Shown piece after piece: positions 1 through 51,762 of a stretch of 51,762 nucleotides of DNA. Every line of letters starts with the position of its first letter. Position 1 is the stretch's first letter. Under the pieces are notes generated by a model. It was given only the letters and a program-made list of their open reading frames with translations, was not told the DNA's origin and did not search any database. The stretch lies in assembly GCA_003152075.1 (NCBI GenBank), contig PLZG01000084.1, positions 1 through 51,762 of the forward strand, in the 5' to 3' direction. The translations under genes were made by a program, and so were the position numbers. The DNA is from a candidate division FCPU426 bacterium. GTDB taxonomy: Bacteria; Oederibacteriota; Muellerivitia; Muellerivitales; Muellerivitaceae.

Positions 1-131
1 TACCGGCACTGCTGATAAAGCTGAAGGCCTATTTTGTAATCCTTCATACCATTGTCGGACTTGGCTTGCGCCAAAGCGAATAAGGAGAAAAACAAGAGGA
101 AGAATGGAATAGAAAAAGCTCTTTTGATCAC
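1..131 (-). CDS. Secreted protein, N-terminal fragment (cut by window edge)
   Basis: A GTG start (131-129) follows an AGAAGG ribosome-binding site with a short spacer. The 43 visible codons encode a classical signal peptide: basic start (MIKR), a Phe/Leu-rich hydrophobic core, and a probable cleavage site at the ALAQA stretch around residues 20-24. The mature part starts polar and ends with an amphipathic YKIGLQLYQQ stretch, which resembles the first helix of a tetratricopeptide repeat, but too little remains to name a family. The rest lies beyond the left edge. The divergence from the flanking enzyme genes suggests an exported accessory protein. Export is well supported; function is unknown. 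Confidence 0.6.
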   Translation of the reverse strand, partial: MIKRAFSIPFFLLFFSLFALAQAKSDNGMKDYKIGLQLYQQCR

Positions 132-256
132 TTCAAACCTTCTGTGACTGATATGGGCCGTCTGGCTTCACTCTCTAGACGACTACAAACGTTTTTAATC
201 CAGGAAATAATACACCCATTACTCTTATCTTCAAACCCAGGTTTATTTAAAGAGTT

Positions 257-646
257 TTAACGAGGCCTTTTGCCGAACTCCGCGGTAACGGTGGAATGCA
301 TGCCGCCCCGGGTGGCGAACTGGCCCGTGACCCTGCACCATTTGGGTTTGGCGGCGGCCGTAAAATCCCGAAGCATACGGTTGACCGCGTTCTCGTAAAA
401 AATGCCGATGTTGCGGTAAGCCAGGATGTAGCCCTTCAGGGATTTTAGTTCCAGAACATGCTTCACCGGTTGGTATTCCAAAATGATGGTCCCGAAATCC
501 GGCAGGCCGGTCTTGGGGCAAACAGCCGTGTACTCGGTAATTTCGATTCGGATAGTGTAACTTTGGAACTGGTTTGGAAAGGTCTCAATGGCGGGCAACT
601 TGACGCTCAATCCCGATTTGGCATGGCTCTCGTTATAACCAGGCAT
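257..646 (-). CDS. queF: NADPH-dependent preQ0 reductase QueF (short type)
   Basis: Reduces the nitrile of 7-cyano-7-deazaguanine (preQ0) to the amine preQ1 in queuosine tRNA-modification synthesis, in the cytoplasm. At 129 residues it matches the short single-domain (YkvM/Bacillus) type of QueF. The catalytic Cys is Cys43 in TAVCPKTG, which forms the thioimide with substrate, and the proton-donating Asp is Asp50 in PDFG. The ELKSLKGY and RNIGIFYEN segments (about 67-86) form the NADPH and substrate region, and TRGGMHS follows near the C-terminus. AGAGG lies four bases before the ATG. No other queuosine gene is nearby, so it appears to stand alone downstream of the menaquinone cluster. Confidence 0.95.
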   Translation of the reverse strand: MPGYNESHAKSGLSVKLPAIETFPNQFQSYTIRIEITEYTAVCPKTGLPDFGTIILEYQPVKHVLELKSLKGYILAYRNIGIFYENAVNRMLRDFTAAAKPKWCRVTGQFATRGGMHSTVTAEFGKRPR

Positions 647-660
647 AAAACCTCTTTCTC

Positions 661-799
661 ACCACGAAGTTAAAAAAGCACAAAAAAAGATTTTTGATTT
701 ACTTATGGACCTTGCCTATCCATTGCCTTCGGCAATGGAATTTGGGCCATGCCGCTCCCCTTATAGCTTTTTTGAAAAGCGGCGCGTGTATTTCGTGGT
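661..799. repeat. Intergenic inverted element, CCACGAA word family
   Basis: The queF-mqnC spacer is bounded by ACCACGAA (661-668) and its exact complement TTCGTGGT (792-799). Inside are a perfect 8-bp hairpin with a three-base loop (720-738, CCATTGCC/GGCAATGG) and a weaker GCCGCT/AGCGGC hairpin (750-783). The outer arm touches the mqnC stop codon, so the element abuts or forms the end of that gene. Elements built from CCACGAA words are common in environmental bacterial genomes; this copy looks decayed. Confidence 0.5.
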
Positions 800-1875
800 T
801 AATTCTTTAGATTGTAGAATGTGTCGCGCTGGTGGGGTTCAAAACCCATTTCCTTGATCAACCGCTTCATTTCGTCGAGACCCATCGTGTAATGGGTTCC
901 CGTGGAGGCGACCACGTTCTCTTCCAGCATGATGCTACCCATATCATTGGCGCCGTATTTAAGCCCCAGCTGGCCGATCTTTTTTCCTGGCGTGACCCAG
1001 GAAGACTGAAGGTTGGGTAGGGTATGGTTCAGGATGATCCGGGACAGGGCCAGGGTCTTCAAGTATTCCTGCCCGCTGGCGCTCTTCAACCCCAGGCTCT
1101 CGTTACCCGGTTGATAAAGCCAGGGAATGAAGCCCAAAAACCCGCCCGTCTCTTCCTGCAAATGGCGGATATGAAAAATATGTTCGATGCGGTCTTCCAC
1201 CTTTTCCACGTGGCCAAACATCATGGTGGCGGTTGATTTCATGCCCAGGGAATGAACGTCCCGCATGACGCCCAGCCATTCTTGGGTAGAGGCCTTCAAG
1301 GGCGCGATTTCCTTTCGCACACTATCTACCAGGATTTCCGCCCCGCCGCCCGGCATGGAATCCATGCCCGCTTCCCTGAATTTCTTGAGGATTTCAATCA
1401 CCGGCATCCCGAAAACTCCGGAAAAATGCACCAACTCCGGGGGGGAAAAGGCATGAAGGGTGATGTCGGGGTGGGCTTGTTTGACCTTGGACAGCATATT
1501 CAGGTACCAGTCCAGCTTTAGGTCCGGGTGGTGCCCCCCTTGCAGGAGGATCTGAGTGCCGCCCAATTTTTTGGCCTCGGCGACCTTGTGGATGATTTTT
1601 TCCGCCTCGTTGACATAGCCCTCTTTTTCATCTCCCACCTCGCGGTAAAAAGCGCAGAATTTGCAGTAGGTCACGCAAACATTGGTGTAATTGATGTTGC
1701 GGTCAATGAGGTAAGTGGCGATTTTGTCGCCCTTGGTGCGGGTCTTGAGGGCATCGGCGATGGCGCCCAGTTCATTCAAGCTGGAGCCTTGGAAAAGCTC
1801 AAGCGCCTCTTGGCGGCTCACCACATGGCCGTCGAGAACTTTTTCCTGGAGGGTTTCAACCGTGACCGTGGGCAT
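799..1875 (-). CDS. mqnC: Cyclic dehypoxanthinyl futalosine synthase MqnC (radical SAM)
   Basis: Radical-SAM enzyme that cyclises dehypoxanthine futalosine in the futalosine route to menaquinone. The 358 residues carry the [4Fe-4S] triad C-x3-C-x2-C at Cys67, Cys71 and Cys74 inside NVCVTYCKFCAF. Segments that separate MqnC from its paralogue MqnE are present: GGTQILLQGGHHPDL, HAFSPPELVHF and FIPWLYQPGN; PGGGAEIL is shared by both. Its ATG overlaps the mqnA stop by one base (TAATG), so the two are translationally coupled. MqnA, MqnE and a UbiA-type prenyltransferase precede it in the same orientation, which supports the assignment. Length is normal for the family. Confidence 0.95.
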   Translation of the reverse strand: MPTVTVETLQEKVLDGHVVSRQEALELFQGSSLNELGAIADALKTRTKGDKIATYLIDRNINYTNVCVTYCKFCAFYREVGDEKEGYVNEAEKIIHKVAEAKKLGGTQILLQGGHHPDLKLDWYLNMLSKVKQAHPDITLHAFSPPELVHFSGVFGMPVIEILKKFREAGMDSMPGGGAEILVDSVRKEIAPLKASTQEWLGVMRDVHSLGMKSTATMMFGHVEKVEDRIEHIFHIRHLQEETGGFLGFIPWLYQPGNESLGLKSASGQEYLKTLALSRIILNHTLPNLQSSWVTPGKKIGQLGLKYGANDMGSIMLEENVVASTGTHYTMGLDEMKRLIKEMGFEPHQRDTFYNLKN

Positions 1876-2813
1876 TAGAGGATAAGTCCTTCTTCTTTCA
1901 GTAGTTTCTGGAATTCCATTTGTCCCCTGACTTCCTCAGGCCCGTAAGCGTAACTAATGTTCTTTTCCAGGTACTCCTTGGCCTTGGGATGCTCGAATAC
2001 CCAGATGCCTTTATAGATTTTCACGATATCCTCGAAATACTTCAACCCCTCGTTCTTGGAGGCTAAAAGATCCATCTCAATTTCCCGGGCAATGGGAACG
2101 TTGCGGGCCATCCAAGTGGCGAATACGAAAGGTTTCTGGGTATAGCGGAACCATTCCTCGCCCAGGTCGGTGACCGTCATTCCAGTGGGAGCGGCTACCA
2201 TAGCCGCGTCACCAATTTGAAGGGTGGCTTCCCAAGTCTTGGTCATATTCGGCCGGAATTGAGTGACATCAACTGTCTTTACCTTCAGTTTCCTCACTCC
2301 AAACCACTTTTTTAAGATCAGTTGGGCCAGAAGCGCCGAGGTTTGAGAATTTGAGTCAACGTAAAGCGTATCCACTTCCTGTAACGAAACATGGGAAAGG
2401 ACCCGGACGCTCTTGACCGGACCCTTACTACCAATGGCGGCCACGGGAACGATTTGAAGCTCTGGATTTAAAAAGTAAGCGACAATGGGAGCTAAGGCCA
2501 CGTCCAGCCGGCCCTCTTTGAGAAGCGTGCCCATTTGACTGGGAGGCACGGGGAATATTTGATGGTGGTCTTTCATGCCCCAAACCAATGGTTGTGCGTT
2601 CAGGAAAGGCACTACACCGATTTTCATGGGCTTGGCGATGAACTTGAGGGGTTTCGACGGTTCGGGTGGCGCGGCTGAAGCAGGGGTTGGAGGTGGCGCA
2701 GTTGCGGTGGCACCTGCCGCCGGAGCCGCCGCGGTTGTTAGTGCTGCCGCTGGCGTTGGTGCCGTCTCAGGCTTGGGTGTTGGAGCTGGGGCTGCTGCCG
2801 GAGTATCTGCCAT
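1875..2813 (-). CDS. mqnA: Chorismate dehydratase MqnA with Ala/Pro-rich N-terminal extension
   Basis: Dehydrates chorismate to 3-[(1-carboxyvinyl)oxy]benzoate, the entry step of the futalosine pathway. The catalytic domain begins at MKIGVVPFLNAQPL (about residue 63) and runs to residue 312; this N-terminal strand and the DVALAPIVAYF segment are typical of the periplasmic-binding-protein-like MqnA fold. Residues 1-56 are nearly all Ala, Pro and Thr with no signal peptide, which is odd because MqnA normally starts at the MKIG position. The start at 2813 is chosen because AGAGG lies just upstream; an earlier in-frame start at 2879 would lie inside a palindromic repeat. The internal ATG at MKIG has no visible ribosome-binding site, so the extension is probably translated. 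Confidence 0.9.
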   Translation of the reverse strand: MADTPAAAPAPTPKPETAPTPAAALTTAAAPAAGATATAPPPTPASAAPPEPSKPLKFIAKPMKIGVVPFLNAQPLVWGMKDHHQIFPVPPSQMGTLLKEGRLDVALAPIVAYFLNPELQIVPVAAIGSKGPVKSVRVLSHVSLQEVDTLYVDSNSQTSALLAQLILKKWFGVRKLKVKTVDVTQFRPNMTKTWEATLQIGDAAMVAAPTGMTVTDLGEEWFRYTQKPFVFATWMARNVPIAREIEMDLLASKNEGLKYFEDIVKIYKGIWVFEHPKAKEYLEKNISYAYGPEEVRGQMEFQKLLKEEGLIL

Positions 2814-2834
2814 TTTTTCCTCTTCGTTCGTTTG

Positions 2835-2887
2835 GTAGGGGCGACATTTATGGCGCCCTTCTCGGGCGTGATAAATCACGCCCCTAC
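2835..2887. repeat. Nested palindromic element (TAGGGGCG family), long form
   Basis: A 53-nt hairpin fills most of the mqnE-mqnA spacer. The 24-nt arms match at 20 positions around a TTCTC loop: outer GTAGGGGCG/CGCCCCTAC, middle ATTTAT/ATAAAT, inner CGCCC/GGGCG. The right half is nearly identical to the short palindrome at 12641-12668, so this looks like a dimeric form of the same family. An in-frame ATG inside it could falsely lengthen mqnA. Confidence 0.75.
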
Positions 2888-2897
2888 AAATAAGAAA

Positions 2898-4019
2898 TTA
2901 AACCGCTGCCGCCGCTTTGAAATGTTTCAGTTCTCTATACAAGGTATCCCGCTCAACGGGATCGCGTCCCGCATCCTGAATGAGTTTCCTTAACTGCTCC
3001 ACGGTCATGATCTCGGGCGTATCCGCGCCCGCCATATGATAAATCTTTTCCTCGATCACCGTACCGTCAATGTCGTCCACACCGTAAGACAGGGAAAGTT
3101 GGGCCAAACGCACGCCCAACATGATCCAATAAGCCTTAATATGCGGGAAATTATCCAAATAAACCCGGCCAATGGCCAGGGTCTTCAGGTCTTCCATGCC
3201 TGAGGGCCTGGCGAAATGATCCATCTGGGTATGATCCGGGTGAAAGGCAAGGGTGATGAAGGTTTGGAAACCCCCGGTTTCGTCTTGCAATTCCCTCAAG
3301 CGCCTCATGTGGTCAACCCGGTGCTCATACTTCTCAATGTGACCGTAAAGCATGGTGGCGTTCGTTTTCAAACCCAACTTGTGGGCCGTGCGGTGAACCT
3401 GGATCCATTGGTCGGCGGTAGCCTTTCCGGGACAGATTTCCTCACGCACTTCGGGATGGAAAATCTCCGCTCCCCCGCCGGGCATGGAATCCAATCCCGC
3501 GGCCTTAAGGCGCGTCAACACTTGCTCATAGGACATATTGTACTTATCGGCAAAAAAGTTAATCTCCACGCCAGTGAAGCACTTCAAATGGACTGTTGGA
3601 ACGGTCTTCTTTAAAAGGCGGAGCATGGTCTCGTACCACTCGAAGTCGTAGGAAGGATGAAGCCCTCCGACGATATGAAGCTCGGTGATGTGTTCCCTCT
3701 CGTAGGCTTCTTTGGCCTTCTGGGCGATCTGCTGGTGGGTGAACTCAAAAGCGCCCTCTTCCCCCTCAAACCGGGAAAAAGCGCAGAACTTGCAGGTGGT
3801 GGCGCAGACGTTGGTGTAATCGATATGCCGGTTGATGTTGTAATAGGTGCGGTTGCCGTTTTTTTTCTCGCGCGATAAGTTAGCCATGGCGCCGAGGGTG
3901 TAAAGGTCGTTGGTGTTATAAAGACGCAGGGCATCCTCGTCCGTGATTCGGACGTTATTTTCCACCTTCTCGTAAATGTCTTTAATGGGTGATTGGGCTA
4001 GAAGCTTTTTGAAAACCAA
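2898..4019 (-). CDS. mqnE: Aminofutalosine synthase MqnE (radical SAM)
   Basis: Joins the MqnA product to SAM-derived adenosine to give aminofutalosine. Radical-SAM Cys72, Cys76 and Cys79 lie in NVCATTCKFCAF. MqnE-type segments are HIVGGLHPSYDFEWY, HLKCFTGVEINFFA and FITLAFHPDHT; the shared PGGGAEIF follows. At 373 residues the length is normal. The start is TTG at 4019 with GGGAG seven bases upstream, and the reading frame overlaps the 3' end of mqnP by 22 bases, a sign of tight coupling. The MqnE route yields aminofutalosine, so an MqnB-type nucleosidase must be encoded elsewhere. Confidence 0.95.
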   Translation of the reverse strand: MVFKKLLAQSPIKDIYEKVENNVRITDEDALRLYNTNDLYTLGAMANLSREKKNGNRTYYNINRHIDYTNVCATTCKFCAFSRFEGEEGAFEFTHQQIAQKAKEAYEREHITELHIVGGLHPSYDFEWYETMLRLLKKTVPTVHLKCFTGVEINFFADKYNMSYEQVLTRLKAAGLDSMPGGGAEIFHPEVREEICPGKATADQWIQVHRTAHKLGLKTNATMLYGHIEKYEHRVDHMRRLRELQDETGGFQTFITLAFHPDHTQMDHFARPSGMEDLKTLAIGRVYLDNFPHIKAYWIMLGVRLAQLSLSYGVDDIDGTVIEEKIYHMAGADTPEIMTVEQLRKLIQDAGRDPVERDTLYRELKHFKAAAAV

Positions 4020-4882
4020 ACTGTGACTCCCACAACTACAAAATAAAGTACCGAAATCCAGCCGTTCATCTTCATCATGACCGGGGAAAGAGTGAAGTGG
4101 GTGCTGTCCCCACGCTTTTCCAGGCGATAGGCCTTCTTATGCTGGTAAAGCAGGATCGCGCCAATGACCCCAATTCCAAGGTAATAAACAGGTGAAAAAC
4201 CGGCCTGGGCACCGAAACCAGCGAGAAATCCTAACATACAGGCATGGAAGAATCGAGAGGCTTTCAGGCTGTTAGCCAAGCCCCATTTCACCACCCAGGA
4301 CTGTAAACCCATCTCCTTGTCAAAAGCTTCATCCTGCGTGGCGTACAAAATATCAAAACCCGCCAGGAAACAAATGACCGCCGCCATCAACCAGAAGGGG
4401 TCAATCGCGAAATGTCCTGTCGCCGCGATCCAGGCCCCGACGGGGGCGACGCCCAAAGCCAGACCGAGGAATAGATGGGAGGTCCAGGTGAACCGCTTCG
4501 TATATGAATAAAATAGGATGATGGCTAGGGCGATCGGAGACAACTTTGCCGCCAAGGGATTTAATCGGGTGGATGCTAAAACAAATCCCAAAGCGCAGAC
4601 CCACACAATGATCCGAACTTGCCAAATCTTGATTTGGCCCGCTGGGATATCCCTGTTTTTTGTGCGCGGATTCTTGGCGTCGATATCGGCGTCCACCAAC
4701 CGGTTATAAGCCATGGCCGTTGTTCTAGCCAATACCATGCAGACAATGACCCAAAAAAAAACGTCCAGGGGCGGCTTCCCATGGGTGGCCGTCAGCAGGC
4801 TCGCCAAAGCAAAAGGTAAGGCAAAAACCGAATGCGGCAAAACGACTAGGTTGGAGAAGGTTTTTAATTTTTCAATGACCAT
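3998..4882 (-). CDS. mqnP: UbiA-type prenyltransferase of the futalosine pathway (MqnP)
   Basis: Integral-membrane prenyltransferase expected to attach the polyprenyl chain to 1,4-dihydroxy-6-naphthoate. Eight or nine hydrophobic helices are visible. The first Asp-rich motif is NRLVDADID (Asn60, Asp64, Asp68) followed by NPRTKNRDIP; the second is DILYATQDEAFDKEMG (Asp177, Asp184, Asp188). These bind Mg-diphosphate. UbiA and MqnP share motifs, so the assignment to MqnP rests on position: mqnE overlaps its 3' end, and mqnA and mqnC follow. AAAGGG lies nine bases before the ATG. Length (294) fits the family. Confidence 0.9.
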   Translation of the reverse strand: MVIEKLKTFSNLVVLPHSVFALPFALASLLTATHGKPPLDVFFWVIVCMVLARTTAMAYNRLVDADIDAKNPRTKNRDIPAGQIKIWQVRIIVWVCALGFVLASTRLNPLAAKLSPIALAIILFYSYTKRFTWTSHLFLGLALGVAPVGAWIAATGHFAIDPFWLMAAVICFLAGFDILYATQDEAFDKEMGLQSWVVKWGLANSLKASRFFHACMLGFLAGFGAQAGFSPVYYLGIGVIGAILLYQHKKAYRLEKRGDSTHFTLSPVMMKMNGWISVLYFVVVGVTVWFSKSF

Positions 4883-4903
4883 TTTTCGCGACCCTTTCGA
4901 CGA

Positions 4904-5368
4904 TTACTTCGATGTCTTTTCCCAACCGCCGAAGTAGAGGAGCTTCCATTTTCCATCTCTCAAAATTACGACGACCTTAAAATCAGACCCGCCCTTTTGA
5001 AACCGGACTTTAGCGTGATATTGGCCAATGACGGCCCTATGAAAATCCCTAAACCAAGAAAAAAAGACTTGGCCATTCGCTCCCTCATATTCCTGGAATC
5101 GCCCCAGCGATTGGGAGAGTTGGCTTATCTTATTCCAGCGGACAGGGTTTTCTAATCTCGTTTTGAATTCCGGGCTGGCTTCCCTCAAAAAGATCGACTG
5201 ATCCCAAGAAGTACAAAGCTCAGGGACTAGCCCATCGACATAATGGCCAGCTGATTGAATAAGTGGCTTTTTATAGACGTCTAGAATCTTGACAAAAACA
5301 GCGGGCAACGCCGCGATGAAAGTGACGCCAAGCACGGCGAGAATCTTTCTTACTACCCGACCTTCCAA
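4904..5368 (-). CDS. Unknown membrane-anchored protein between ubiX and mqnP
   Basis: A 154-residue protein with one N-terminal hydrophobic helix (about residues 8-27) after a basic start, likely an uncleaved anchor or signal anchor. The rest is soluble with aromatic-rich strands; the end (VRFQKGGSDFKVVVILRDGKWKL) has the look of an NTF2-like or SnoaL-like cone fold, where such a strand-turn-strand closes the sheet. I do not recognise a family. The start is TTG at 5368, two bases past the ubiX stop, with GAGGG about nine bases upstream. Tight packing inside the menaquinone run implies co-transcription, but a role in quinone synthesis is only inferred. Confidence 0.7.
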   Translation of the reverse strand: MEGRVVRKILAVLGVTFIAALPAVFVKILDVYKKPLIQSAGHYVDGLVPELCTSWDQSIFLREASPEFKTRLENPVRWNKISQLSQSLGRFQEYEGANGQVFFSWFRDFHRAVIGQYHAKVRFQKGGSDFKVVVILRDGKWKLLYFGGWEKTSK

Positions 5369-5370
5369 GC

Positions 5371-5961
5371 TTAGTGGCCCTCAGAAGGTTTCGTCTCGTG
5401 AGTGATTTTGATTTTTTCCTCGCGCCAGCGTTTGGAAACCTCCGCTTGGATGCCTGCGTGGTCATAAACACGGGCGATGACCGTATCCACCAGATCCTCG
5501 ATAGATTTAGGATTGCCGTAAAAACTGGGGGTCGCCGGAATGACATGGGCTCCCGCCAGGGTAAGAAGTTCCATATTCTTGATTTGGATGAGCGACAGGG
5601 GGGTTTCCCGGGGTACCAGGATAAGTTTACGCCGCTCCTTCAGGAATACCTCGCCCGCACGGGTAATCAGGTTGTCAGCGATGCCATGGGCCAACCTGCC
5701 CAGGGTCGCCGTTGAGCAAGGGACAACCACCATGGCTTCAAACTTGTTGGAACCGCTGGCCACGGGGGCCGTCAAGTCCTTCTCGTCCCAATCCTTGACG
5801 TGGGGTGGCAGGTTCAACCCACCCTCGTGGGAGGCCACAATACGAGCGGCGGCAGACACCACCGTGTGCACTTCCCAATCATCATAGGGAAGGTGCTGGA
5901 AAAACCTCCGGGCATAGATGGTTCCCGAGGCACCGGTCACGGCCACAAATATTTTTTTCAT
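5371..5961 (-). CDS. ubiX: Flavin prenyltransferase, UbiX family
   Basis: Makes prenylated FMN, the cofactor of UbiD-type decarboxylases, from FMN and dimethylallyl phosphate. The N-terminus VAVTGASGTIYARR is the flavin-binding loop; VVVPCSTATLGRLAHGIADNL and RKLILVPRETPLS are family hallmarks. At 196 residues it is standard, with a slightly long charged tail. With the ubiD-like gene at 7172-8623 it would form the late decarboxylation pair of the futalosine pathway (MqnM with MqnL). The ribosome-binding site GAGGGGGGG four bases before the ATG is contributed by the end of the repeat element at 5969-6079. Confidence 0.93.
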   Translation of the reverse strand: MKKIFVAVTGASGTIYARRFFQHLPYDDWEVHTVVSAAARIVASHEGGLNLPPHVKDWDEKDLTAPVASGSNKFEAMVVVPCSTATLGRLAHGIADNLITRAGEVFLKERRKLILVPRETPLSLIQIKNMELLTLAGAHVIPATPSFYGNPKSIEDLVDTVIARVYDHAGIQAEVSKRWREEKIKITHETKPSEGH

Positions 5962-5968
5962 TAGCCCC

Positions 5969-6079
5969 CCCTCACCCTATGCCAATTTTGGACATTAACC
6001 CAAAATGGTATTGGCATAATACCGACCACTTTAAAGATTTATAAATGGTCGGCATACCCTCTCCCGCAAGGGGCGAGGG
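5969..6079. repeat. 111-nt triple-hairpin intergenic element, copy 1
   Basis: About 90% identical to the copy at 20831-20941 (11 differences, no gaps). It folds as three successive hairpins: ATGCCAAT/ATTGGCAT with inner TTTTGG/CCAAAA; CCGACCA/TGGTCGG; and CCCTC...GAGGG closing on a GCAA loop. The flanking CCCTCACCCT and CCCTCTCCCGCAAGGGG parts resemble common REP-type repeats, while the two AT-rich hairpins look like a module placed inside such a repeat. It lies between the 60-residue gene and ubiX. Confidence 0.85.
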
Positions 6080-6115
6080 AACTTAAAAACCAACCACGAA
6101 TAACGACTTATTTGC

Positions 6116-6298
6116 TTAGCCTTGTTTCTTTTTATAAACGTTCAATCCGACCTTCTCATCCCGCTCCGGAACCGTAATATTCCCCTCGGTCGTAGCTACG
6201 ATGGTGGTCTTACCCGATGCAGAAGGGCCATATTCCTTTGATAAATCCACCTTGATAGTCAGGATGTTTCCTTCCACTTTCATTTCGACGTTTTTCAT
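6116..6298 (-). CDS. Small conserved-looking protein of unknown function
   Basis: A 60-residue cytoplasmic protein with no membrane helix or signal. It is a regular series of short strands: VEMKVEGNILTIKVDL, then SKEYGPSASGKTTIVATTEGN, then a final GLNVYKKK. I recall similar short proteins with the GPSxSGKTxxVATTxGN pattern in other bacteria, but no function; the SGKT is not a P-loop because no nucleotide-binding context surrounds it. Its ATG overlaps the ubiE stop (ATGA, 6295-6298), and AGGAG at the end of ubiE serves as its ribosome-binding site, so translation is coupled to UbiE. An earlier in-frame start lies within ubiE and is unlikely. Confidence 0.75.
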   Translation of the reverse strand: MKNVEMKVEGNILTIKVDLSKEYGPSASGKTTIVATTEGNITVPERDEKVGLNVYKKKQG

Positions 6299-6984
6299 TT
6301 TTTTACTCCTATGACGCTGACGGCGATTCCCATGGTTTGATTTATAACCGAGATATCCTTGAATCCACAACGCTCCATGAGTTGGCCGAATTCCTTCACC
6401 GAGGTGAATTGCTTGGCTGACTGCTGGAGATAATTATAGGCGCTCTTGTCCTTGGAAATGGCTCCTCCCCTCATTGGGAGAATGGTGCTGATATAAAAGC
6501 CGTAAGCCAGCTTGGTTAAAAAGCCCGTGGGCTTGAAAAACTCCAGGATCACGGCCTTTCCACCTGGCTTCAACATCCGGGCGATTTCTTTCAATCCCGC
6601 TTCCAGGGAATCCAGGTTGCGTACCCCGAAACCGCAGACCACCGCGTCGAAGGCCATGTCGTGGAATGGCAATTTAAGCGCGTCCGCCTGCAAATACTCG
6701 AAACCGTTCGAAGACCCCGCCTTTTCCTTGGCCAGTTGGAGCATGGGTTTGGCGAAATCGGCCATGACCACCTGGGCCGAGGGGATCTGTTCCTTCACCG
6801 CCAGGGCGAAATCACCCGTTCCGGCGCAAAGGTCCAAAACCCTTTGGGGCTTAAAACCATCCTTGAGCATCTGCTTGACCGAATCCTTCCGCCATTGGAT
6901 ATCCTTGTTGAAGGACAAGGCATGATTGGCCTGGTCATAGGTCGGGGCGATATTGGAAAACATGGTTTGAATTTGCTGGCTCAT
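6295..6984 (-). CDS. ubiE: Demethylmenaquinone methyltransferase, UbiE/MenG
   Basis: C-methylates demethylmenaquinone with SAM in the last step of menaquinone synthesis. Motif I is VLDLCAGTGDFA (residues 49-60), followed by QADALKLPF and the family signature FDAVVCGFGVRNL and KPGGKAVILEFFKP. The N-terminus MFSNIAPTYDQANHALSF is also typical. At 229 residues the length is normal. AAAGGTG lies a few bases before the ATG. It sits between ubiD and ubiX homologues in one orientation, as expected for the tail steps of the futalosine route. Confidence 0.95.
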   Translation of the reverse strand: MSQQIQTMFSNIAPTYDQANHALSFNKDIQWRKDSVKQMLKDGFKPQRVLDLCAGTGDFALAVKEQIPSAQVVMADFAKPMLQLAKEKAGSSNGFEYLQADALKLPFHDMAFDAVVCGFGVRNLDSLEAGLKEIARMLKPGGKAVILEFFKPTGFLTKLAYGFYISTILPMRGGAISKDKSAYNYLQQSAKQFTSVKEFGQLMERCGFKDISVINQTMGIAVSVIGVKK

Positions 6985-7008
6985 GAAACACCTTTCAAAT
7001 CAGATTGA

Positions 7009-7110
7009 ACCGCCACGAACGCCACGGTCGCCACGATGACAAAACACCTTAGATTTTCTTCAAAACCAAAGACTAAATTTTTTCGTGGCGCTCGTGGCGA
7101 GCGTAGCGGT
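7009..7110. repeat. Intergenic inverted element, GCCACG word family
   Basis: Arms at 7009-7036 and 7083-7110 are complementary at 23 of 28 positions and are each built of repeated CGCCACG words (for example CGCCACGAACGCCACGG on the left). An AT-rich 46-nt loop separates them. It fills the ubiE-ubiD spacer. The design, tandem words inverted around an AT-rich loop, matches the elements at 10075, 22082 and 25567 although the words differ. Confidence 0.7.
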
Positions 7111-7171
7111 AAAAATTATTTGATTAATCCGTATTTTTTCAAACATTTGAACTTTTACACTTTTTAACCAA

Positions 7172-8623
7172 CTATTTCATCAACCCATACTTCTTAAGGA
7201 TCGGTAGCACCTTTTCTTCGATCGCCTTATCCATATTTAACTCATCCGGCCATTCACGGTTGAAACCTTCCTCTTTCCATTTCTTTGTGGCATCAATCCC
7301 CATTTTTCCGCCCCAAGCCCACATGGGCGAGGTATGGTCCAGCACATCCAACGGCCCTTCGGTAATCACCACGTCCCGCTTGGCGTCCATGCAATTCCCC
7401 ACCCGCCACAGAACCTGGCCATAGTCATGAACATTGGTGTCTTTATCCACGATCACCAAAATCTTGTTCAACATCATCTGGCCCAGGCCCCAGAGGGCGA
7501 ACATGACCTTCCGGGCGTGCATGGGATATTGCTTGTCGATGGAAACAATGGCCAGATTATGGAAAATACCTTCCACGGGAAGTTCCATGTCCACCACTTC
7601 CGGGAGCACCTTCTGGAGAATGGGCAGGAACAACCGTTCGGTGGCCTTGCCCAGCCAGCCATCTTCCATGGGAGGCTTTCCAACAATGGTCGTTGGATAG
7701 ATGGGATTCTTACGGTGGGTGATACAAGTCACGTGGAATACAGGGTACTGGTCGGCCAAACTGTAATAGCCTGTATGGTCGCCAAAGGGTCCTTCCAGAC
7801 GCCTTTCCCCGGCCTCAACATAACCTTCCAAAACGAAATCGGCGTCGGCATTGACCATCAGGTCGACAGTCTTGCACTTCACCAATTCCACGGGCTTCTT
7901 GCGCAGGAACCCAGCGAATAATAATTCATCAATGCCTTCGGGTAGGGGCGCCGTAGCCGCGTAAGTCAGGGCCGGGTCGCCCCCCAGAGCTATCGCCACT
8001 TCCAATCGCTTCCCCATCTTTTCGGCCTTGCGGTGATGCCCCGCCCCGCCATGGTGGACCTGCCAATGCATCCCGGTGGTCTTGCCGTCGTAAACCTGCA
8101 TCCGGTACATGCCGATATTGCGCACCCCCGTTTCGGGGTCCTGGGTATATACAAGGGGAAAGGTAATAAACCGGCCGCCATCCTGGGGCCAACATTTCAA
8201 AACGGGCAGGGTCGAAAGGTCCGGATCTTTTTCCACCACTTCCTGGCAGGCGCCCTTGCCCACCTCAGTGGGTGGGAATTTGGCAATTTCGGCTAACTTG
8301 GGCAGGAACTTCAGCTTATCCACTAATCCCTTCGGCGGCTTCAAGTCCATCAATTCCTTGATGGCGACCGCGTGTTCTTCCAGGTTTTCCACCCCGAGCG
8401 CCCAGCTCATTCGCTGGTAGGAACCAACCGCGTTGATGAGCAAGGGATAGGGACTTCCCTTGGGCTTCTCGAATAAGAGAGCCTTGCCGCCATTGGGAGA
8501 CTTGGAAACCTTGTCGGCGATAGCGGTGATTTCCAGGACAGGATCGACCTCGTCCTTAATACGGACAAGCTCGCCCTTCTTTTCGAGGAACTCAACGAAT
8601 TCATTTAATGAGGAATAGGGCAT
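7172..8623 (-). CDS. ubiD: UbiD-family decarboxylase, probable menaquinone decarboxylase (MqnL)
   Basis: Prenylated-FMN-dependent decarboxylase; in this cluster it should remove the carboxylate from the prenylated dihydroxynaphthoate. The 483 residues show the UbiD hallmarks: NIGMYRMQVYDG and GMHWQVHHGG (about 169-193) for cofactor and metal binding, EGPFGDHTGYY (277-287) with the catalytic Glu/Arg/Glu region just before it, and YPTTIVGKPPMED. The neighbouring UbiX homologue supplies the cofactor. AAAGGA stands six bases before the ATG. The substrate is inferred from context; UbiD enzymes of ubiquinone or aromatic-acid metabolism share the same motifs. Confidence 0.9.
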   Translation of the reverse strand: MPYSSLNEFVEFLEKKGELVRIKDEVDPVLEITAIADKVSKSPNGGKALLFEKPKGSPYPLLINAVGSYQRMSWALGVENLEEHAVAIKELMDLKPPKGLVDKLKFLPKLAEIAKFPPTEVGKGACQEVVEKDPDLSTLPVLKCWPQDGGRFITFPLVYTQDPETGVRNIGMYRMQVYDGKTTGMHWQVHHGGAGHHRKAEKMGKRLEVAIALGGDPALTYAATAPLPEGIDELLFAGFLRKKPVELVKCKTVDLMVNADADFVLEGYVEAGERRLEGPFGDHTGYYSLADQYPVFHVTCITHRKNPIYPTTIVGKPPMEDGWLGKATERLFLPILQKVLPEVVDMELPVEGIFHNLAIVSIDKQYPMHARKVMFALWGLGQMMLNKILVIVDKDTNVHDYGQVLWRVGNCMDAKRDVVITEGPLDVLDHTSPMWAWGGKMGIDATKKWKEEGFNREWPDELNMDKAIEEKVLPILKKYGLMK

Positions 8624-8659
8624 CTGGTTTCCTTTTGGGGATTAAAAGAGGGGGGTATT

Positions 8660-9238
8660 CTACGACAGTTGTGAGGGAGCCTCAACCACGCGCTTCAGCT
8701 GGCGTTCGATGAGAAAAGCGCCCAATACCACCAAAAGCCCCCCGATCGCCGGGGCCCAAAACCAAATTTCCTTGAGAAGGTACATATTGAACCAGGCCAC
8801 GTAACTGGCGGCCCAACCCACCGTCATGAGAAACCTGGCCGACCGCTCCCCCAATCGGGGAGTCATCCAAGCCGTCGCGTAGCCTCCCATCGTGAAACTG
8901 ACCCCGAAAAGATGCAAGTAAGCCGTGTGCTTGATAATCATCTCGTGGTTATCCATTCCGGAAATGATCGAAAGCCACACAAAACACCAAAGGACGATCC
9001 AGAGGACGGAAAGGAAGGCGGTTCCATACCATAAATACATGAGCGTTCTTCCGCCTTTTTCCAGATGGGTAGATTGCACCGCAAGCATGGAGAGACCGCA
9101 CAAAACTGGAAAGCCGAACAAGATCAGGCTTCTCATCCACATAAGGGGGCCATCCTGGGGAGTCATTTCTAAAACTAACCCCGCTTCCAGGACCAATCCC
9201 AAGGCCCCAAGCCGTAAGAGAATTAGTGCCGTCCTCAT
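8660..9238 (-). CDS. Unknown multi-pass membrane protein
   Basis: A 192-residue integral-membrane protein with about five or six hydrophobic segments (roughly 4-22, 35-55, 65-95, 103-127, 135-155, 162-180). A few His residues (for example HTAYLHLFG) lie in or near helices, which can recall heme or quinone proteins, but no pattern is diagnostic and I do not recognise the family. Its ATG overlaps the truA stop by four bases (ATGA), and ubiD lies 36 bases downstream, so it is probably co-transcribed with both. A role in respiration is conceivable but not shown. Confidence 0.75.
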   Translation of the reverse strand: MRTALILLRLGALGLVLEAGLVLEMTPQDGPLMWMRSLILFGFPVLCGLSMLAVQSTHLEKGGRTLMYLWYGTAFLSVLWIVLWCFVWLSIISGMDNHEMIIKHTAYLHLFGVSFTMGGYATAWMTPRLGERSARFLMTVGWAASYVAWFNMYLLKEIWFWAPAIGGLLVVLGAFLIERQLKRVVEAPSQLS

Positions 9239-10023
9239 TCTCCCCCCTTGCTCCCCCAGTTTTTCACCAGCGGAAAAACCTTGGGATAAAAAACCTTCAC
9301 CAAAAAAAGGCCCGTGGGGGGCAGGGTGGGCCCCGCCTTCATGCGGTCCTTGGATTTCAAGATGGCCTTCATGTCCTCGGGCTTGAATTTTTTCAAACCC
9401 ACGTAAACCAAGGTGCCGCTGAGGATGCGCACCATTTGGTGCAGGAAGGACTCCCCCAGGTATTCCAGGACCAGGTTCGGCCCCCGCTTTTTGACCGTGA
9501 TCTTGATCAGGGTCCGCTTCGGATTCGCCCGCTTTCCCAGGCTCCCACGGAAAGCGGTAAAGTCGTGGGTCCCCACCAAATACTTCGCCGCCTTTCGCAT
9601 AGCCGCCAAATCAAGTGGCATTCGATGATGGTGATAGGTGTGCCTGTCAAAAACAGTGTAGTCGTGGCTATTGCGGATGATGTAGCGGTACATCCTGGCC
9701 TTGGCGTGGTAAGTCGCGTGAAAAGTGGAGGGAGCCTCAACCGCCTGGACGACTCGGATATCGTGGGGCAATTGGTGGTTCAGGACATTTTTTAGTTTGG
9801 GGGCTGATAACTTGGAGGAAGTGAGAAAATTAGCGGTTTGGCCCAGGGCATGGACTCCGGCGTCCGTTCGGCCCGCCACCAAAAGGTCAACGGGGTGACC
9901 GCTGATTTTGGAAAGCCTCTCTTCCAAAACACCCTGGAGGGTAATAGCTTGGGGTTGTTTTTGCCAACCCGAGTAAGCCGTGCCGTCGTACTCCAGGGTC
10001 AAACGGATGTTTCGATTCTTCAT
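9235..10023 (-). CDS. truA: tRNA pseudouridine(38-40) synthase TruA
   Basis: Converts uridines 38-40 of the tRNA anticodon arm to pseudouridine. The start at 10023 (MKNRNIRLTLEYDGTAYSGWQ begins the fold) is chosen because TruA proteins start here; the 16 codons before it run into the upstream spacer. Catalytic Asp54 lies in AGRTDAGVHA. FHATYHAKARMYRY and ESFLHQMVRIL are further signatures. At 262 residues the length is normal. It overlaps the next membrane gene by four bases. Confidence 0.95.
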   Translation of the reverse strand: MKNRNIRLTLEYDGTAYSGWQKQPQAITLQGVLEERLSKISGHPVDLLVAGRTDAGVHALGQTANFLTSSKLSAPKLKNVLNHQLPHDIRVVQAVEAPSTFHATYHAKARMYRYIIRNSHDYTVFDRHTYHHHRMPLDLAAMRKAAKYLVGTHDFTAFRGSLGKRANPKRTLIKITVKKRGPNLVLEYLGESFLHQMVRILSGTLVYVGLKKFKPEDMKAILKSKDRMKAGPTLPPTGLFLVKVFYPKVFPLVKNWGSKGGE

Positions 10024-10074
10024 AGGCTCAACTAGCCACGGATAAAAACGAATCCGAAAAAGAAAATCCAATTA

Positions 10075-10210
10075 GCCGCAGATGAACACGGATGAACACG
10101 GATGGGAAAAAAACAAAATAAAATATATTCTCTTTTAACCCGCCGCTTAAGCCCAACTTCTTTTCGCCTTTGAAATGTTGTATCCGTGTTAAACCGTGTT
10201 CATCTGTGGC
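10075..10210. repeat. Intergenic inverted element, GATGAACACG word family
   Basis: Arms at 10075-10103 and 10182-10210 are complementary at 26 of 29 positions. The left arm contains two tandem copies of GATGAACACG. The spacer between them (about 78 nt) is AT-rich at its start. Elements of this wording are widespread in environmental bacteria but have no agreed function known to me. The whole truA to DUF2723 spacer (10024-10278) contains this element and no convincing gene. Confidence 0.8.
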
Positions 10211-10278
10211 AAAAACATATTTTGTTTTTCGATTTTTGGAATCAGGAATCCAACTTTCCATCCATGGTTTCCGCTTAC

Positions 10279-12612
10279 TCACGTATGCTTGTTTCCCGGC
10301 GCCCCCTTCAATTGCTGGGCCTTGTTGAGCTCCTGCAGGCCGTCCAGGGCTTCCTTTTGCTGGGGGTTCATGCCCAGGCAGGCTCGGTAGGCCTGTTCCG
10401 CGTCGTTTATATTTCCCATCATCCGGAAAGCGTCGCCAATCTTGGCGTAAGCGTAAGGATTGTGGGAGTCCCGCCTCAAACTTTCCTGGTAATTGTTGAT
10501 AGCCGCCCCGGGATCGCCCAGGGCCAGGTAGGTCTCACCCAGCATCAGGTAAATGCGCATCAGGGTTTGGACCTGGCGGTACTTCAAGGCGTTGTTGAAG
10601 CTCCAAAGGGCGATGTCGGGCATTTTGTTCATGTAGGCGAAATAACCCGTGAAGTCGTGGCCGATACCGTAGGAATCCTTCATGACGTCCGTGTACTCGT
10701 CCCAATAACCACGGTCCGGCTCATCCATGTACCTTAAGCGGTAGGTGTCCCAAAAAACATTCAGCCGCGAGGAAGTAAAGGGGTAATTGAGATCCTTGGT
10801 CTTGATCATGCGCCAAAGGAACCCTTCCGGCAAGGATGGGTTCTTGTCCCTCATCCAGGGAGCGGTGAATATGTTGGTAAAGTAAAAGGATTTTTTATCC
10901 TTGATCCTTTCCGCGTAATCGCTTTCCGATTCGTCCTTCCCCTTCTCGCAGATCCCGTGCTGCTCAATCATATTTTGAACCACGGTCTCCGGGCGAATAT
11001 CTTGATCCACAGCTACTTTCAGGAAAGGCCAACGCGCAAAGAGCGGATTCCTGTACCAGTCATAAGGAATCAATTGCATGGTGAAGCTGACCACCCTGGG
11101 GCGCTTCCCTTCCACGTATTGCAGGTACCACAGGGGAAGAATGTCGATATCCCCGTTGCAAAGGATAACCCCGTTGTCGTTCACGGTCTTCAGCATGTTC
11201 ATGCCCTCGTCGTAGGAGCTGACGTAACGGCTTTGGTCGTTGCCCTCATAAACGATTTGATTAAATCCCGTTTTGGTGCTGGGGCTGTAATTCAGGATCA
11301 GGGGCATCAAGGCGAAACTCATGCAAAAAGCGCTGGCATAAAGGGGAGTTAACCGGTGGGACCATTCCCTGCTAGCCCATTCGCACAGCCCCGCGATTCC
11401 CGCCGCGGCGAACATCGAGCACATCAAGAAAACCGGGGAAAAAAAGTTATCCAAGGTCCATTGGTAGCCCTCCAAGGGGTTGTTGAAGAGGATGACTCCC
11501 ATAAAAACCCCGCCTCCGAAAAAAGCGATTCCCAAGGCGCTGGTCCATTGATTTTTCTTCCAAAGCCAGATAAATCCCCAAATCGCCAGGGCGAAAACGA
11601 CAAAGGTAAAGACATCGCCAAACTGGTGGTGGGCATGGATCCAAAACCGTTTGAGGTCCCGGTCAACGGTCGTCCAACCCCGCATATCACCAACCCCTTT
11701 ATAGCCTTCCCGAAGAACCGTTCCCCAAAGCCGTCCGAGGGTTTGCGGGTTCCACCAATTCACCAGCGGGTTTTGAGTGGCACGGATGGGCAAATACTCA
11801 TAAATCGAAACGGACAAAATCAAACAGGTCAGGGCCCGAACAATATTGAGGCTTCCAAAGGCCGAGAGGACCCCGGTTATGTTTTCCCATAAGTCAAAGG
11901 GTCTTAGCCTGAGAAGGTTGGTAATAAAGGATTTCATGGGAACCCGCTTTTGACTGGACATGAAAAGCCAAAGGTAGGCGGGCGCCATGACCAGCTGGTT
12001 GGGCCAATGGTGGGCCAGGCTTAACCCGTAAAGAAACCCCATCAAGAGGAACGATTTAATGAACCAACCGTTTTCCCGCATCTTAAAAAACAGAAACAGC
12101 ATGCAGGCGGATTGAAGGGTGTTCAGGGTGTAAATCCCGCCCTTGGCGCCGCAGGCCTGGAACCAATGTTGATAGGAAAAGGCGAAGGTCAGCGCCCCGA
12201 AAAGGGCCGGAATTTCCCAAATCCATGGGCCGGGCTTCTGGTTTTCCGTTACCGATTCCCCAGGTTGGGTTGGAGCTGCCTGCCCTGAGCTTGCTTGTGG
12301 TGAGCTAGTCGAACCAGCCGATGAATCGAAAACCCCTTTGATTAACATTTTGATCACCCAATAAATCACAACCACAGCCACCGTAGCCGTCAACATGGAG
12401 CAAAAGGTCACCCTCATCATGGGCTCACCCAAGGGAAGGAGACAATTGACACGCCCCCAAAGTGTGTGGAGAGGATAGCCGGGTGAGTGGCTGATGGTAA
12501 GAAGGTCGCAAACCATGATGGTTTCGCCTGAGTCGTTGATATTGAAGCTGGCGCAACAGGTGCGCAAATAAAAGAAGAAAGTGAAGAAAAATAATAAAGC
12601 GGGAATGAACAT
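10279..12612 (-). CDS. DUF2723-type membrane protein with C-terminal TPR
   Basis: A large polytopic protein of about 777 residues. The N-terminal region has the DUF2723 pattern: an extracytoplasmic NDSGE loop, then SHSPGYPLHTLWGRV and a series of hydrophobic helices to about residue 460. Family members are GT-C-fold glycosyltransferases or relatives, some acting as O-mannosyltransferases; acceptor and donor are unknown here. The C-terminal 90 residues form two tetratricopeptide repeats (LMLGETYLALGDPGAAINNY, then YAKIGDAFRMMGN). The start at 12612 has AGGGG upstream; earlier in-frame starts fall in the palindrome at 12641-12668. Start uncertain by up to 16 codons. Confidence 0.8.
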   Translation of the reverse strand: MFIPALLFFFTFFFYLRTCCASFNINDSGETIMVCDLLTISHSPGYPLHTLWGRVNCLLPLGEPMMRVTFCSMLTATVAVVVIYWVIKMLIKGVFDSSAGSTSSPQASSGQAAPTQPGESVTENQKPGPWIWEIPALFGALTFAFSYQHWFQACGAKGGIYTLNTLQSACMLFLFFKMRENGWFIKSFLLMGFLYGLSLAHHWPNQLVMAPAYLWLFMSSQKRVPMKSFITNLLRLRPFDLWENITGVLSAFGSLNIVRALTCLILSVSIYEYLPIRATQNPLVNWWNPQTLGRLWGTVLREGYKGVGDMRGWTTVDRDLKRFWIHAHHQFGDVFTFVVFALAIWGFIWLWKKNQWTSALGIAFFGGGVFMGVILFNNPLEGYQWTLDNFFSPVFLMCSMFAAAGIAGLCEWASREWSHRLTPLYASAFCMSFALMPLILNYSPSTKTGFNQIVYEGNDQSRYVSSYDEGMNMLKTVNDNGVILCNGDIDILPLWYLQYVEGKRPRVVSFTMQLIPYDWYRNPLFARWPFLKVAVDQDIRPETVVQNMIEQHGICEKGKDESESDYAERIKDKKSFYFTNIFTAPWMRDKNPSLPEGFLWRMIKTKDLNYPFTSSRLNVFWDTYRLRYMDEPDRGYWDEYTDVMKDSYGIGHDFTGYFAYMNKMPDIALWSFNNALKYRQVQTLMRIYLMLGETYLALGDPGAAINNYQESLRRDSHNPYAYAKIGDAFRMMGNINDAEQAYRACLGMNPQQKEALDGLQELNKAQQLKGAPGNKHT

Positions 12613-12640
12613 TCGGGCAATACCCCTGAGCAAGATGTTT

Positions 12641-12668
12641 GTAGGGGCGTGATTTATCACGCCCCTAC
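12641..12668. repeat. Perfect palindrome (TAGGGGCG family), short form
   Basis: A perfect 13-bp stem with a two-base TT centre: GTAGGGGCGTGAT and its complement. It lies in the tpx to DUF2723 spacer and matches one half of the longer element at 2835-2887. No T-tract follows on either strand, so a classical terminator is not supported. Confidence 0.85.
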
Positions 12669-12684
12669 GGGCCTGGTTTACCTT

Positions 12685-13197
12685 TTAAGCGTCGGCTTTA
12701 GCCGCCGCCAATGCCTTGTCATAATTGGGTTCGGTCGTCACTTCCTTGACGTACTCCACGTGCTTAACCTTCCCGTCTTTACCCACCACGAAAAGAGAGC
12801 GGGCTTCCAGCCTCAATTCCTTGATATGGGTCCCATAGGCGTCTCCAAAGGACATTTCCCGGTGGTCCGAGAGTGAGGCGATCTTGATGTTTTCGGCGCC
12901 GCAAAAGCGCTTCTGAGCGAAGGGTAAATCCGCGGAAATAGTTAGTATCTCCACGTTGGCGGGCAATTTCGAGGCCTCGTCGTTGAACCGCTTGGTCTGG
13001 ATAGCGCAAACGCCCGTATCCAGCGACGGGGCAACCGAAAGGATGAGGGTCTTTCCTTTATAGTTGTCCAAGCTCACTTCTTCCAATCCGTTAGTCAAAA
13101 CCTTGAAATTGGGAGCCTTATCCCCCACCTTGATCTCCGGTCCGATTAAAGTCATCGGCCCGCCCTTGAAAGTAATCACTCCCTTGCGCTCCTGCAT
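12685..13197 (-). CDS. tpx: Thiol peroxidase Tpx (2-Cys peroxiredoxin)
   Basis: Reduces hydrogen peroxide and alkyl hydroperoxides using thioredoxin. The peroxidatic Cys is Cys64 in SLDTGVCAIQTKRFN and the resolving Cys is Cys99 in KRFCGAENI, the arrangement of atypical 2-Cys Tpx enzymes. Total length 170 residues is normal. The N-terminus has the usual GGPMTLIGPEIKVGDKAPNF, with a slightly longer lead (MQERKG). An inverted AT-rich element separates it from asd upstream, so it may have its own promoter, but none was identified. Confidence 0.95.
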   Translation of the reverse strand: MQERKGVITFKGGPMTLIGPEIKVGDKAPNFKVLTNGLEEVSLDNYKGKTLILSVAPSLDTGVCAIQTKRFNDEASKLPANVEILTISADLPFAQKRFCGAENIKIASLSDHREMSFGDAYGTHIKELRLEARSLFVVGKDGKVKHVEYVKEVTTEPNYDKALAAAKADA

Positions 13198-13236
13198 ACC
13201 AACCTCCTTGAAGAAATTTTGAATCCTGAATTCTCA

Positions 13237-13293
13237 ATTTTGAATTAAGGTAATTTCCCATTCGGGAAATTGACAATAATTTATAATTCAAAA
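13237..13293. repeat. AT-rich inverted element in asd-tpx spacer
   Basis: A perfect core hairpin AATTTCCC/GGGAAATT (13252-13271, four-base loop) lies inside outer arms TTTTGAATTA and TAATTCAAAA. AATTCAAAA-type words recur at 26693-26715. No T-tract follows the core on either strand, so termination is not evident. Confidence 0.6.
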
Positions 13294-13309
13294 CTCATAA
13301 TTGCCGTTA

Positions 13310-14389
13310 TCAGATGTGGCCTTTGTGGACGAGGTATTCCGCCACCAGCATGCCGCCCTTGGCGGCGCCCATCTTGGTGTTGTGCGACACCAGCATGTAC
13401 TTCATCCCGTTCGGCAAAGCATGGTCCGCGCGCACGCGGCCCACCGAAGTCAACATCCCGCCTTCCCTGTCCCTGTCTAGACGTGGCTGGGGCCGGAAAG
13501 GATCGTCGGTCACGTCAATCAAATGGGGGGGGCAGGAAGGAAACTTGAGCTTGATAAACTCTTTTCCATGGTCCCGCAAAACCTTTTTTACCTGATCCAC
13601 GGTAGCGTGTTTTTTCATGGAAACGTAGACTGCTTCCGTGTGGCCTTCCAGTACCGCAACCCGGGTACAGGTGGCGGAAACCGGGAAGGGCGCCGGGGCG
13701 ACCCTATTCCCAACGATGGACCCCAAGATTTTCTGGGTCTCCATCTCTACTTTTTCCTCTTCTTTTGGGATGTAAGGAATGACGTTATCGATGATGTCCA
13801 ATCCGATAACGCCAGGTGACCTTCCCGCCCCGGAGCAGGCTTGCATGGAAGTCATGATGACTTGTAAAACCCCGAAAGCCTCATGAATGGGCTTCAAGGT
13901 CATGGCCAGCCCCATGGTGGTGCAGTTGGGAACCGGCGTCACAAAACCTTTCCAACCGCGTTTTTTCTTTTGAATCGCGATGAGCTTATCGTGCTCCATG
14001 TTGACGCCAGGAATGAAGATGGGAACATCCGGCTCATAACGAAAAGCGGAGGCTGTCGAAACAACGGGAGTGGTTTTGGCGTACCGGGGTTCCAATTCCT
14101 TGGCGGCGTCCGATTCCACGGCGGTGAAAACCAAATCCACCTTGGAGGCGTCCAGGTGGGCGGCGTCTTGCACTTTCAATTTGGCGTAAGCCGGGTCCAG
14201 GGGTTCCTGGCAGTACCAGCGGAAGGCCCCATGGGCGTCGGTGATGGCGTCTTTATAGAGCTTCCCGGCCGAGCGCTCGGAAGCGGCCAAGGCCGTGACC
14301 TCAAAATAGGGGTGCCTAGGGAGGGATGCCAAAAATTGCTGGCCCGCCACTCCCGTGGCGCCAATAACAGCGACTTTTTTCTTTTTCAT
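13310..14389 (-). CDS. asd: Aspartate-semialdehyde dehydrogenase
   Basis: Reduces aspartyl phosphate to aspartate semialdehyde for lysine, threonine and methionine synthesis. The NADP loop is GATGVAG (residues 10-16) and the nucleophilic Cys is Cys156 in PVPNCTTMG. The sequence (LVFTAVESDAAKELEP, QACSGAGRSPG) and 359-residue length fit the archaeal/fungal-like ASADH subgroup better than the short E. coli type. The start at 14389 has GAGGA seven bases upstream; a further upstream in-frame start at 14446 lacks support. A 280-base spacer upstream suggests an own promoter. Confidence 0.93.
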   Translation of the reverse strand: MKKKKVAVIGATGVAGQQFLASLPRHPYFEVTALAASERSAGKLYKDAITDAHGAFRWYCQEPLDPAYAKLKVQDAAHLDASKVDLVFTAVESDAAKELEPRYAKTTPVVSTASAFRYEPDVPIFIPGVNMEHDKLIAIQKKKRGWKGFVTPVPNCTTMGLAMTLKPIHEAFGVLQVIMTSMQACSGAGRSPGVIGLDIIDNVIPYIPKEEEKVEMETQKILGSIVGNRVAPAPFPVSATCTRVAVLEGHTEAVYVSMKKHATVDQVKKVLRDHGKEFIKLKFPSCPPHLIDVTDDPFRPQPRLDRDREGGMLTSVGRVRADHALPNGMKYMLVSHNTKMGAAKGGMLVAEYLVHKGHI

Positions 14390-14669
14390 GTCAAAATCCT
14401 CAAGAATTTTCCCAAAACCAGGTCCAGGGAGGAGAAAGGATAGCATATTAGGGGGATGGAGAAAATGCTTTTACGGCCCAAATCCTAAGGTTTCGGGCCG
14501 GTTTGACCCCTTACTCGATTAAGGTCCTGCGGCTTAAGAACGGGAAATGATTTAACTCCAAAAGGATTGGGAAATGGGGGAGAGGGAGCGGAGGTGATCT
14601 TGGCCGTAATTCTAAAGTACAAATTTTAGCCTGGCCCCTTTTTTGTACTTGTGATTTTAATTTTCCGTT
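14390..14669. other. Spacer upstream of asd, no gene seen
   Basis: Contains a GGCCC/GGGCC hairpin (about 14474-14498) and a 9-bp inverted repeat AAGTACAAA/TTTGTACTT (about 14615-14650), the latter just past the lipoprotein stop on the minus strand. It could end transcription of the FecR-barrel-lipoprotein unit, but it has a long loop and no clean T-tract. No open frame with a ribosome-binding site was found. Confidence 0.4.
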
Positions 14670-15782
14670 TTAGCCCCCAATGGGAGTCGGCGTGGGCGTC
14701 ACCGTGGGGGTCGGCGTGGGGTTCAGGTTGCAATTGACCCTGCCACTGGTCGTTTCGTCGAATTTCATGTAGTTCAAGTTCTCGTTGTTATAAATGAAAA
14801 TAAAACTATTCAGGGAGCCGCTTGTCGTCAGGGCGCAGTCGTAGGAAGGCGGGTTAAATTGCATCCAGGCGCGGGCGTTGGTGGAAGAAATAGTCACCAC
14901 GAAGATATCGCCTCCGGCGATGGTCGACGCGGCCGAACCCACCGCCGCTGCCTTCGCCAGCAGGGTGTTGGGGTAATAAACCGCGCCAGCGGGAATCAGC
15001 GGAAAATTCACCAGGTCGCCGTTGCCCAGGTAGGTGAAGGTGGCAGCGGGGGGCGGCGGACCCGCTCCCAAGTAAGGTGGCGCCGCCATGTAAGTCGACA
15101 GGGTGGTCACGTCATATAAAGCCTGCAGGTCCCCCGTCCCGCCGAATATCGAAGCCGTCACAGCCCCGGAATCAAAGGAAAAAAGATCCTCCCAACTTCC
15201 AGTGTAGGTCGTTACGCCTCCGCCAAGGTTGAAATCACAGTTCGTGGCATCGGTCAGATTGGCCTGGTAACAGGTATATTCCTGGTAACCGATATCTTCC
15301 ATGTTCAAGGTGAAGGGGGTGGTTCCTTGGACATTGACCATACCGGCGCCGGCGAATTCCGGAATGGCGGTCAAACCCGGCAAGACCAGTTTCGACGCGG
15401 GTTTAAACGAACCCGCGCTGGGGTTATAGGTATAAAAGCATTCGCCCGAAACCAGCCAGTTCCCGGCCTTGGGAAGGTTGATAAAGAAAGTCCCCACCTG
15501 GGACCCGCTGTTAAAGGGGATGACACCCGTGACCGGGGCTTCCCCATCCGTGACTAGGTAATATTCAAAGGCGCCCGTGCTGGAATCGGGCACCGAGGCT
15601 TTAGAGGCTGCTTTCCCCGATCTGGCTGGGGCACGGAAGTTCAGGATTTTTGGGGGGATCACCAGCTTCAACACCGCCGAGTTTACGGGGATCACGGGGT
15701 GAGCCGCCTTATCGCAACCCGCCATCAACCCCGTCAAGGTAAAAGCCCCGGCCGCCAGCGATAAAAATATTTTTTTCACCAT
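14670..15782 (-). CDS. Putative lipoprotein with Pro/Thr-rich tail
   Basis: A 370-residue exported protein with a lipobox: signal helix, then TGLMAGC with Cys23 as the lipidation site. Asp follows at position 24, which in enteric bacteria would favour inner-membrane retention, but the rule may not hold here. Mid-region repeats small residues and beta-rich segments with a few Cys (TCYQANLTDATNCDFN) and no recognised domain. The C-terminus is a PTPTPTVTPTPTP linker ending in GG, as in surface-exposed proteins. Its start overlaps the barrel gene stop by seven bases, so the two are translationally coupled. Confidence 0.75.
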   Translation of the reverse strand: MVKKIFLSLAAGAFTLTGLMAGCDKAAHPVIPVNSAVLKLVIPPKILNFRAPARSGKAASKASVPDSSTGAFEYYLVTDGEAPVTGVIPFNSGSQVGTFFINLPKAGNWLVSGECFYTYNPSAGSFKPASKLVLPGLTAIPEFAGAGMVNVQGTTPFTLNMEDIGYQEYTCYQANLTDATNCDFNLGGGVTTYTGSWEDLFSFDSGAVTASIFGGTGDLQALYDVTTLSTYMAAPPYLGAGPPPPAATFTYLGNGDLVNFPLIPAGAVYYPNTLLAKAAAVGSAASTIAGGDIFVVTISSTNARAWMQFNPPSYDCALTTSGSLNSFIFIYNNENLNYMKFDETTSGRVNCNLNPTPTPTVTPTPTPIGG

Positions 15783-16954
15783 TTGAGCCCCACATTCGTT
15801 CCTAAAGTGATCCGCTGGTACGTAATCGTTTGGTTGTTAGCCCCCGCGTTGTTAGCGGCGATGTTGTGATACAGCCCCGCGAGGTTCCAGAAGGTTTCGG
15901 GGGAAAGCTGGAAGGTGATGCTTTGCTCGGCTCCCCACAGGTTTCCGCCGCCCACATACTCCGGCTGCGCCCCCAGGGGCGGTGTTAGGGGAAAGCCATT
16001 GGGCTGGATCCAGTCCCAGACCAGCCCGGTTTCCAGGACAACCCCCGGGCCCAACGAATAGCCCATCATGGGGTGGATTTCAAAACGGTCCCCGAAGAAG
16101 TGCCCCGGGTCCTGCGCGAGGGCGTTGGAACCCGTGGTTTGGGCCGTGGAACCCGCGTTGTAAAAGCTATAGGAGACGTTCACCACCAGCTTGTCCTTCC
16201 CCATATGGCTGATCCATTGGGAAGTGAGGATGGTGCCCTGCCCCTGGGTAAAATCCTGGCCCGCGTTGGGATAGGTGGATTCCAAAGGAAAGGTGTGCAC
16301 CGCCCGGAAACCCCAGTTGTCCGCGCCCGACATGCGGAAACCCAGGGTGGCGAGAACCACCACGTTATCGCCGGGGCTATAGGTTCCCTCCGTGGAAAGG
16401 CCCGTGTCGTAAACGCTCGTGGACATGAACCCGGCGCCGAGGCCGTATTCGGAGTTGGGATCGGTTAAGGACAGGGAATAAAAAAGGTTTCCGCCCCATC
16501 CCCCGCCGTGGTAAAAGCTCGGCTCGAAAATGAAGGGGATGGCCCCGGTTTGTTCCGCGACCTCCCAGTGGTTGTCACCCGTGGGAAAGTTGAGTTTCCC
16601 TTGCAGGTTGGACCGCATGGAACCTCCCATGTCCAGGCCCCAGTTGACCCCCAACGTGGTGTCGGAAAATTGGCTGGATTTATACTCCGAGCCAACGATG
16701 CCCGCGCCCGCGTTCGCGTCTTCCACGTAATCCCCCGCGACAAAAGCGGTGTTCAAGGAAAGGGTCAGATTGGGCGAGGAAAAATAATAACTCAAGGGTA
16801 TCCGTTGTTCCGTCCCATGAAACAGTGAGTTACTGCTCCAGGAATTCAGGACATAGCCGAGTTGAAGTTCCTGTTGTTCGGCCCTGGCCGGGCCAAGGGA
16901 TAAAAACAGTCCCATCGCTAAAACCAGGCCGATCCCGACTTTGTTGAGGCTCAT
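15776..16954 (-). CDS. Probable outer-membrane beta-barrel protein
   Basis: A 392-residue protein with a clear signal peptide (GLVLAMGLFLSLGPARA, then EQQ). The mature part alternates hydrophobic and polar residues with many Gly, Tyr, Phe and Trp, and ends LGTNVGLKW, a final strand with a terminal aromatic as recognised by BAM. It resembles transporter-like barrels of unknown ligand (the phenol MetA-pathway/DUF3187-like group is possible, not confirmed). The start at 16954 rather than 16975 is preferred because the signal peptide begins there, with AAGGA about ten bases upstream. It lies between the FecR-domain gene and the lipoprotein gene. Confidence 0.75.
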   Translation of the reverse strand: MSLNKVGIGLVLAMGLFLSLGPARAEQQELQLGYVLNSWSSNSLFHGTEQRIPLSYYFSSPNLTLSLNTAFVAGDYVEDANAGAGIVGSEYKSSQFSDTTLGVNWGLDMGGSMRSNLQGKLNFPTGDNHWEVAEQTGAIPFIFEPSFYHGGGWGGNLFYSLSLTDPNSEYGLGAGFMSTSVYDTGLSTEGTYSPGDNVVVLATLGFRMSGADNWGFRAVHTFPLESTYPNAGQDFTQGQGTILTSQWISHMGKDKLVVNVSYSFYNAGSTAQTTGSNALAQDPGHFFGDRFEIHPMMGYSLGPGVVLETGLVWDWIQPNGFPLTPPLGAQPEYVGGGNLWGAEQSITFQLSPETFWNLAGLYHNIAANNAGANNQTITYQRITLGTNVGLKW

Positions 16955-16993
16955 GTAATTCCGTTCCTTAATCATAAATAGATGGGTCCCGCG

Positions 16994-17860
16994 CTAGGGA
17001 ACCGGGAGATATTGGGGAAACCCCAATAGCAAACCCAGGATGTGTTGGTTATCAACCAACGCGGGGCCGTTGCCCCCAATTTCGCCCGTGATCCCGTTGA
17101 TCCCGCCGGGGAGATCGGTCAGCGGGTTGTTGAAATCATCCGAGCCCGTCCCGTTGAACCCATAAAAAGGGTTGGAAGCGATGAAACCAAGCCCCGTGTT
17201 TCCGGTAGAAGGCGGTGGTGGAAAGGTCCAGGTTCCGTTGAGGAAGGTTCCCTGCTGTCCCCCGTGGAAATCATGGTTCTTCCCATCCGCGGTGGTCCAA
17301 ACCGTCCCTTCCGTCACCACCACGTCCACCTTTCCCGTAACGGGATCGTAAAAGACTGAAAATTCAGTTCCCCTCACTCCGCAAACCACACCCCCGGCTT
17401 CCACCTCAAAGGAGGACTTGGAGGAAGCTAATTTTCGGACGGTGGCAAACAGCTGGCCAAACACTAATTTGAACTTGAGCATTTTGTCGGTCAGGGAAGG
17501 CTTCTGCAGGCCCGTCACCACCACACTGCTATCGGGTTTAATGTCCAGGGTGGAACCGTCGAATAGTTTCAAGCTGGCGGTGGCGTCCTTGGCGGTCGTC
17601 ACGGTCGAGCCCTCGGGAACGGTGGAGGTCATTTTGGCCTTCCGGGAGCGACCTTTTATATTCAGGATGGTCACCTTACCGGTCAGCGCGGCGAAGGTGG
17701 CCTCAAGGGAGGCGTTGGCATTGGTAACCGGCGCTGGCGCTGTCGTCGGCACTGTCGTAGGTATTGTCGTCGGCTCTGCCGTCGGCGCTGGCGCCGCGGC
17801 CCACGCCCCTAAGGCTCCCGTCAGGAAAAGTACCGGCAACGAGGGAATAAATCGTTTCAT
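16994..17860 (-). CDS. Exported FecR-domain protein
   Basis: A 288-residue protein with a signal peptide (FLTGALGAWAAA), a Thr/Pro-rich linker (about 25-48) and a FecR domain (about 52-205). FecR hallmarks are VPEGSTVTTAKDATASLKLFDGS, then LKFKLVFGQLFATVRKL and GGVVCGVRGTEFSVFYD. It has no cytoplasmic anti-sigma domain or transmembrane helix, so it is not a classical sigma regulator; free FecR-domain proteins occur in envelope contexts. The tail is Gly/Asn-rich with a PPPP stretch. AAAAGG precedes the ATG. It heads a three-gene unit with the barrel and lipoprotein. Confidence 0.8.
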   Translation of the reverse strand: MKRFIPSLPVLFLTGALGAWAAAPAPTAEPTTIPTTVPTTAPAPVTNANASLEATFAALTGKVTILNIKGRSRKAKMTSTVPEGSTVTTAKDATASLKLFDGSTLDIKPDSSVVVTGLQKPSLTDKMLKFKLVFGQLFATVRKLASSKSSFEVEAGGVVCGVRGTEFSVFYDPVTGKVDVVVTEGTVWTTADGKNHDFHGGQQGTFLNGTWTFPPPPSTGNTGLGFIASNPFYGFNGTGSDDFNNPLTDLPGGINGITGEIGGNGPALVDNQHILGLLLGFPQYLPVP

Positions 17861-18143
17861 ATAAACCTTTTAATCCAGGAGTTTTAAGGAGGGCAGAACC
17901 CGCCCAAGTAGGACGGGGGCATTTTATAACAGAAAGGACGCGATATAAAAAGATCAGTAACAGATTTAAAAGGGGAAAGTTTCGTGGTTTTCGCCCAGGA
18001 AATCCGAAAGAAAGAGGCCTAAACTTGGTTGTCCACTAAATCGGGGGAAATCCAGTATTCAACTGGGCGATCGCCCTGGTACTGATAGGCGGTGCCTATG
18101 TGGGAATCTCACATTTCAGTCGGCAGTCCACAGTCGACAGCCA
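17861..18143. other. Divergent spacer containing a lone CAGTCGACAG-type repeat arm
   Basis: Should hold the FecR-gene promoter. At 18117-18142 is a GTCGGCAGTCCACAGTCGAC stretch that matches the wording of the inverted element at 22082-22155, but the opposite arm is missing. At 18061-18120 the first forward frame encodes a transmembrane-like stretch (NWAIALVLIGGAYVGI) without a start codon; it is discussed with the next gene. Confidence 0.4.
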
Positions 18144-18521
18144 ATGGTTCAAAACAAACCGACAGCTATTGAATCAGCAATGGTTCCAAGCGCCTCTGCG
18201 CCGAGTTCTCAAACTGTGGCACAAGCCTCGAACGCCTCTGGGCCGAGGCTACCTGCCGAGGCACACGAATTGAGTGTACCAATTCCCAAAGAAGGAATTG
18301 GTACCGACTCTACCGCATCGAAAAGTTCAGCTTCGGTTACGTCCGGTGGACCGTCAAAGGCTTCCACTGATTCATCCCCCAAGAAAGACGCCAACTCCCC
18401 TACGGAGTTGGCACACCCAAAGCTTACGCCTCAGGCTAATACTTCGGCGCAGGGGGATCCCGTCGCCAAATTCGTTGGGGACGCGGCGGGCGCGGCCGCC
18501 AAAAAGGCTTTCGGGTTTTAA
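18144..18521 (+). CDS. Doubtful Ser/Ala/Pro-rich protein, possibly a frameshifted remnant
   Basis: One of two plus-strand candidates. It encodes 125 residues, mostly Ser, Ala, Pro, Thr and Lys, ending DPVAKFVGDAAGAAAKKAFGF; no domain is recognised. No good ribosome-binding site precedes the ATG, which directly abuts a repeat arm. Just upstream, in another frame, a membrane-helix-like stretch (18052-18120) would fit as the missing N-terminal anchor if one base change in frame occurred. Two perfect inverted repeats lie inside the frame (18276-18304, GTACCAATTCC arms; 18390-18412, GCCAACTCC arms), so the sequence may be built from palindromic elements. It could be a broken gene or no gene. Confidence 0.35.
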   Translation: MVQNKPTAIESAMVPSASAPSSQTVAQASNASGPRLPAEAHELSVPIPKEGIGTDSTASKSSASVTSGGPSKASTDSSPKKDANSPTELAHPKLTPQANTSAQGDPVAKFVGDAAGAAAKKAFGF

Positions 18522-18601
18522 GCTCTAAAACATTTCACCCTAGAGTCATAGAAGGCGCCAAGAAAAGCCATAAAGATTGGATTAAAACGCAGTCATCCCG
18601 C

Positions 18602-19186
18602 TTATTTTCGGTCAATCCATTTTTCAACGGGAGTAGGCAGGTAAGCTTCCATGGCCGTAAGGAGCTGGTCGGGATTTTGGCCGACCAATATCATTTGACG
18701 GTGTTCTTTTTTCAAAAAACGCTGGTCGACGGCGTGGTCCAGGAAATCCATGAATTTGTCAAAATAACCCCGGACGTTCAGGAAACCCACCGGCTTGGAA
18801 TGAAGGCCCAATTGCGCCCAGGTCAATATCTCCATGGCTTCTTCCAAGGTGCCCAAGCCCCCGGGCATGGCGATAAATCCGTCCGACAATTGGAACATCT
18901 TGGTTTTTCTTTCGTGCATGGTCGGAACCACGTGAAGTTCCTTGAGGCCCTTATGCCCGACCTTATGATTGAGCTCCTCGGTGATGATGCCGATCACTTC
19001 GCCCCCGTGGCTCAAAACAGCGTCGGCGGTTTCCCCCATCAATCCGACATTCGCCCCCCCATAGACCAACGACATTCCCCGCTGGGCCAGTTTCCTTCCA
19101 AGTTCCCGGGATGCCTCAACGTACTCAGGGTGCGCGCCCGGACTGGAGCCGCAATTGACGCAGATTTTCTTTAGTTTTCCAGGCAT
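18602..19186 (-). CDS. LOG-family nucleotide 5'-monophosphate phosphoribohydrolase
   Basis: A 194-residue Rossmann-type protein of the LOG (TIGR00730, formerly lysine decarboxylase-like) family. The catalytic signature is MPGGLGTLEE (107-116) with the Arg/Lys of HERKTKM (91-97). GGANVGLMG (43-51) is the nucleotide-binding loop. Such enzymes split ribose 5-phosphate from AMP, other NMPs or cytokinin nucleotides; the bacterial physiological substrate is often unknown. AAGGA lies nine bases before the ATG. It is isolated between surface genes and a structured spacer, so context gives no hint of substrate. Confidence 0.9.
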   Translation of the reverse strand: MPGKLKKICVNCGSSPGAHPEYVEASRELGRKLAQRGMSLVYGGANVGLMGETADAVLSHGGEVIGIITEELNHKVGHKGLKELHVVPTMHERKTKMFQLSDGFIAMPGGLGTLEEAMEILTWAQLGLHSKPVGFLNVRGYFDKFMDFLDHAVDQRFLKKEHRQMILVGQNPDQLLTAMEAYLPTPVEKWIDRK

Positions 19187-19278
19187 TTAATTTATTCCTT
19201 CCCCCAGGTTCGGGCTTCGATCAGTCTTTTTGCCCCCGTTAGTTCCCTACCACGGGCGATTTTAAACCTAATTCTCCG

Positions 19279-19442
19279 CCGGGGTGAGCCTATCTTCACC
19301 CGGACGCCCTTAACAGGGTGTTAAAAAATGTTTTTCACCCTGTCAACAGCCATGGGTTAGGAGCGAATCACCTTTACCCTCTTGATTTGGAGAGGTGATT
19401 CGCGACGAAGATAGAAAAAAGTCCGCACTAAGGACTTTTTTT
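19279..19442 (+). ncRNA. Candidate structured RNA ending in an intrinsic terminator
   Basis: Read on the plus strand: a closing stem CTATCTTC (19290-19297) with GAAGATAG (19407-19414) encloses two perfect hairpins, ACAGGGTG/CACCCTGT (19313-19343) and GCGAATCACCT/AGGTGATTCGC (19363-19403). The closing stem is followed at once by a terminator hairpin with a seven-T tract. A competing hairpin CCGGGGTG/CACCCGG (19279-19303) would hide the left closing strand, so two folds are possible. No Rfam family was recognised and no promoter is clear. On the minus strand the same bases would form a long leader for the LOG gene, which is the main alternative. Confidence 0.4.
19415..19442 (+). terminator. Intrinsic terminator, probably bidirectional
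   Basis: AAAAAAGTCC, loop GCACTAA, GGAC and then seven T on the plus strand; the six A on the left give a U-tract in the other direction. On the minus strand it could serve the Thr/Pro-repeat gene upstream at 19758-20777; on the plus strand it would end the RNA candidate. Confidence 0.7.
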
Positions 19443-19757
19443 AACCTCCTGTTAAAGCGCGGTTCTTTCCGCTTTTCCCCACGAACAATACCCTGCAATG
19501 TTCGTTTTAATCCAAAAAAATGAAATATTTTTTGAGAGGGTTAAAAAAATTAGGGCCGAATGCGCCGATTTGAAGGAGCGTGAGACAAAGGATTTATTTA
19601 AACTTGGGTTGCTTCCTCATTAGTGAACGCCTAGCCCCATTTCACCATAAAACTAATTAGGAAATGGGATGATCCCGCATCACCTTTAAATATTTCCAAA
19701 AGGAAATGCGGGGTATCGGCGTTCATTCCTCGCGATGACATCTATAAAATTTTTTAA
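19443..19757. other. Spacer downstream of the Thr/Pro-repeat gene, hairpins only
   Basis: No gene was seen. It contains ACGAACA/TGTTCGT (19481-19505) followed by a short T run, a weak terminator candidate on the plus strand, and a cruciform-like element at 19624-19725 listed separately. Bases 19506-19620 show an A-rich stretch without recognisable structure. Confidence 0.4.
19624..19725. repeat. Three-way-junction inverted element
   Basis: Outer 8-bp arms TGAACGCC (19624-19631) and GGCGTTCA (19718-19725) enclose two hairpins: CCCATTTC/GAAATGGG (19636-19668) and CCCGCAT/ATGCGGG (19674-19712) with an inner CCTTT/AAAGG. This two-hairpins-in-a-stem plan is similar to the region 26693-26794, but the sequences differ. 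Confidence 0.6.
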
Positions 19758-20777
19758 TTAGGGTATCTCGGTTTTACCGCTGGCTTCGTACTTCAGCTTC
19801 CCAACCTTGATGTCGATAAAACAGAGGTAGTTCCCCGGCGGCATGGGGCGCTTCTCCTCGTCCTTCCCGTCCCAATTCAATTCATGGGTGTCCGCGGATA
19901 AATCATCGGGGCTTTCATCCTTGTCAAAATGGAATTCCCTGACAAGGCGGAAACCGCTGGTATAAATTTTGAGGAAAACCTCGTCCGCCGGGGTGGTGGT
20001 TCCCCAGGTAAATTTCATTTGGCCCTGGTCGTTGGGTTTGGGCGAAACCAAAAATTTGAAAACGCCCGGAGTGGAAGTCTTAGTCGGGGTAAAGGTGGGT
20101 GTTGAGGTAAAGGTTTTGGTGATGGTAAATGTAGAGGTTGGGGTAAAGGTAAAAGTCGCGCTGGGGGTTAAAGTGCCGGTGGGGGTAGGAGTGAATGTGT
20201 CAGTGGTGGTCGGAGTGTTGGTTACGGTAAAAGTATTCGTGAGGGTTAAAGTCAGGGTGTTCGTAAAGGTCGGGGTAGGCGTCTTGGAGGGGGTGAGTGT
20301 CCCCGTGGGGGTAAAGGTCGGGGTGAAGGTCTGGGTAATAGTAAAGGTATTGGTGGGAATTGGCGTTAGGGTTATGGTGAAAGTATTGGTAAGGGTTAGG
20401 GTTTTGGTGGGGGTAAAGGTTGAGGTATCCGTCCGGGTAGGAGTTGGTGTTTTGGTGGGGATGAGGGTTCCCCTTGGGGTGCTTGTGAATGTTTTAGTAG
20501 GCGTGAATGTCCGGGTGTTGGTAAAGGTTCGGGTAGGGGTATGGGTGGGGATGAGGGTGCCGGTCGGAGTGTAAGTAAAAGTAGGGGTTGGAGAATCAGT
20601 TGGGGTGGCGGTTATAGTGGATGTAAAGGTGGGAAGATTAACAGCGGGTGTGAAAGTGAGAATGTTTGAAAGTGTAAAGGTTGGAGTCACAACTGGTGTC
20701 AATGTCTGGGCCATAACGGGCGAAATAACCAAGCCCATAAAAAGGATCAAATATAAAAACCTAGTTTTATTCATCAT
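19758..20777 (-). CDS. Secreted Thr/Pro-repeat protein with C-terminal FlgD-like Ig domain
   Basis: A 339-residue exported protein. A signal peptide (FLYLILFMGLVISPVMAQ) is followed by about 210 residues dominated by Thr, Pro, Phe and Ser in a loose repeat of TFTPT-type units with periodic PTGTL(I/T)P blocks. From about residue 240 a compact domain appears (FKFLVSPKPNDQGQMKFTWG...ELNWDGKDEEKRPMPPGNY), the pattern of FlgD-type Ig or T9SS-like C-terminal modules. The linker is probably extended and may be O-glycosylated. ATG at 20777 is preferred over an upstream TTG. Plausibly a cell-surface stalked protein. Confidence 0.75.
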   Translation of the reverse strand: MMNKTRFLYLILFMGLVISPVMAQTLTPVVTPTFTLSNILTFTPAVNLPTFTSTITATPTDSPTPTFTYTPTGTLIPTHTPTRTFTNTRTFTPTKTFTSTPRGTLIPTKTPTPTRTDTSTFTPTKTLTLTNTFTITLTPIPTNTFTITQTFTPTFTPTGTLTPSKTPTPTFTNTLTLTLTNTFTVTNTPTTTDTFTPTPTGTLTPSATFTFTPTSTFTITKTFTSTPTFTPTKTSTPGVFKFLVSPKPNDQGQMKFTWGTTTPADEVFLKIYTSGFRLVREFHFDKDESPDDLSADTHELNWDGKDEEKRPMPPGNYLCFIDIKVGKLKYEASGKTEIP

Positions 20778-20830
20778 TTCACACTTCAATCTTGTTGCAG
20801 TTTGATGTCATTGCGAAGAGTGTCTTTCAC

Positions 20831-20941
20831 CCCTCACCCTATGCCAATTTTGGATATTCATCCAAAATGACATTGGCATAATACCGCCCACCTATAAGAT
20901 TTATTAATGGGCGGCATACCCTCTCCCGCAAGGGGCGAGGG
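20831..20941. repeat. 111-nt triple-hairpin intergenic element, copy 2
   Basis: Same length and order of hairpins as the copy at 5969-6079. The second hairpin reads CCGCCCA/TGGGCGG here against CCGACCA/TGGTCGG there: both members of one pair changed, keeping pairing. The first hairpin is longer (TTTTGGAT/ATCCAAAA). It lies between leuB and the Thr/Pro-repeat gene; no gene is present in 20778-20993. Confidence 0.85.
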
Positions 20942-20993
20942 TTTATTGAAAAAAGATTCGCTTTATCTGCGTTCATCTTTGTTACATGAGTCG

Positions 20994-22064
20994 TTACTTT
21001 ATTTCTTTCGAGACCGCTTCTCCCATATCTTTACAGGAAATAACCTTCTCGCCCTTCTTCGCTAAATCGGCGGTCCGGAGCCCGGCATTGAGGACTTTTT
21101 CCACGGCCTTCTCAATGGCTTCCGCTTCCTTTAGACGCTTGAAACTGTATTGAAGCATCATGGCCACCGACAAAATCATGGCCAGGGGATTGGCCTTGCC
21201 CGTACCCGCGATATCGGGGGCCGAGCCATGGGAAGGCTCATAAAGGCCCACTTTCCCGCCCAGGGAGGCGGAGGGTAGCATGCCCAAGGAGCCCGTCAGC
21301 ATGGAGGCCTCATCCGAAAGGATATCACCAAACATGTTGGTGGTGACCAGCACGTCGAATTGTTTGGGGTTCAGGATCAACTGCATGGCCGCGTTATCAA
21401 CGATTTGATGCTCGAAAAACACGTCGGGATATTGCTTGGCCACCTCTTCCGCCACGTCATGCCATAGACGGGAGGATTCCAACACATTGAACTTGTCCAC
21501 GCTGGTCACTTTTTTGCGGCGAAGGTTGGCCAGGTCAAAAGCCAGGGTCACAATGCGTTCCACCTCAGAGGTGCGGTAGATCTCGGTGTTGACCCCGTAA
21601 CGGTCCTTCCCCTCGCCAAAAATTCCCCGGGGCTCGCCGAAATAGATGCCGGAAATCAGCTCCCGCACGATCAGCATATCCACGCCATCAATGACTTCCG
21701 GCTTCAAGGTGGAGGTTTCCTTGAGGGCCTCGAAAAGTTTCACGGGCCGTAAATTGGCATAAAGGTCCAGGCCCTTACGGAGGCCCAGGATGCCGGCTTC
21801 GGGACGTTTCTTGTTCTCGATCTTGTCCCACTTGGGCCCGCCCATAGGTGCCTTTAAAACCGCCTGGGCGGCCTGGCAAGCTTTCAGGGTGTGCTCGGGC
21901 AGAGGCGTGTCGAACTTGTCGATGGCGATCCCGCCCGCGTCCTGGGGTTCGTATTCGAACTTATGCTCGAACACTTCCCCCACGCGGTTAAGGACCTTCT
22001 TGGATTCCTCGCAGATTTCGGGACCGATGCCGTCCCCGGCGAGCACGACGATGTGGTAATTCAT
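20994..22064 (-). CDS. leuB: 3-isopropylmalate dehydrogenase
   Basis: NAD-dependent oxidative decarboxylation of 3-isopropylmalate in leucine synthesis. N-terminal VVLAGDGIGPEICEE is the typical start. LRKGLDLYANLRPVK binds substrate, and the metal-binding Asp region is NMFGDILSDEASMLTGSLGMLPSASLG, followed by EPSHGSAPDIAGTGKANP for NAD. Length 356 is normal. AAGGA lies six bases upstream of the ATG. LeuA lies upstream, separated by an inverted element (22082-22155). LeuC and leuD are not in the window. Confidence 0.97.
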   Translation of the reverse strand: MNYHIVVLAGDGIGPEICEESKKVLNRVGEVFEHKFEYEPQDAGGIAIDKFDTPLPEHTLKACQAAQAVLKAPMGGPKWDKIENKKRPEAGILGLRKGLDLYANLRPVKLFEALKETSTLKPEVIDGVDMLIVRELISGIYFGEPRGIFGEGKDRYGVNTEIYRTSEVERIVTLAFDLANLRRKKVTSVDKFNVLESSRLWHDVAEEVAKQYPDVFFEHQIVDNAAMQLILNPKQFDVLVTTNMFGDILSDEASMLTGSLGMLPSASLGGKVGLYEPSHGSAPDIAGTGKANPLAMILSVAMMLQYSFKRLKEAEAIEKAVEKVLNAGLRTADLAKKGEKVISCKDMGEAVSKEIK

Positions 22065-22081
22065 TTCGGTTCCTTCGGAAC

Positions 22082-22155
22082 CAGTCGACGGTCGACAGCT
22101 GGCAGTCGACAGCTTTAATCTTTGCTGCCAACCATCGACTGCGGACTGTCAACTG
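22082..22155. repeat. Intergenic inverted element, CAGTCGAC word family
   Basis: Two 32-nt arms (22082-22113 and 22124-22155) are complementary at about 21 positions around a ten-base AT-rich loop. The left arm contains three GTCGAC words. A lone arm of the same wording is at 18117-18142. It occupies nearly the whole leuA-leuB spacer. Confidence 0.65.
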
Positions 22156-22158
22156 AAG

Positions 22159-23748
22159 TTAGAGTTTGACGCCCTTCATGGCTTCAAAGGCGGCCTTGGC
22201 GCTTTTCTTTTTATGCCCGAGCAAAAGCTTGTTCACGCCGTTCAGGTAAGCCTTGGCGGAAGCCTCGATGACGTCGGTTGAGATGCCCCGGCCATGGACC
22301 TCATCCCCATTGATTGTCAGGCTCACCGTGACTTCCCCCTGGGCGTCCCGGCCCTGGGTAAGAGCCTTGAGGGCGTAATTAACCAGCTTACCCTTGAAGC
22401 CCGTGGCCCGGTCGATGGCGTTAAAAACCGCGTCCACGGGCCCGTCGCCGGTGGCGGCTTCCTGGACCTCGTGGTCGCCCTTTTTGATCTTCAGGGTGGC
22501 CGTGGGCAAAGTGGAGCTTCCCGCCGAGGTATGCAGGTAGGTCATCTGGTAAAGCTCGGTCGAGGAGAAAATTTTCTCCTCGATCAAGGCCTCGATGTCC
22601 TCGTCATAGACGTCTTTTTTCTTGTCGGCCAGGTCCTTGAACCTGGCGAACAGGGTTTCCAACAATTCTTCCGAAAGGTGGTAACCGAGGTCTTCCAGGC
22701 GCTTCTTAAAAGCATGGCGGCCCGAGTGCTTGCCCATGACCAGGCGGCTGGAGGGGATACCGATTTCCTGGGGCGTCATGATCTCGTAGGTCTGGCGGTA
22801 CTTGAGCATGCCGTCCTGGTGGATGCCGCTCTCATGGGCGAAAGCATTGTTTCCTACGATGGCTTTGTTGGGCTGGATCATGAAGCCCGTCAAGGTGGAA
22901 ACCAAGCGGCTCGTCTTGTAGATTTCCTTGGTTGTGATATTCGTGTAATAAGGATACTTATCCGCCCGGGTTTTGAGGATCATGACGATTTCCTCCAGGC
23001 TGGCGTTGCCTGCCCTCTCGCCGATACCGTTGATAGTGCATTCAACCTGCCGAGCCCCGTTTTGGATGGCCGAAACCGAGTTGGAAACCGCCAGCCCAAG
23101 GTCATTGTGGCAGTGAACAGAAATGACGGCTTTGTTGATGTTGGGCACCCGGTTGCGGATAGCCGCGATGGTCTTGCCGAAATCGTCTGGCACGGCGTAA
23201 CCCACCGTATCCGGGATATTGACGGTTCTCGCCCCATGCTTAATAGCCATTTCGATCATCTTACAGAGGTAATCCAGCTCGGAACGGGAAGCGTCCATGG
23301 CCGAGAATTCCACGTCATCGGAAAAGTGCCGGGCCAGCTTAACCGCTTCCACCGCGGACTGGAGGGCTTCCTCACGGGTCTTCTTAAACTGGTACTTCAA
23401 GTGGATGTCGGAGGAGGAAATAAAGGTATGGATTCGGCCCCGCTTGGCGGGTTTGATCGCCTTGGCGCAGGCTTCAATATCCTTTTTGATAGCCCGAGCC
23501 AGGCCCGCCACGACGGATTTTTTCACCATCCTGGCGATCTTTTCCACGGCCTCGAAGTCGCCGGGGGAAGCGGCCGGAAAGCCAGCCTCGATGATATCCA
23601 CCCCCAGCTTTTCCAGCTGGACCGCTATCTTCATTTTCTCGTCGGTGTTGAGGCTGGCGCCCGGTGCCTGCTCCCCGTCCCTCAGGGTGGTATCGAAGAT
23701 ATAAACACGCTCGTTTTTTTGGTTTTGCTTCATGTTTTGCTTTTTCAT
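22159..23748 (-). CDS. leuA: 2-isopropylmalate synthase
   Basis: Condenses acetyl-CoA with 2-ketoisovalerate, the first committed step to leucine. FDTTLRDGEQAPGASL is the N-terminal DRE-TIM motif with the metal-binding Asp; SVHCHNDLGLA supplies the His ligands, and GIGERAGNASLEE is also typical. The last 120 residues form the leucine-sensing regulatory domain (LVNYALKALTQGRDAQGEV). At 529 residues it is the long feedback-regulated type. AAGGA stands about nine bases before the ATG. Confidence 0.97.
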   Translation of the reverse strand: MKKQNMKQNQKNERVYIFDTTLRDGEQAPGASLNTDEKMKIAVQLEKLGVDIIEAGFPAASPGDFEAVEKIARMVKKSVVAGLARAIKKDIEACAKAIKPAKRGRIHTFISSSDIHLKYQFKKTREEALQSAVEAVKLARHFSDDVEFSAMDASRSELDYLCKMIEMAIKHGARTVNIPDTVGYAVPDDFGKTIAAIRNRVPNINKAVISVHCHNDLGLAVSNSVSAIQNGARQVECTINGIGERAGNASLEEIVMILKTRADKYPYYTNITTKEIYKTSRLVSTLTGFMIQPNKAIVGNNAFAHESGIHQDGMLKYRQTYEIMTPQEIGIPSSRLVMGKHSGRHAFKKRLEDLGYHLSEELLETLFARFKDLADKKKDVYDEDIEALIEEKIFSSTELYQMTYLHTSAGSSTLPTATLKIKKGDHEVQEAATGDGPVDAVFNAIDRATGFKGKLVNYALKALTQGRDAQGEVTVSLTINGDEVHGRGISTDVIEASAKAYLNGVNKLLLGHKKKSAKAAFEAMKGVKL

Positions 23749-23798
23749 TTGAATGATCCTTTTATTTTACGGTTAAGGGTGAATTCGGATTTTTCGGG

Positions 23799-24677
23799 TT
23801 AAACCTTCAGGGGCTTGGCGACTTTGTTGTCCCTAAGTCGGCCAATGCTCTTTTTCGTGAGGAATTTGATGATCCCCCAAAATAAATAAAAGGTTAAAAC
23901 GACAAAGGAAGTTAATTCCGCCATTTTGAAAAGGAAGAAAAGAAAAATCGCGATAAAAACGAGCGTGATGGGTCTGATCGTTTCCTTATTCAGTTTTTTC
24001 ATGCTGGGATAGCCGATGGTAGAAATCATCACCAGGGCGATAACGAGGGTTAAAACGGGGATCCCGTAGAGCTCAAAGTAGGAAAGATTTTCCTCATACC
24101 AGCCCATGACCTTATTGACGATGATACCCTCCCCATAAAAGCCGGCCCAATGGGAAACCAGGATGTAACTGGCCAAAATGCCCGCGGCAGCAGGACTGGG
24201 CAAACCCATAAATTGGGTTTTCTCCTCGACCTGGGCCTGGACGTTAAAACGGGCCAGCCGGATAGCCGCACAAACCACGTACAGGACGGCGATGGAAATT
24301 CCCCAAAAAGGCAGATAGCGGAGAACCGACAGGTAAATGAGCAAGGCCGGGGCCATGCCGAAGCTCACCAGATCCGACAGGCTGTCAAATTCCTGACCGA
24401 ACTTGCTGGTGGTGCCGGTGGCCCGGGCCACAAACCCATCGAAAAAATCCATGAAGGCGGCGAGGACGATGAGCTTGGCCGAAAGGACGAAGGGGACGAC
24501 CTTTGTTTCGGCGGCCATGGAGAGGGTCAGCGAGTCATTGATGGCGAAGGTGATCGACAAGATGCCCAAGACCATGTTGGCCGCGGTTAACAGGTTGGGC
24601 AGCAGGTAAATGGTCTTGCGCAGCCTGGACTTGGCCGGCCTTTCCGTGTTTTCAAATTTATTTTTCAAAGCTACCAT
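23799..24677 (-). CDS. pssA: CDP-diacylglycerol-serine O-phosphatidyltransferase PssA
   Basis: Makes phosphatidylserine from CDP-diacylglycerol and serine at the inner membrane. The CDP-alcohol phosphotransferase motif DGxxAR(x8)GxxxDxxxD is intact (Asp80 to Asp102, in FFDGFVARATG and KFGQEFDSLSD). Multiple membrane helices follow, including the closing VFIAIFLFFLFKMAEL. At 292 residues it fits the PssA type II family. ATG at 24677 is preferred over GTG at 24680, given AGGAG six bases before it. It is immediately downstream of psd in transcription, so both phosphatidylethanolamine steps are co-encoded. Confidence 0.93.
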   Translation of the reverse strand: MVALKNKFENTERPAKSRLRKTIYLLPNLLTAANMVLGILSITFAINDSLTLSMAAETKVVPFVLSAKLIVLAAFMDFFDGFVARATGTTSKFGQEFDSLSDLVSFGMAPALLIYLSVLRYLPFWGISIAVLYVVCAAIRLARFNVQAQVEEKTQFMGLPSPAAAGILASYILVSHWAGFYGEGIIVNKVMGWYEENLSYFELYGIPVLTLVIALVMISTIGYPSMKKLNKETIRPITLVFIAIFLFFLFKMAELTSFVVLTFYLFWGIIKFLTKKSIGRLRDNKVAKPLKV

Positions 24678-24713
24678 CACGGTCTCCTAAGGGCACATCT
24701 CAAAAATTAACTT

Positions 24714-24800
24714 CACCCCTCCCCCCGCCCTCTCCCCCAAGGGGCGAGGGCGGCTAGTACCCCTTCTCCCTTGAGGGGAGAAGGTTGGGATGAGGGTGGT
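24714..24800. repeat. REP-type pair of GC-rich hairpins (BIME-like)
   Basis: Two hairpins in opposite orientation: CCGCCCTC/GAGGGCGG with CCCC/GGGG (24724-24754) and CCTTCTCCC/GGGGAGAAGG (about 24762-24784), then TTGGGATGAGGGTGG. The first resembles the terminal hairpin of the 111-nt elements, without their AT-rich central module. No gene is present in 24678-24874. Confidence 0.7.
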
Positions 24801-24874
24801 TGTTGGTTTAATCAACCCACCTGCCTCACGAGAACCAGGTGGCCCAAAAGCAGCTTGCAACAACGACTAGACAG

Positions 24875-25555
24875 TTACAGTTCCCCTAACACTGTCACAC
24901 CCGCGCGAACCTGGTCTCCCAACTTCACGGCGGGTTTAAAACTTTTTGGTAAAAAAAGGTCAACCCTTGACCCCAGTAAAATCCGCCCGATTCTCTCACC
25001 CTGCCGGATGCGGTCACCCGCCTTCGGAGTCGTTTTGACCCTGCGGCATAACAACCCGGCGATTTGTTTCACCACCATCCGCCCCACGTTCTTGGGTTTC
25101 TTACCTGGGGCTTGCAGGTCCACCAGCAAATGCGCCTGCTCGTTCACCAAATCTGCCTTGTCGTCGTAAGCCGCCAGGAATTCGCCCGGGTGGTAAACCA
25201 TTTTCAACACCTTGCCGTCGTAAGGCGCCCTTTGAACATGGTTGTTCAGGGGGTTCATGAAAACCGCGATATGCAGGGCCGGTTTTTTCAAATAAAACTT
25301 TTCCTTGGCCACCCCCAAAACCACCACCTTGCCATCCGCCGGACTCAAGATTTCCTTGGGTTTCAACTTCCGTTCCGGGAACCTTTCAAAGTCCCGGAAG
25401 AAATTAAGGATCAACCCCGCCAGAACTAAAACCACGACCCCCAGGAAACCCAATATCGAACTATCCCAGTGGCCGCTGGCCAAGAGGACGCCGCTTCCCG
25501 CGATAAAAACAGGAAGAAACATGCTCCAAGTTTCCGGCATGAAAGGCAGCTTCAA
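24875..25555 (-). CDS. psd: Phosphatidylserine decarboxylase, archaeal-type short form
   Basis: Decarboxylates phosphatidylserine to phosphatidylethanolamine. Two hydrophobic helices (about 13-28 and 33-52) anchor it. Family signatures are LSPADGKVVVLG, HIAVFMNPLNNHVQRAPYDG and VYHPGEFLAAYDDKA. Self-cleavage to form the pyruvoyl group is expected at Gly195-Ser196 of LLGSRVDLFLP, giving a small alpha chain. At 226 residues it fits the short PSD-A type. TTG at 25555 with AGAGGTG upstream is the likely start. Confidence 0.9.
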   Translation of the reverse strand: MKLPFMPETWSMFLPVFIAGSGVLLASGHWDSSILGFLGVVVLVLAGLILNFFRDFERFPERKLKPKEILSPADGKVVVLGVAKEKFYLKKPALHIAVFMNPLNNHVQRAPYDGKVLKMVYHPGEFLAAYDDKADLVNEQAHLLVDLQAPGKKPKNVGRMVVKQIAGLLCRRVKTTPKAGDRIRQGERIGRILLGSRVDLFLPKSFKPAVKLGDQVRAGVTVLGEL

Positions 25556-25566
25556 TTAAACACCTC

Positions 25567-25660
25567 TTTTACCACCAAGGTCACCAAGACCACCAAGAAC
25601 ACCCCAAAATTTTGTTTCTTTTTTTCTTACTTGGTGTTCTTGGTGACCTCGGTGGTTAAA
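25567..25660. repeat. Intergenic inverted element, ACCAAG word family
   Basis: Arms at 25567-25597 and 25630-25660 are complementary at 28 of 31 positions. Each is a tandem of CACCAAG words. The 32-nt loop is T-rich on one side. It fills the ilvC-psd spacer. Confidence 0.8.
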
Positions 25661-25667
25661 CCTGCCT

Positions 25668-26657
25668 TTATTTTTTCATCCAGCTAAACATGCTCCGCAC
25701 CTGTTTCCCCACCTTCTCAATTACGTGTTCGGAATCCATCTTCAAGACCGAATTATAGACAGGGCGGTTCGCCTGGTTTTCCAGGACGAATTCGCGGGCG
25801 AACATTCCCGTTTGAATCTCGCTCAAAATACGGCGCATTTCGACGCGGGTATTTTCGTTGATGATCCGGCGGCCCCGGGTGATATCCCCATACTTGGCCG
25901 TGGTGGAAATGGCGTCGCGCATGCCCGTAATTCCCTTTTCATAGATCAGGTCCACGATGAGCTTCACTTCGTGAAGGCACTCGAAATAAGCCACTTCGGG
26001 CTGGTACCCGGCGTTGACGAGGGTTTCAAACCCGGCGCGGATCAATTCCGAGAGGCCGCCGCACAGGACCACTTGTTCGCCGAACAGGTCCGTTTCCGTC
26101 TCTTCTTTGAAGGTGGTCTCCAAGACCCCGGCGCGGGTGGCGCCAATAGCCTTACCGTAAGCCAGCGCGATCTTCAAGGCGTTGCCAGTCGCGTTCTGGT
26201 GGATAGCCACCAAAGCCGGCACTCCCTTCCCGTCCACATAAGTGGTGCGAACCAAATGGCCTGGGCCCTTGGGGGCGATCATGAAAACGTCCACGTCAGC
26301 CGGCGGCAAAATCTGACCGAAGTGAATATTGAACCCGTGGGAGAACATGAGGGCTTTGCCCGCCTTCAAGGAAGGCAAAACATCGCTCTTATAGAGGGAC
26401 CCCTGCAGGTCATCCTGGATGAGGATTTGGATGATGTCCGCCTTGGCGGCGGCTTCCTTGGAGTCATAAGCTTCCAAACCATCCGCCTTGGCCAAGGCCC
26501 TGGTCTTTTCCGACCTGGCGCCGATGATCACCTTGATCCCCGAATCCTTTAGGTTCAGGGCCTGGTTGCGGCCTTGGTTACCATAGCCGATGACGGCAAT
26601 GGTCTTTCCCTTCAATACGTTCAAATCCGCGTCCTGCTCGTAATAGATCTTCGCCAT
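25668..26657 (-). CDS. ilvC: Ketol-acid reductoisomerase IlvC (class I)
   Basis: Converts acetolactate or acetohydroxybutyrate to the dihydroxy acids of the valine and isoleucine routes. The Rossmann loop is [16 protein letters not shown] with Asn where Ser or Ala is common; HGFNIHFG and [12 protein letters not shown] follow. The metal ligands lie in [11 protein letters not shown] and in [16 protein letters not shown] of the knotted C-terminal domain. At 329 residues it is class I. AAGGAG precedes the ATG. Located between ilvN and psd. Confidence 0.97.
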
Positions 26658-26692
26658 TTCTTTCTCCTTGGTTTTATGTGCGACTTAAATTA

Positions 26693-26794
26693 AAAATTCA
26701 AAATTAAGAATTCATACCACTTATCATTTGAAATTTTTAATGAAAGTGGCATAGCCCCACAATTCATTTAAATTTCCCCATCGTAATGTGGGGC
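26693..26794. repeat. Compound AT-rich inverted element in ilvN-ilvC spacer
   Basis: Outer ATTAAAAATT pairs with AATTTTTAAT. A hairpin CCACTT/AAGTGG (26717-26749) opens with ATACC and closes with GGCATA, the same borders as the second hairpin of the 111-nt elements, and has a related AT-rich loop. A second hairpin GCCCCACA/TGTGGGGC follows (26754-26794). It is probably a diverged relative of the module inside the 111-nt element. Confidence 0.6.
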
Positions 26795-26804
26795 AAAATT
26801 CCAA

Positions 26805-27347
26805 TCAGAGATTGGACTGCCCCGCTTTACCTGCCTTCATCTTCACCTTGGTTTCCTCTTTTTCATGAACCTTCTTGCCCCGGGAAATAGCTACTTCACC
26901 GGTACGGACCAGTTCCAAAATTCCATAATTGCCCAAAAGCTCGACCATGGCGTTGATTTTACTTTCCTTGCCCGTCACCTCGATGATGAAGCTCTTCAAG
27001 GCCACGTCCACGATCTTGCCGTCAAAACACTGGACGATTTCCATCACCTGGCTTCGGGTGTTGGGTTCGGCCTTCACTTTAATCAGCGCCAGGTCCCGCG
27101 CGATGAAATCATCATGGGTCAGGTCAACCACCTTGATGACATCGATCAGCTTGTTGAGCTGTTTTTCCACTTGGTCGATCACCCTGTCGTCGCCCTTGAC
27201 CACGATGGTAATGCGGGAAACTTCCGGATTGTCCGTAACCCCCACCACCAGGCTGTCGATGTTGTAACCCCGTGCCGAAAAGAGGTTGGAGACGCGGGAA
27301 AGGACCCCCGCCTGGTTTTTGACCATCACCGATATGGTGTGTCTCAT
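26805..27347 (-). CDS. ilvN: Acetolactate synthase regulatory subunit IlvN
   Basis: Small subunit that activates IlvB and confers valine feedback. The N-terminal ACT domain is HTISVMVKNQAGVLSRVSNL with ARGYNIDSLVVG (residues 3-36); the C-terminal domain contains DVALKSFIIEVTGKESKI. Length 180 includes a short Lys-rich tail. Its start overlaps the ilvB stop by four bases, giving translational coupling and a balanced subunit supply. Confidence 0.96.
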   Translation of the reverse strand: MRHTISVMVKNQAGVLSRVSNLFSARGYNIDSLVVGVTDNPEVSRITIVVKGDDRVIDQVEKQLNKLIDVIKVVDLTHDDFIARDLALIKVKAEPNTRSQVMEIVQCFDGKIVDVALKSFIIEVTGKESKINAMVELLGNYGILELVRTGEVAISRGKKVHEKEETKVKMKAGKAGQSNL

Positions 27348-29107
27348 TTGCGGCCTCCCTTTCCATGGGTCTTGGCCTTGGTCTTCACCGCTGCCATCAC
27401 CCGCGCCCGATCCTCTTCCTTGGACAAAACCATATCCTTATTGGCGGCGCCAGCCGGAACCATGGGATAAACATGTTCTTCCTCGTCCACCACGATTTCC
27501 ACGATGCAGGGGTCCTTACTTTTGAAGGCCTCTTCCAAAACCTTGGTCGTGTCCTTGGGCGTGTCCGCCCGGTAGCCTTTGAGACCGTAACACTCGGCCA
27601 GCTTGACGAAATCCGGCTGAACCGGGATGGAAGTGGAGGCGTAGCGCTTGTCGAAAAATAGGTCCTGCCACTGTTTCACCATTCCCAGGAACTTGTTGTT
27701 GAGCACGACCACCTTCACGTTGAGGTTGTGTTCCTTCACGACCGCCAACTCCTGCATGGTCATTTGGAAGCTTCCATCCCCCGCGATATCGATGACCGTG
27801 GCGTCGGGAAAGCCGAAGGCCGCCCCGATGGCCGCCGGAAAGCCGAAACCCATGGTGCCCAGGCCGCCCGAGGTGATCCAACGGCGGGCCTTATTGAATT
27901 TATAGAACTGGGCCGCCCACATCTGGTGCTGGCCCACTTCGGTGGTGATGATGGCGTCACCCTTGGTCAGGCGGTATATCTCATCCACCGCGAACTGCGG
28001 GAGGACCTTTCCATTGGGATCCTGCTGGTAAGCCAAGGGATGTTTTTTATGCCAGGCGTCCAACTCTTCATACCAGGGCTCGTAATCCTGCGACCCGACC
28101 ATTTTGGTCAATGTCGAAAGAATACTGTTCATGTCCCCCAGGGTATGGGCGTCCACCTTGACGTTTTTGCCGATGGAAGTCGGGTCCACGTCAATGTGGA
28201 TCTTCTTGGAATGGGGAGAAAACTCGCTGAGCTTCCCGGTCACCCGGTCGTCAAACCGGCTGCCGATGGCGATCAATAGGTCGCAATAGGTCAGGGCCAA
28301 ATTAGCGCGGTAGGACCCGTGCATGCCCAGCATGTCGATGAATTGCCGGTCCCCGGCCGGATAGGCCCCCAGGCCCATCAAGGTCAGGGTCACGGGAATA
28401 TTCGTCTTGCGGGCGAATTTATAGAGCGCGTCGGAAGCGTTGGCGTTGATGACCCCGCCACCCGCGTAAATGAGGGGCTTCTTGGCGTTCTTGATCAGCT
28501 CGGCCATTTTCTCGATTTGGTGTAAATCGGGGGTCGGCACAAACTTGGACAGGGGGATGGACGAGTGTTTCGGGATGGCCACCTCGGCGGAAGCCGCGGC
28601 GATATCCTTCGGGATATCCACCAGCACCGGACCGGGCCGCCCGCTGCGGGCGATAAAAAAGGCGTCCCGCATGATTTGGGGCAGTTCCTGGATGTTCTTC
28701 ACGAGAAAATTATGCTTGGTGCAGGAACGGGTGATACCCACCACGTCCGCTTCCTGGAAAGCGTCTGTCCCGATCAAATGGGACGGCACCTGGCCCGTGA
28801 TGGCGACGATGGGAACCGAGTCCATATAGGCGTCGGTCAGTCCCGTCACGATATTGGTGGCTCCGGGACCGGAGGTGACCACGCAAACCCCCACCTTGCC
28901 GGTGGATTTGGCGTAGCCTTCGGCCATATGAATGGCGCCCTGCTCATGGCGCGTATCGATCAACCGGATGCGATCGCTGTTTTGGTAAAGGGCGTCAAAA
29001 ACCGGGAGGATCGCCCCGCCGGTCAGGCCCCAAAGAATATCCACGCCCTCGTCCACCAGGACATCCACGACCATTTGAGCCCCGGTTTTTAGTTTATTCT
29101 TAGCCAT
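27344..29107 (-). CDS. ilvB: Acetolactate synthase catalytic subunit IlvB
   Basis: ThDP- and FAD-dependent enzyme making acetolactate from pyruvate. The catalytic Glu is Glu55 in TRHEQGAIHMAEGYA. The ThDP motif starts GDGSFQMTMQELAVV and ends near VVLNNKFLGMVKQWQ. The FAD domain includes GSRFDDRVTGKL. At 587 residues it is full length. AAGGGAG lies six bases before the ATG. A 345-base leader with a Leu/Val-rich peptide and a terminator precedes it, so attenuation by branched-chain aminoacyl-tRNA supply is likely. Confidence 0.97.
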   Translation of the reverse strand: MAKNKLKTGAQMVVDVLVDEGVDILWGLTGGAILPVFDALYQNSDRIRLIDTRHEQGAIHMAEGYAKSTGKVGVCVVTSGPGATNIVTGLTDAYMDSVPIVAITGQVPSHLIGTDAFQEADVVGITRSCTKHNFLVKNIQELPQIMRDAFFIARSGRPGPVLVDIPKDIAAASAEVAIPKHSSIPLSKFVPTPDLHQIEKMAELIKNAKKPLIYAGGGVINANASDALYKFARKTNIPVTLTLMGLGAYPAGDRQFIDMLGMHGSYRANLALTYCDLLIAIGSRFDDRVTGKLSEFSPHSKKIHIDVDPTSIGKNVKVDAHTLGDMNSILSTLTKMVGSQDYEPWYEELDAWHKKHPLAYQQDPNGKVLPQFAVDEIYRLTKGDAIITTEVGQHQMWAAQFYKFNKARRWITSGGLGTMGFGFPAAIGAAFGFPDATVIDIAGDGSFQMTMQELAVVKEHNLNVKVVVLNNKFLGMVKQWQDLFFDKRYASTSIPVQPDFVKLAECYGLKGYRADTPKDTTKVLEEAFKSKDPCIVEIVVDEEEHVYPMVPAGAANKDMVLSKEEDRARVMAAVKTKAKTHGKGGRK

Positions 29108-29182
29108 CGTTGTCTCCCTTGAGGTCCGTGCCCTAAACGAGCGCGAAAGACCCAGATTTTACAATAAACTCTTGGTTTTTAT

Positions 29183-29217
29183 GAGGCAATTCAGGGTAAA
29201 AACAACCTGGATGCCTC
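29183..29217 (-). promoter_or_regulatory. Imperfect leader hairpin upstream of ilvB
   Basis: GAGGCA/TGCCTC and CAGG/CCTG pair around an internal loop between the attenuator and the ilvB start. No T-tract follows, so it is not a second terminator. Its function, such as RNA stability, is unknown. Confidence 0.35.
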
Positions 29218-29283
29218 TAAAAAGCCTTATTAAGCCGTCTTTTTGGGATTTACCGTTTCGGTGGGACTTCTTTGGCCTTAAAA

Positions 29284-29327
29284 CAAAAAAGCCGCAGAAG
29301 CCCGTTTGGAAGCGGGCCCCGCGGCTT
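29284..29327 (-). terminator. Attenuator-type terminator of the ilv leader
   Basis: In the transcribed direction: AAGCCGC, GCCCG, an eight-base loop, CGGGC, GCGGCTT, then a run of six T. An upstream CGGCT (about 29331-29335) can instead pair with the AGCCG of the 5' arm through a four-base ACCA loop, an antiterminator-like alternative. It starts about a dozen bases after the leader-peptide stop codon, the usual spacing for ribosome-controlled attenuation. Confidence 0.8.
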
Positions 29328-29338
29328 GGTAGCCGTCT

Positions 29339-29416
29339 TTAGGAGCGAACCGCCTCCGGACGCAATACGAGTACCAGTACCAAAAGCACTAGGTTCATTG
29401 CGATTCCGAAGGCCAT
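29339..29416 (-). CDS. ilv operon leader peptide (Leu/Val-rich)
   Basis: A 25-residue frame starting ATG at 29416 with AGGAG seven bases upstream. Residues 9-18 are LVLLVLVLVL; in all there are six Leu, five Val and one Ile, encoded by mixed codons (CTA, CTT, TTG, CTG, CTC; GTA, GTG, GTT). It stops at 29339, just before a strong terminator, and a consensus-like promoter lies upstream. This is the arrangement of branched-chain amino acid attenuators: stalling at Leu/Val codons should favour read-through into ilvB. It could alternatively be a small membrane peptide, but the placement argues for a leader. Confidence 0.8.
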   Translation of the reverse strand: MAFGIAMNLVLLVLVLVLRPEAVRS

Positions 29417-29452
29417 TGAAATTCTCCTAAAATTTAACTGCTTAGTTTGAGA

Positions 29453-29481
29453 ACTATATCTATTCCCTTATCCCTTGTCAA
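29453..29481 (-). promoter_or_regulatory. Sigma70-type promoter of the ilv-leu operon
   Basis: TTGACA (29481-29476), a 17-base spacer and TATAGT (29458-29453) on the minus strand. The predicted start near 29446 is about 30 bases upstream of the leader-peptide ATG. It overlaps no coding sequence; the preceding gene ends at 29507. Confidence 0.8.
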
Positions 29482-29506
29482 GCGCGGGGGTGAAAGGCCC
29501 TTATTT

Positions 29507-30196
29507 TTACAGGGAATGCAGCAGCCATAACAATAAGCCGATCAAGACGATCCAAATGATAAACGAGCTTTTCAAATCCTCCCACCAGATAAGACCCTTG
29601 GTTTCAGAAAGGTAGCTCCTGAAACGGCCGAAATAGTAAATCAGGGGCGGGGCCAAAACCACCAGAATGATGGCGATTAATACCGCTTCATGCTGGGGCC
29701 CAGGTCTTTTGAGGTATCTCAAAACAAGGAACAAGGAAATTAAAACCATCATGGACTGGGCTAACCAAAAACTAATGAAATCAAAGAGATGGGGTGGAAT
29801 TTGGAAATAAATATTCTGCCACGAGTAGTCTTTGATGGGATGGCCGTCAAAATCGTCTGGCAGCCTGGTACCACAGCGGTAGCAAAACTTGACGATACGG
29901 CCCTTCACGAACCAACTTTCATGCCTAGAAATATTTTTATGCTCACAGGACTTAATAATCCATACCACGGAGAGGGCAAACCAAACGCTTAAAGTAAGTT
30001 GGATGAGCAGGCCCACCAGCATGAAGCCTTCGTCATAATTGCTGGTAATGAGGCAAAGGCTCAAATTGAGAAAAACAAACCAATACCAGGGTTCCAGCGC
30101 GTGAACTCGTTCAATGCTTTCCGCGGACTCGACGTAAAACCTCCAAACCTTGCCCAAGACCATCAACAAAACCACTAAAAATAAAATGATTCCCAC
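29507..30196 (-). CDS. Unknown membrane protein with CxxC motif
   Basis: A 229-residue protein with about six hydrophobic segments (first at 2-16, last at 212-227). Between helices three and four, a soluble loop has VKFCYRCGTRLPDDFDGHP, a single zinc-ribbon-like CxxC half; a second pair is absent, so metal binding would need dimerisation. I do not recognise the family. The start is GTG at 30196 with AAGGA seven bases upstream. It lies 19 bases after the glycosyltransferase gene in transcription and probably belongs to the same AT-rich unit. Confidence 0.65.
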   Translation of the reverse strand: MGIILFLVVLLMVLGKVWRFYVESAESIERVHALEPWYWFVFLNLSLCLITSNYDEGFMLVGLLIQLTLSVWFALSVVWIIKSCEHKNISRHESWFVKGRIVKFCYRCGTRLPDDFDGHPIKDYSWQNIYFQIPPHLFDFISFWLAQSMMVLISLFLVLRYLKRPGPQHEAVLIAIILVVLAPPLIYYFGRFRSYLSETKGLIWWEDLKSSFIIWIVLIGLLLWLLHSL

Positions 30197-30215
30197 AAAG
30201 AATTCCTTAGAGATC

Positions 30216-32315
30216 TTATTTTTTTAACCCATCCAAATAGCGAAGAACTTCATCCGCGTTAGTGTAATTGGGCCTCGTTCTTGAAGCCATTAGATAAGAT
30301 TCCCTCGCTTCTTTCCATTGTCCATTCGCGTAAAACAAGCCTCCCAATTTATAAAACAAATGAGCGGCTGGATACCCCTTAGAAATCGCCCTTTGAAGCG
30401 CCAGGATATTTTCCCGGTTATCGTTCCCATAATGGTACTGGGCCAGCCACTCCCCGAACACAGACTCAAGAAAGGGATCTCCTTCTACCTTCGTATAACC
30501 CTCGGGAAGCCTTTCCAAAGCCGATAAATAATTTTTTTTATTATTTAAAATATTTTCAGCCTGAAGACTCAAGTCATGGAAATAGCGGTGAGCCTCAACC
30601 CACCGGTTAAAAACTTCTTTATTTTCATTATGAATCGGAATGATTCCAAGAACCATTCCCCCGTCCCCCGTTTGAGAAGATGGGAGGTCATACCACTTGG
30701 AATCCACAAACCTTTTTAAAAGGAAATCCCGATAATGCTTGTTCACCATTAGGGCAGCCCATTGCGCTTTCCGGGAGTCATACCGGGGATTCAAAGCCGC
30801 GTTTAAGTGATAGGCCAATACATTCAGGCTATGGCTATGGGATAAAAGCAGGAAATCGGCGAAGATTAAACCCGGTCCATTGGAACGATAAGCTTTTTCC
30901 AGGATTTGATAGGCGTTAAAATTTTCATCTGGAATGTCTTTCTTAAATTGCAACTTCCAAGGGGAACCCTCCACCACCGGTATTAGCAAATGGTTCACAT
31001 CTAATCCGAACGAAAAAATCAACATGACGAGCAGAACCCTTTTTTTGTTTTTTCCCAAAACATCCAAAAGTTTTTGAAAACCAATTACGGTGAATAAAAG
31101 TAAAAAGGGCATAACCTGGATAACCCGGTTGAATTCAACGTAATCAGCGGCCAAGAAACCGGGTAAAAGGCAAATAAGGAAAGCGAACAGAAGCCAAAGG
31201 GAAAAACGCTCTTTGCGTCTTTGAAATAACTCGCAAAGTCCAAGAAAGAAACAAGAATCAAGGATTGGATTTAAAACTCCACCCCAGGACGGCCCGTAGG
31301 AAGCGCCTGGTTGGAGGTTGCCCCAGAAAAGACAAGTGACGTAAGAAAGATAGGTAATAAATTGATGATCCCGACTAAACCAGCTACTCGCAGCCGACGA
31401 ATCGATTAAATGATGCCCATAGCCCTCCTTCCAAGCGGCGAGCAGGAAAGGAAGAAGCCCAAATAAAAGGCTTATAAAAAAGATATTTATATATCTCAAG
31501 TTTTTTCGGATGTCATAAAAACCAATAGCCAAAACCGTTAAAGCGAACAAGCAAAGAACAACCGCCCAGGAGGTAAAGGTTAGGGAACCCAAGCCCGCCC
31601 AAAATCCCAATGCCGCAATCCAAAGGGTTTTTTTATTGGTTTCGGAAGCGTTCAAAAATCGACCTAGCAACCAAAAGCTTAAACATTCCCAAAAAGGAAT
31701 GAAAATACCTTGATGACAAAATCTTCCAAAAAACATCGGCCAAAAACTGAAGGCCAATAGAAAACCAAATAGGATAGTTGTGGATTTTGAGAAAAACTGG
31801 CGGGCGGCCAGGTATCCCATGGGAACTGTCAAGACTGAAATAAAAGCGGGGAAAAACCAAAGATTGAAAAAAGGCGAATCAAAAAACCGGAAAAAAAAAC
31901 TTAAAACCCATATTAAAAGAGGGGGATGTTCACCTACCGTATAAAAAAATTGCCAGTTCCATTCCCGGGACAAGGGAATAGCTAAAAATCCGTGCAGCCC
32001 CTCATCGCCGGTTGGGCATAAATGAAAATTGGTCAAATTAAAAAATCTTAAAGAAATAGCCAAACTGCCCACCATGATCAAAGAAATGGGTTTTATGGCT
32101 AGCGAGAAATATTCCCGATCCCATGCCTTGGGCGGGTTTTTCGGGCGGATTCCAATGGATAAAATGAGGGGAGCCAAAACACCGAAAAAGAAAATCCAGC
32201 TTTTGGCGATATAAGAAAAATTAGAATAGGCCAACAAAGAATTTGAAACGAGCAAGATCCAAAAGTAAATCCACGGATTAACTTGGGTTAAATCGCCCTT
32301 TTTCAATGACGCCAT
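30216..32315 (-). CDS. GT39/ArnT-like membrane glycosyltransferase with C-terminal TPR
   Basis: A polytopic protein of about 699 residues. The N-terminal half has GT-C features: a first extracytoplasmic loop with CPTGDEGLHG, where the acidic pair would bind the lipid-phosphate sugar, followed by EHPPLLIWVLSFFFRFF and many hydrophobic helices to about residue 460. The C-terminal region is soluble and ends in a tetratricopeptide-like pair (AAHLFYKLGGLFYANGQWKEA). Donor and acceptor are unknown; protein or lipid glycosylation is possible. The start at 32315 overlaps the next gene upstream by 13 bases; an alternative at 32354 would overlap by 52. Confidence 0.75.
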   Translation of the reverse strand: MASLKKGDLTQVNPWIYFWILLVSNSLLAYSNFSYIAKSWIFFFGVLAPLILSIGIRPKNPPKAWDREYFSLAIKPISLIMVGSLAISLRFFNLTNFHLCPTGDEGLHGFLAIPLSREWNWQFFYTVGEHPPLLIWVLSFFFRFFDSPFFNLWFFPAFISVLTVPMGYLAARQFFSKSTTILFGFLLAFSFWPMFFGRFCHQGIFIPFWECLSFWLLGRFLNASETNKKTLWIAALGFWAGLGSLTFTSWAVVLCLFALTVLAIGFYDIRKNLRYINIFFISLLFGLLPFLLAAWKEGYGHHLIDSSAASSWFSRDHQFITYLSYVTCLFWGNLQPGASYGPSWGGVLNPILDSCFFLGLCELFQRRKERFSLWLLFAFLICLLPGFLAADYVEFNRVIQVMPFLLLFTVIGFQKLLDVLGKNKKRVLLVMLIFSFGLDVNHLLIPVVEGSPWKLQFKKDIPDENFNAYQILEKAYRSNGPGLIFADFLLLSHSHSLNVLAYHLNAALNPRYDSRKAQWAALMVNKHYRDFLLKRFVDSKWYDLPSSQTGDGGMVLGIIPIHNENKEVFNRWVEAHRYFHDLSLQAENILNNKKNYLSALERLPEGYTKVEGDPFLESVFGEWLAQYHYGNDNRENILALQRAISKGYPAAHLFYKLGGLFYANGQWKEARESYLMASRTRPNYTNADEVLRYLDGLKK

Positions 32316-33016
32316 TGGGGACCTAACCAAACCAAAATCAACCCTGCGGTCCATAACAAAAAAAATACTCTTCCAGCCTTGGAGTAGTTTTCTATTTCCT
32401 TTCCCTCTGACTTTTTAAGGAATAAGCTCAACAGGTAATATAAAAAACATACAATCATCGCCCCCGCGGCCAAAGGAAGCCGAAACCCTGGGTAGTCCAA
32501 TGTGTGAAGCGCGAAAAAACATGAAAGCCCAAAATAAAAACCCATCCAACCCCACAGCCAATAATGGACTATTTTGATTTTCCACGACGACCCCGACTCA
32601 GCCTTTTCGTTTTGAACTCCAAGGAAGTTAACCGTGAAGAAAAAAAGATAAATAAACATGATTCCGAGGGCCAATGAATATAGGAACTTATAGGATTTGG
32701 ACTGAAGGGAAAGAGAAAAGACGCTGTCTATCCAGATGAAAAAATAAGTCGTTGCCCACAAATTGGACATCATCCCCGGGGTAAAAAAGGAAACCCAATT
32801 CATCAACAGTACGCCGAGAAATACGCACGCAGTCGCCGAACCAAAAAGGAGGCCAAAAACCAACCCGCTTCGGGATAGGTCCGACAGTTCGCTCATGGCC
32901 AGCAGCCCATGGGAGTCTCTTAAAACCGGAACGGTGATCATGAACAAAAAATAAAGCAGACAGGTTAGTGAAAAAAATAATAGGGCTTCCAGGCTGTCTT
33001 TGGCGAGTTTTGCCAC
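32303..33016 (-). CDS. Unknown multi-pass membrane protein
   Basis: A 237-residue protein with about seven hydrophobic segments (for example 10-32, 50-75, 85-100, 108-132, 148-170, 178-198, 216-232) and few charged loops. No motif is recognised. The start is GTG at 33016 with GGGGG five bases upstream. It overlaps the glycosyltransferase gene, so the two are probably coupled and may act together. Confidence 0.65.
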   Translation of the reverse strand: MAKLAKDSLEALLFFSLTCLLYFLFMITVPVLRDSHGLLAMSELSDLSRSGLVFGLLFGSATACVFLGVLLMNWVSFFTPGMMSNLWATTYFFIWIDSVFSLSLQSKSYKFLYSLALGIMFIYLFFFTVNFLGVQNEKAESGSSWKIKIVHYWLWGWMGFYFGLSCFFALHTLDYPGFRLPLAAGAMIVCFLYYLLSLFLKKSEGKEIENYSKAGRVFFLLWTAGLILVWLGPQWRH

Positions 33017-33165
33017 TAAATCCCCCTAGATTGGGTGTTTTCTTCAATCTTGATTTTGTTTGAAAATAAGGGTTTCAATCTTGGGAAGTTGATCTTATTG
33101 AAAAGCATCTTATTTGACTGTGTTTTATCACTAATACCGCAAAAACCCCTTTAAAAATCTATTTT

Positions 33166-33278
33166 TTTGACAAATATCGTGTCAAATATGTAGCAATATT
33201 TAATAACATATCCTATTGCTTCATAACATAACATAACCTATCATAATATTGCTTAGGTTTTGACTCAAACAAACCTAA
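33166..33278 (+). promoter_or_regulatory. Promoter region with two perfect inverted repeats
   Basis: The AT-rich spacer 33017-33320 contains TTTGACA-N7-TGTCAAA (33166-33186), a likely -35/-10 pair TTGCTT-N17-TATCAT (33216-33244) and, downstream, TTAGGTTT-N10-AAACCTAA (33253-33278). The two palindromes have spacing that suits dimeric DNA-binding proteins; the second would lie at the start of the transcript and could also fold as a hairpin. Direct CATAA repeats lie between them. Confidence 0.5.
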
Positions 33279-33320
33279 CAAAAATCTTATACCTCTCAAC
33301 ACCAGGCCCAGGAGGCTGAA

Positions 33321-33827
33321 ATGAAACAAAAATGGTCGAAAGAAAAAATTGTAGAAACAATCAAGGATCTTAAGAAGCAAAATGTTGATATCTCCGCCAG
33401 TAACATCTCCAAAAACCAGATCCCACTTTTTACGGCTGCTTGTTCAAGGCGTTATTTCTCAAGCTGGTCCAACGCGGTCAAGGCGGCTGGAATTGATTAC
33501 GATCAAATTTTAGAGGCTGGTAAAGCTCGCCGCAGGAAAAAGTTGACGAAATGGTCCAAGGAACAAGTCTTGGAAGCTGTCCGTAAAGCCGAATCCCAAA
33601 ACCTTTTGACCACCTATCGGGACCGCTTAGCGCTCTATTCGGCCGCCCGAAGGGAATTTGGAAGCTGGAAACAAGCTTTGGAAGCCGCTGGTTACCGGTT
33701 AACAAAGGGTTCCCATAAAAACTCAAATCAAATTTTCAAGGCTGATGATCCCAACGCGGGGGTACGAAAAACCCAATCCGTCAATTCAGCCCCGATAAAT
33801 TCTTCAGAAAACACAAAAACCTTCTAA
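33321..33827 (+). CDS. Small protein with two HEAR-type repeats, probable DNA-binding regulator
   Basis: The best-supported plus-strand gene, 168 residues. It has two copies of a 50-60 residue module: KWSKEKIVETIKDLKKQN...AVKAAGI and KWSKEQVLEAVRKAESQN...ALEAAGYR. Each opens with W-(S)K-E, contains SAARREFGSW or a diverged counterpart, and ends in A(L/V)xAAG. This pattern matches what I know as the homing-endonuclease-associated repeat (HEAR), a small helical DNA-binding unit; no nuclease domain is attached. A Ser/Asn-rich tail follows. AGGAGG lies five bases before the ATG. The inverted repeats upstream suggest autoregulation. Converges with the FG-GAP gene 18 bases away. Confidence 0.7.
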   Translation: MKQKWSKEKIVETIKDLKKQNVDISASNISKNQIPLFTAACSRRYFSSWSNAVKAAGIDYDQILEAGKARRRKKLTKWSKEQVLEAVRKAESQNLLTTYRDRLALYSAARREFGSWKQALEAAGYRLTKGSHKNSNQIFKADDPNAGVRKTQSVNSAPINSSENTKTF

Positions 33828-33845
33828 TCATTCAAGCCACCAGCC

Positions 33846-35381
33846 TCAATGGATTATGGCGACTTTTTTGGTAATGGTTTTGTCGTTAACGGTAACGCGG
33901 TAGACATACATTCCGCTGGCTAAATTTTCGCCATTTTGGTTTGTCCCATCCCAATTAATGGCATTAACCCCGTTTTGGGTTTGAGATGCGTTTATCCTCT
34001 GGCTCCAAACCGACTCGCCCCTTACATCGAAAACCTGTAACAAAACATCCGATGGTGAATTTAGGTTAAAGCTGAATTTCACCTTACCGTCATGGGTCGG
34101 ATTGGGATAACAAAAAGTGGTTTTTTCAGAAAAAGGCGTATCAAATCCATTTGGAGAAAAAAGTTTCGCCATGAGTGGACCAGAAGTTGACGGAACCGAA
34201 ACTTGCGCCAGTACCCTTATCGAATTTGAACGCATGTGGCTTAAAACCAAGTCCGACTTCCCTTGTCCCGTCGTGTCTAAAACACCTACTTCAACGGGGC
34301 CAAAAGAGCTGTCAGAATCTATCGCCACTTTAAGGGTATTAACAAGTTGAAATTGGCTTCCAGTCCATTGAATGAGATCAATTGAGTCCGAATCGCGATT
34401 GGCTACCACAATTTCTTTTCCGCCATCTCCATTTATATCCGCTACAGTTAAACCGTTTGGATGGCTCCCACTGGTGGGTAAAGGAGGTTGGGCAGCCAAA
34501 GAACCATCCGCTTGTTGAAGGTAAATCAAAACAGTATTTTTGGTAAAATCGGCCGCTACCAAATCCGCTCTTCCATCGCTATTCAAGTCCGCGATTCTCA
34601 AATCCGCCGGTGCACTTCCCTCCGGCAAAACCAAAGATTTTTTCAGCGAGTAGGAGGAAAGGTCATCCTTTTTGCCGACTGATTTCAGGGATAAAATTTC
34701 TATCTGATGGTCTGTCAAACAAGCAACCGCGATTTCGCTTATTCCATCTCCGTCCAAGTCTCCAATGGCCACTTGAGTAGGCCCACCCGCTACCGGGATA
34801 TCGATTTTTTTATCCAACTTCCCTTCCTTAATTTGAAATAAGGAAAGGCTGTTAGAACCATAATCGGCCACCGCCACAAAAGGAACGCCTTTAGAACTGG
34901 TTAAACCTGTGGCAACACCTACCGGCATATTCAAAGTAGATTCCTCATTTGTTTTGATGAATTGTCCATTGGCCCAAGAATAAACTTGCAAAAGGTTGGC
35001 ATCATAACAAGTCACCAAAATATCTTGACTCCCCTTGTTGAGAAGGTCGAAGAGGCTAATTCCGCGGGGGCTTGAGGCCGTCTGGATAGTTTCAACCAAC
35101 TTCAATCCATTAGGCGAGGACGAAAAAACTTGAAGTGATGAATTTTTCGGATTCAACAACGTGGCAGGCGTATTTTGGCCAATAAAGGTGGGAGAACCAA
35201 AATTAGCCACGATAAAACTCTTCACACCATTTCCAAAAACATTTCCAACTGCCAAACCTCTGGGACTAATACCAACCGGAATGGAAGCAACTGGGAGAAA
35301 ATTACTACTCGCTGAATAAAGGGGTCCAGTCAGAATAAAAATCATCAATAAATACAGAAGAAAACGGCCAGTAGGTTTCAT
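33846..35381 (-). CDS. Secreted FG-GAP/VCBS repeat protein with T9SS-like C-terminal domain
   Basis: A 511-residue exported protein. A signal peptide (FLLYLLMIFILTGPLYS) leads into a beta-propeller built of FG-GAP-like repeats with calcium loops: DLDGDGISEIAVA, DLNSDGRADLVAA and DINGDGGKEIVVA. The last 90 residues (CYPNPTHDGKVKFSF...INWDGTNQNGENLASGMYVYRV) form a FlgD/Por-secretion-tail-like Ig domain. Such tails direct secretion or surface attachment in Bacteroidota-like systems; whether a type 9 system exists here is unknown. The start at 35381 follows GGAGGAG; an upstream ATG at 35417 is less likely. Confidence 0.8.
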   Translation of the reverse strand: MKPTGRFLLYLLMIFILTGPLYSASSNFLPVASIPVGISPRGLAVGNVFGNGVKSFIVANFGSPTFIGQNTPATLLNPKNSSLQVFSSSPNGLKLVETIQTASSPRGISLFDLLNKGSQDILVTCYDANLLQVYSWANGQFIKTNEESTLNMPVGVATGLTSSKGVPFVAVADYGSNSLSLFQIKEGKLDKKIDIPVAGGPTQVAIGDLDGDGISEIAVACLTDHQIEILSLKSVGKKDDLSSYSLKKSLVLPEGSAPADLRIADLNSDGRADLVAADFTKNTVLIYLQQADGSLAAQPPLPTSGSHPNGLTVADINGDGGKEIVVANRDSDSIDLIQWTGSQFQLVNTLKVAIDSDSSFGPVEVGVLDTTGQGKSDLVLSHMRSNSIRVLAQVSVPSTSGPLMAKLFSPNGFDTPFSEKTTFCYPNPTHDGKVKFSFNLNSPSDVLLQVFDVRGESVWSQRINASQTQNGVNAINWDGTNQNGENLASGMYVYRVTVNDKTITKKVAIIH

Positions 35382-35463
35382 TAACTCCTCCTTCAACAAG
35401 TCCAATATAGATTTCATATTTTATCGCCCTTCGCACAAGGTATCAATGCGGCAAAAAGAAAGC

Positions 35464-35700
35464 TTAAATCATCTTAAATTTGGCCCATAGGTAGGACAAA
35501 AAAAGCTTGAATAGGGAATTTCTGAATTTGATGGGCAACCCGTCCCGAGTAACGTCCGCTAAAGTTACCTCTTGGGAAAGAGCTTGAATTCTATCAATGT
35601 GGGATAACATGGAAGCGGCAAAATTTGTATCACATACTTCCATATCCAACACGAAATTCAAACAGAGTTTAAGGAATCCAAGTTGCTCGATTCCTATCAA
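35464..35700 (-). pseudogene. C-terminal remnant of a cardiolipin-synthase-like phospholipase D protein
   Basis: A 78-codon frame starting with a TTG and lacking a convincing ribosome-binding site. NFVLDMEVCDTNFAASML resembles the post-HKD region of PLD-type cardiolipin synthases (compare the usual RLNFExNLEVYDxxFA pattern), and SQEVTLADVTRDGLPIKFRNS resembles the SREVTLEEWRRRP type of C-terminal tail. The two HKD catalytic motifs are absent and a stop precedes the frame, so it is probably a decayed fragment. Similarity is by memory; a search is required to confirm. Confidence 0.45.
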
Positions 35701-35806
35701 AGACTAAAATTCGTTTACCTCGAATAATTTTCCGTGCAAAAAAGGGGAGGCAGGGTAAAAATTCTTTCAGAAGGAGAAGAGTTCCAAAGCAACTACAAAA
35801 AAAATC

Positions 35807-36328
35807 TTAAAAACGATAAGCCAATGCCAAGGTGGGGCGGTCCTGATTCAAATATGCAATGGGTTTCAATCCATGGTCATCGTTATAATCCTTCGCGGCG
35901 GTCGGCGCGTGAGCCATATCAACTATCCACAAACCAGTGAAAAAGATAATGCCTCCCCAAATGAGGTTGGTTCCAATTCTATCCGCATTGGTGGAATCCC
36001 CTAAAAGGCCTCCGGAAAAAGTTGTCGTATCAGATTTTATCAATGCGCCAAAACCAACTGAAAGCACGGAAATAACTTCGCCTGTTAAAAGGACATCCCC
36101 CATTAATTGGTCATCAGCGTAAAAGTGGCCATATCCATGGATGAGCAATCCCGGGAAGAAAGCCAACAAAAAAGCTTTATTCGGGTCTTTGTAAAAATAA
36201 TTTTGGTGGTTTGTTTCAAGGCTGCCAGATAAACCCGTGTCGGAGTTTTGTGCAAAAAGAGTGGATGCGGAAGAAAAAAGCAGAAAGGCCAAAAGCATTG
36301 AAAGTATTTTGGTTTGAAATGTTTTCAT
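35807..36328 (-). CDS. Unknown exported envelope protein
   Basis: A 173-residue protein with a signal peptide (ILSMLLAFLLFSSASTLFAQ). Two membrane helices are probable, one at about 50-66 (KAFLLAFFPGLLIHGYGHFY) and others later (IWGGIIFFTGLWIVDMAHA). The PGLLIHGYGHFYADDQLMGD segment has the flavour of small membrane proteins with PGxGHFYxGD motifs. The C-terminus LALAYRF ends in Phe, as in outer-membrane strands, but there is no visible barrel. Function unknown. Confidence 0.6.
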   Translation of the reverse strand: MKTFQTKILSMLLAFLLFSSASTLFAQNSDTGLSGSLETNHQNYFYKDPNKAFLLAFFPGLLIHGYGHFYADDQLMGDVLLTGEVISVLSVGFGALIKSDTTTFSGGLLGDSTNADRIGTNLIWGGIIFFTGLWIVDMAHAPTAAKDYNDDHGLKPIAYLNQDRPTLALAYRF

Positions 36329-36395
36329 AAAGTATGGGGTATTCTACGCAATGAGTTAAAACAGGTCAAAACAATATTAGATTTTAATGCTTCAC

Positions 36396-36417
36396 AATAA
36401 AGGGTTTATTTAAGCCC
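36396..36417 (-). terminator. Weak terminator after rplQ
   Basis: GGGCTTAAATAAACCC, a short imperfect hairpin, followed by TTTATT on the minus strand just past the rplQ stop. Weak pairing; a candidate for the end of the ribosomal operon. Confidence 0.3.
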
Positions 36418-36419
36418 AA

Positions 36420-36905
36420 TTAAGTTGTTGCTTTAGCTTCTTTTGATTGTTTTTTCTTTTTTCCAGGTTGAGTTTCTGAGGATGCCGAGGATGGGGCTTC
36501 TGCCTTTTCCTTTTTCTCCGTTTTACTTTCGGTTAATTTTTCTTCAAGGGGACGGTCGACCAATTCCAAAAACACCATGTCGGCGCCATCACCTTTTCGG
36601 TTACCCAATTTTAGTATACGGGTATAACCGCCCTTGCGCTCGGCGTAACGGTAAATGAGGGTCTGAAAAAGCTTATTTACCACTTCACGTTCCCTGACAA
36701 AACCCAAAACATGCCTTTTGGATGCCAGCGTTTCCTTCTTGGCTACTGTAATCATTTTTTCGGCGTAACGTCGAACTTCCTTTGCCCGACCCTTAGTGGT
36801 CTTGACCCGCTCATGTTTAAAAAGGGAGGTCACCATATTTCGGATCATAGCCCTACGGTGAGCTGGCTGGACCCCTAATCGCCCGTGATGTGCTTGATGT
36901 CGCAT
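36420..36905 (-). CDS. rplQ: 50S ribosomal protein L17
   Basis: Large-subunit protein near the exit tunnel. The N-terminus MRHQAHHGRLGVQPAHRRAM and VKTTKGRAKEVRRYAEKMI match L17. Residues after about 117 form a Lys/Glu/Ser-rich tail of about 44 residues, longer than the usual protein. AGGAG precedes the ATG. It ends the operon, following rpoA by 18 bases. Confidence 0.95.
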   Translation of the reverse strand: MRHQAHHGRLGVQPAHRRAMIRNMVTSLFKHERVKTTKGRAKEVRRYAEKMITVAKKETLASKRHVLGFVREREVVNKLFQTLIYRYAERKGGYTRILKLGNRKGDGADMVFLELVDRPLEEKLTESKTEKKEKAEAPSSASSETQPGKKKKQSKEAKATT

Positions 36906-36923
36906 TTTAAACTCCTAATCGAA

Positions 36924-37937
36924 TTAAACGCTTGCTTCAACCCTGGCCGAAACGGCAGGTTTACCCTTTGCGAGTATGGAATCAACATCCATCCCGAAGG
37001 AAAGGCCCATTCCGCTTAAAATTTCTTTTATTTCATTTAAGGATTTCCGACCAAAATTCTTATATTTCAACATATCGGATTCAGTTTTGCGGACCAAATC
37101 CCCGATTGTTTTAATATTGGCGGTTTTAAGGCAATTCGCTGACCGAACAGACAATTCTAATTCCTCGACACTTTCATTCAAGAGCTCGCGCAAACGCTCT
37201 TCTTCCTCGCTGACCGAATCATCTTGTTGAATGGGTTCTTCTTCAAAGTTGATGAATATTTGTAAGGAATCCCTCAAAATTTTGGAAGCGTGGGCCAAAG
37301 CGTCCTCAGGATGGATGCGACCGTCCGTCCAAATTTCCATGATCAATTTGTCGTAATCCGTCATTTGACCAATGCGGGCCGATTCCACCGAGTATTTCAC
37401 TTGGGTAACGGGGGTGAAAATGGAATCGATAGGAATGACCCCGATCGGCTGACCCTCACGTTTATTACGTTCGGCGGGTGCGTAACCCCTACCCTCGGCA
37501 ACTTCAATTTCTAAATCCAAAGTTGCATCTTCTTCAGTTAACGTCGCCAAACGAAGCTGGGGATTCAATATTTCAATATCAGCACTGGTTTGTATATCTG
37601 CCGCCACCACATTTCTTTCGCCCTTCACAGAAAGACGAAGGGTTTTTGTCCCAGGACTAAAAAGTTTAATTTTTAATTCCTTCAAATTTAAAATAATTTC
37701 AGTCGTGTCTTCCACAACTCCCGGAATAGAAGAATACTCATGGGAAACGCCTTCAAACTTGACGGAGGTCACAGCCGCGCCAGTAATAGATGAAAGGAGA
37801 ATTCTCCGGAGAGAATTACCAACTGATTGTCCGTAACCCCTTTCAAAGGGTTCGGCGATAAACTTTCCGTAAGTTTGGTTTAAAGATTCTTTCTCATAAT
37901 CCAAAAACTTTGGAATCTGCACATTTCCGATTTGCAT
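36924..37937 (-). CDS. rpoA: RNA polymerase alpha subunit
   Basis: The N-terminal dimerisation domain (EPFERGYGQSVGNSLRRILL) nucleates polymerase assembly, and the C-terminal domain (LELSVRSANCLKTANIKTIGDLV, about 260-300) contacts UP elements and activators. The acidic linker holds about 25 residues. Length 337 is slightly above E. coli. AGGAGG is four bases before the ATG. A short hairpin separates it from rpsD. Confidence 0.97.
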   Translation of the reverse strand: MQIGNVQIPKFLDYEKESLNQTYGKFIAEPFERGYGQSVGNSLRRILLSSITGAAVTSVKFEGVSHEYSSIPGVVEDTTEIILNLKELKIKLFSPGTKTLRLSVKGERNVVAADIQTSADIEILNPQLRLATLTEEDATLDLEIEVAEGRGYAPAERNKREGQPIGVIPIDSIFTPVTQVKYSVESARIGQMTDYDKLIMEIWTDGRIHPEDALAHASKILRDSLQIFINFEEEPIQQDDSVSEEEERLRELLNESVEELELSVRSANCLKTANIKTIGDLVRKTESDMLKYKNFGRKSLNEIKEILSGMGLSFGMDVDSILAKGKPAVSARVEASV

Positions 37938-37956
37938 GACGCCTCCTGCTAAATTA

Positions 37957-37972
37957 GTCCCTCGAAAGGGAC
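37957..37972. repeat. Short perfect hairpin between rpsD and rpoA
   Basis: GTCCCT, loop CGAA, AGGGAC. The same arms occur between rpsM and rpsK (39073-39089), in the reverse orientation. No T-tract follows. Confidence 0.55.
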
Positions 37973-37990
37973 CTGATATTCTATTAAGCC

Positions 37991-38611
37991 TTATTTCGAA
38001 TACAGCTCAACGATGAGCTGTTCTTGGACTGGCAACGCGATTTCATCTTTGGTTGGCACTTTCTTGAAAACACCCGATAGGGTTTCAGTTTCGACTTCAA
38101 GCCAAACGGGAACCCCTCGTTTTTGAAGGGTTTCTAAAGAACGTTTCAAAACAACATTTTCTTTAAATTTATCCAAAATAGTAATCTTGTCCCCTGCTTT
38201 TAATGAAAAGGAGGGAATATCCACTTTTTTACCATTCACCAAAACCATGCCATGACGAACAACTTGGCGGGCTTGGCGACGTGATTCGGAAAAACCCATC
38301 CGGTAAATAGTATTATCCAGACGCTGTTCAAGTAGTTGAAGCAAAGTTTCACCCGTAACCCCTTGCTTACGTGACGCAATTGAAAAATAACGGCGGAACT
38401 GTCGTTCCAAAACACCGTAAATGCGCTTAACCTTTTGCTTTTCTCTTAACTGCAGCCCATATTCGGTATCTTTTTTTCGTTTTTGCCCGTGCTGTCCAGG
38501 TGCGTAGCTTCTACGTTCGAAGGCGCACTTTTCGGTTTCACAGCGGGTGCCCTTTAAATAAAGTTTCATCCCTTCACGGCGGCAAATTCGACATACGGTT
38601 TGTACGCTCAC
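37991..38611 (-). CDS. rpsD: 30S ribosomal protein S4
   Basis: Primary 16S rRNA binder. GTG at 38611 is the start because AAGGAG lies five bases upstream and the product then begins [14 protein letters not shown]; the longer frame overlaps rpsK. It has the Cys-containing N-terminal zinc motif (CRICRREG...CETEKC) and an S4 RNA-binding domain ([20 protein letters not shown]). Length 206 is normal. S4 often regulates the alpha operon; no pseudoknot was identified here. Confidence 0.95.
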
Positions 38612-38621
38612 AGGAACTCCT

Positions 38622-39050
38622 TTAGACTCGCCGGCGCTTAGGCGGCCGGCAACCATTGTGGGGAACGGGTGTAACATCTTTAATGATGGAAATTACCAAT
38701 CCACTCGTCTGGATGGCGCGAATGGCCGCTTCCCGGCCCGAACCAGGACCCTTCACGTATATTTCGACCGATTTCATTCCCGCGTCGACAGCCTTTTTAC
38801 CGGCGGCTTCCGCGGCAACTTGGGCGGCAAAGGGTGTTGACTTTCGGCTGCCTTTAAAACTCATTGACCCCGCCGATGACCAAGCCACCACGTTACCTTT
38901 TGGGTCAGTGATGGTTACCAAAGTATTATTAAAAGAGCATTTAATATGAACGACTCCGTTACGCGGTGCCTTCTTGCCTTTTTTGGGGCCGGCTGCAGGT
39001 GCCGACTTTTCATCCTTTGTTTCAATTTTCGCTTCAGCTTTTTCCGCCAC
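38622..39050 (-). CDS. rpsK: 30S ribosomal protein S11
   Basis: Platform protein of the small subunit. The conserved core starts at [18 protein letters not shown] and ends [17 protein letters not shown]. Residues 1-31 are a Lys/Ala/Glu-rich extension beyond the usual start. GTG is the start codon with AAGGAG upstream. Length 142. Confidence 0.96.
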
Positions 39051-39072
39051 TTTTTATCTCCTTATGCTTCTC

Positions 39073-39089
39073 GTCCCCTTTCGAGGGAC
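39073..39089. repeat. Short hairpin between rpsM and rpsK
   Basis: GTCCC, CTTTCGA loop, GGGAC; nearly the reverse of the hairpin at 37957-37972. The two flank the rpsK-rpsD pair. Confidence 0.5.
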
Positions 39090-39103
39090 AATTCAATTAA
39101 AAA

Positions 39104-39484
39104 TTACTCTTCCTTTTTACGACCACTTCCAACCGTCTTTTTCGGACCCTTCCGGGTCCGTGAATTTGTTTTTGTCCGTTGGCCCCGTACGGGCAGTCCC
39201 TTTCGATGGCGGCTGCCCCGGTAGGTTCCGATATCAATCAAACGTTTGATGTTCATAGAAATCTCGCGGCGCAGGTCTCCTTCGACTTTCAAGTTATCTG
39301 AGTTGATAATATTTTGGATCCGCGCGAGTTCGTCATCTTTTAAATTTTTCACTCTGATGTCAGGATTCACGTTGGCCTTACCCAAGACTTTCTTGGATAA
39401 ATTCGGTCCAATTCCATAAATATAAGTCAACGCAACCTCGATACGCTTTTCTTTGGGTAAATCAATACCAGAAATTCGGGCCAT
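39104..39484 (-). CDS. rpsM: 30S ribosomal protein S13
   Basis: Head protein contacting the P-site tRNA and forming intersubunit bridges. [26 protein letters not shown] starts as normal; [20 protein letters not shown] is the conserved C-terminal region. Length 126 is normal. Confidence 0.96.
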
Positions 39485-39488
39485 TCTT

Positions 39489-39602
39489 TTATCCTTGCCG
39501 CTGTTTATGCTTAGGGTTCGTGCAAATCACCCGGATCACCCGACGGCGACGGATAACTTTGCATTTATCACAAATTGGTTTCACAGACGACCGCACCTTC
39601 AT
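39489..39602 (-). CDS. rpmJ: 50S ribosomal protein L36
   Basis: A 37-residue zinc-binding protein, too short for most gene callers. [19 protein letters not shown] and [14 protein letters not shown] give the C-x2-C-x12-C-x4-H arrangement of the zinc-bearing form. It lies between infA and rpsM, the standard position. Confidence 0.93.
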
Positions 39603-39629
39603 GTTTTTTTCCTTTAATCAAAACTTCTT

Positions 39630-39848
39630 TTATTTGAACCGATATGTAATCCGGCCCCGGTTTAAATCGTAAGGGGATAATTCTACTGTTACCCGGTCCC
39701 CCGGAAGTATTCGGATGAAATTCATCCGCATCTTTCCCGACACATGGGCTAAAACCACGTGTTTGTTTTCCAACTCCACTCTAAAACTCGCATTGGGAAG
39801 GGCCTCAATGACCGTTCCCTCAACCGAAATCGCTTCTTCCTTTGCCAT
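39630..39848 (-). CDS. infA: Translation initiation factor IF-1
   Basis: A 72-residue OB-fold protein that binds the ribosomal A site during initiation. [20 protein letters not shown] and [21 protein letters not shown] are the hallmarks. Normal position between map and rpmJ. Confidence 0.97.
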
Positions 39849-39857
39849 ATGCCTCCC

Positions 39858-39877
39858 AACCCCTTCAAACGGGGCTT
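39858..39877. repeat. GC hairpin in map-infA spacer
   Basis: CCCC/GGGG with flanking AA/TT around a seven-base loop in a 31-base spacer. It may be a processing or stability element. Confidence 0.3.
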
Positions 39878-39879
39878 GG

Positions 39880-40626
39880 TTATATCCGGGTTAAATTTTC
39901 CGGTCCACTCGACAGGATGGCGATGGTGTCTTCAAAATGGGCTGAGAATTTACCATCTTTTGTCACCACTGTCCATCCATCCTCTAAAACCCTTACTTCA
40001 TCAGTACCTAAATTGACCATTGGCTCCAAAGCCAGACACATTCCCTCAACAATACGAGGCCCTTGGTGGGGTTTTCCGTAATTAGGCACCTGAGGCTCTT
40101 CATGCATGGCTTGCCCTATTCCATGCCCCACATAATCTTTCACGACCGAATAACCTTGGGATTCGACATATTCTTGGACGGAATGTCCAATGTCAGAAAT
40201 CCGATTTCCAACTTTGCACTTTTCAATACCCCTATTGAGGGCTTCAAAAGTAACATCTAATAAATTTCTAACTTCAGAACAAACATTTCCAACCGCAAAG
40301 GTTCGGGCCGAATCACCGCAATAACCTTTGTAAAAAGCGCCTATATCCACTCCAACAATATCGCCTTCCTCGAGAACCCGCTTTCCGGGTATTCCATGGA
40401 CCACCTCGGCGTTGAGCGAAGTACAAATGGTCGAGGGATAACCGTGGTACCCCAAAAAAGCCGGAGTACAATCATGCCTCTTAAAAAAATCGTATGCAAA
40501 CTTGTCCAATTCCTGGGTAGTCACACCCGGTTTCACTTTTTTCCCCAACTCGACCAGGGCCCGTCCGACGATTTCGCCGCTGACCCGCATCAACTTAAGC
40601 TCAGACTCGGACTTAATTGTGATCAC
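39880..40626 (-). CDS. map: Type I methionine aminopeptidase
   Basis: Removes the initiator methionine. The metal ligands are the two Asp in [16 protein letters not shown], the His in [13 protein letters not shown], and the two Glu in ALEPMVNLG and HFEDTIAI. Length 248 fits type I. GTG at 40626 follows directly on the adk stop. Standard spc-operon position. Confidence 0.97.
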
Positions 40627-41283
40627 TTAAACTTTCGCCACTTTTTCAAGGGCCGCGAATAAGCGCCCCAAAACATCTTTGTACTCACCTTCGCATTGAA
40701 CCGGCCTCAAGAGACCTTTTTTTTCGTAAAACTCAATCAAGGGGGCAGTATCTTTTTGGTATACCGCCAAACGATTCTCAATGGTTTGCGGCATGTCATC
40801 CGGACGCTGAACCAATTCCTTACCGCACTTGTCACAAACCCCTTCTTTTTTTGGCTTCATGGTGTCAACGTTATATGTAGCGCCGCAACCCTTACAAACT
40901 CTCCGGCCCGTCAATCTTTTCAAAAGTATGGCTTTACCTACTTCAATTTTGATAACCGCGGAAAGACTAATATCCATGCTTAGAAGCATTTTATCCAGGC
41001 TTTGCGCCTGCGGGAGGGTTCTGGGAAATCCATCCAAAATAAATCCCTTGGCCGCGTCCCCCTCTTTAATTCTTTCACGAATTAACTCAATAACCACAGA
41101 ATCGGGAACGAGCTCACCTTTCTTCATGAATTCCTGCGCCTGTCGCCCCAAAGGGGTTCCAGCCTTGACTGAGGCGCGAAGCATGTCGCCCGTTGAAATT
41201 TGGGGTATACAAAACTTTTTTACTAATTCGCTGGAGTAAGTACCCTTGCCTGCCCCGGGCTCTCCCAATAATATTATTCGCAT
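40627..41283 (-). CDS. adk: Adenylate kinase with zinc-binding LID
   Basis: Interconverts AMP, ATP and ADP. The P-loop is GEPGAGKGT (residues 7-15), STGDMLR binds AMP and GFPRTLPQA follows. The LID domain has CKGCGATYN and CDKCGKE, a four-Cys zinc motif of the long adenylate kinase form. Length 218. ATG overlaps the secY stop by one base. Confidence 0.97.
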   Translation of the reverse strand: MRIILLGEPGAGKGTYSSELVKKFCIPQISTGDMLRASVKAGTPLGRQAQEFMKKGELVPDSVVIELIRERIKEGDAAKGFILDGFPRTLPQAQSLDKMLLSMDISLSAVIKIEVGKAILLKRLTGRRVCKGCGATYNVDTMKPKKEGVCDKCGKELVQRPDDMPQTIENRLAVYQKDTAPLIEFYEKKGLLRPVQCEGEYKDVLGRLFAALEKVAKV

Positions 41284-42623
41284 TAAAACGCGCTCCGTCC
41301 CTTCAATCGGCCTTTTTTCATGAAGCCGTCATAATGTCGCATGAGTAAATGGGATTCGATTTGTTTCATGGTATCCAGCGCCACCCCGACAATAATGAGC
41401 AGGGATGTTCCGCCAAATGAAAATGGAATATGAAGTTTGCGAGTGATCAAATCTGGAAAAACAGCGACCGCGCAAACCGCCAAAGCTCCCCATATGGTGA
41501 TTCGGGTTAAGGTCCGATCGATAAATTCCGCGGTGGGTTGGCCGGGACGAATGCCTGGAATAAAACCACCGTACTTTTTCATGTTCTCAGATAAGTCAGT
41601 AGGATTAAAAGCGATAGCCGTATAAAAATAACAAAAGAAAACAATCAAAACCGAATAGAGAAAATAATATATGAAGGCCCCAGGCGCAAAATTACGGGTG
41701 ATAATATCCATGAAGCTGTAAAGCCAACTATCTTCTCCGCCCTTTTCCGAAAGAACCGTCTCAATATATTTCGCGATTTGAGTGGGAAAGATTAAAATCG
41801 ATGAGGCGAAAATGACCGCGATAACGCCAGAATAATCCACCTTTAACGGCAATTGGGTTGATTGGCCCTTAAAAACTTGTCTCCCAACAACTCTTGTGGC
41901 GTATTGAACCGGAATTTTTCTTGCACCCTGTTGCAGGGTAACAACAAAAGCAATTGTTAAGAGAGTAAAAATGAAGAAGAATATTACAGCGAAAAGACTA
42001 ACTTCATTAATTTTCACCAATCGAAATGTCGCGAGAAATTGACCTGGTAAGCTAGCCACGATTCCCGAACAAATAATAAGTGACATACCATTACCAATAC
42101 CATATTCCGTAATTTGTTCACCCAACCACATAATGAAAATAGTTCCCGTAGTTAGGGATAAAACAGCCATTAATTGGAACCCAATTCCCCAATGGTAAAT
42201 CACACTTTCCCCAAAAGACTTGAACAAGTATGTTGTCCCGGTACCTTGGATAAGACAAAGGCCGAGTGTTCCAATACGGGTATATTGGGTAATTTTTCGG
42301 CGGCCCATTTCCCCTTCTTTAGAAAGTTTTTCTAAAGCGGGAATAACTGCGGTTAAAAGTTGAAGAATAATGGACATACTAATGTAAGGCATCACTCCTA
42401 AGGCGAAAACGGATGCTTGTTTTAAGGCATTCCCTGAAAAGAGATTCAAGAAACCTAAAATTCCGTTGCTTTGGCTTTTGAAATAACTGGCAAGGGCTTC
42501 CACATTCACGCCCGGAACCGGAATATGTGTTCCAATGCGATAAACTAAGAGGATACCCATAACAAAAAGAACCCGGCTTTTTAGCTCCGGCACCCTGAAA
42601 ATATTAGTAAAAGCCGAAAACAC
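41283..42623 (-). CDS. secY: Preprotein translocase subunit SecY
   Basis: The channel of the Sec translocon, ten membrane helices. GTHIPVPGVNVEA and FASSILIFPTQIAKY are typical, and GIGNGMSLIICSGIVASLP is the conserved seventh-helix region. Length 446 is normal. Follows rplO immediately. Confidence 0.97.
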   Translation of the reverse strand: MFSAFTNIFRVPELKSRVLFVMGILLVYRIGTHIPVPGVNVEALASYFKSQSNGILGFLNLFSGNALKQASVFALGVMPYISMSIILQLLTAVIPALEKLSKEGEMGRRKITQYTRIGTLGLCLIQGTGTTYLFKSFGESVIYHWGIGFQLMAVLSLTTGTIFIMWLGEQITEYGIGNGMSLIICSGIVASLPGQFLATFRLVKINEVSLFAVIFFFIFTLLTIAFVVTLQQGARKIPVQYATRVVGRQVFKGQSTQLPLKVDYSGVIAVIFASSILIFPTQIAKYIETVLSEKGGEDSWLYSFMDIITRNFAPGAFIYYFLYSVLIVFFCYFYTAIAFNPTDLSENMKKYGGFIPGIRPGQPTAEFIDRTLTRITIWGALAVCAVAVFPDLITRKLHIPFSFGGTSLLIIVGVALDTMKQIESHLLMRHYDGFMKKGRLKGRSAF

Positions 42624-43061
42624 TTAAAGAACCTCCGTCGTTCCGCCGGCGGCCTTGATTTTCTCCATCGCGGATCCACTAAACGCATGGGCTTTTACGG
42701 TTAATTTGGTCTTTAATTCGCCCCCACCCAAAACTTTAACTAGTTCACCGCCACCGATAAAACCCTTTTTCTTAAGATCGGCGGGAGTGACCGTCGCCCC
42801 GTTCTCAAATGTCGCGAGTTGGTCTAAATTGATCACGTCAAATATCCTTTTATCAATACTCTTAAAACCGCGTATAGGAAGTTTGCGGTAAATCGGGGTT
42901 TGACCACCCTCAAAACCCATGCGAACTCCGCCACCAGTGCGGGAATTTTGGCCCTTATTTCCACGGGTAGCCGTCTTACCGTGTCCTGAACCTGGGCCTT
43001 TTCCAACAATTTTTCGCCGTTTGACGGCGCCCCGGGCAGGTTTCAAATCTGAGATTTTCAT
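42624..43061 (-). CDS. rplO: 50S ribosomal protein L15
   Basis: Large-subunit assembly protein. MKISDLKPARGAVKRRKIVGKGPGSGHGKT starts as normal; RGNKGQNSRTGGGVRMGFEGGQTPIYRKLP is the conserved Gly/Arg region. Length 145. Confidence 0.96.
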   Translation of the reverse strand: MKISDLKPARGAVKRRKIVGKGPGSGHGKTATRGNKGQNSRTGGGVRMGFEGGQTPIYRKLPIRGFKSIDKRIFDVINLDQLATFENGATVTPADLKKKGFIGGGELVKVLGGGELKTKLTVKAHAFSGSAMEKIKAAGGTTEVL

Positions 43062-43071
43062 GGAATAACCC

Positions 43072-43248
43072 TTACTTTTTGATTTCGATTAAATAACCGA
43101 TTTTATCCAACATGCCACGCACTTCGGCTGAGTCCGGCTTGACCACCGTTTGGCGAATCCGTTTCAAGCCTAACGCCTCAGCGATTCTCACGTGCTTAGG
43201 CAAGCGTCCATTTAAGCTTTTCACCAATTGTATTTTAATTTCGCTCAT
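43072..43248 (-). CDS. rpmD: 50S ribosomal protein L30
   Basis: A 58-residue protein. [16 protein letters not shown] and a run ending [13 protein letters not shown] are the L30 pattern. ATG overlaps the rpsE stop by four bases (ATGA). Confidence 0.93.
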
Positions 43249-43757
43249 GATTTAGACGCCCACGCGAAGCTTTCAACGGGTTTTCCCCTTAAAGCCGCCA
43301 CTTGTTCCGGGGAACGGATTTCCCTTAACCCCTTTAATGTGGCCTGGACTACGTTGAATGTATTGTCAGACCTGATTGATTTGGTCAAGACATCATGAAT
43401 TCCAGCCAACTCACACACCGCCCTAACTCCCCCTCCGGCGATAATTCCCGTTCCGGGAGCGGCAGGTTTTAACATGACCCGAGAGGCCTTAAAAACACCC
43501 ACAATCTCGTGAAAAAGAGTGGTGCCCTTCAAGGGAATTCCGATAAGGTTTTTCTTCGCGTCCTCAACTGCTTTTTTAATGGCATCTGGAACTTCGCTGG
43601 CTTTACCCGTTCCAATACCCACATGGCCATGCCCATCACCCACCACTACTAATACTGAAAAGCTGAACCGACGGCCACCCTTAACAACCTTAGCCACACG
43701 GTTAATGTGAACCACTTTTTCTTTCAGATCGAATTTCGATGCATCAAGTCGCGCCAT
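43245..43757 (-). CDS. rpsE: 30S ribosomal protein S5
   Basis: Decoding-fidelity protein. An N-terminal dsRBD-like fold ([19 protein letters not shown]) and [23 protein letters not shown] match S5. Length 170 is normal. Confidence 0.97.
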
Positions 43758-43771
43758 AATGTTCCTTCGAA

Positions 43772-44137
43772 TTAAAATTGCAACCCGTTTTGCCGGGCCG
43801 CTTCCGCAAGGGCCTTTACACGCCCATGAAAAATATAACCTCCACGGTCAAAAACAACCCGGCCAATGGATTTTTCCTTGGCCAATTTAGCGATTTGTTC
43901 CCCTACCGCTTTTGCCGCGTCCAAATTACCGCCATACTTCACTTTCCCCCGAAGGTTCCCGTCAAAACTGGCTGCCGCGACGAGGGTAATTCCCTTGGTA
44001 TCATCAATAATCTGGGCGGTGATATTTTTTGTCCCCCGATGAACAACCAACCTGGGCCGCTCGGCAGTCCCAGCCACCTTTTTACGAATGCGGTCGTGCC
44101 GATGTTTTCTTTTAAAATTTTGAAGTTGCAACTGCAT
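43772..44137 (-). CDS. rplR: 50S ribosomal protein L18
   Basis: 5S rRNA-binding protein. [20 protein letters not shown] and [19 protein letters not shown] are the conserved parts. Length 121. Confidence 0.96.
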
Positions 44138-44155
44138 TTTAAAACTCCTGGTTTA

Positions 44156-44728
44156 TTATTTCGCGCCGCCGGCCTTGCCAGTGGCGCCGGTCTTACCAAC
44201 CTTTTTGCGAACGTACTCGCCCAAATAGCGAATACCCGTTCCTTTATAAACTTCCGGAGGTTTGACACGACGGATCTTTGCCGCAGTTTCACCGACCAGA
44301 TATTTATCAATGCCCTTAACCGTCAAGAGAGTCTGTTTTTCGATATCGATGGTTACACCTTTTGGCAAATCCATCACTACAGGATGGCTGAACCCCAACG
44401 TCATGCTAAGTTTACCTTTTTCAATATTCGCACGGTATCCCACACCCTGAATTTCCAATTTTTTTTCGAAACCAGTCGTCACGCCTTGAACCATGTTTTT
44501 CACCAGGGCATGGGTTAATCCGTGGGTTACATTTAAAACCTTAGCCTCAATTTCTGTTTTTTCTATCGGGGATACAAAAAGATTTTTATCTTTTGTTTCC
44601 ACTTTTAAGCCCGGCATCATTTCGACATTCAAAGACCCTTTGGGCCCTTCCACGGTTACCCGAGTACCCTCGGCTTTAATTTTGACCCCCTGAGGGATCT
44701 CAATTGGTTTTTTGGCCATTCGCGCCAT
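44156..44728 (-). CDS. rplF: 50S ribosomal protein L6
   Basis: Two-domain protein near the factor-binding site. GVKIKAEGTRVTVEGPKGSL and PPEVYKGTGIRYLGEYVRKKVGK are the signatures. Length 190 with a short Gly/Ala tail. Confidence 0.97.
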   Translation of the reverse strand: MARMAKKPIEIPQGVKIKAEGTRVTVEGPKGSLNVEMMPGLKVETKDKNLFVSPIEKTEIEAKVLNVTHGLTHALVKNMVQGVTTGFEKKLEIQGVGYRANIEKGKLSMTLGFSHPVVMDLPKGVTIDIEKQTLLTVKGIDKYLVGETAAKIRRVKPPEVYKGTGIRYLGEYVRKKVGKTGATGKAGGAK

Positions 44729-44757
44729 AACTTCTCCCTTAAATCTTCAATTCAAAT

Positions 44758-45159
44758 TTAGTGAACTAAACAAAGAACTTCTCCACCCACTCCCTGTCGA
44801 CGAGCTTGTTGATCAGTCAAAATTCCCTTCGAAGTTGAAAGAATCGCGATCCCTAATCCGCCAATGACTTTTGGAATACGAGCTTTTCCAGAATAAACCC
44901 TGCGACCCGATCGGCTCACCCGGTTAATGGTAGTAATAACTTTTTCTCTCTTTTCCCCATATTTCAGGGATATCCGAATCCAAGCGGGCCGTCCCTTTTC
45001 CTCTACTACTTTGTAATTTCGGATAAAACCTTCCTCAGAAAGAATCCTTGCGATTTCCATTTTTAATTTCGAATAAGGAATATCTACTTTTTCCTTATAA
45101 ACATGGTTCGCGTTGCGAATCCTCGTAAGCATGTCGGCTATCGGATCCATCATGGACAT
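44758..45159 (-). CDS. rpsH: 30S ribosomal protein S8
   Basis: 16S rRNA-binding protein that also represses the spc operon in E. coli. The start at 45159 gives [19 protein letters not shown], the usual N-terminus, with AAGGAG upstream; a longer frame overlaps rps[25 protein letters not shown] closes it. Length 133. Confidence 0.97.
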
Positions 45160-45178
45160 ATTATTCTTCTCCTTAACC

Positions 45179-45364
45179 TTACCAACTGGCTTTGATAACT
45201 CCGGGAATCTTGCCTTCTCCCGCGAGATTTCTAAAACAAATACGGCACATGCCAAAACGCCTCAAGAAAGCTCTGGAGCGGCCGCATAACTTACAACGGT
45301 TATAAGCCCGAACCTTGAATTTGGGCTTACGCATTTGCTTATTAATAAGGCATTTCTTGGCCAT
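45179..45364 (-). CDS. rpsN: 30S ribosomal protein S14 (zinc-binding type)
   Basis: The short 61-residue form with four Cys in [22 protein letters not shown], the zinc-bearing S14 of many bacteria, so its function depends on zinc supply. Standard position between rplE and rpsH. Confidence 0.96.
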
Positions 45365-45372
45365 AAATTCTC

Positions 45373-45927
45373 CTAATTATTCCGAAAGGGCATTCCAAGC
45401 AGTTTCAACAACTCCTTGGCTTGCTCATCATTTTCTGCGTTCGTGGCAAAAGTAATGTCCATGCCATGGATGGATTGGACATTTTCAAAATTAATTTCTG
45501 GGAAAATAATTTGCTCTTTCAAGCCGAGGGTGTAATTACCCCTCCCGTCAAAGGAGCGGGTCGGCACACCGCGGAAATCCCGAATACGGGGAAAAGTAAC
45601 CATAAATAGTCTTTCCATGAATTGGAACATCCGAGCCCCACGCAACGTCACCTTAGCCCCCAAGGGCTGGTTTGCCCTAAGCTTAAAGTTTGAAATAGCT
45701 TTTTTCGATCGGGTGATCGCTGGTTTTTGACCGCTAATCATCGTCAATTCCTCGACAGCCATGTCCAAGAGTTTAATGTTATTTTCAGAAGCGGCCTTTC
45801 CAACACAAACGTTGATGACGATCTTTTGTACCTTTGGAACGCGCATAATATTTTTTATTTCAAACTTCTTCATCAAAGCGGGCACAATTTCCTTGGAATA
45901 TTTTTCTTTCAATATCGTTGTCGTCAT
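45373..45927 (-). CDS. rplE: 50S ribosomal protein L5
   Basis: 5S rRNA-binding protein. [21 protein letters not shown] and [30 protein letters not shown] are typical. Length 184 is normal. Confidence 0.97.
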
Positions 45928-45928
45928 C

Positions 45929-46249
45929 TTACTTTTCCTTATCCAAAATTTCGCCGCACTTTTTGCAAACCCTGGCCTTCTGGCCGCTGGCTAAGGCTTT
46001 GTGGGCGATCCGGGTTGCTTTCCCGCACTTCGCGCAAACAACTTGCAGATTAGAGAGGTGAACAGGGGCCTCTTTTTCCAATATTCCACCTTGGGGCAGC
46101 TGTTGTGTCGGCCTGGTGTGGCGTTTCACCATATTGATTTTTTCCACCAAGGCTTTTTCAACCTTCGGGAACAGCCTAATCACGCGTCCCTTTTTTCCCC
46201 GGTCTTTGCCGGTCAAGACCAACACGGTATCTTCACGATGAACATGCAT
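45929..46249 (-). CDS. rplX: 50S ribosomal protein L24
   Basis: Assembly-initiator protein. An N-terminal KOW motif ([22 protein letters not shown]) is followed by a four-Cys C-terminal part (CAKCGKATR and CKKCGE), the Cys-bearing variant of L24. Length 106. Confidence 0.96.
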
Positions 46250-46252
46250 GGC

Positions 46253-46621
46253 TTACAAAACCTCCGGGGCAAGTGAAATAATCTTCATAAAATTCTTTTC
46301 TCTTAACTCGCGCGTTACAGGTCCAAAGATACGGGTTCCGCGGGGAGCCATTTGGTCATTAATGATAACGGCCGCGTTCTCGTCAAAACGGATATTCGAT
46401 CCATCCGGGCGGGACATTACACGTCGTTGGCGGACCACCACAGCCTTGACCACTTCACTTTTTTTTACCCCAGCACCAGGAATGGCTTCTTTAACGGCGG
46501 CCACAATGACATCCCCTATAGCTGCATAGCGACGTTTGGTGCCCCCCAAAACATGAATGCACATGATTCTGGTTGCCCCACTATTATCGGCCACATTTAA
46601 CATTGTCTGAGGCATGATCAT
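46253..46621 (-). CDS. rplN: 50S ribosomal protein L14
   Basis: Conserved bridge-forming protein. [22 protein letters not shown] and [18 protein letters not shown] are the hallmarks. Its start overlaps rpsQ by four bases. Length 122. Confidence 0.97.
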
Positions 46622-46905
46622 AATTTAGCCTCCTCAATTTCAACGGCCTTCTTTAGGATTTTCACTAAGCGCCAGTGCTTATCGGCGCTGATTGGCCGGG
46701 TTTCGGAAATCAAAACGATGTCACCCTTTTTCGTTTCATTCTTTGGGTCATGAATTTTAAACTTGCTGCGTTTGCGAACTAACTTTTGATAAAGCGGGTG
46801 TTTCACGAGCCGCTCTATGGAAACCACTGCGGTCTTGTCCATCTTCCGGCTTAAAACAACCGCCGTTTTAACGCGCGTCTCAGGTCTCTTGTTTTCCAAT
46901 GCCAT
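46618..46905 (-). CDS. rpsQ: 30S ribosomal protein S17
   Basis: Primary 16S rRNA binder with an OB fold. [24 protein letters not shown] is the conserved stretch. Length 95, slightly long at the C-terminus. Confidence 0.95.
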
Positions 46906-46915
46906 TACTTTCTCC

Positions 46916-47119
46916 TCACGAGGCCTTCGGGCCTTTTTCTTTTTCCCGAAGAATAGTTTTTAATCGGGCCACATACCGCCGAGCTTCCCTAATTTTCATG
47001 GGATTTTCCAACTGCTTCGTGGACAGCTGAATCTTCAAGTTAAAGAGTTCTTCTTCCTTGGAGATAAGGTGTTGTTTTACTTGTTCAATGCTCAATTCAC
47101 GGACTTCCTTGGACTTCAT
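46916..47119 (-). CDS. rpmC: 50S ribosomal protein L29
   Basis: A 67-residue helical hairpin near the tunnel exit. [21 protein letters not shown] and [19 protein letters not shown] match L29. Four-base overlap with rplP. Confidence 0.95.
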
Positions 47120-47541
47120 GAAACCCCTCCCAATTCCGCGCGGGATAAGTATTTAGTTTTCACAGGCAGTTTATGGGACGCCAATTCAAACGCTTCCTTG
47201 GCGACGACTGCCGGGCAACCACTCAACTCAAACAAAATTCTTCCAGGCTTAACCACCGCCGCCCAATGATCAGGGGCCCCTTTACCGCCCCCCATACGAA
47301 CTTCAGCCGGCTTGCGGGTAATAGGTTTATCGGGGAAAATTCTAACCCACAATTTTCCCACTCTTTTCATGTGGCGGTTAATAGCCACCCGGGCCGCCTC
47401 AATTTGCCGATCAGTTACGTAACCAGCGTCTTGTGACTTCAGGGCATATTCACCAAAAGCGAAGGAAGCCCCGTTCTTGGTTTGTCCCCTCATCCGCCCC
47501 TTCATTGTTTTGCGATATTTCACGCGTTTAGGCATTAACAT
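47116..47541 (-). CDS. rplP: 50S ribosomal protein L16
   Basis: Aminoacyl-tRNA-site protein. [20 protein letters not shown] and [21 protein letters not shown] are typical. ATG at 47541 follows AAGGA by seven bases. Length 141. Confidence 0.97.
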
Positions 47542-47544
47542 GGC

Positions 47545-48279
47545 TTATTCCTTAGTGACTTTGGCTTGCGCCGGTTTCTCGAAGCTTTTTCTTTCCCGTG
47601 GACCGGGTTTTGGTTTGGCGACTACCACTTCTTCTTGCTTATCCTTGGAACCAAATATCTCTCGCTTGAAAACCCAACACTTTACCCCGATTTTTCCATA
47701 GGTGGTGCTTGCCTCGGCAAACCCGTAGTCAATATCGGCGCGAAGAGTATGAAGGGGAACCCGCCCTTCCCGGTACCACTCAGTGCGAGCGATTTCCGAT
47801 CCAGCTAACCTACCCGAACACATCACCTTGATTCCCTTGGCCCCGCCATCCAAAGCGCTTTGAATAGCCTTTTTCATAGCTCGGCGAAAAGCCACACGTT
47901 TTTCAAGTTGTCCGCAAACACCCTCGGCAATCAATTGAGCGTTTGTTTCGGGGTGTTTTTCCTCGTTGATATTGATGCGAACTTCTTTTTTCGTAAGCTT
48001 TTGCAATTCTTCTTTCAATTTATCGACTTCCGAACCCTTTTTCCCAATCACAATTCCAGGACGAGACGCGAAAATATCAACTTCCACCGTTTCGCCCTTA
48101 CGCTTCAAAACGACTTTCGCTATTCCTGCGTGCTTCAAATGTAATTTGACAAACTTACGGATGATTATGTCTTCTAATAGTGTCTGGGTGTAATTTCTTT
48201 GCTTGGCGATAAACCAAAGAGAATCCCAATCGCGAGTGATGCCGATCCTTAAACCGATCGGATTGATTTTCTGTCCCAA
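47545..48279 (-). CDS. rpsC: 30S ribosomal protein S3
   Basis: mRNA-entry-channel protein with a KH domain ([22 protein letters not shown]). TTG at 48279 is chosen because GGAGG lies five bases upstream and the product then starts [14 protein letters not shown], the normal S3 N-terminus; the longer frame overlaps rplV. A Lys/Pro-rich tail extends the C-terminus. Length 244. Confidence 0.95.
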
Positions 48280-48301
48280 AAGTTCCTCCCGAAATCTTGA
48301 A

Positions 48302-48652
48302 CTAGTTCTTCGTTTCATCCGAAACTACCACTTTAATGTGGCTGGTGCGGTGATGAATCGCGCTTGCCCGACCCATGGCCCTTGGAATAAACCTCCGGGT
48401 GTTGCGCATCATGGGGCCCCCATCTACTTGGATGGATTTAATCATGAGTTTATCAATATCAACCCGCGTATTTTGGCCCGCGTTAGATACCGCCGACTTT
48501 AAAACTTTTGCCAATTCACCCGCGGCCCGTTTTTTCGTAAAAGCCAGAATATTCAATGCCTCTGCCACCGGCTTTTTCCGGATCAACTCCACCACTTGGC
48601 GGGCTTTCCGGGGGGTCACCCTGGTAAATCGAGAAATCGAATGTGCTTCCAT
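48302..48652 (-). CDS. rplV: 50S ribosomal protein L22
   Basis: Tunnel-lining protein. [20 protein letters not shown] and [14 protein letters not shown] are the conserved ends, the latter forming the tunnel hairpin. Length 116. Confidence 0.97.
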
Positions 48653-48679
48653 TTTAAAAACCTCATTCCCTGTCTTTGA

Positions 48680-48967
48680 CTACTTTAAAGCAACCGCTTT
48701 TTCAGTCCTAGCCGCTCCATGGGCTTTAAATGTTCGAGTGGGAGAAAACTCACCCAATTTATGCCCCACCATGTTATCGGTAATAAAAACCGGGATGAAT
48801 TTCTTTCCATTGTGAATGGCAAAAGTGTGCCCAATCATTTCAGGGTGAACAGAACAACGACGGACATAGGTTTTAATCACTTTTTTATCATTCGCACGGT
48901 TCATCTTTTGAACCAACTTCATCAGTTTCTGATCTAGATAAGGACCTTTTTTTAATGATCGACTCAT
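48680..48967 (-). CDS. rpsS: 30S ribosomal protein S19
   Basis: Head protein in contact with S13. [17 protein letters not shown] and [19 protein letters not shown] are the hallmarks. Length 95. Confidence 0.97.
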
Positions 48968-48981
48968 TTTTAACCTTCCCC

Positions 48982-49806
48982 CTATTTACGGCGTTTGACG
49001 ATGTATTTATCGGTTAATTTGTTTTGACGTGTCTTATAACCCTTGGTGGGTTTACCCCAAGGAGTAGTTGGATGACGACCACCCGAACTTTTTCCTTCTC
49101 CACCGCCCATAGGATGCCCGTCACCAGGTCTCGTCACAACACCACGGGACTGAGGGCGCTCACCCATCCATCTCATGCGACCCGCCTTGCCAATGCTCAC
49201 ATTAAAATGTTCCAAATTTCCTACCTGGCCGATGGAAGCCATACACTCAACGTGAATTTTCCGCATTTCACCGGAAGGAAGCTTGATGGTCGCATAGTCC
49301 CCTTCTCGCGCCATCAATTGGGCTGTCGCTCCAGCCGACCGAACCAATTGACCACCTTTGCCCGGGCGAATTTCAATATTGTGGATCATGGAGCCCATCG
49401 GAATATCTTTAAGTTTCATGGCGTGACCTGGCTTCACATCCGCCCCTTGTCCCGCCAAAACGCGGTCTCCTATCTGCAAACCATCCGGAGCCAGGATATA
49501 TTTCTTTTCCCCGTCGAGGTACTGCAGCAAAGCGATGCGTGAAGTGCGGTTCGGATCATACTCCAACGAAACAACTTTCGCCGTCATACCAGCTTTATCT
49601 CGCCCAAAATCAATCAAACGGTATTGGCGCTTGTGGCCCGCTCCCCGGTGGCGGCTGGTAATGCGTCCATGCATATTTCGGCCACCAGTACCCTTCAAGG
49701 GCAGCACCAATGATTTTTCTGGAGCCTTTTTTGTCAGATTTTCTCCCGTGATCGCCGTCATTGCCCGGCGACCAGCGGAAGTAGGTTTGTATTGCTTAAT
49801 GGGCAT
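48982..49806 (-). CDS. rplB: 50S ribosomal protein L2
   Basis: Peptidyl-transferase-centre assembly protein. [18 protein letters not shown] and [19 protein letters not shown] contain the conserved His-bearing loop. Length 274 is normal. Confidence 0.98.
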
Positions 49807-49811
49807 GAGCT

Positions 49812-50108
49812 TTAGGCTCCTTCAAAGAATTCAATTTTTTGGCCAGGCTTCAAGGTTACGATTGCCTTTTTCCAACGGTAAGCCTTAGACATATTCTGCC
49901 CGAACCGGCGGATCTTCGCAGGAACGTTCGCCGTGTTCACTTTGGTCACTTCAACTTTTTCTTTTTTAAATATTGACTCCACCGCGTTCTTGATTTCCTG
50001 CTTGGTTGCATCGGGGTGGACCTCGAAAGAATATTTATTTTTTTCCTTAAGCAAGGTGCTTCTTTCGGTAATGAGAGGGCGGACAATGACATCCTGTAGT
50101 TTTTTCAC
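49812..50108 (-). CDS. rplW: 50S ribosomal protein L23
   Basis: Tunnel-exit docking site for SRP and trigger factor. [21 protein letters not shown] and [23 protein letters not shown] are typical. Start overlaps rplD by four bases. Length 98. Confidence 0.97.
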
Positions 50109-50761
50109 GAGACCTTCTCCTTATGGGAGGCAGTCTTCATCTTGGCTTCGGTTAATTGTTTCAAGGTGCTTTGTGTTAACACCACTACATCGTGATTCAT
50201 GACTTCATAAGTGTTCAAGTTTGATTGCGACAAAACAGTTGTCTTGGGTAAATTACGGAAACTTTTAGTGGTTGCGGCGTGAGCTTGATCTATCACAATC
50301 AAACACTTTTGGCCGTTTACCCCCAAACTCTTCAGCAACCCCACAGCTTGTTTTGTTTTGGGAGATTCAAATTTTAAACTTTCAATAATCATAACTTTTC
50401 CCCGCAAAGCTTTATCCGAAAGAGACTCGGCCAAAGCTTGACGACGCATCTTCTTGGGTAATTCCAATGAATAATCCCGAGGTTTGGGTCCATGGGCGAT
50501 CCCGCCGCCGACAAATTGAACCGCGCGAATCGATCCTTGACGGGCATTACCTGTCCCCTTTTGCTTGAAAGGCTTCTTGCCGCCGCCCGAAACCTCACCT
50601 TTGCGCTTGGTTTTAACCGTGCCTAAACGCTGGTTAGACAAGTAGGTTGTCACGCCGCGCCACAAATGGTGTGTTCTTGGCTTTAAACCGAATAAAGAGT
50701 CCGGCAGATCCATCTGGCCCGTGGACTCACCGGTTAAATTGTAAACATTTGCTTTAAGCAT
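50105..50761 (-). CDS. rplD: 50S ribosomal protein L4
   Basis: Tunnel-wall protein and, in E. coli, autogenous repressor of the S10 operon. KKPFKQKGTGNARQGSIRA is the conserved loop region. Length 218. An S10-type leader is not in the window, so autoregulation cannot be judged. Confidence 0.96.
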   Translation of the reverse strand: MLKANVYNLTGESTGQMDLPDSLFGLKPRTHHLWRGVTTYLSNQRLGTVKTKRKGEVSGGGKKPFKQKGTGNARQGSIRAVQFVGGGIAHGPKPRDYSLELPKKMRRQALAESLSDKALRGKVMIIESLKFESPKTKQAVGLLKSLGVNGQKCLIVIDQAHAATTKSFRNLPKTTVLSQSNLNTYEVMNHDVVVLTQSTLKQLTEAKMKTASHKEKVS

Positions 50762-50771
50762 ATTTTTTACC

Positions 50772-51410
50772 TTACTTTTTAACGCTTGGGCGCACAGTCA
50801 CGATTCCACCATCGGCTCCCGGAACCGCGCCATTGATGAATAATAAGTGGTTTTCAGCGTCGATTTTCACGACTTTTAAATTCAAAACTGTATTTTTATC
50901 CGTTCCCATATGGCCAGGCATGCGGGTTCCCGGAAATACTCGCGAAGGGTCGGAGGAAGCTCCAATACCACCAGGCGCACGATGAAACATACTTCCGTGA
51001 GTATTGCGTCCACCCTTGAAACCGTGGCGGCGCACCCCGCCCTGAAACCCTTTTCCTTTAGTGATGCCCGTCACATCCACCCAACTTACATCCTTTAGGT
51101 TTTCCACCGTCAAAGTTTGACCCACTTGATAAGGGGTTGTATCCGCGACTCGAACCTCTTGAAGAATTCTCTTGGGGGTTGCTCCGGACTTCTTAAAATG
51201 ACCCTGCAAAGACTTTGTCGTGTGTTTTTCTTTTTTTTCCGCGAAACCCAATTGAAGAGCGTTATACCCTTCCTTTTCCGAGGTCTTTTTTTGAATGACC
51301 ACACATGGCCCAACTTCCAATACGGTCACGTGGGTGGCCTTTCCACTCTCCTCAAAATAAGTCATTTGGCCGACTTTTTTGCCGATTAATGTTTGCACGT
51401 TTTCGCTCAT
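50772..51410 (-). CDS. rplC: 50S ribosomal protein L3
   Basis: Assembly-initiator protein. The start at 51410 gives [19 protein letters not shown] with AAGAG upstream; a longer frame runs into the rpsJ spacer. [22 protein letters not shown] is the central extension loop. Length 212. Confidence 0.96.
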
Positions 51411-51420
51411 TTCCTTACTC

Positions 51421-51738
51421 TTACAACTTGATCTCGACATCCACACCAGCGGGGAGGTCGAGCTTCATCAAGGAATCAATTGTCCTTTGGTTTGGGTTGA
51501 CAATATCCACCAACCGCTTGTGGGTACGGATTTCAAATTGCTCACGTGACTTTTTATCCACATGAGGGCTTCTTAAAACCGTATAGCGGTTGATATCCGT
51601 GGGTAGCGGAATGGGACCCAATACGATAGCTCCCGTGCGTCGAACGGTTTCGATTATTTCAACCGTCGACCGATCCAATAAACGGTGATCATAAGCCTTT
51701 AATTTGATTCTGATTTTTTGACTTGTGGCCGTGGCCAT
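51421..51738 (-). CDS. rpsJ: 30S ribosomal protein S10
   Basis: Head protein that also acts in antitermination as Nus[22 protein letters not shown] and the closing [27 protein letters not shown] are diagnostic. Length 105. First gene of the S10 array; its promoter is beyond the right edge. Confidence 0.98.
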
Positions 51739-51762
51739 TCTTTCCTCGCCTTTTCTTTATTC

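Follow-up and report, generated by a model that had tools for sequence, protein, structure and literature searches.

IS200/IS605-type minimal elements, such as the palindrome-associated transposable elements (PATEs), carry a subterminal hairpin at each end and no coding sequence. Correia/NEMIS, ERIC and RUP are TA-inserting bacterial MITEs with one long terminal inverted repeat. REPINs are doublets of REP sequences that form hairpins and for which mobilisation by REP-associated tyrosine transposases has been proposed, and two alternative folds have been discussed for them, a long hairpin or a two-hairpin 'clover' (Bertels and Rainey 2011, PMC3116915).

The module described here occurs in the window, the whole stretch of 51,762 nucleotides that was analysed, and in all genomes examined of the family of its source genome. 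It is best explained overall as a non-autonomous miniature mobile element that resembles REPINs or the minimal elements of the IS200/IS605 type, a reading to which we assign a probability of roughly 0.85. With REPINs it shares two inverted palindromic units, a similar total length, a non-autonomous nature, tens of copies and two alternative folds; hairpin 1 and hairpin 2 have TGCCGA/TCGGTA ends in common, in inverted arrangement, and their pairing is conserved. Unlike what is expected of a REPIN, however, the source genome lacks a Y1 gene and none has been found beside the copies, the module has duplicated TA or TG ends and sits inside other repeats and start codons, and its covariation supports the two-hairpin form only. 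No REPIN-type GTAG or GGAG tetranucleotide is found at the hairpin feet, which read TG/TA-TGCC and CATG/CATA.

The likeness to IS200/IS605-type minimal elements consists of a hairpin at each end, the absence of coding sequence and a probable mobilisation in trans. The structure-dependent fold-back hairpin at each end is present, as judged by covariation within the hairpins and none from end to end, but the module is only about 80 nt long and no partner IS with its ends was found. The TA-inserting MITEs are similar in being about 100 nt long, intergenic, close to genes and flanked by TA at both ends, whereas the ends of the module do not covary together, most of its copies have TG, and it inserts into start codons.

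Anatomy and distribution of the module

Two hairpin units, TGCCGA..TCGGTA and TACCGA..TCGGCA, make up the module, one inverted relative to the other. Its length is about 79 nt in copies A and B and 77-93 nt over all copies. The features of the window are as follows.

5969-5977, + strand: left part of the REP-like host repeat, CCCTCACCC, beside copy A
5978-6056, + strand: two-hairpin module copy A with TA..TA ends (hairpin 1 5978-6018, hairpin 2 6022-6052)
6057-6079, + strand: right part of the REP-like host repeat, hairpin CCCTCTCCCGCAAGGGGCGAGGG, the 'third hairpin', beside copy A
19633-19715, - strand: probable fourth, diverged module copy inside the palindrome TGAACGCC..GGCGTTCA (covariance model R2, E 0.023; sequence)
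20831-20839, + strand: left part of the REP-like host repeat, CCCTCACCC, beside copy B
20840-20918, + strand: two-hairpin module copy B with TA..TA ends (hairpin 1 20840-20880, hairpin 2 20884-20914)
20919-20941, + strand: right part of the REP-like host repeat, hairpin, beside copy B
24714-24750, + strand: REP-like unit without a module, a diverged empty frame
26713-26795, - strand: third module copy of the TGCCCCACATT..GTGGGGC / GCCACTT..AAGTGGT subtype with TG..TG ends (covariance model R2, E 8e-6; sequence; fold z -3.1)

The preliminary description recognised two triple-hairpin elements, at 5969-6079 and 20831-20941, and these do align without gaps at 90% identity over 112 nt. Its first two hairpins correspond to the module, but the third is part of the REP-like host repeat and therefore the mobile unit comprises two hairpins only. 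Copies A and B are members of a TA-end subfamily that is nested in REP-like repeats and has neither an ATG nor a Shine-Dalgarno (SD) sequence. The copy at 26713-26795 and the probable one at 19633-19715 do not appear in that description; the former is flanked, according to Pfam, by the gene for the acetolactate synthase small subunit on one side and the ketol-acid reductoisomerase gene on the other.

Covariance models detect homologues of the module in all eight genomes examined of the GTDB family (candidate division FCPU426), in none of 37 other genomes of the same phylum and, in a coarser scan, in none of 376 non-family genomes. The known range of the element is thus so far limited to a single family of soil bacteria, which are uncultured. 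All genomes are drafts, and mostly or all MAGs. A plasmid search returned nothing.

Mobilisation and the missing enzyme

Homology between the copies, covariation within the hairpins, empty sites and start-codon sites are directly observed; transposition as a single strand by a Y1-type enzyme in trans is inferred. In the mechanism proposed, the module would move as single-stranded DNA, and a trans-acting transposase, for which a Y1 (HUH) enzyme is the likeliest candidate, would recognise both of its hairpins.

The transposase that moves the module is unidentified and none is linked to the element. A REP-associated tyrosine transposase, which the preliminary description had suggested looking for, is missing from the source genome: Y1_Tnp (PF01797) is present in six of the eight family genomes (G001, G002, G003, G004, G005 and G007) but in neither the source genome (G000) nor G006. 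Covariance model R2 finds no module in 17 Y1-bearing loci, which represent part of the Y1 genes of the family. The multicopy IS200 of G002 and G007 was considered as a parent and rejected, its ends and hairpins being unrelated to the module. A pattern search for a longer element with the right hairpin of the module (hairpin 2) found none, and returned almost only the module itself, besides one truncated and one degenerate copy and a variant with only one hairpin. Many copies of the module are held by G000 and G006, both of which are without Y1_Tnp.

Empty sites contain the end dinucleotide a single time, and occupied sites have it at each end of the element; this dinucleotide is TA in the REP-nested copies of the source genus and TG in nearly all others. 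With TA or TG flanking the element on either side and occurring singly where it is missing, the data would also suit an enzyme that recombines at a core dinucleotide or duplicates it, such as an IS110-like DEDD enzyme, an IS607-like serine recombinase or an IS630/Tc1-like DDE enzyme at TA, in place of Y1. IS110 elements moreover favour REP sequences. However, the IS110 domain PF01548 is restricted to two of the eight family genomes (G002 and G003) and absent from the source genome, so that IS110 is rejected as the mobiliser, and the covariation between the two ends that is expected of double-strand terminal repeats is lacking. Elements of the IS630 type are restricted to TA, while TG is found in most module copies. 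Mobility by such an enzyme is consequently considered unlikely, though it is not to be discarded, with IS607-like and IS630-like genes lying outside the search.

Pairing within the hairpins

A compensated exchange of A-T for C-G in the second hairpin had been noticed between copies A and B, and it is real: the position is A-T in seven, C-G in two and G-C in one of ten copies, all of them paired. Stem changes are mostly paired in general, in 95.5% of cells for the ten copies and 96% for 44 distinct ones. Among these 44 distinct aligned copies, 13 of the 18 within-hairpin pairs have changed on both sides (49 cells), a result that none of 500 shuffles reaches. When the two ends are paired as a terminal inverted repeat, both-side changes are limited to 2 of 14 pairs, which is the level of the shuffles, and this model is rejected. 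Stem 1 exists with 27 different arms, yet at least seven of its eight pairs are Watson-Crick in 77 of 91 distinct modules, compared with 0 for shuffled arms. The window modules A and B fold with z-scores of -6.3 and -5.5 (0/200 shuffles as good). In the TG subfamily with the most copies, one copy has a single long hairpin instead of two as its minimum-energy fold. The within-hairpin covariation provides an argument, from sequence alone, for recognition of such miniature elements in the form of folded single strands and not by way of double-strand terminal repeats.

Apart from one fixed position, G.T mismatches are as frequent as A.C mismatches, and hence no selection at the RNA level is seen. 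Template switching at palindromes, instead of selection, could account for part of the compensatory changes. Taken as the full explanation, replication template switching would repair imperfect palindromes and produce the compensated pairs without any selection on the folded form. The symmetry of the mismatch types is in its favour, as is the copy G000:C5:26985, where a bulged hairpin 1 has been turned into a perfect palindrome by the addition of 5 nt together with a paired change from C-G to T-A, the signature of quasipalindrome correction. On the other hand, unrelated loop sequence remains unpaired, both hairpins retain one non-Watson-Crick step in an identical position, and intermediates with a single mismatch exist, which leaves template switching a rather doubtful substitute for selection. 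It is compatible with mobility of the element.

Insertions in start codons

Unexpectedly, and beyond what the preliminary description was in a position to see, about 17 of 98 copies lie exactly in the start codons of genes. The genes concerned, ten of which have Pfam matches, include nuoJ, dnaE, purL, a phoH-like and an ArsC-like gene. Empty and occupied orthologues were compared for the nuoJ, dnaE, ArsC-like, phoH-like, AMP-binding, purL and ABC permease genes, and in those without the element both the start codon and its upstream signal are intact at the insertion point, from which it follows that the element enters at A|TG and duplicates the TG. Clean empty and occupied orthologues are thus available for at least seven gene families, and the occupied genes, with dnaE, purL and nuoJ among them, look essential or central.

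Insertion into a start codon is normally destructive. The gene-facing end of the start-codon copies reads ...GGAAGG-n5-CATG, a rebuilt SD-like signal and ATG. By the proposed mechanism this outward end, with GGAAGG about 5 nt before CATG, would give the gene a new start codon and ribosome-binding site, and it is inferred that the insertions survive because both are restored. Anti-SD energies in the start-codon copies are -4.9 kcal/mol at the gene-facing element end and -4.4 kcal/mol in the native flank, whereas the flank has only -0.6 kcal/mol in copies at other sites. That the host genes use the new start codons is likewise inferred, as there are no expression data. An element carrying its own translation start could live inside operons. 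It is conceivable, but tentative, that the element ends evolved as portable translation-initiation sites (SD and CATG), targeted to start codons or adapted to survive in them, including ATGA stop/start overlaps inside operons. If true, a moving element would re-wire the translation of housekeeping genes, and related species would gain and lose it with precision at one and the same codon. No report of a miniature element that inserts into start codons was found in a limited search of the open-access literature, and these copies offer a testable case of a mobile element with its own translation start.

The start-codon copies might alternatively be conserved cis-regulatory RNA leaders, riboswitch-like or protein-binding, of a kind that has spread in part, with only the start-codon copies functional and the repeat-nested copies as strays. 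The dnaE leaders of three genera keep their stems while the loops diverge, the SD is contained in hairpin 2, and this hairpin adjoins the ATG, all of which speaks for a leader. However, about 81 of the 98 copies are away from start codons, the start-codon genes are functionally unrelated, and orthologues in sister species are without the element. In addition, the distance between the native SD or -10 box and the left boundary is normal, as insertion predicts, G.U mismatches are not in excess over A.C, and four module loci have no match in Rfam at E <= 1. A regulatory leader is therefore very improbable.

Nesting in REP-like repeats

The source genome has ten full REP-nested module copies, every one of them bounded by the REP frame, and a single TA is kept in all 19 empty REP frames read. 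The AT-rich part, suspected from the outset to be a nested module, is absent from each of these 19 frames; as the stem changes are also mostly paired, the module is concluded to be nested and its fold-back hairpins conserved. The right-hand REP parts vary among occupied frames. In relatives there is an exact empty version, ACTTTGTGTCCTTTGTGTACTTCGTGGTGA, which compares with the occupied ...TCCTT-TG[module]TG-TGTA... The family of the module also extends to at least five other repeat families and to start codons. Strongly folded DNA was rejected as the target, the joined flanks folding weakly (class median z -2.2 to +0.3), and for this reason only recurrence in repeat families is claimed and not targeting of hairpins. 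Empty REP sites had also been sought at the orthologous spacers of copies A and B, but the REP frame and the module are both absent there in relatives, and these spacers consequently neither prove nor disprove nesting.

The idea that REP frame and module form one ancient composite repeat, emptied by deletion, draws on the fact that all REP-nested copies in the source genus are at the same frame point, but was already disfavoured and is scarcely tenable given the other repeat families and start codons that hold the module, the exactly one TA in every empty frame read and the differing right-hand parts of occupied frames. As regards nesting of a mobile module, the REP-like unit without it that had been reported in the window spacer at 24714-24800 is confirmed at 24714-24750, where the TA has changed too.

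Module copies and the host repeat

The module, a two-hairpin repeat of about 80 nt, occurs in ten full copies in the genome that contains the window (G000; 4.1 Mb, 114 contigs). The copies in the window are as follows.

5978-6056, copy A, nested in a REP-like host repeat
20840-20918, copy B, nested likewise
26713-26795, minus strand, clear TG-type copy between the acetolactate synthase small subunit gene and ketol-acid reductoisomerase
19633-19715, minus strand, probable copy, the second besides A and B

The two minus-strand copies have a stem subtype unlike that of A and B. Copies A and B align without gaps over 112 nt at 90% identity. In all ten G000 copies the hairpins are flanked by CCCTCACCC-like and CCCTCTCCC-like sequence, whereas all 19 further REP-like frames read have the form CCCTCACCC-TA-CCCTCTCCCGCAAGGGGCGAGGG with nothing inserted, single-base variants in the left part being the sole deviations. 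Since occupied frames carry TA on either side, with rare single-base changes, and empty frames a single TA, the mobile unit is about 79 nt long and comprises two hairpins. The preliminary description of a triple-hairpin element thus holds for these two hairpins, the third being part of the host repeat, and its proposal of a nested module is borne out. It had also proposed looking for empty REP sites at orthologous spacers; the module is missing from comparable spacers (in G006 for copy A, in G001 and G006 for copy B), but so is the REP frame. These spacers show that the unit as a whole was gained or lost, and do not reveal which part was nested in which.

At 10051-10234 and 25554-25673 lie palindromic repeats of two kinds, GCAGATGAACACGG and CACCAAG, that host the module in related genomes. 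A 27-mer, TTTGTAGGGGCGTGATTTATCACGCCC, forms a perfect inverted pair at 2864-2890 and 12638-12664, and a similar sequence lies upstream of the ArsC-like gene in G000:C20.

Covariation and the folded form

The compensated pair noted between A and B is A-T, C-G or G-C across the ten copies and paired in all, and two further pairs are altered on both sides. Among 44 distinct aligned copies, 13 of the 18 within-hairpin pairs have changed on both sides (49 cells in total), a level matched by none of 500 shuffles; stem changes in the additional copies are mostly paired. The 91 distinct modules have 27 different left-arm 8-mers, yet in 77 of them 7 or all 8 positions form Watson-Crick pairs (shuffled arms, 0). 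Pairing of the outer arms as terminal inverted repeats was rejected, with changes on both sides in only 2 of 14 pairs, the shuffle level. Each hairpin thus evolves as a separate fold-back. The predicted fold of one abundant TG copy favours a long hairpin, the two units being inverted relatives of each other; the two-hairpin form alone is supported by the comparative evidence.

Mismatches outside one fixed G.T position are about equally G.T (11) and A.C (12), which gives no sign of selection acting on an RNA strand. In one copy the bulged hairpin 1 has become a perfect palindrome through the gain of 5 nt together with a paired change, the outcome expected of quasipalindrome correction, and template switching of this kind may contribute to the compensated pairs. 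Given this copy and the mismatch balance, the compensated pairs are read as the trace of a folded DNA form, to which template switching possibly adds.

Distribution and repeat targets

A covariance model built on the ten G000 copies (R1) found diverged homologues within the same GTDB family. A second model (R2) matched in 8 of 8 family genomes searched and in none of 37 other genomes of the phylum; a coarser scan of 376 genomes beyond the family gave no match. In a sister genus the module carries TG at both ends and is nested in CTTCGTG/CTTGGTG repeats, GCCACAGATG repeats, TTTTTGAACC palindromes and GTCATTGCGA repeats. The CTTCGTG kind has exact empty counterparts with one TG in the same genomes. 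Strong folding of the joined target flanks was not found, and the claim is therefore limited to the use of recurrent repeats. A single-hairpin variant, CATGCCGATC..GGTCGGCATG, lies within a CGCAAAG.CGC repeat (G002:C91:61900-63000).

Insertions at start codons

About 17 of 98 copies, an incomplete census, lie at start codons and end exactly in the ATG of a gene (one GTG), except that two begin at the start codon of an opposite-strand gene. Those in G000 include dnaE (C81) and a DUF4340 gene (C41). Ten downstream proteins matched Pfam, nine exceeding the curated cut-off. Orthologues were compared for seven genes; purL and an ABC permease gene also have element-free orthologues, and the others are listed below.

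Start codons with and without the element (slash, left boundary)
nuoJ: empty in G006, GGGAGCCAAGGC-ATGACC; occupied in G002 and G007, sequence in G002 GGGAGCCCAGGCA/TGAGCC..GGC-ATGACC
ArsC-like: empty in G004, GGAGGAACC-ATG; occupied in G006, GGGAGGAACCA/TG
phoH-like: empty in G001, GGAGGGCAAACCCAC-GTG; occupied in G006, GGAGGGCAAACCCGTA/TG
AMP-binding gene: empty in G002, ACATTGAGGGCATCG-ATG; occupied in G006, ACATTGAGGGCCAA/TG
dnaE: empty in G001, G002, G004, G007, TATAAT about six bases 5' of ATG (leaderless-type start); occupied in G000, G005, G006, element between TATAAT and ATG

In the empty nuoJ form the stop and start codons overlap as ATGA; as the element begins with TGA, the upstream stop codon is retained. 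In most cases the upstream signal stands at normal spacing from the left boundary, as would be expected had the element entered the start codon. A GGAAGG-like Shine-Dalgarno sequence usually lies about 5 nt 5' of the new ATG, at the gene-facing end. The mean anti-SD energy of start-codon copies is -4.9 kcal/mol at this end and -4.4 kcal/mol in the native flank, compared with -0.6 kcal/mol in the flanks of other copies. Start codons account for 17 of the 32 copies outside recognised repeats and, by a rough estimate that was inferred and not computed, for about 5% of survivable TG sites; the data do not distinguish targeting from survival as the cause of the excess. The dnaE subtype (TGTACC/GGCAC) is patchy at one start codon across genera, pointing to repeated insertion or precise loss. 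Start-codon copies at two loci (G006, G003) have an additional hairpin 2 directly upstream, forming short tandem arrays of hairpin units.

Proposed mobilisation and related systems

REPINs (PMC3116915), IS200/IS605-type miniature elements and TA-type miniature elements are the nearest known systems; the module works like them but fails several of the defining tests. No enzyme has been linked to the element. The REP-associated tyrosine transposase suggested at the outset is absent from G000, which has no Y1_Tnp (PF01797) gene, though such genes occur in 6 of 8 family genomes; no module was found at the Y1 loci read. Mobilisation in trans by a Y1 enzyme, which would act through single-strand hairpins, is nevertheless preferred because such hairpins are the conserved feature. 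A dinucleotide-core recombinase remains open as the mobiliser; IS110 (PF01548, DEDD recombinase) is present in 2 of 8 family genomes. Sequence alone does not show whether the repeated TA/TG arose by genuine target duplication or whether the element brought one of the two dinucleotides and the target the other. The multicopy IS200 element of G002 and G007 was rejected as parent since its ends differ from those of the module. This IS200/IS605-like element, whose hairpins are CCTCGCGGCTTGCCGCGAGG and CCCCGCGGCTTGCCGCGGGG, breaks the assemblies at contig ends in the two genomes.
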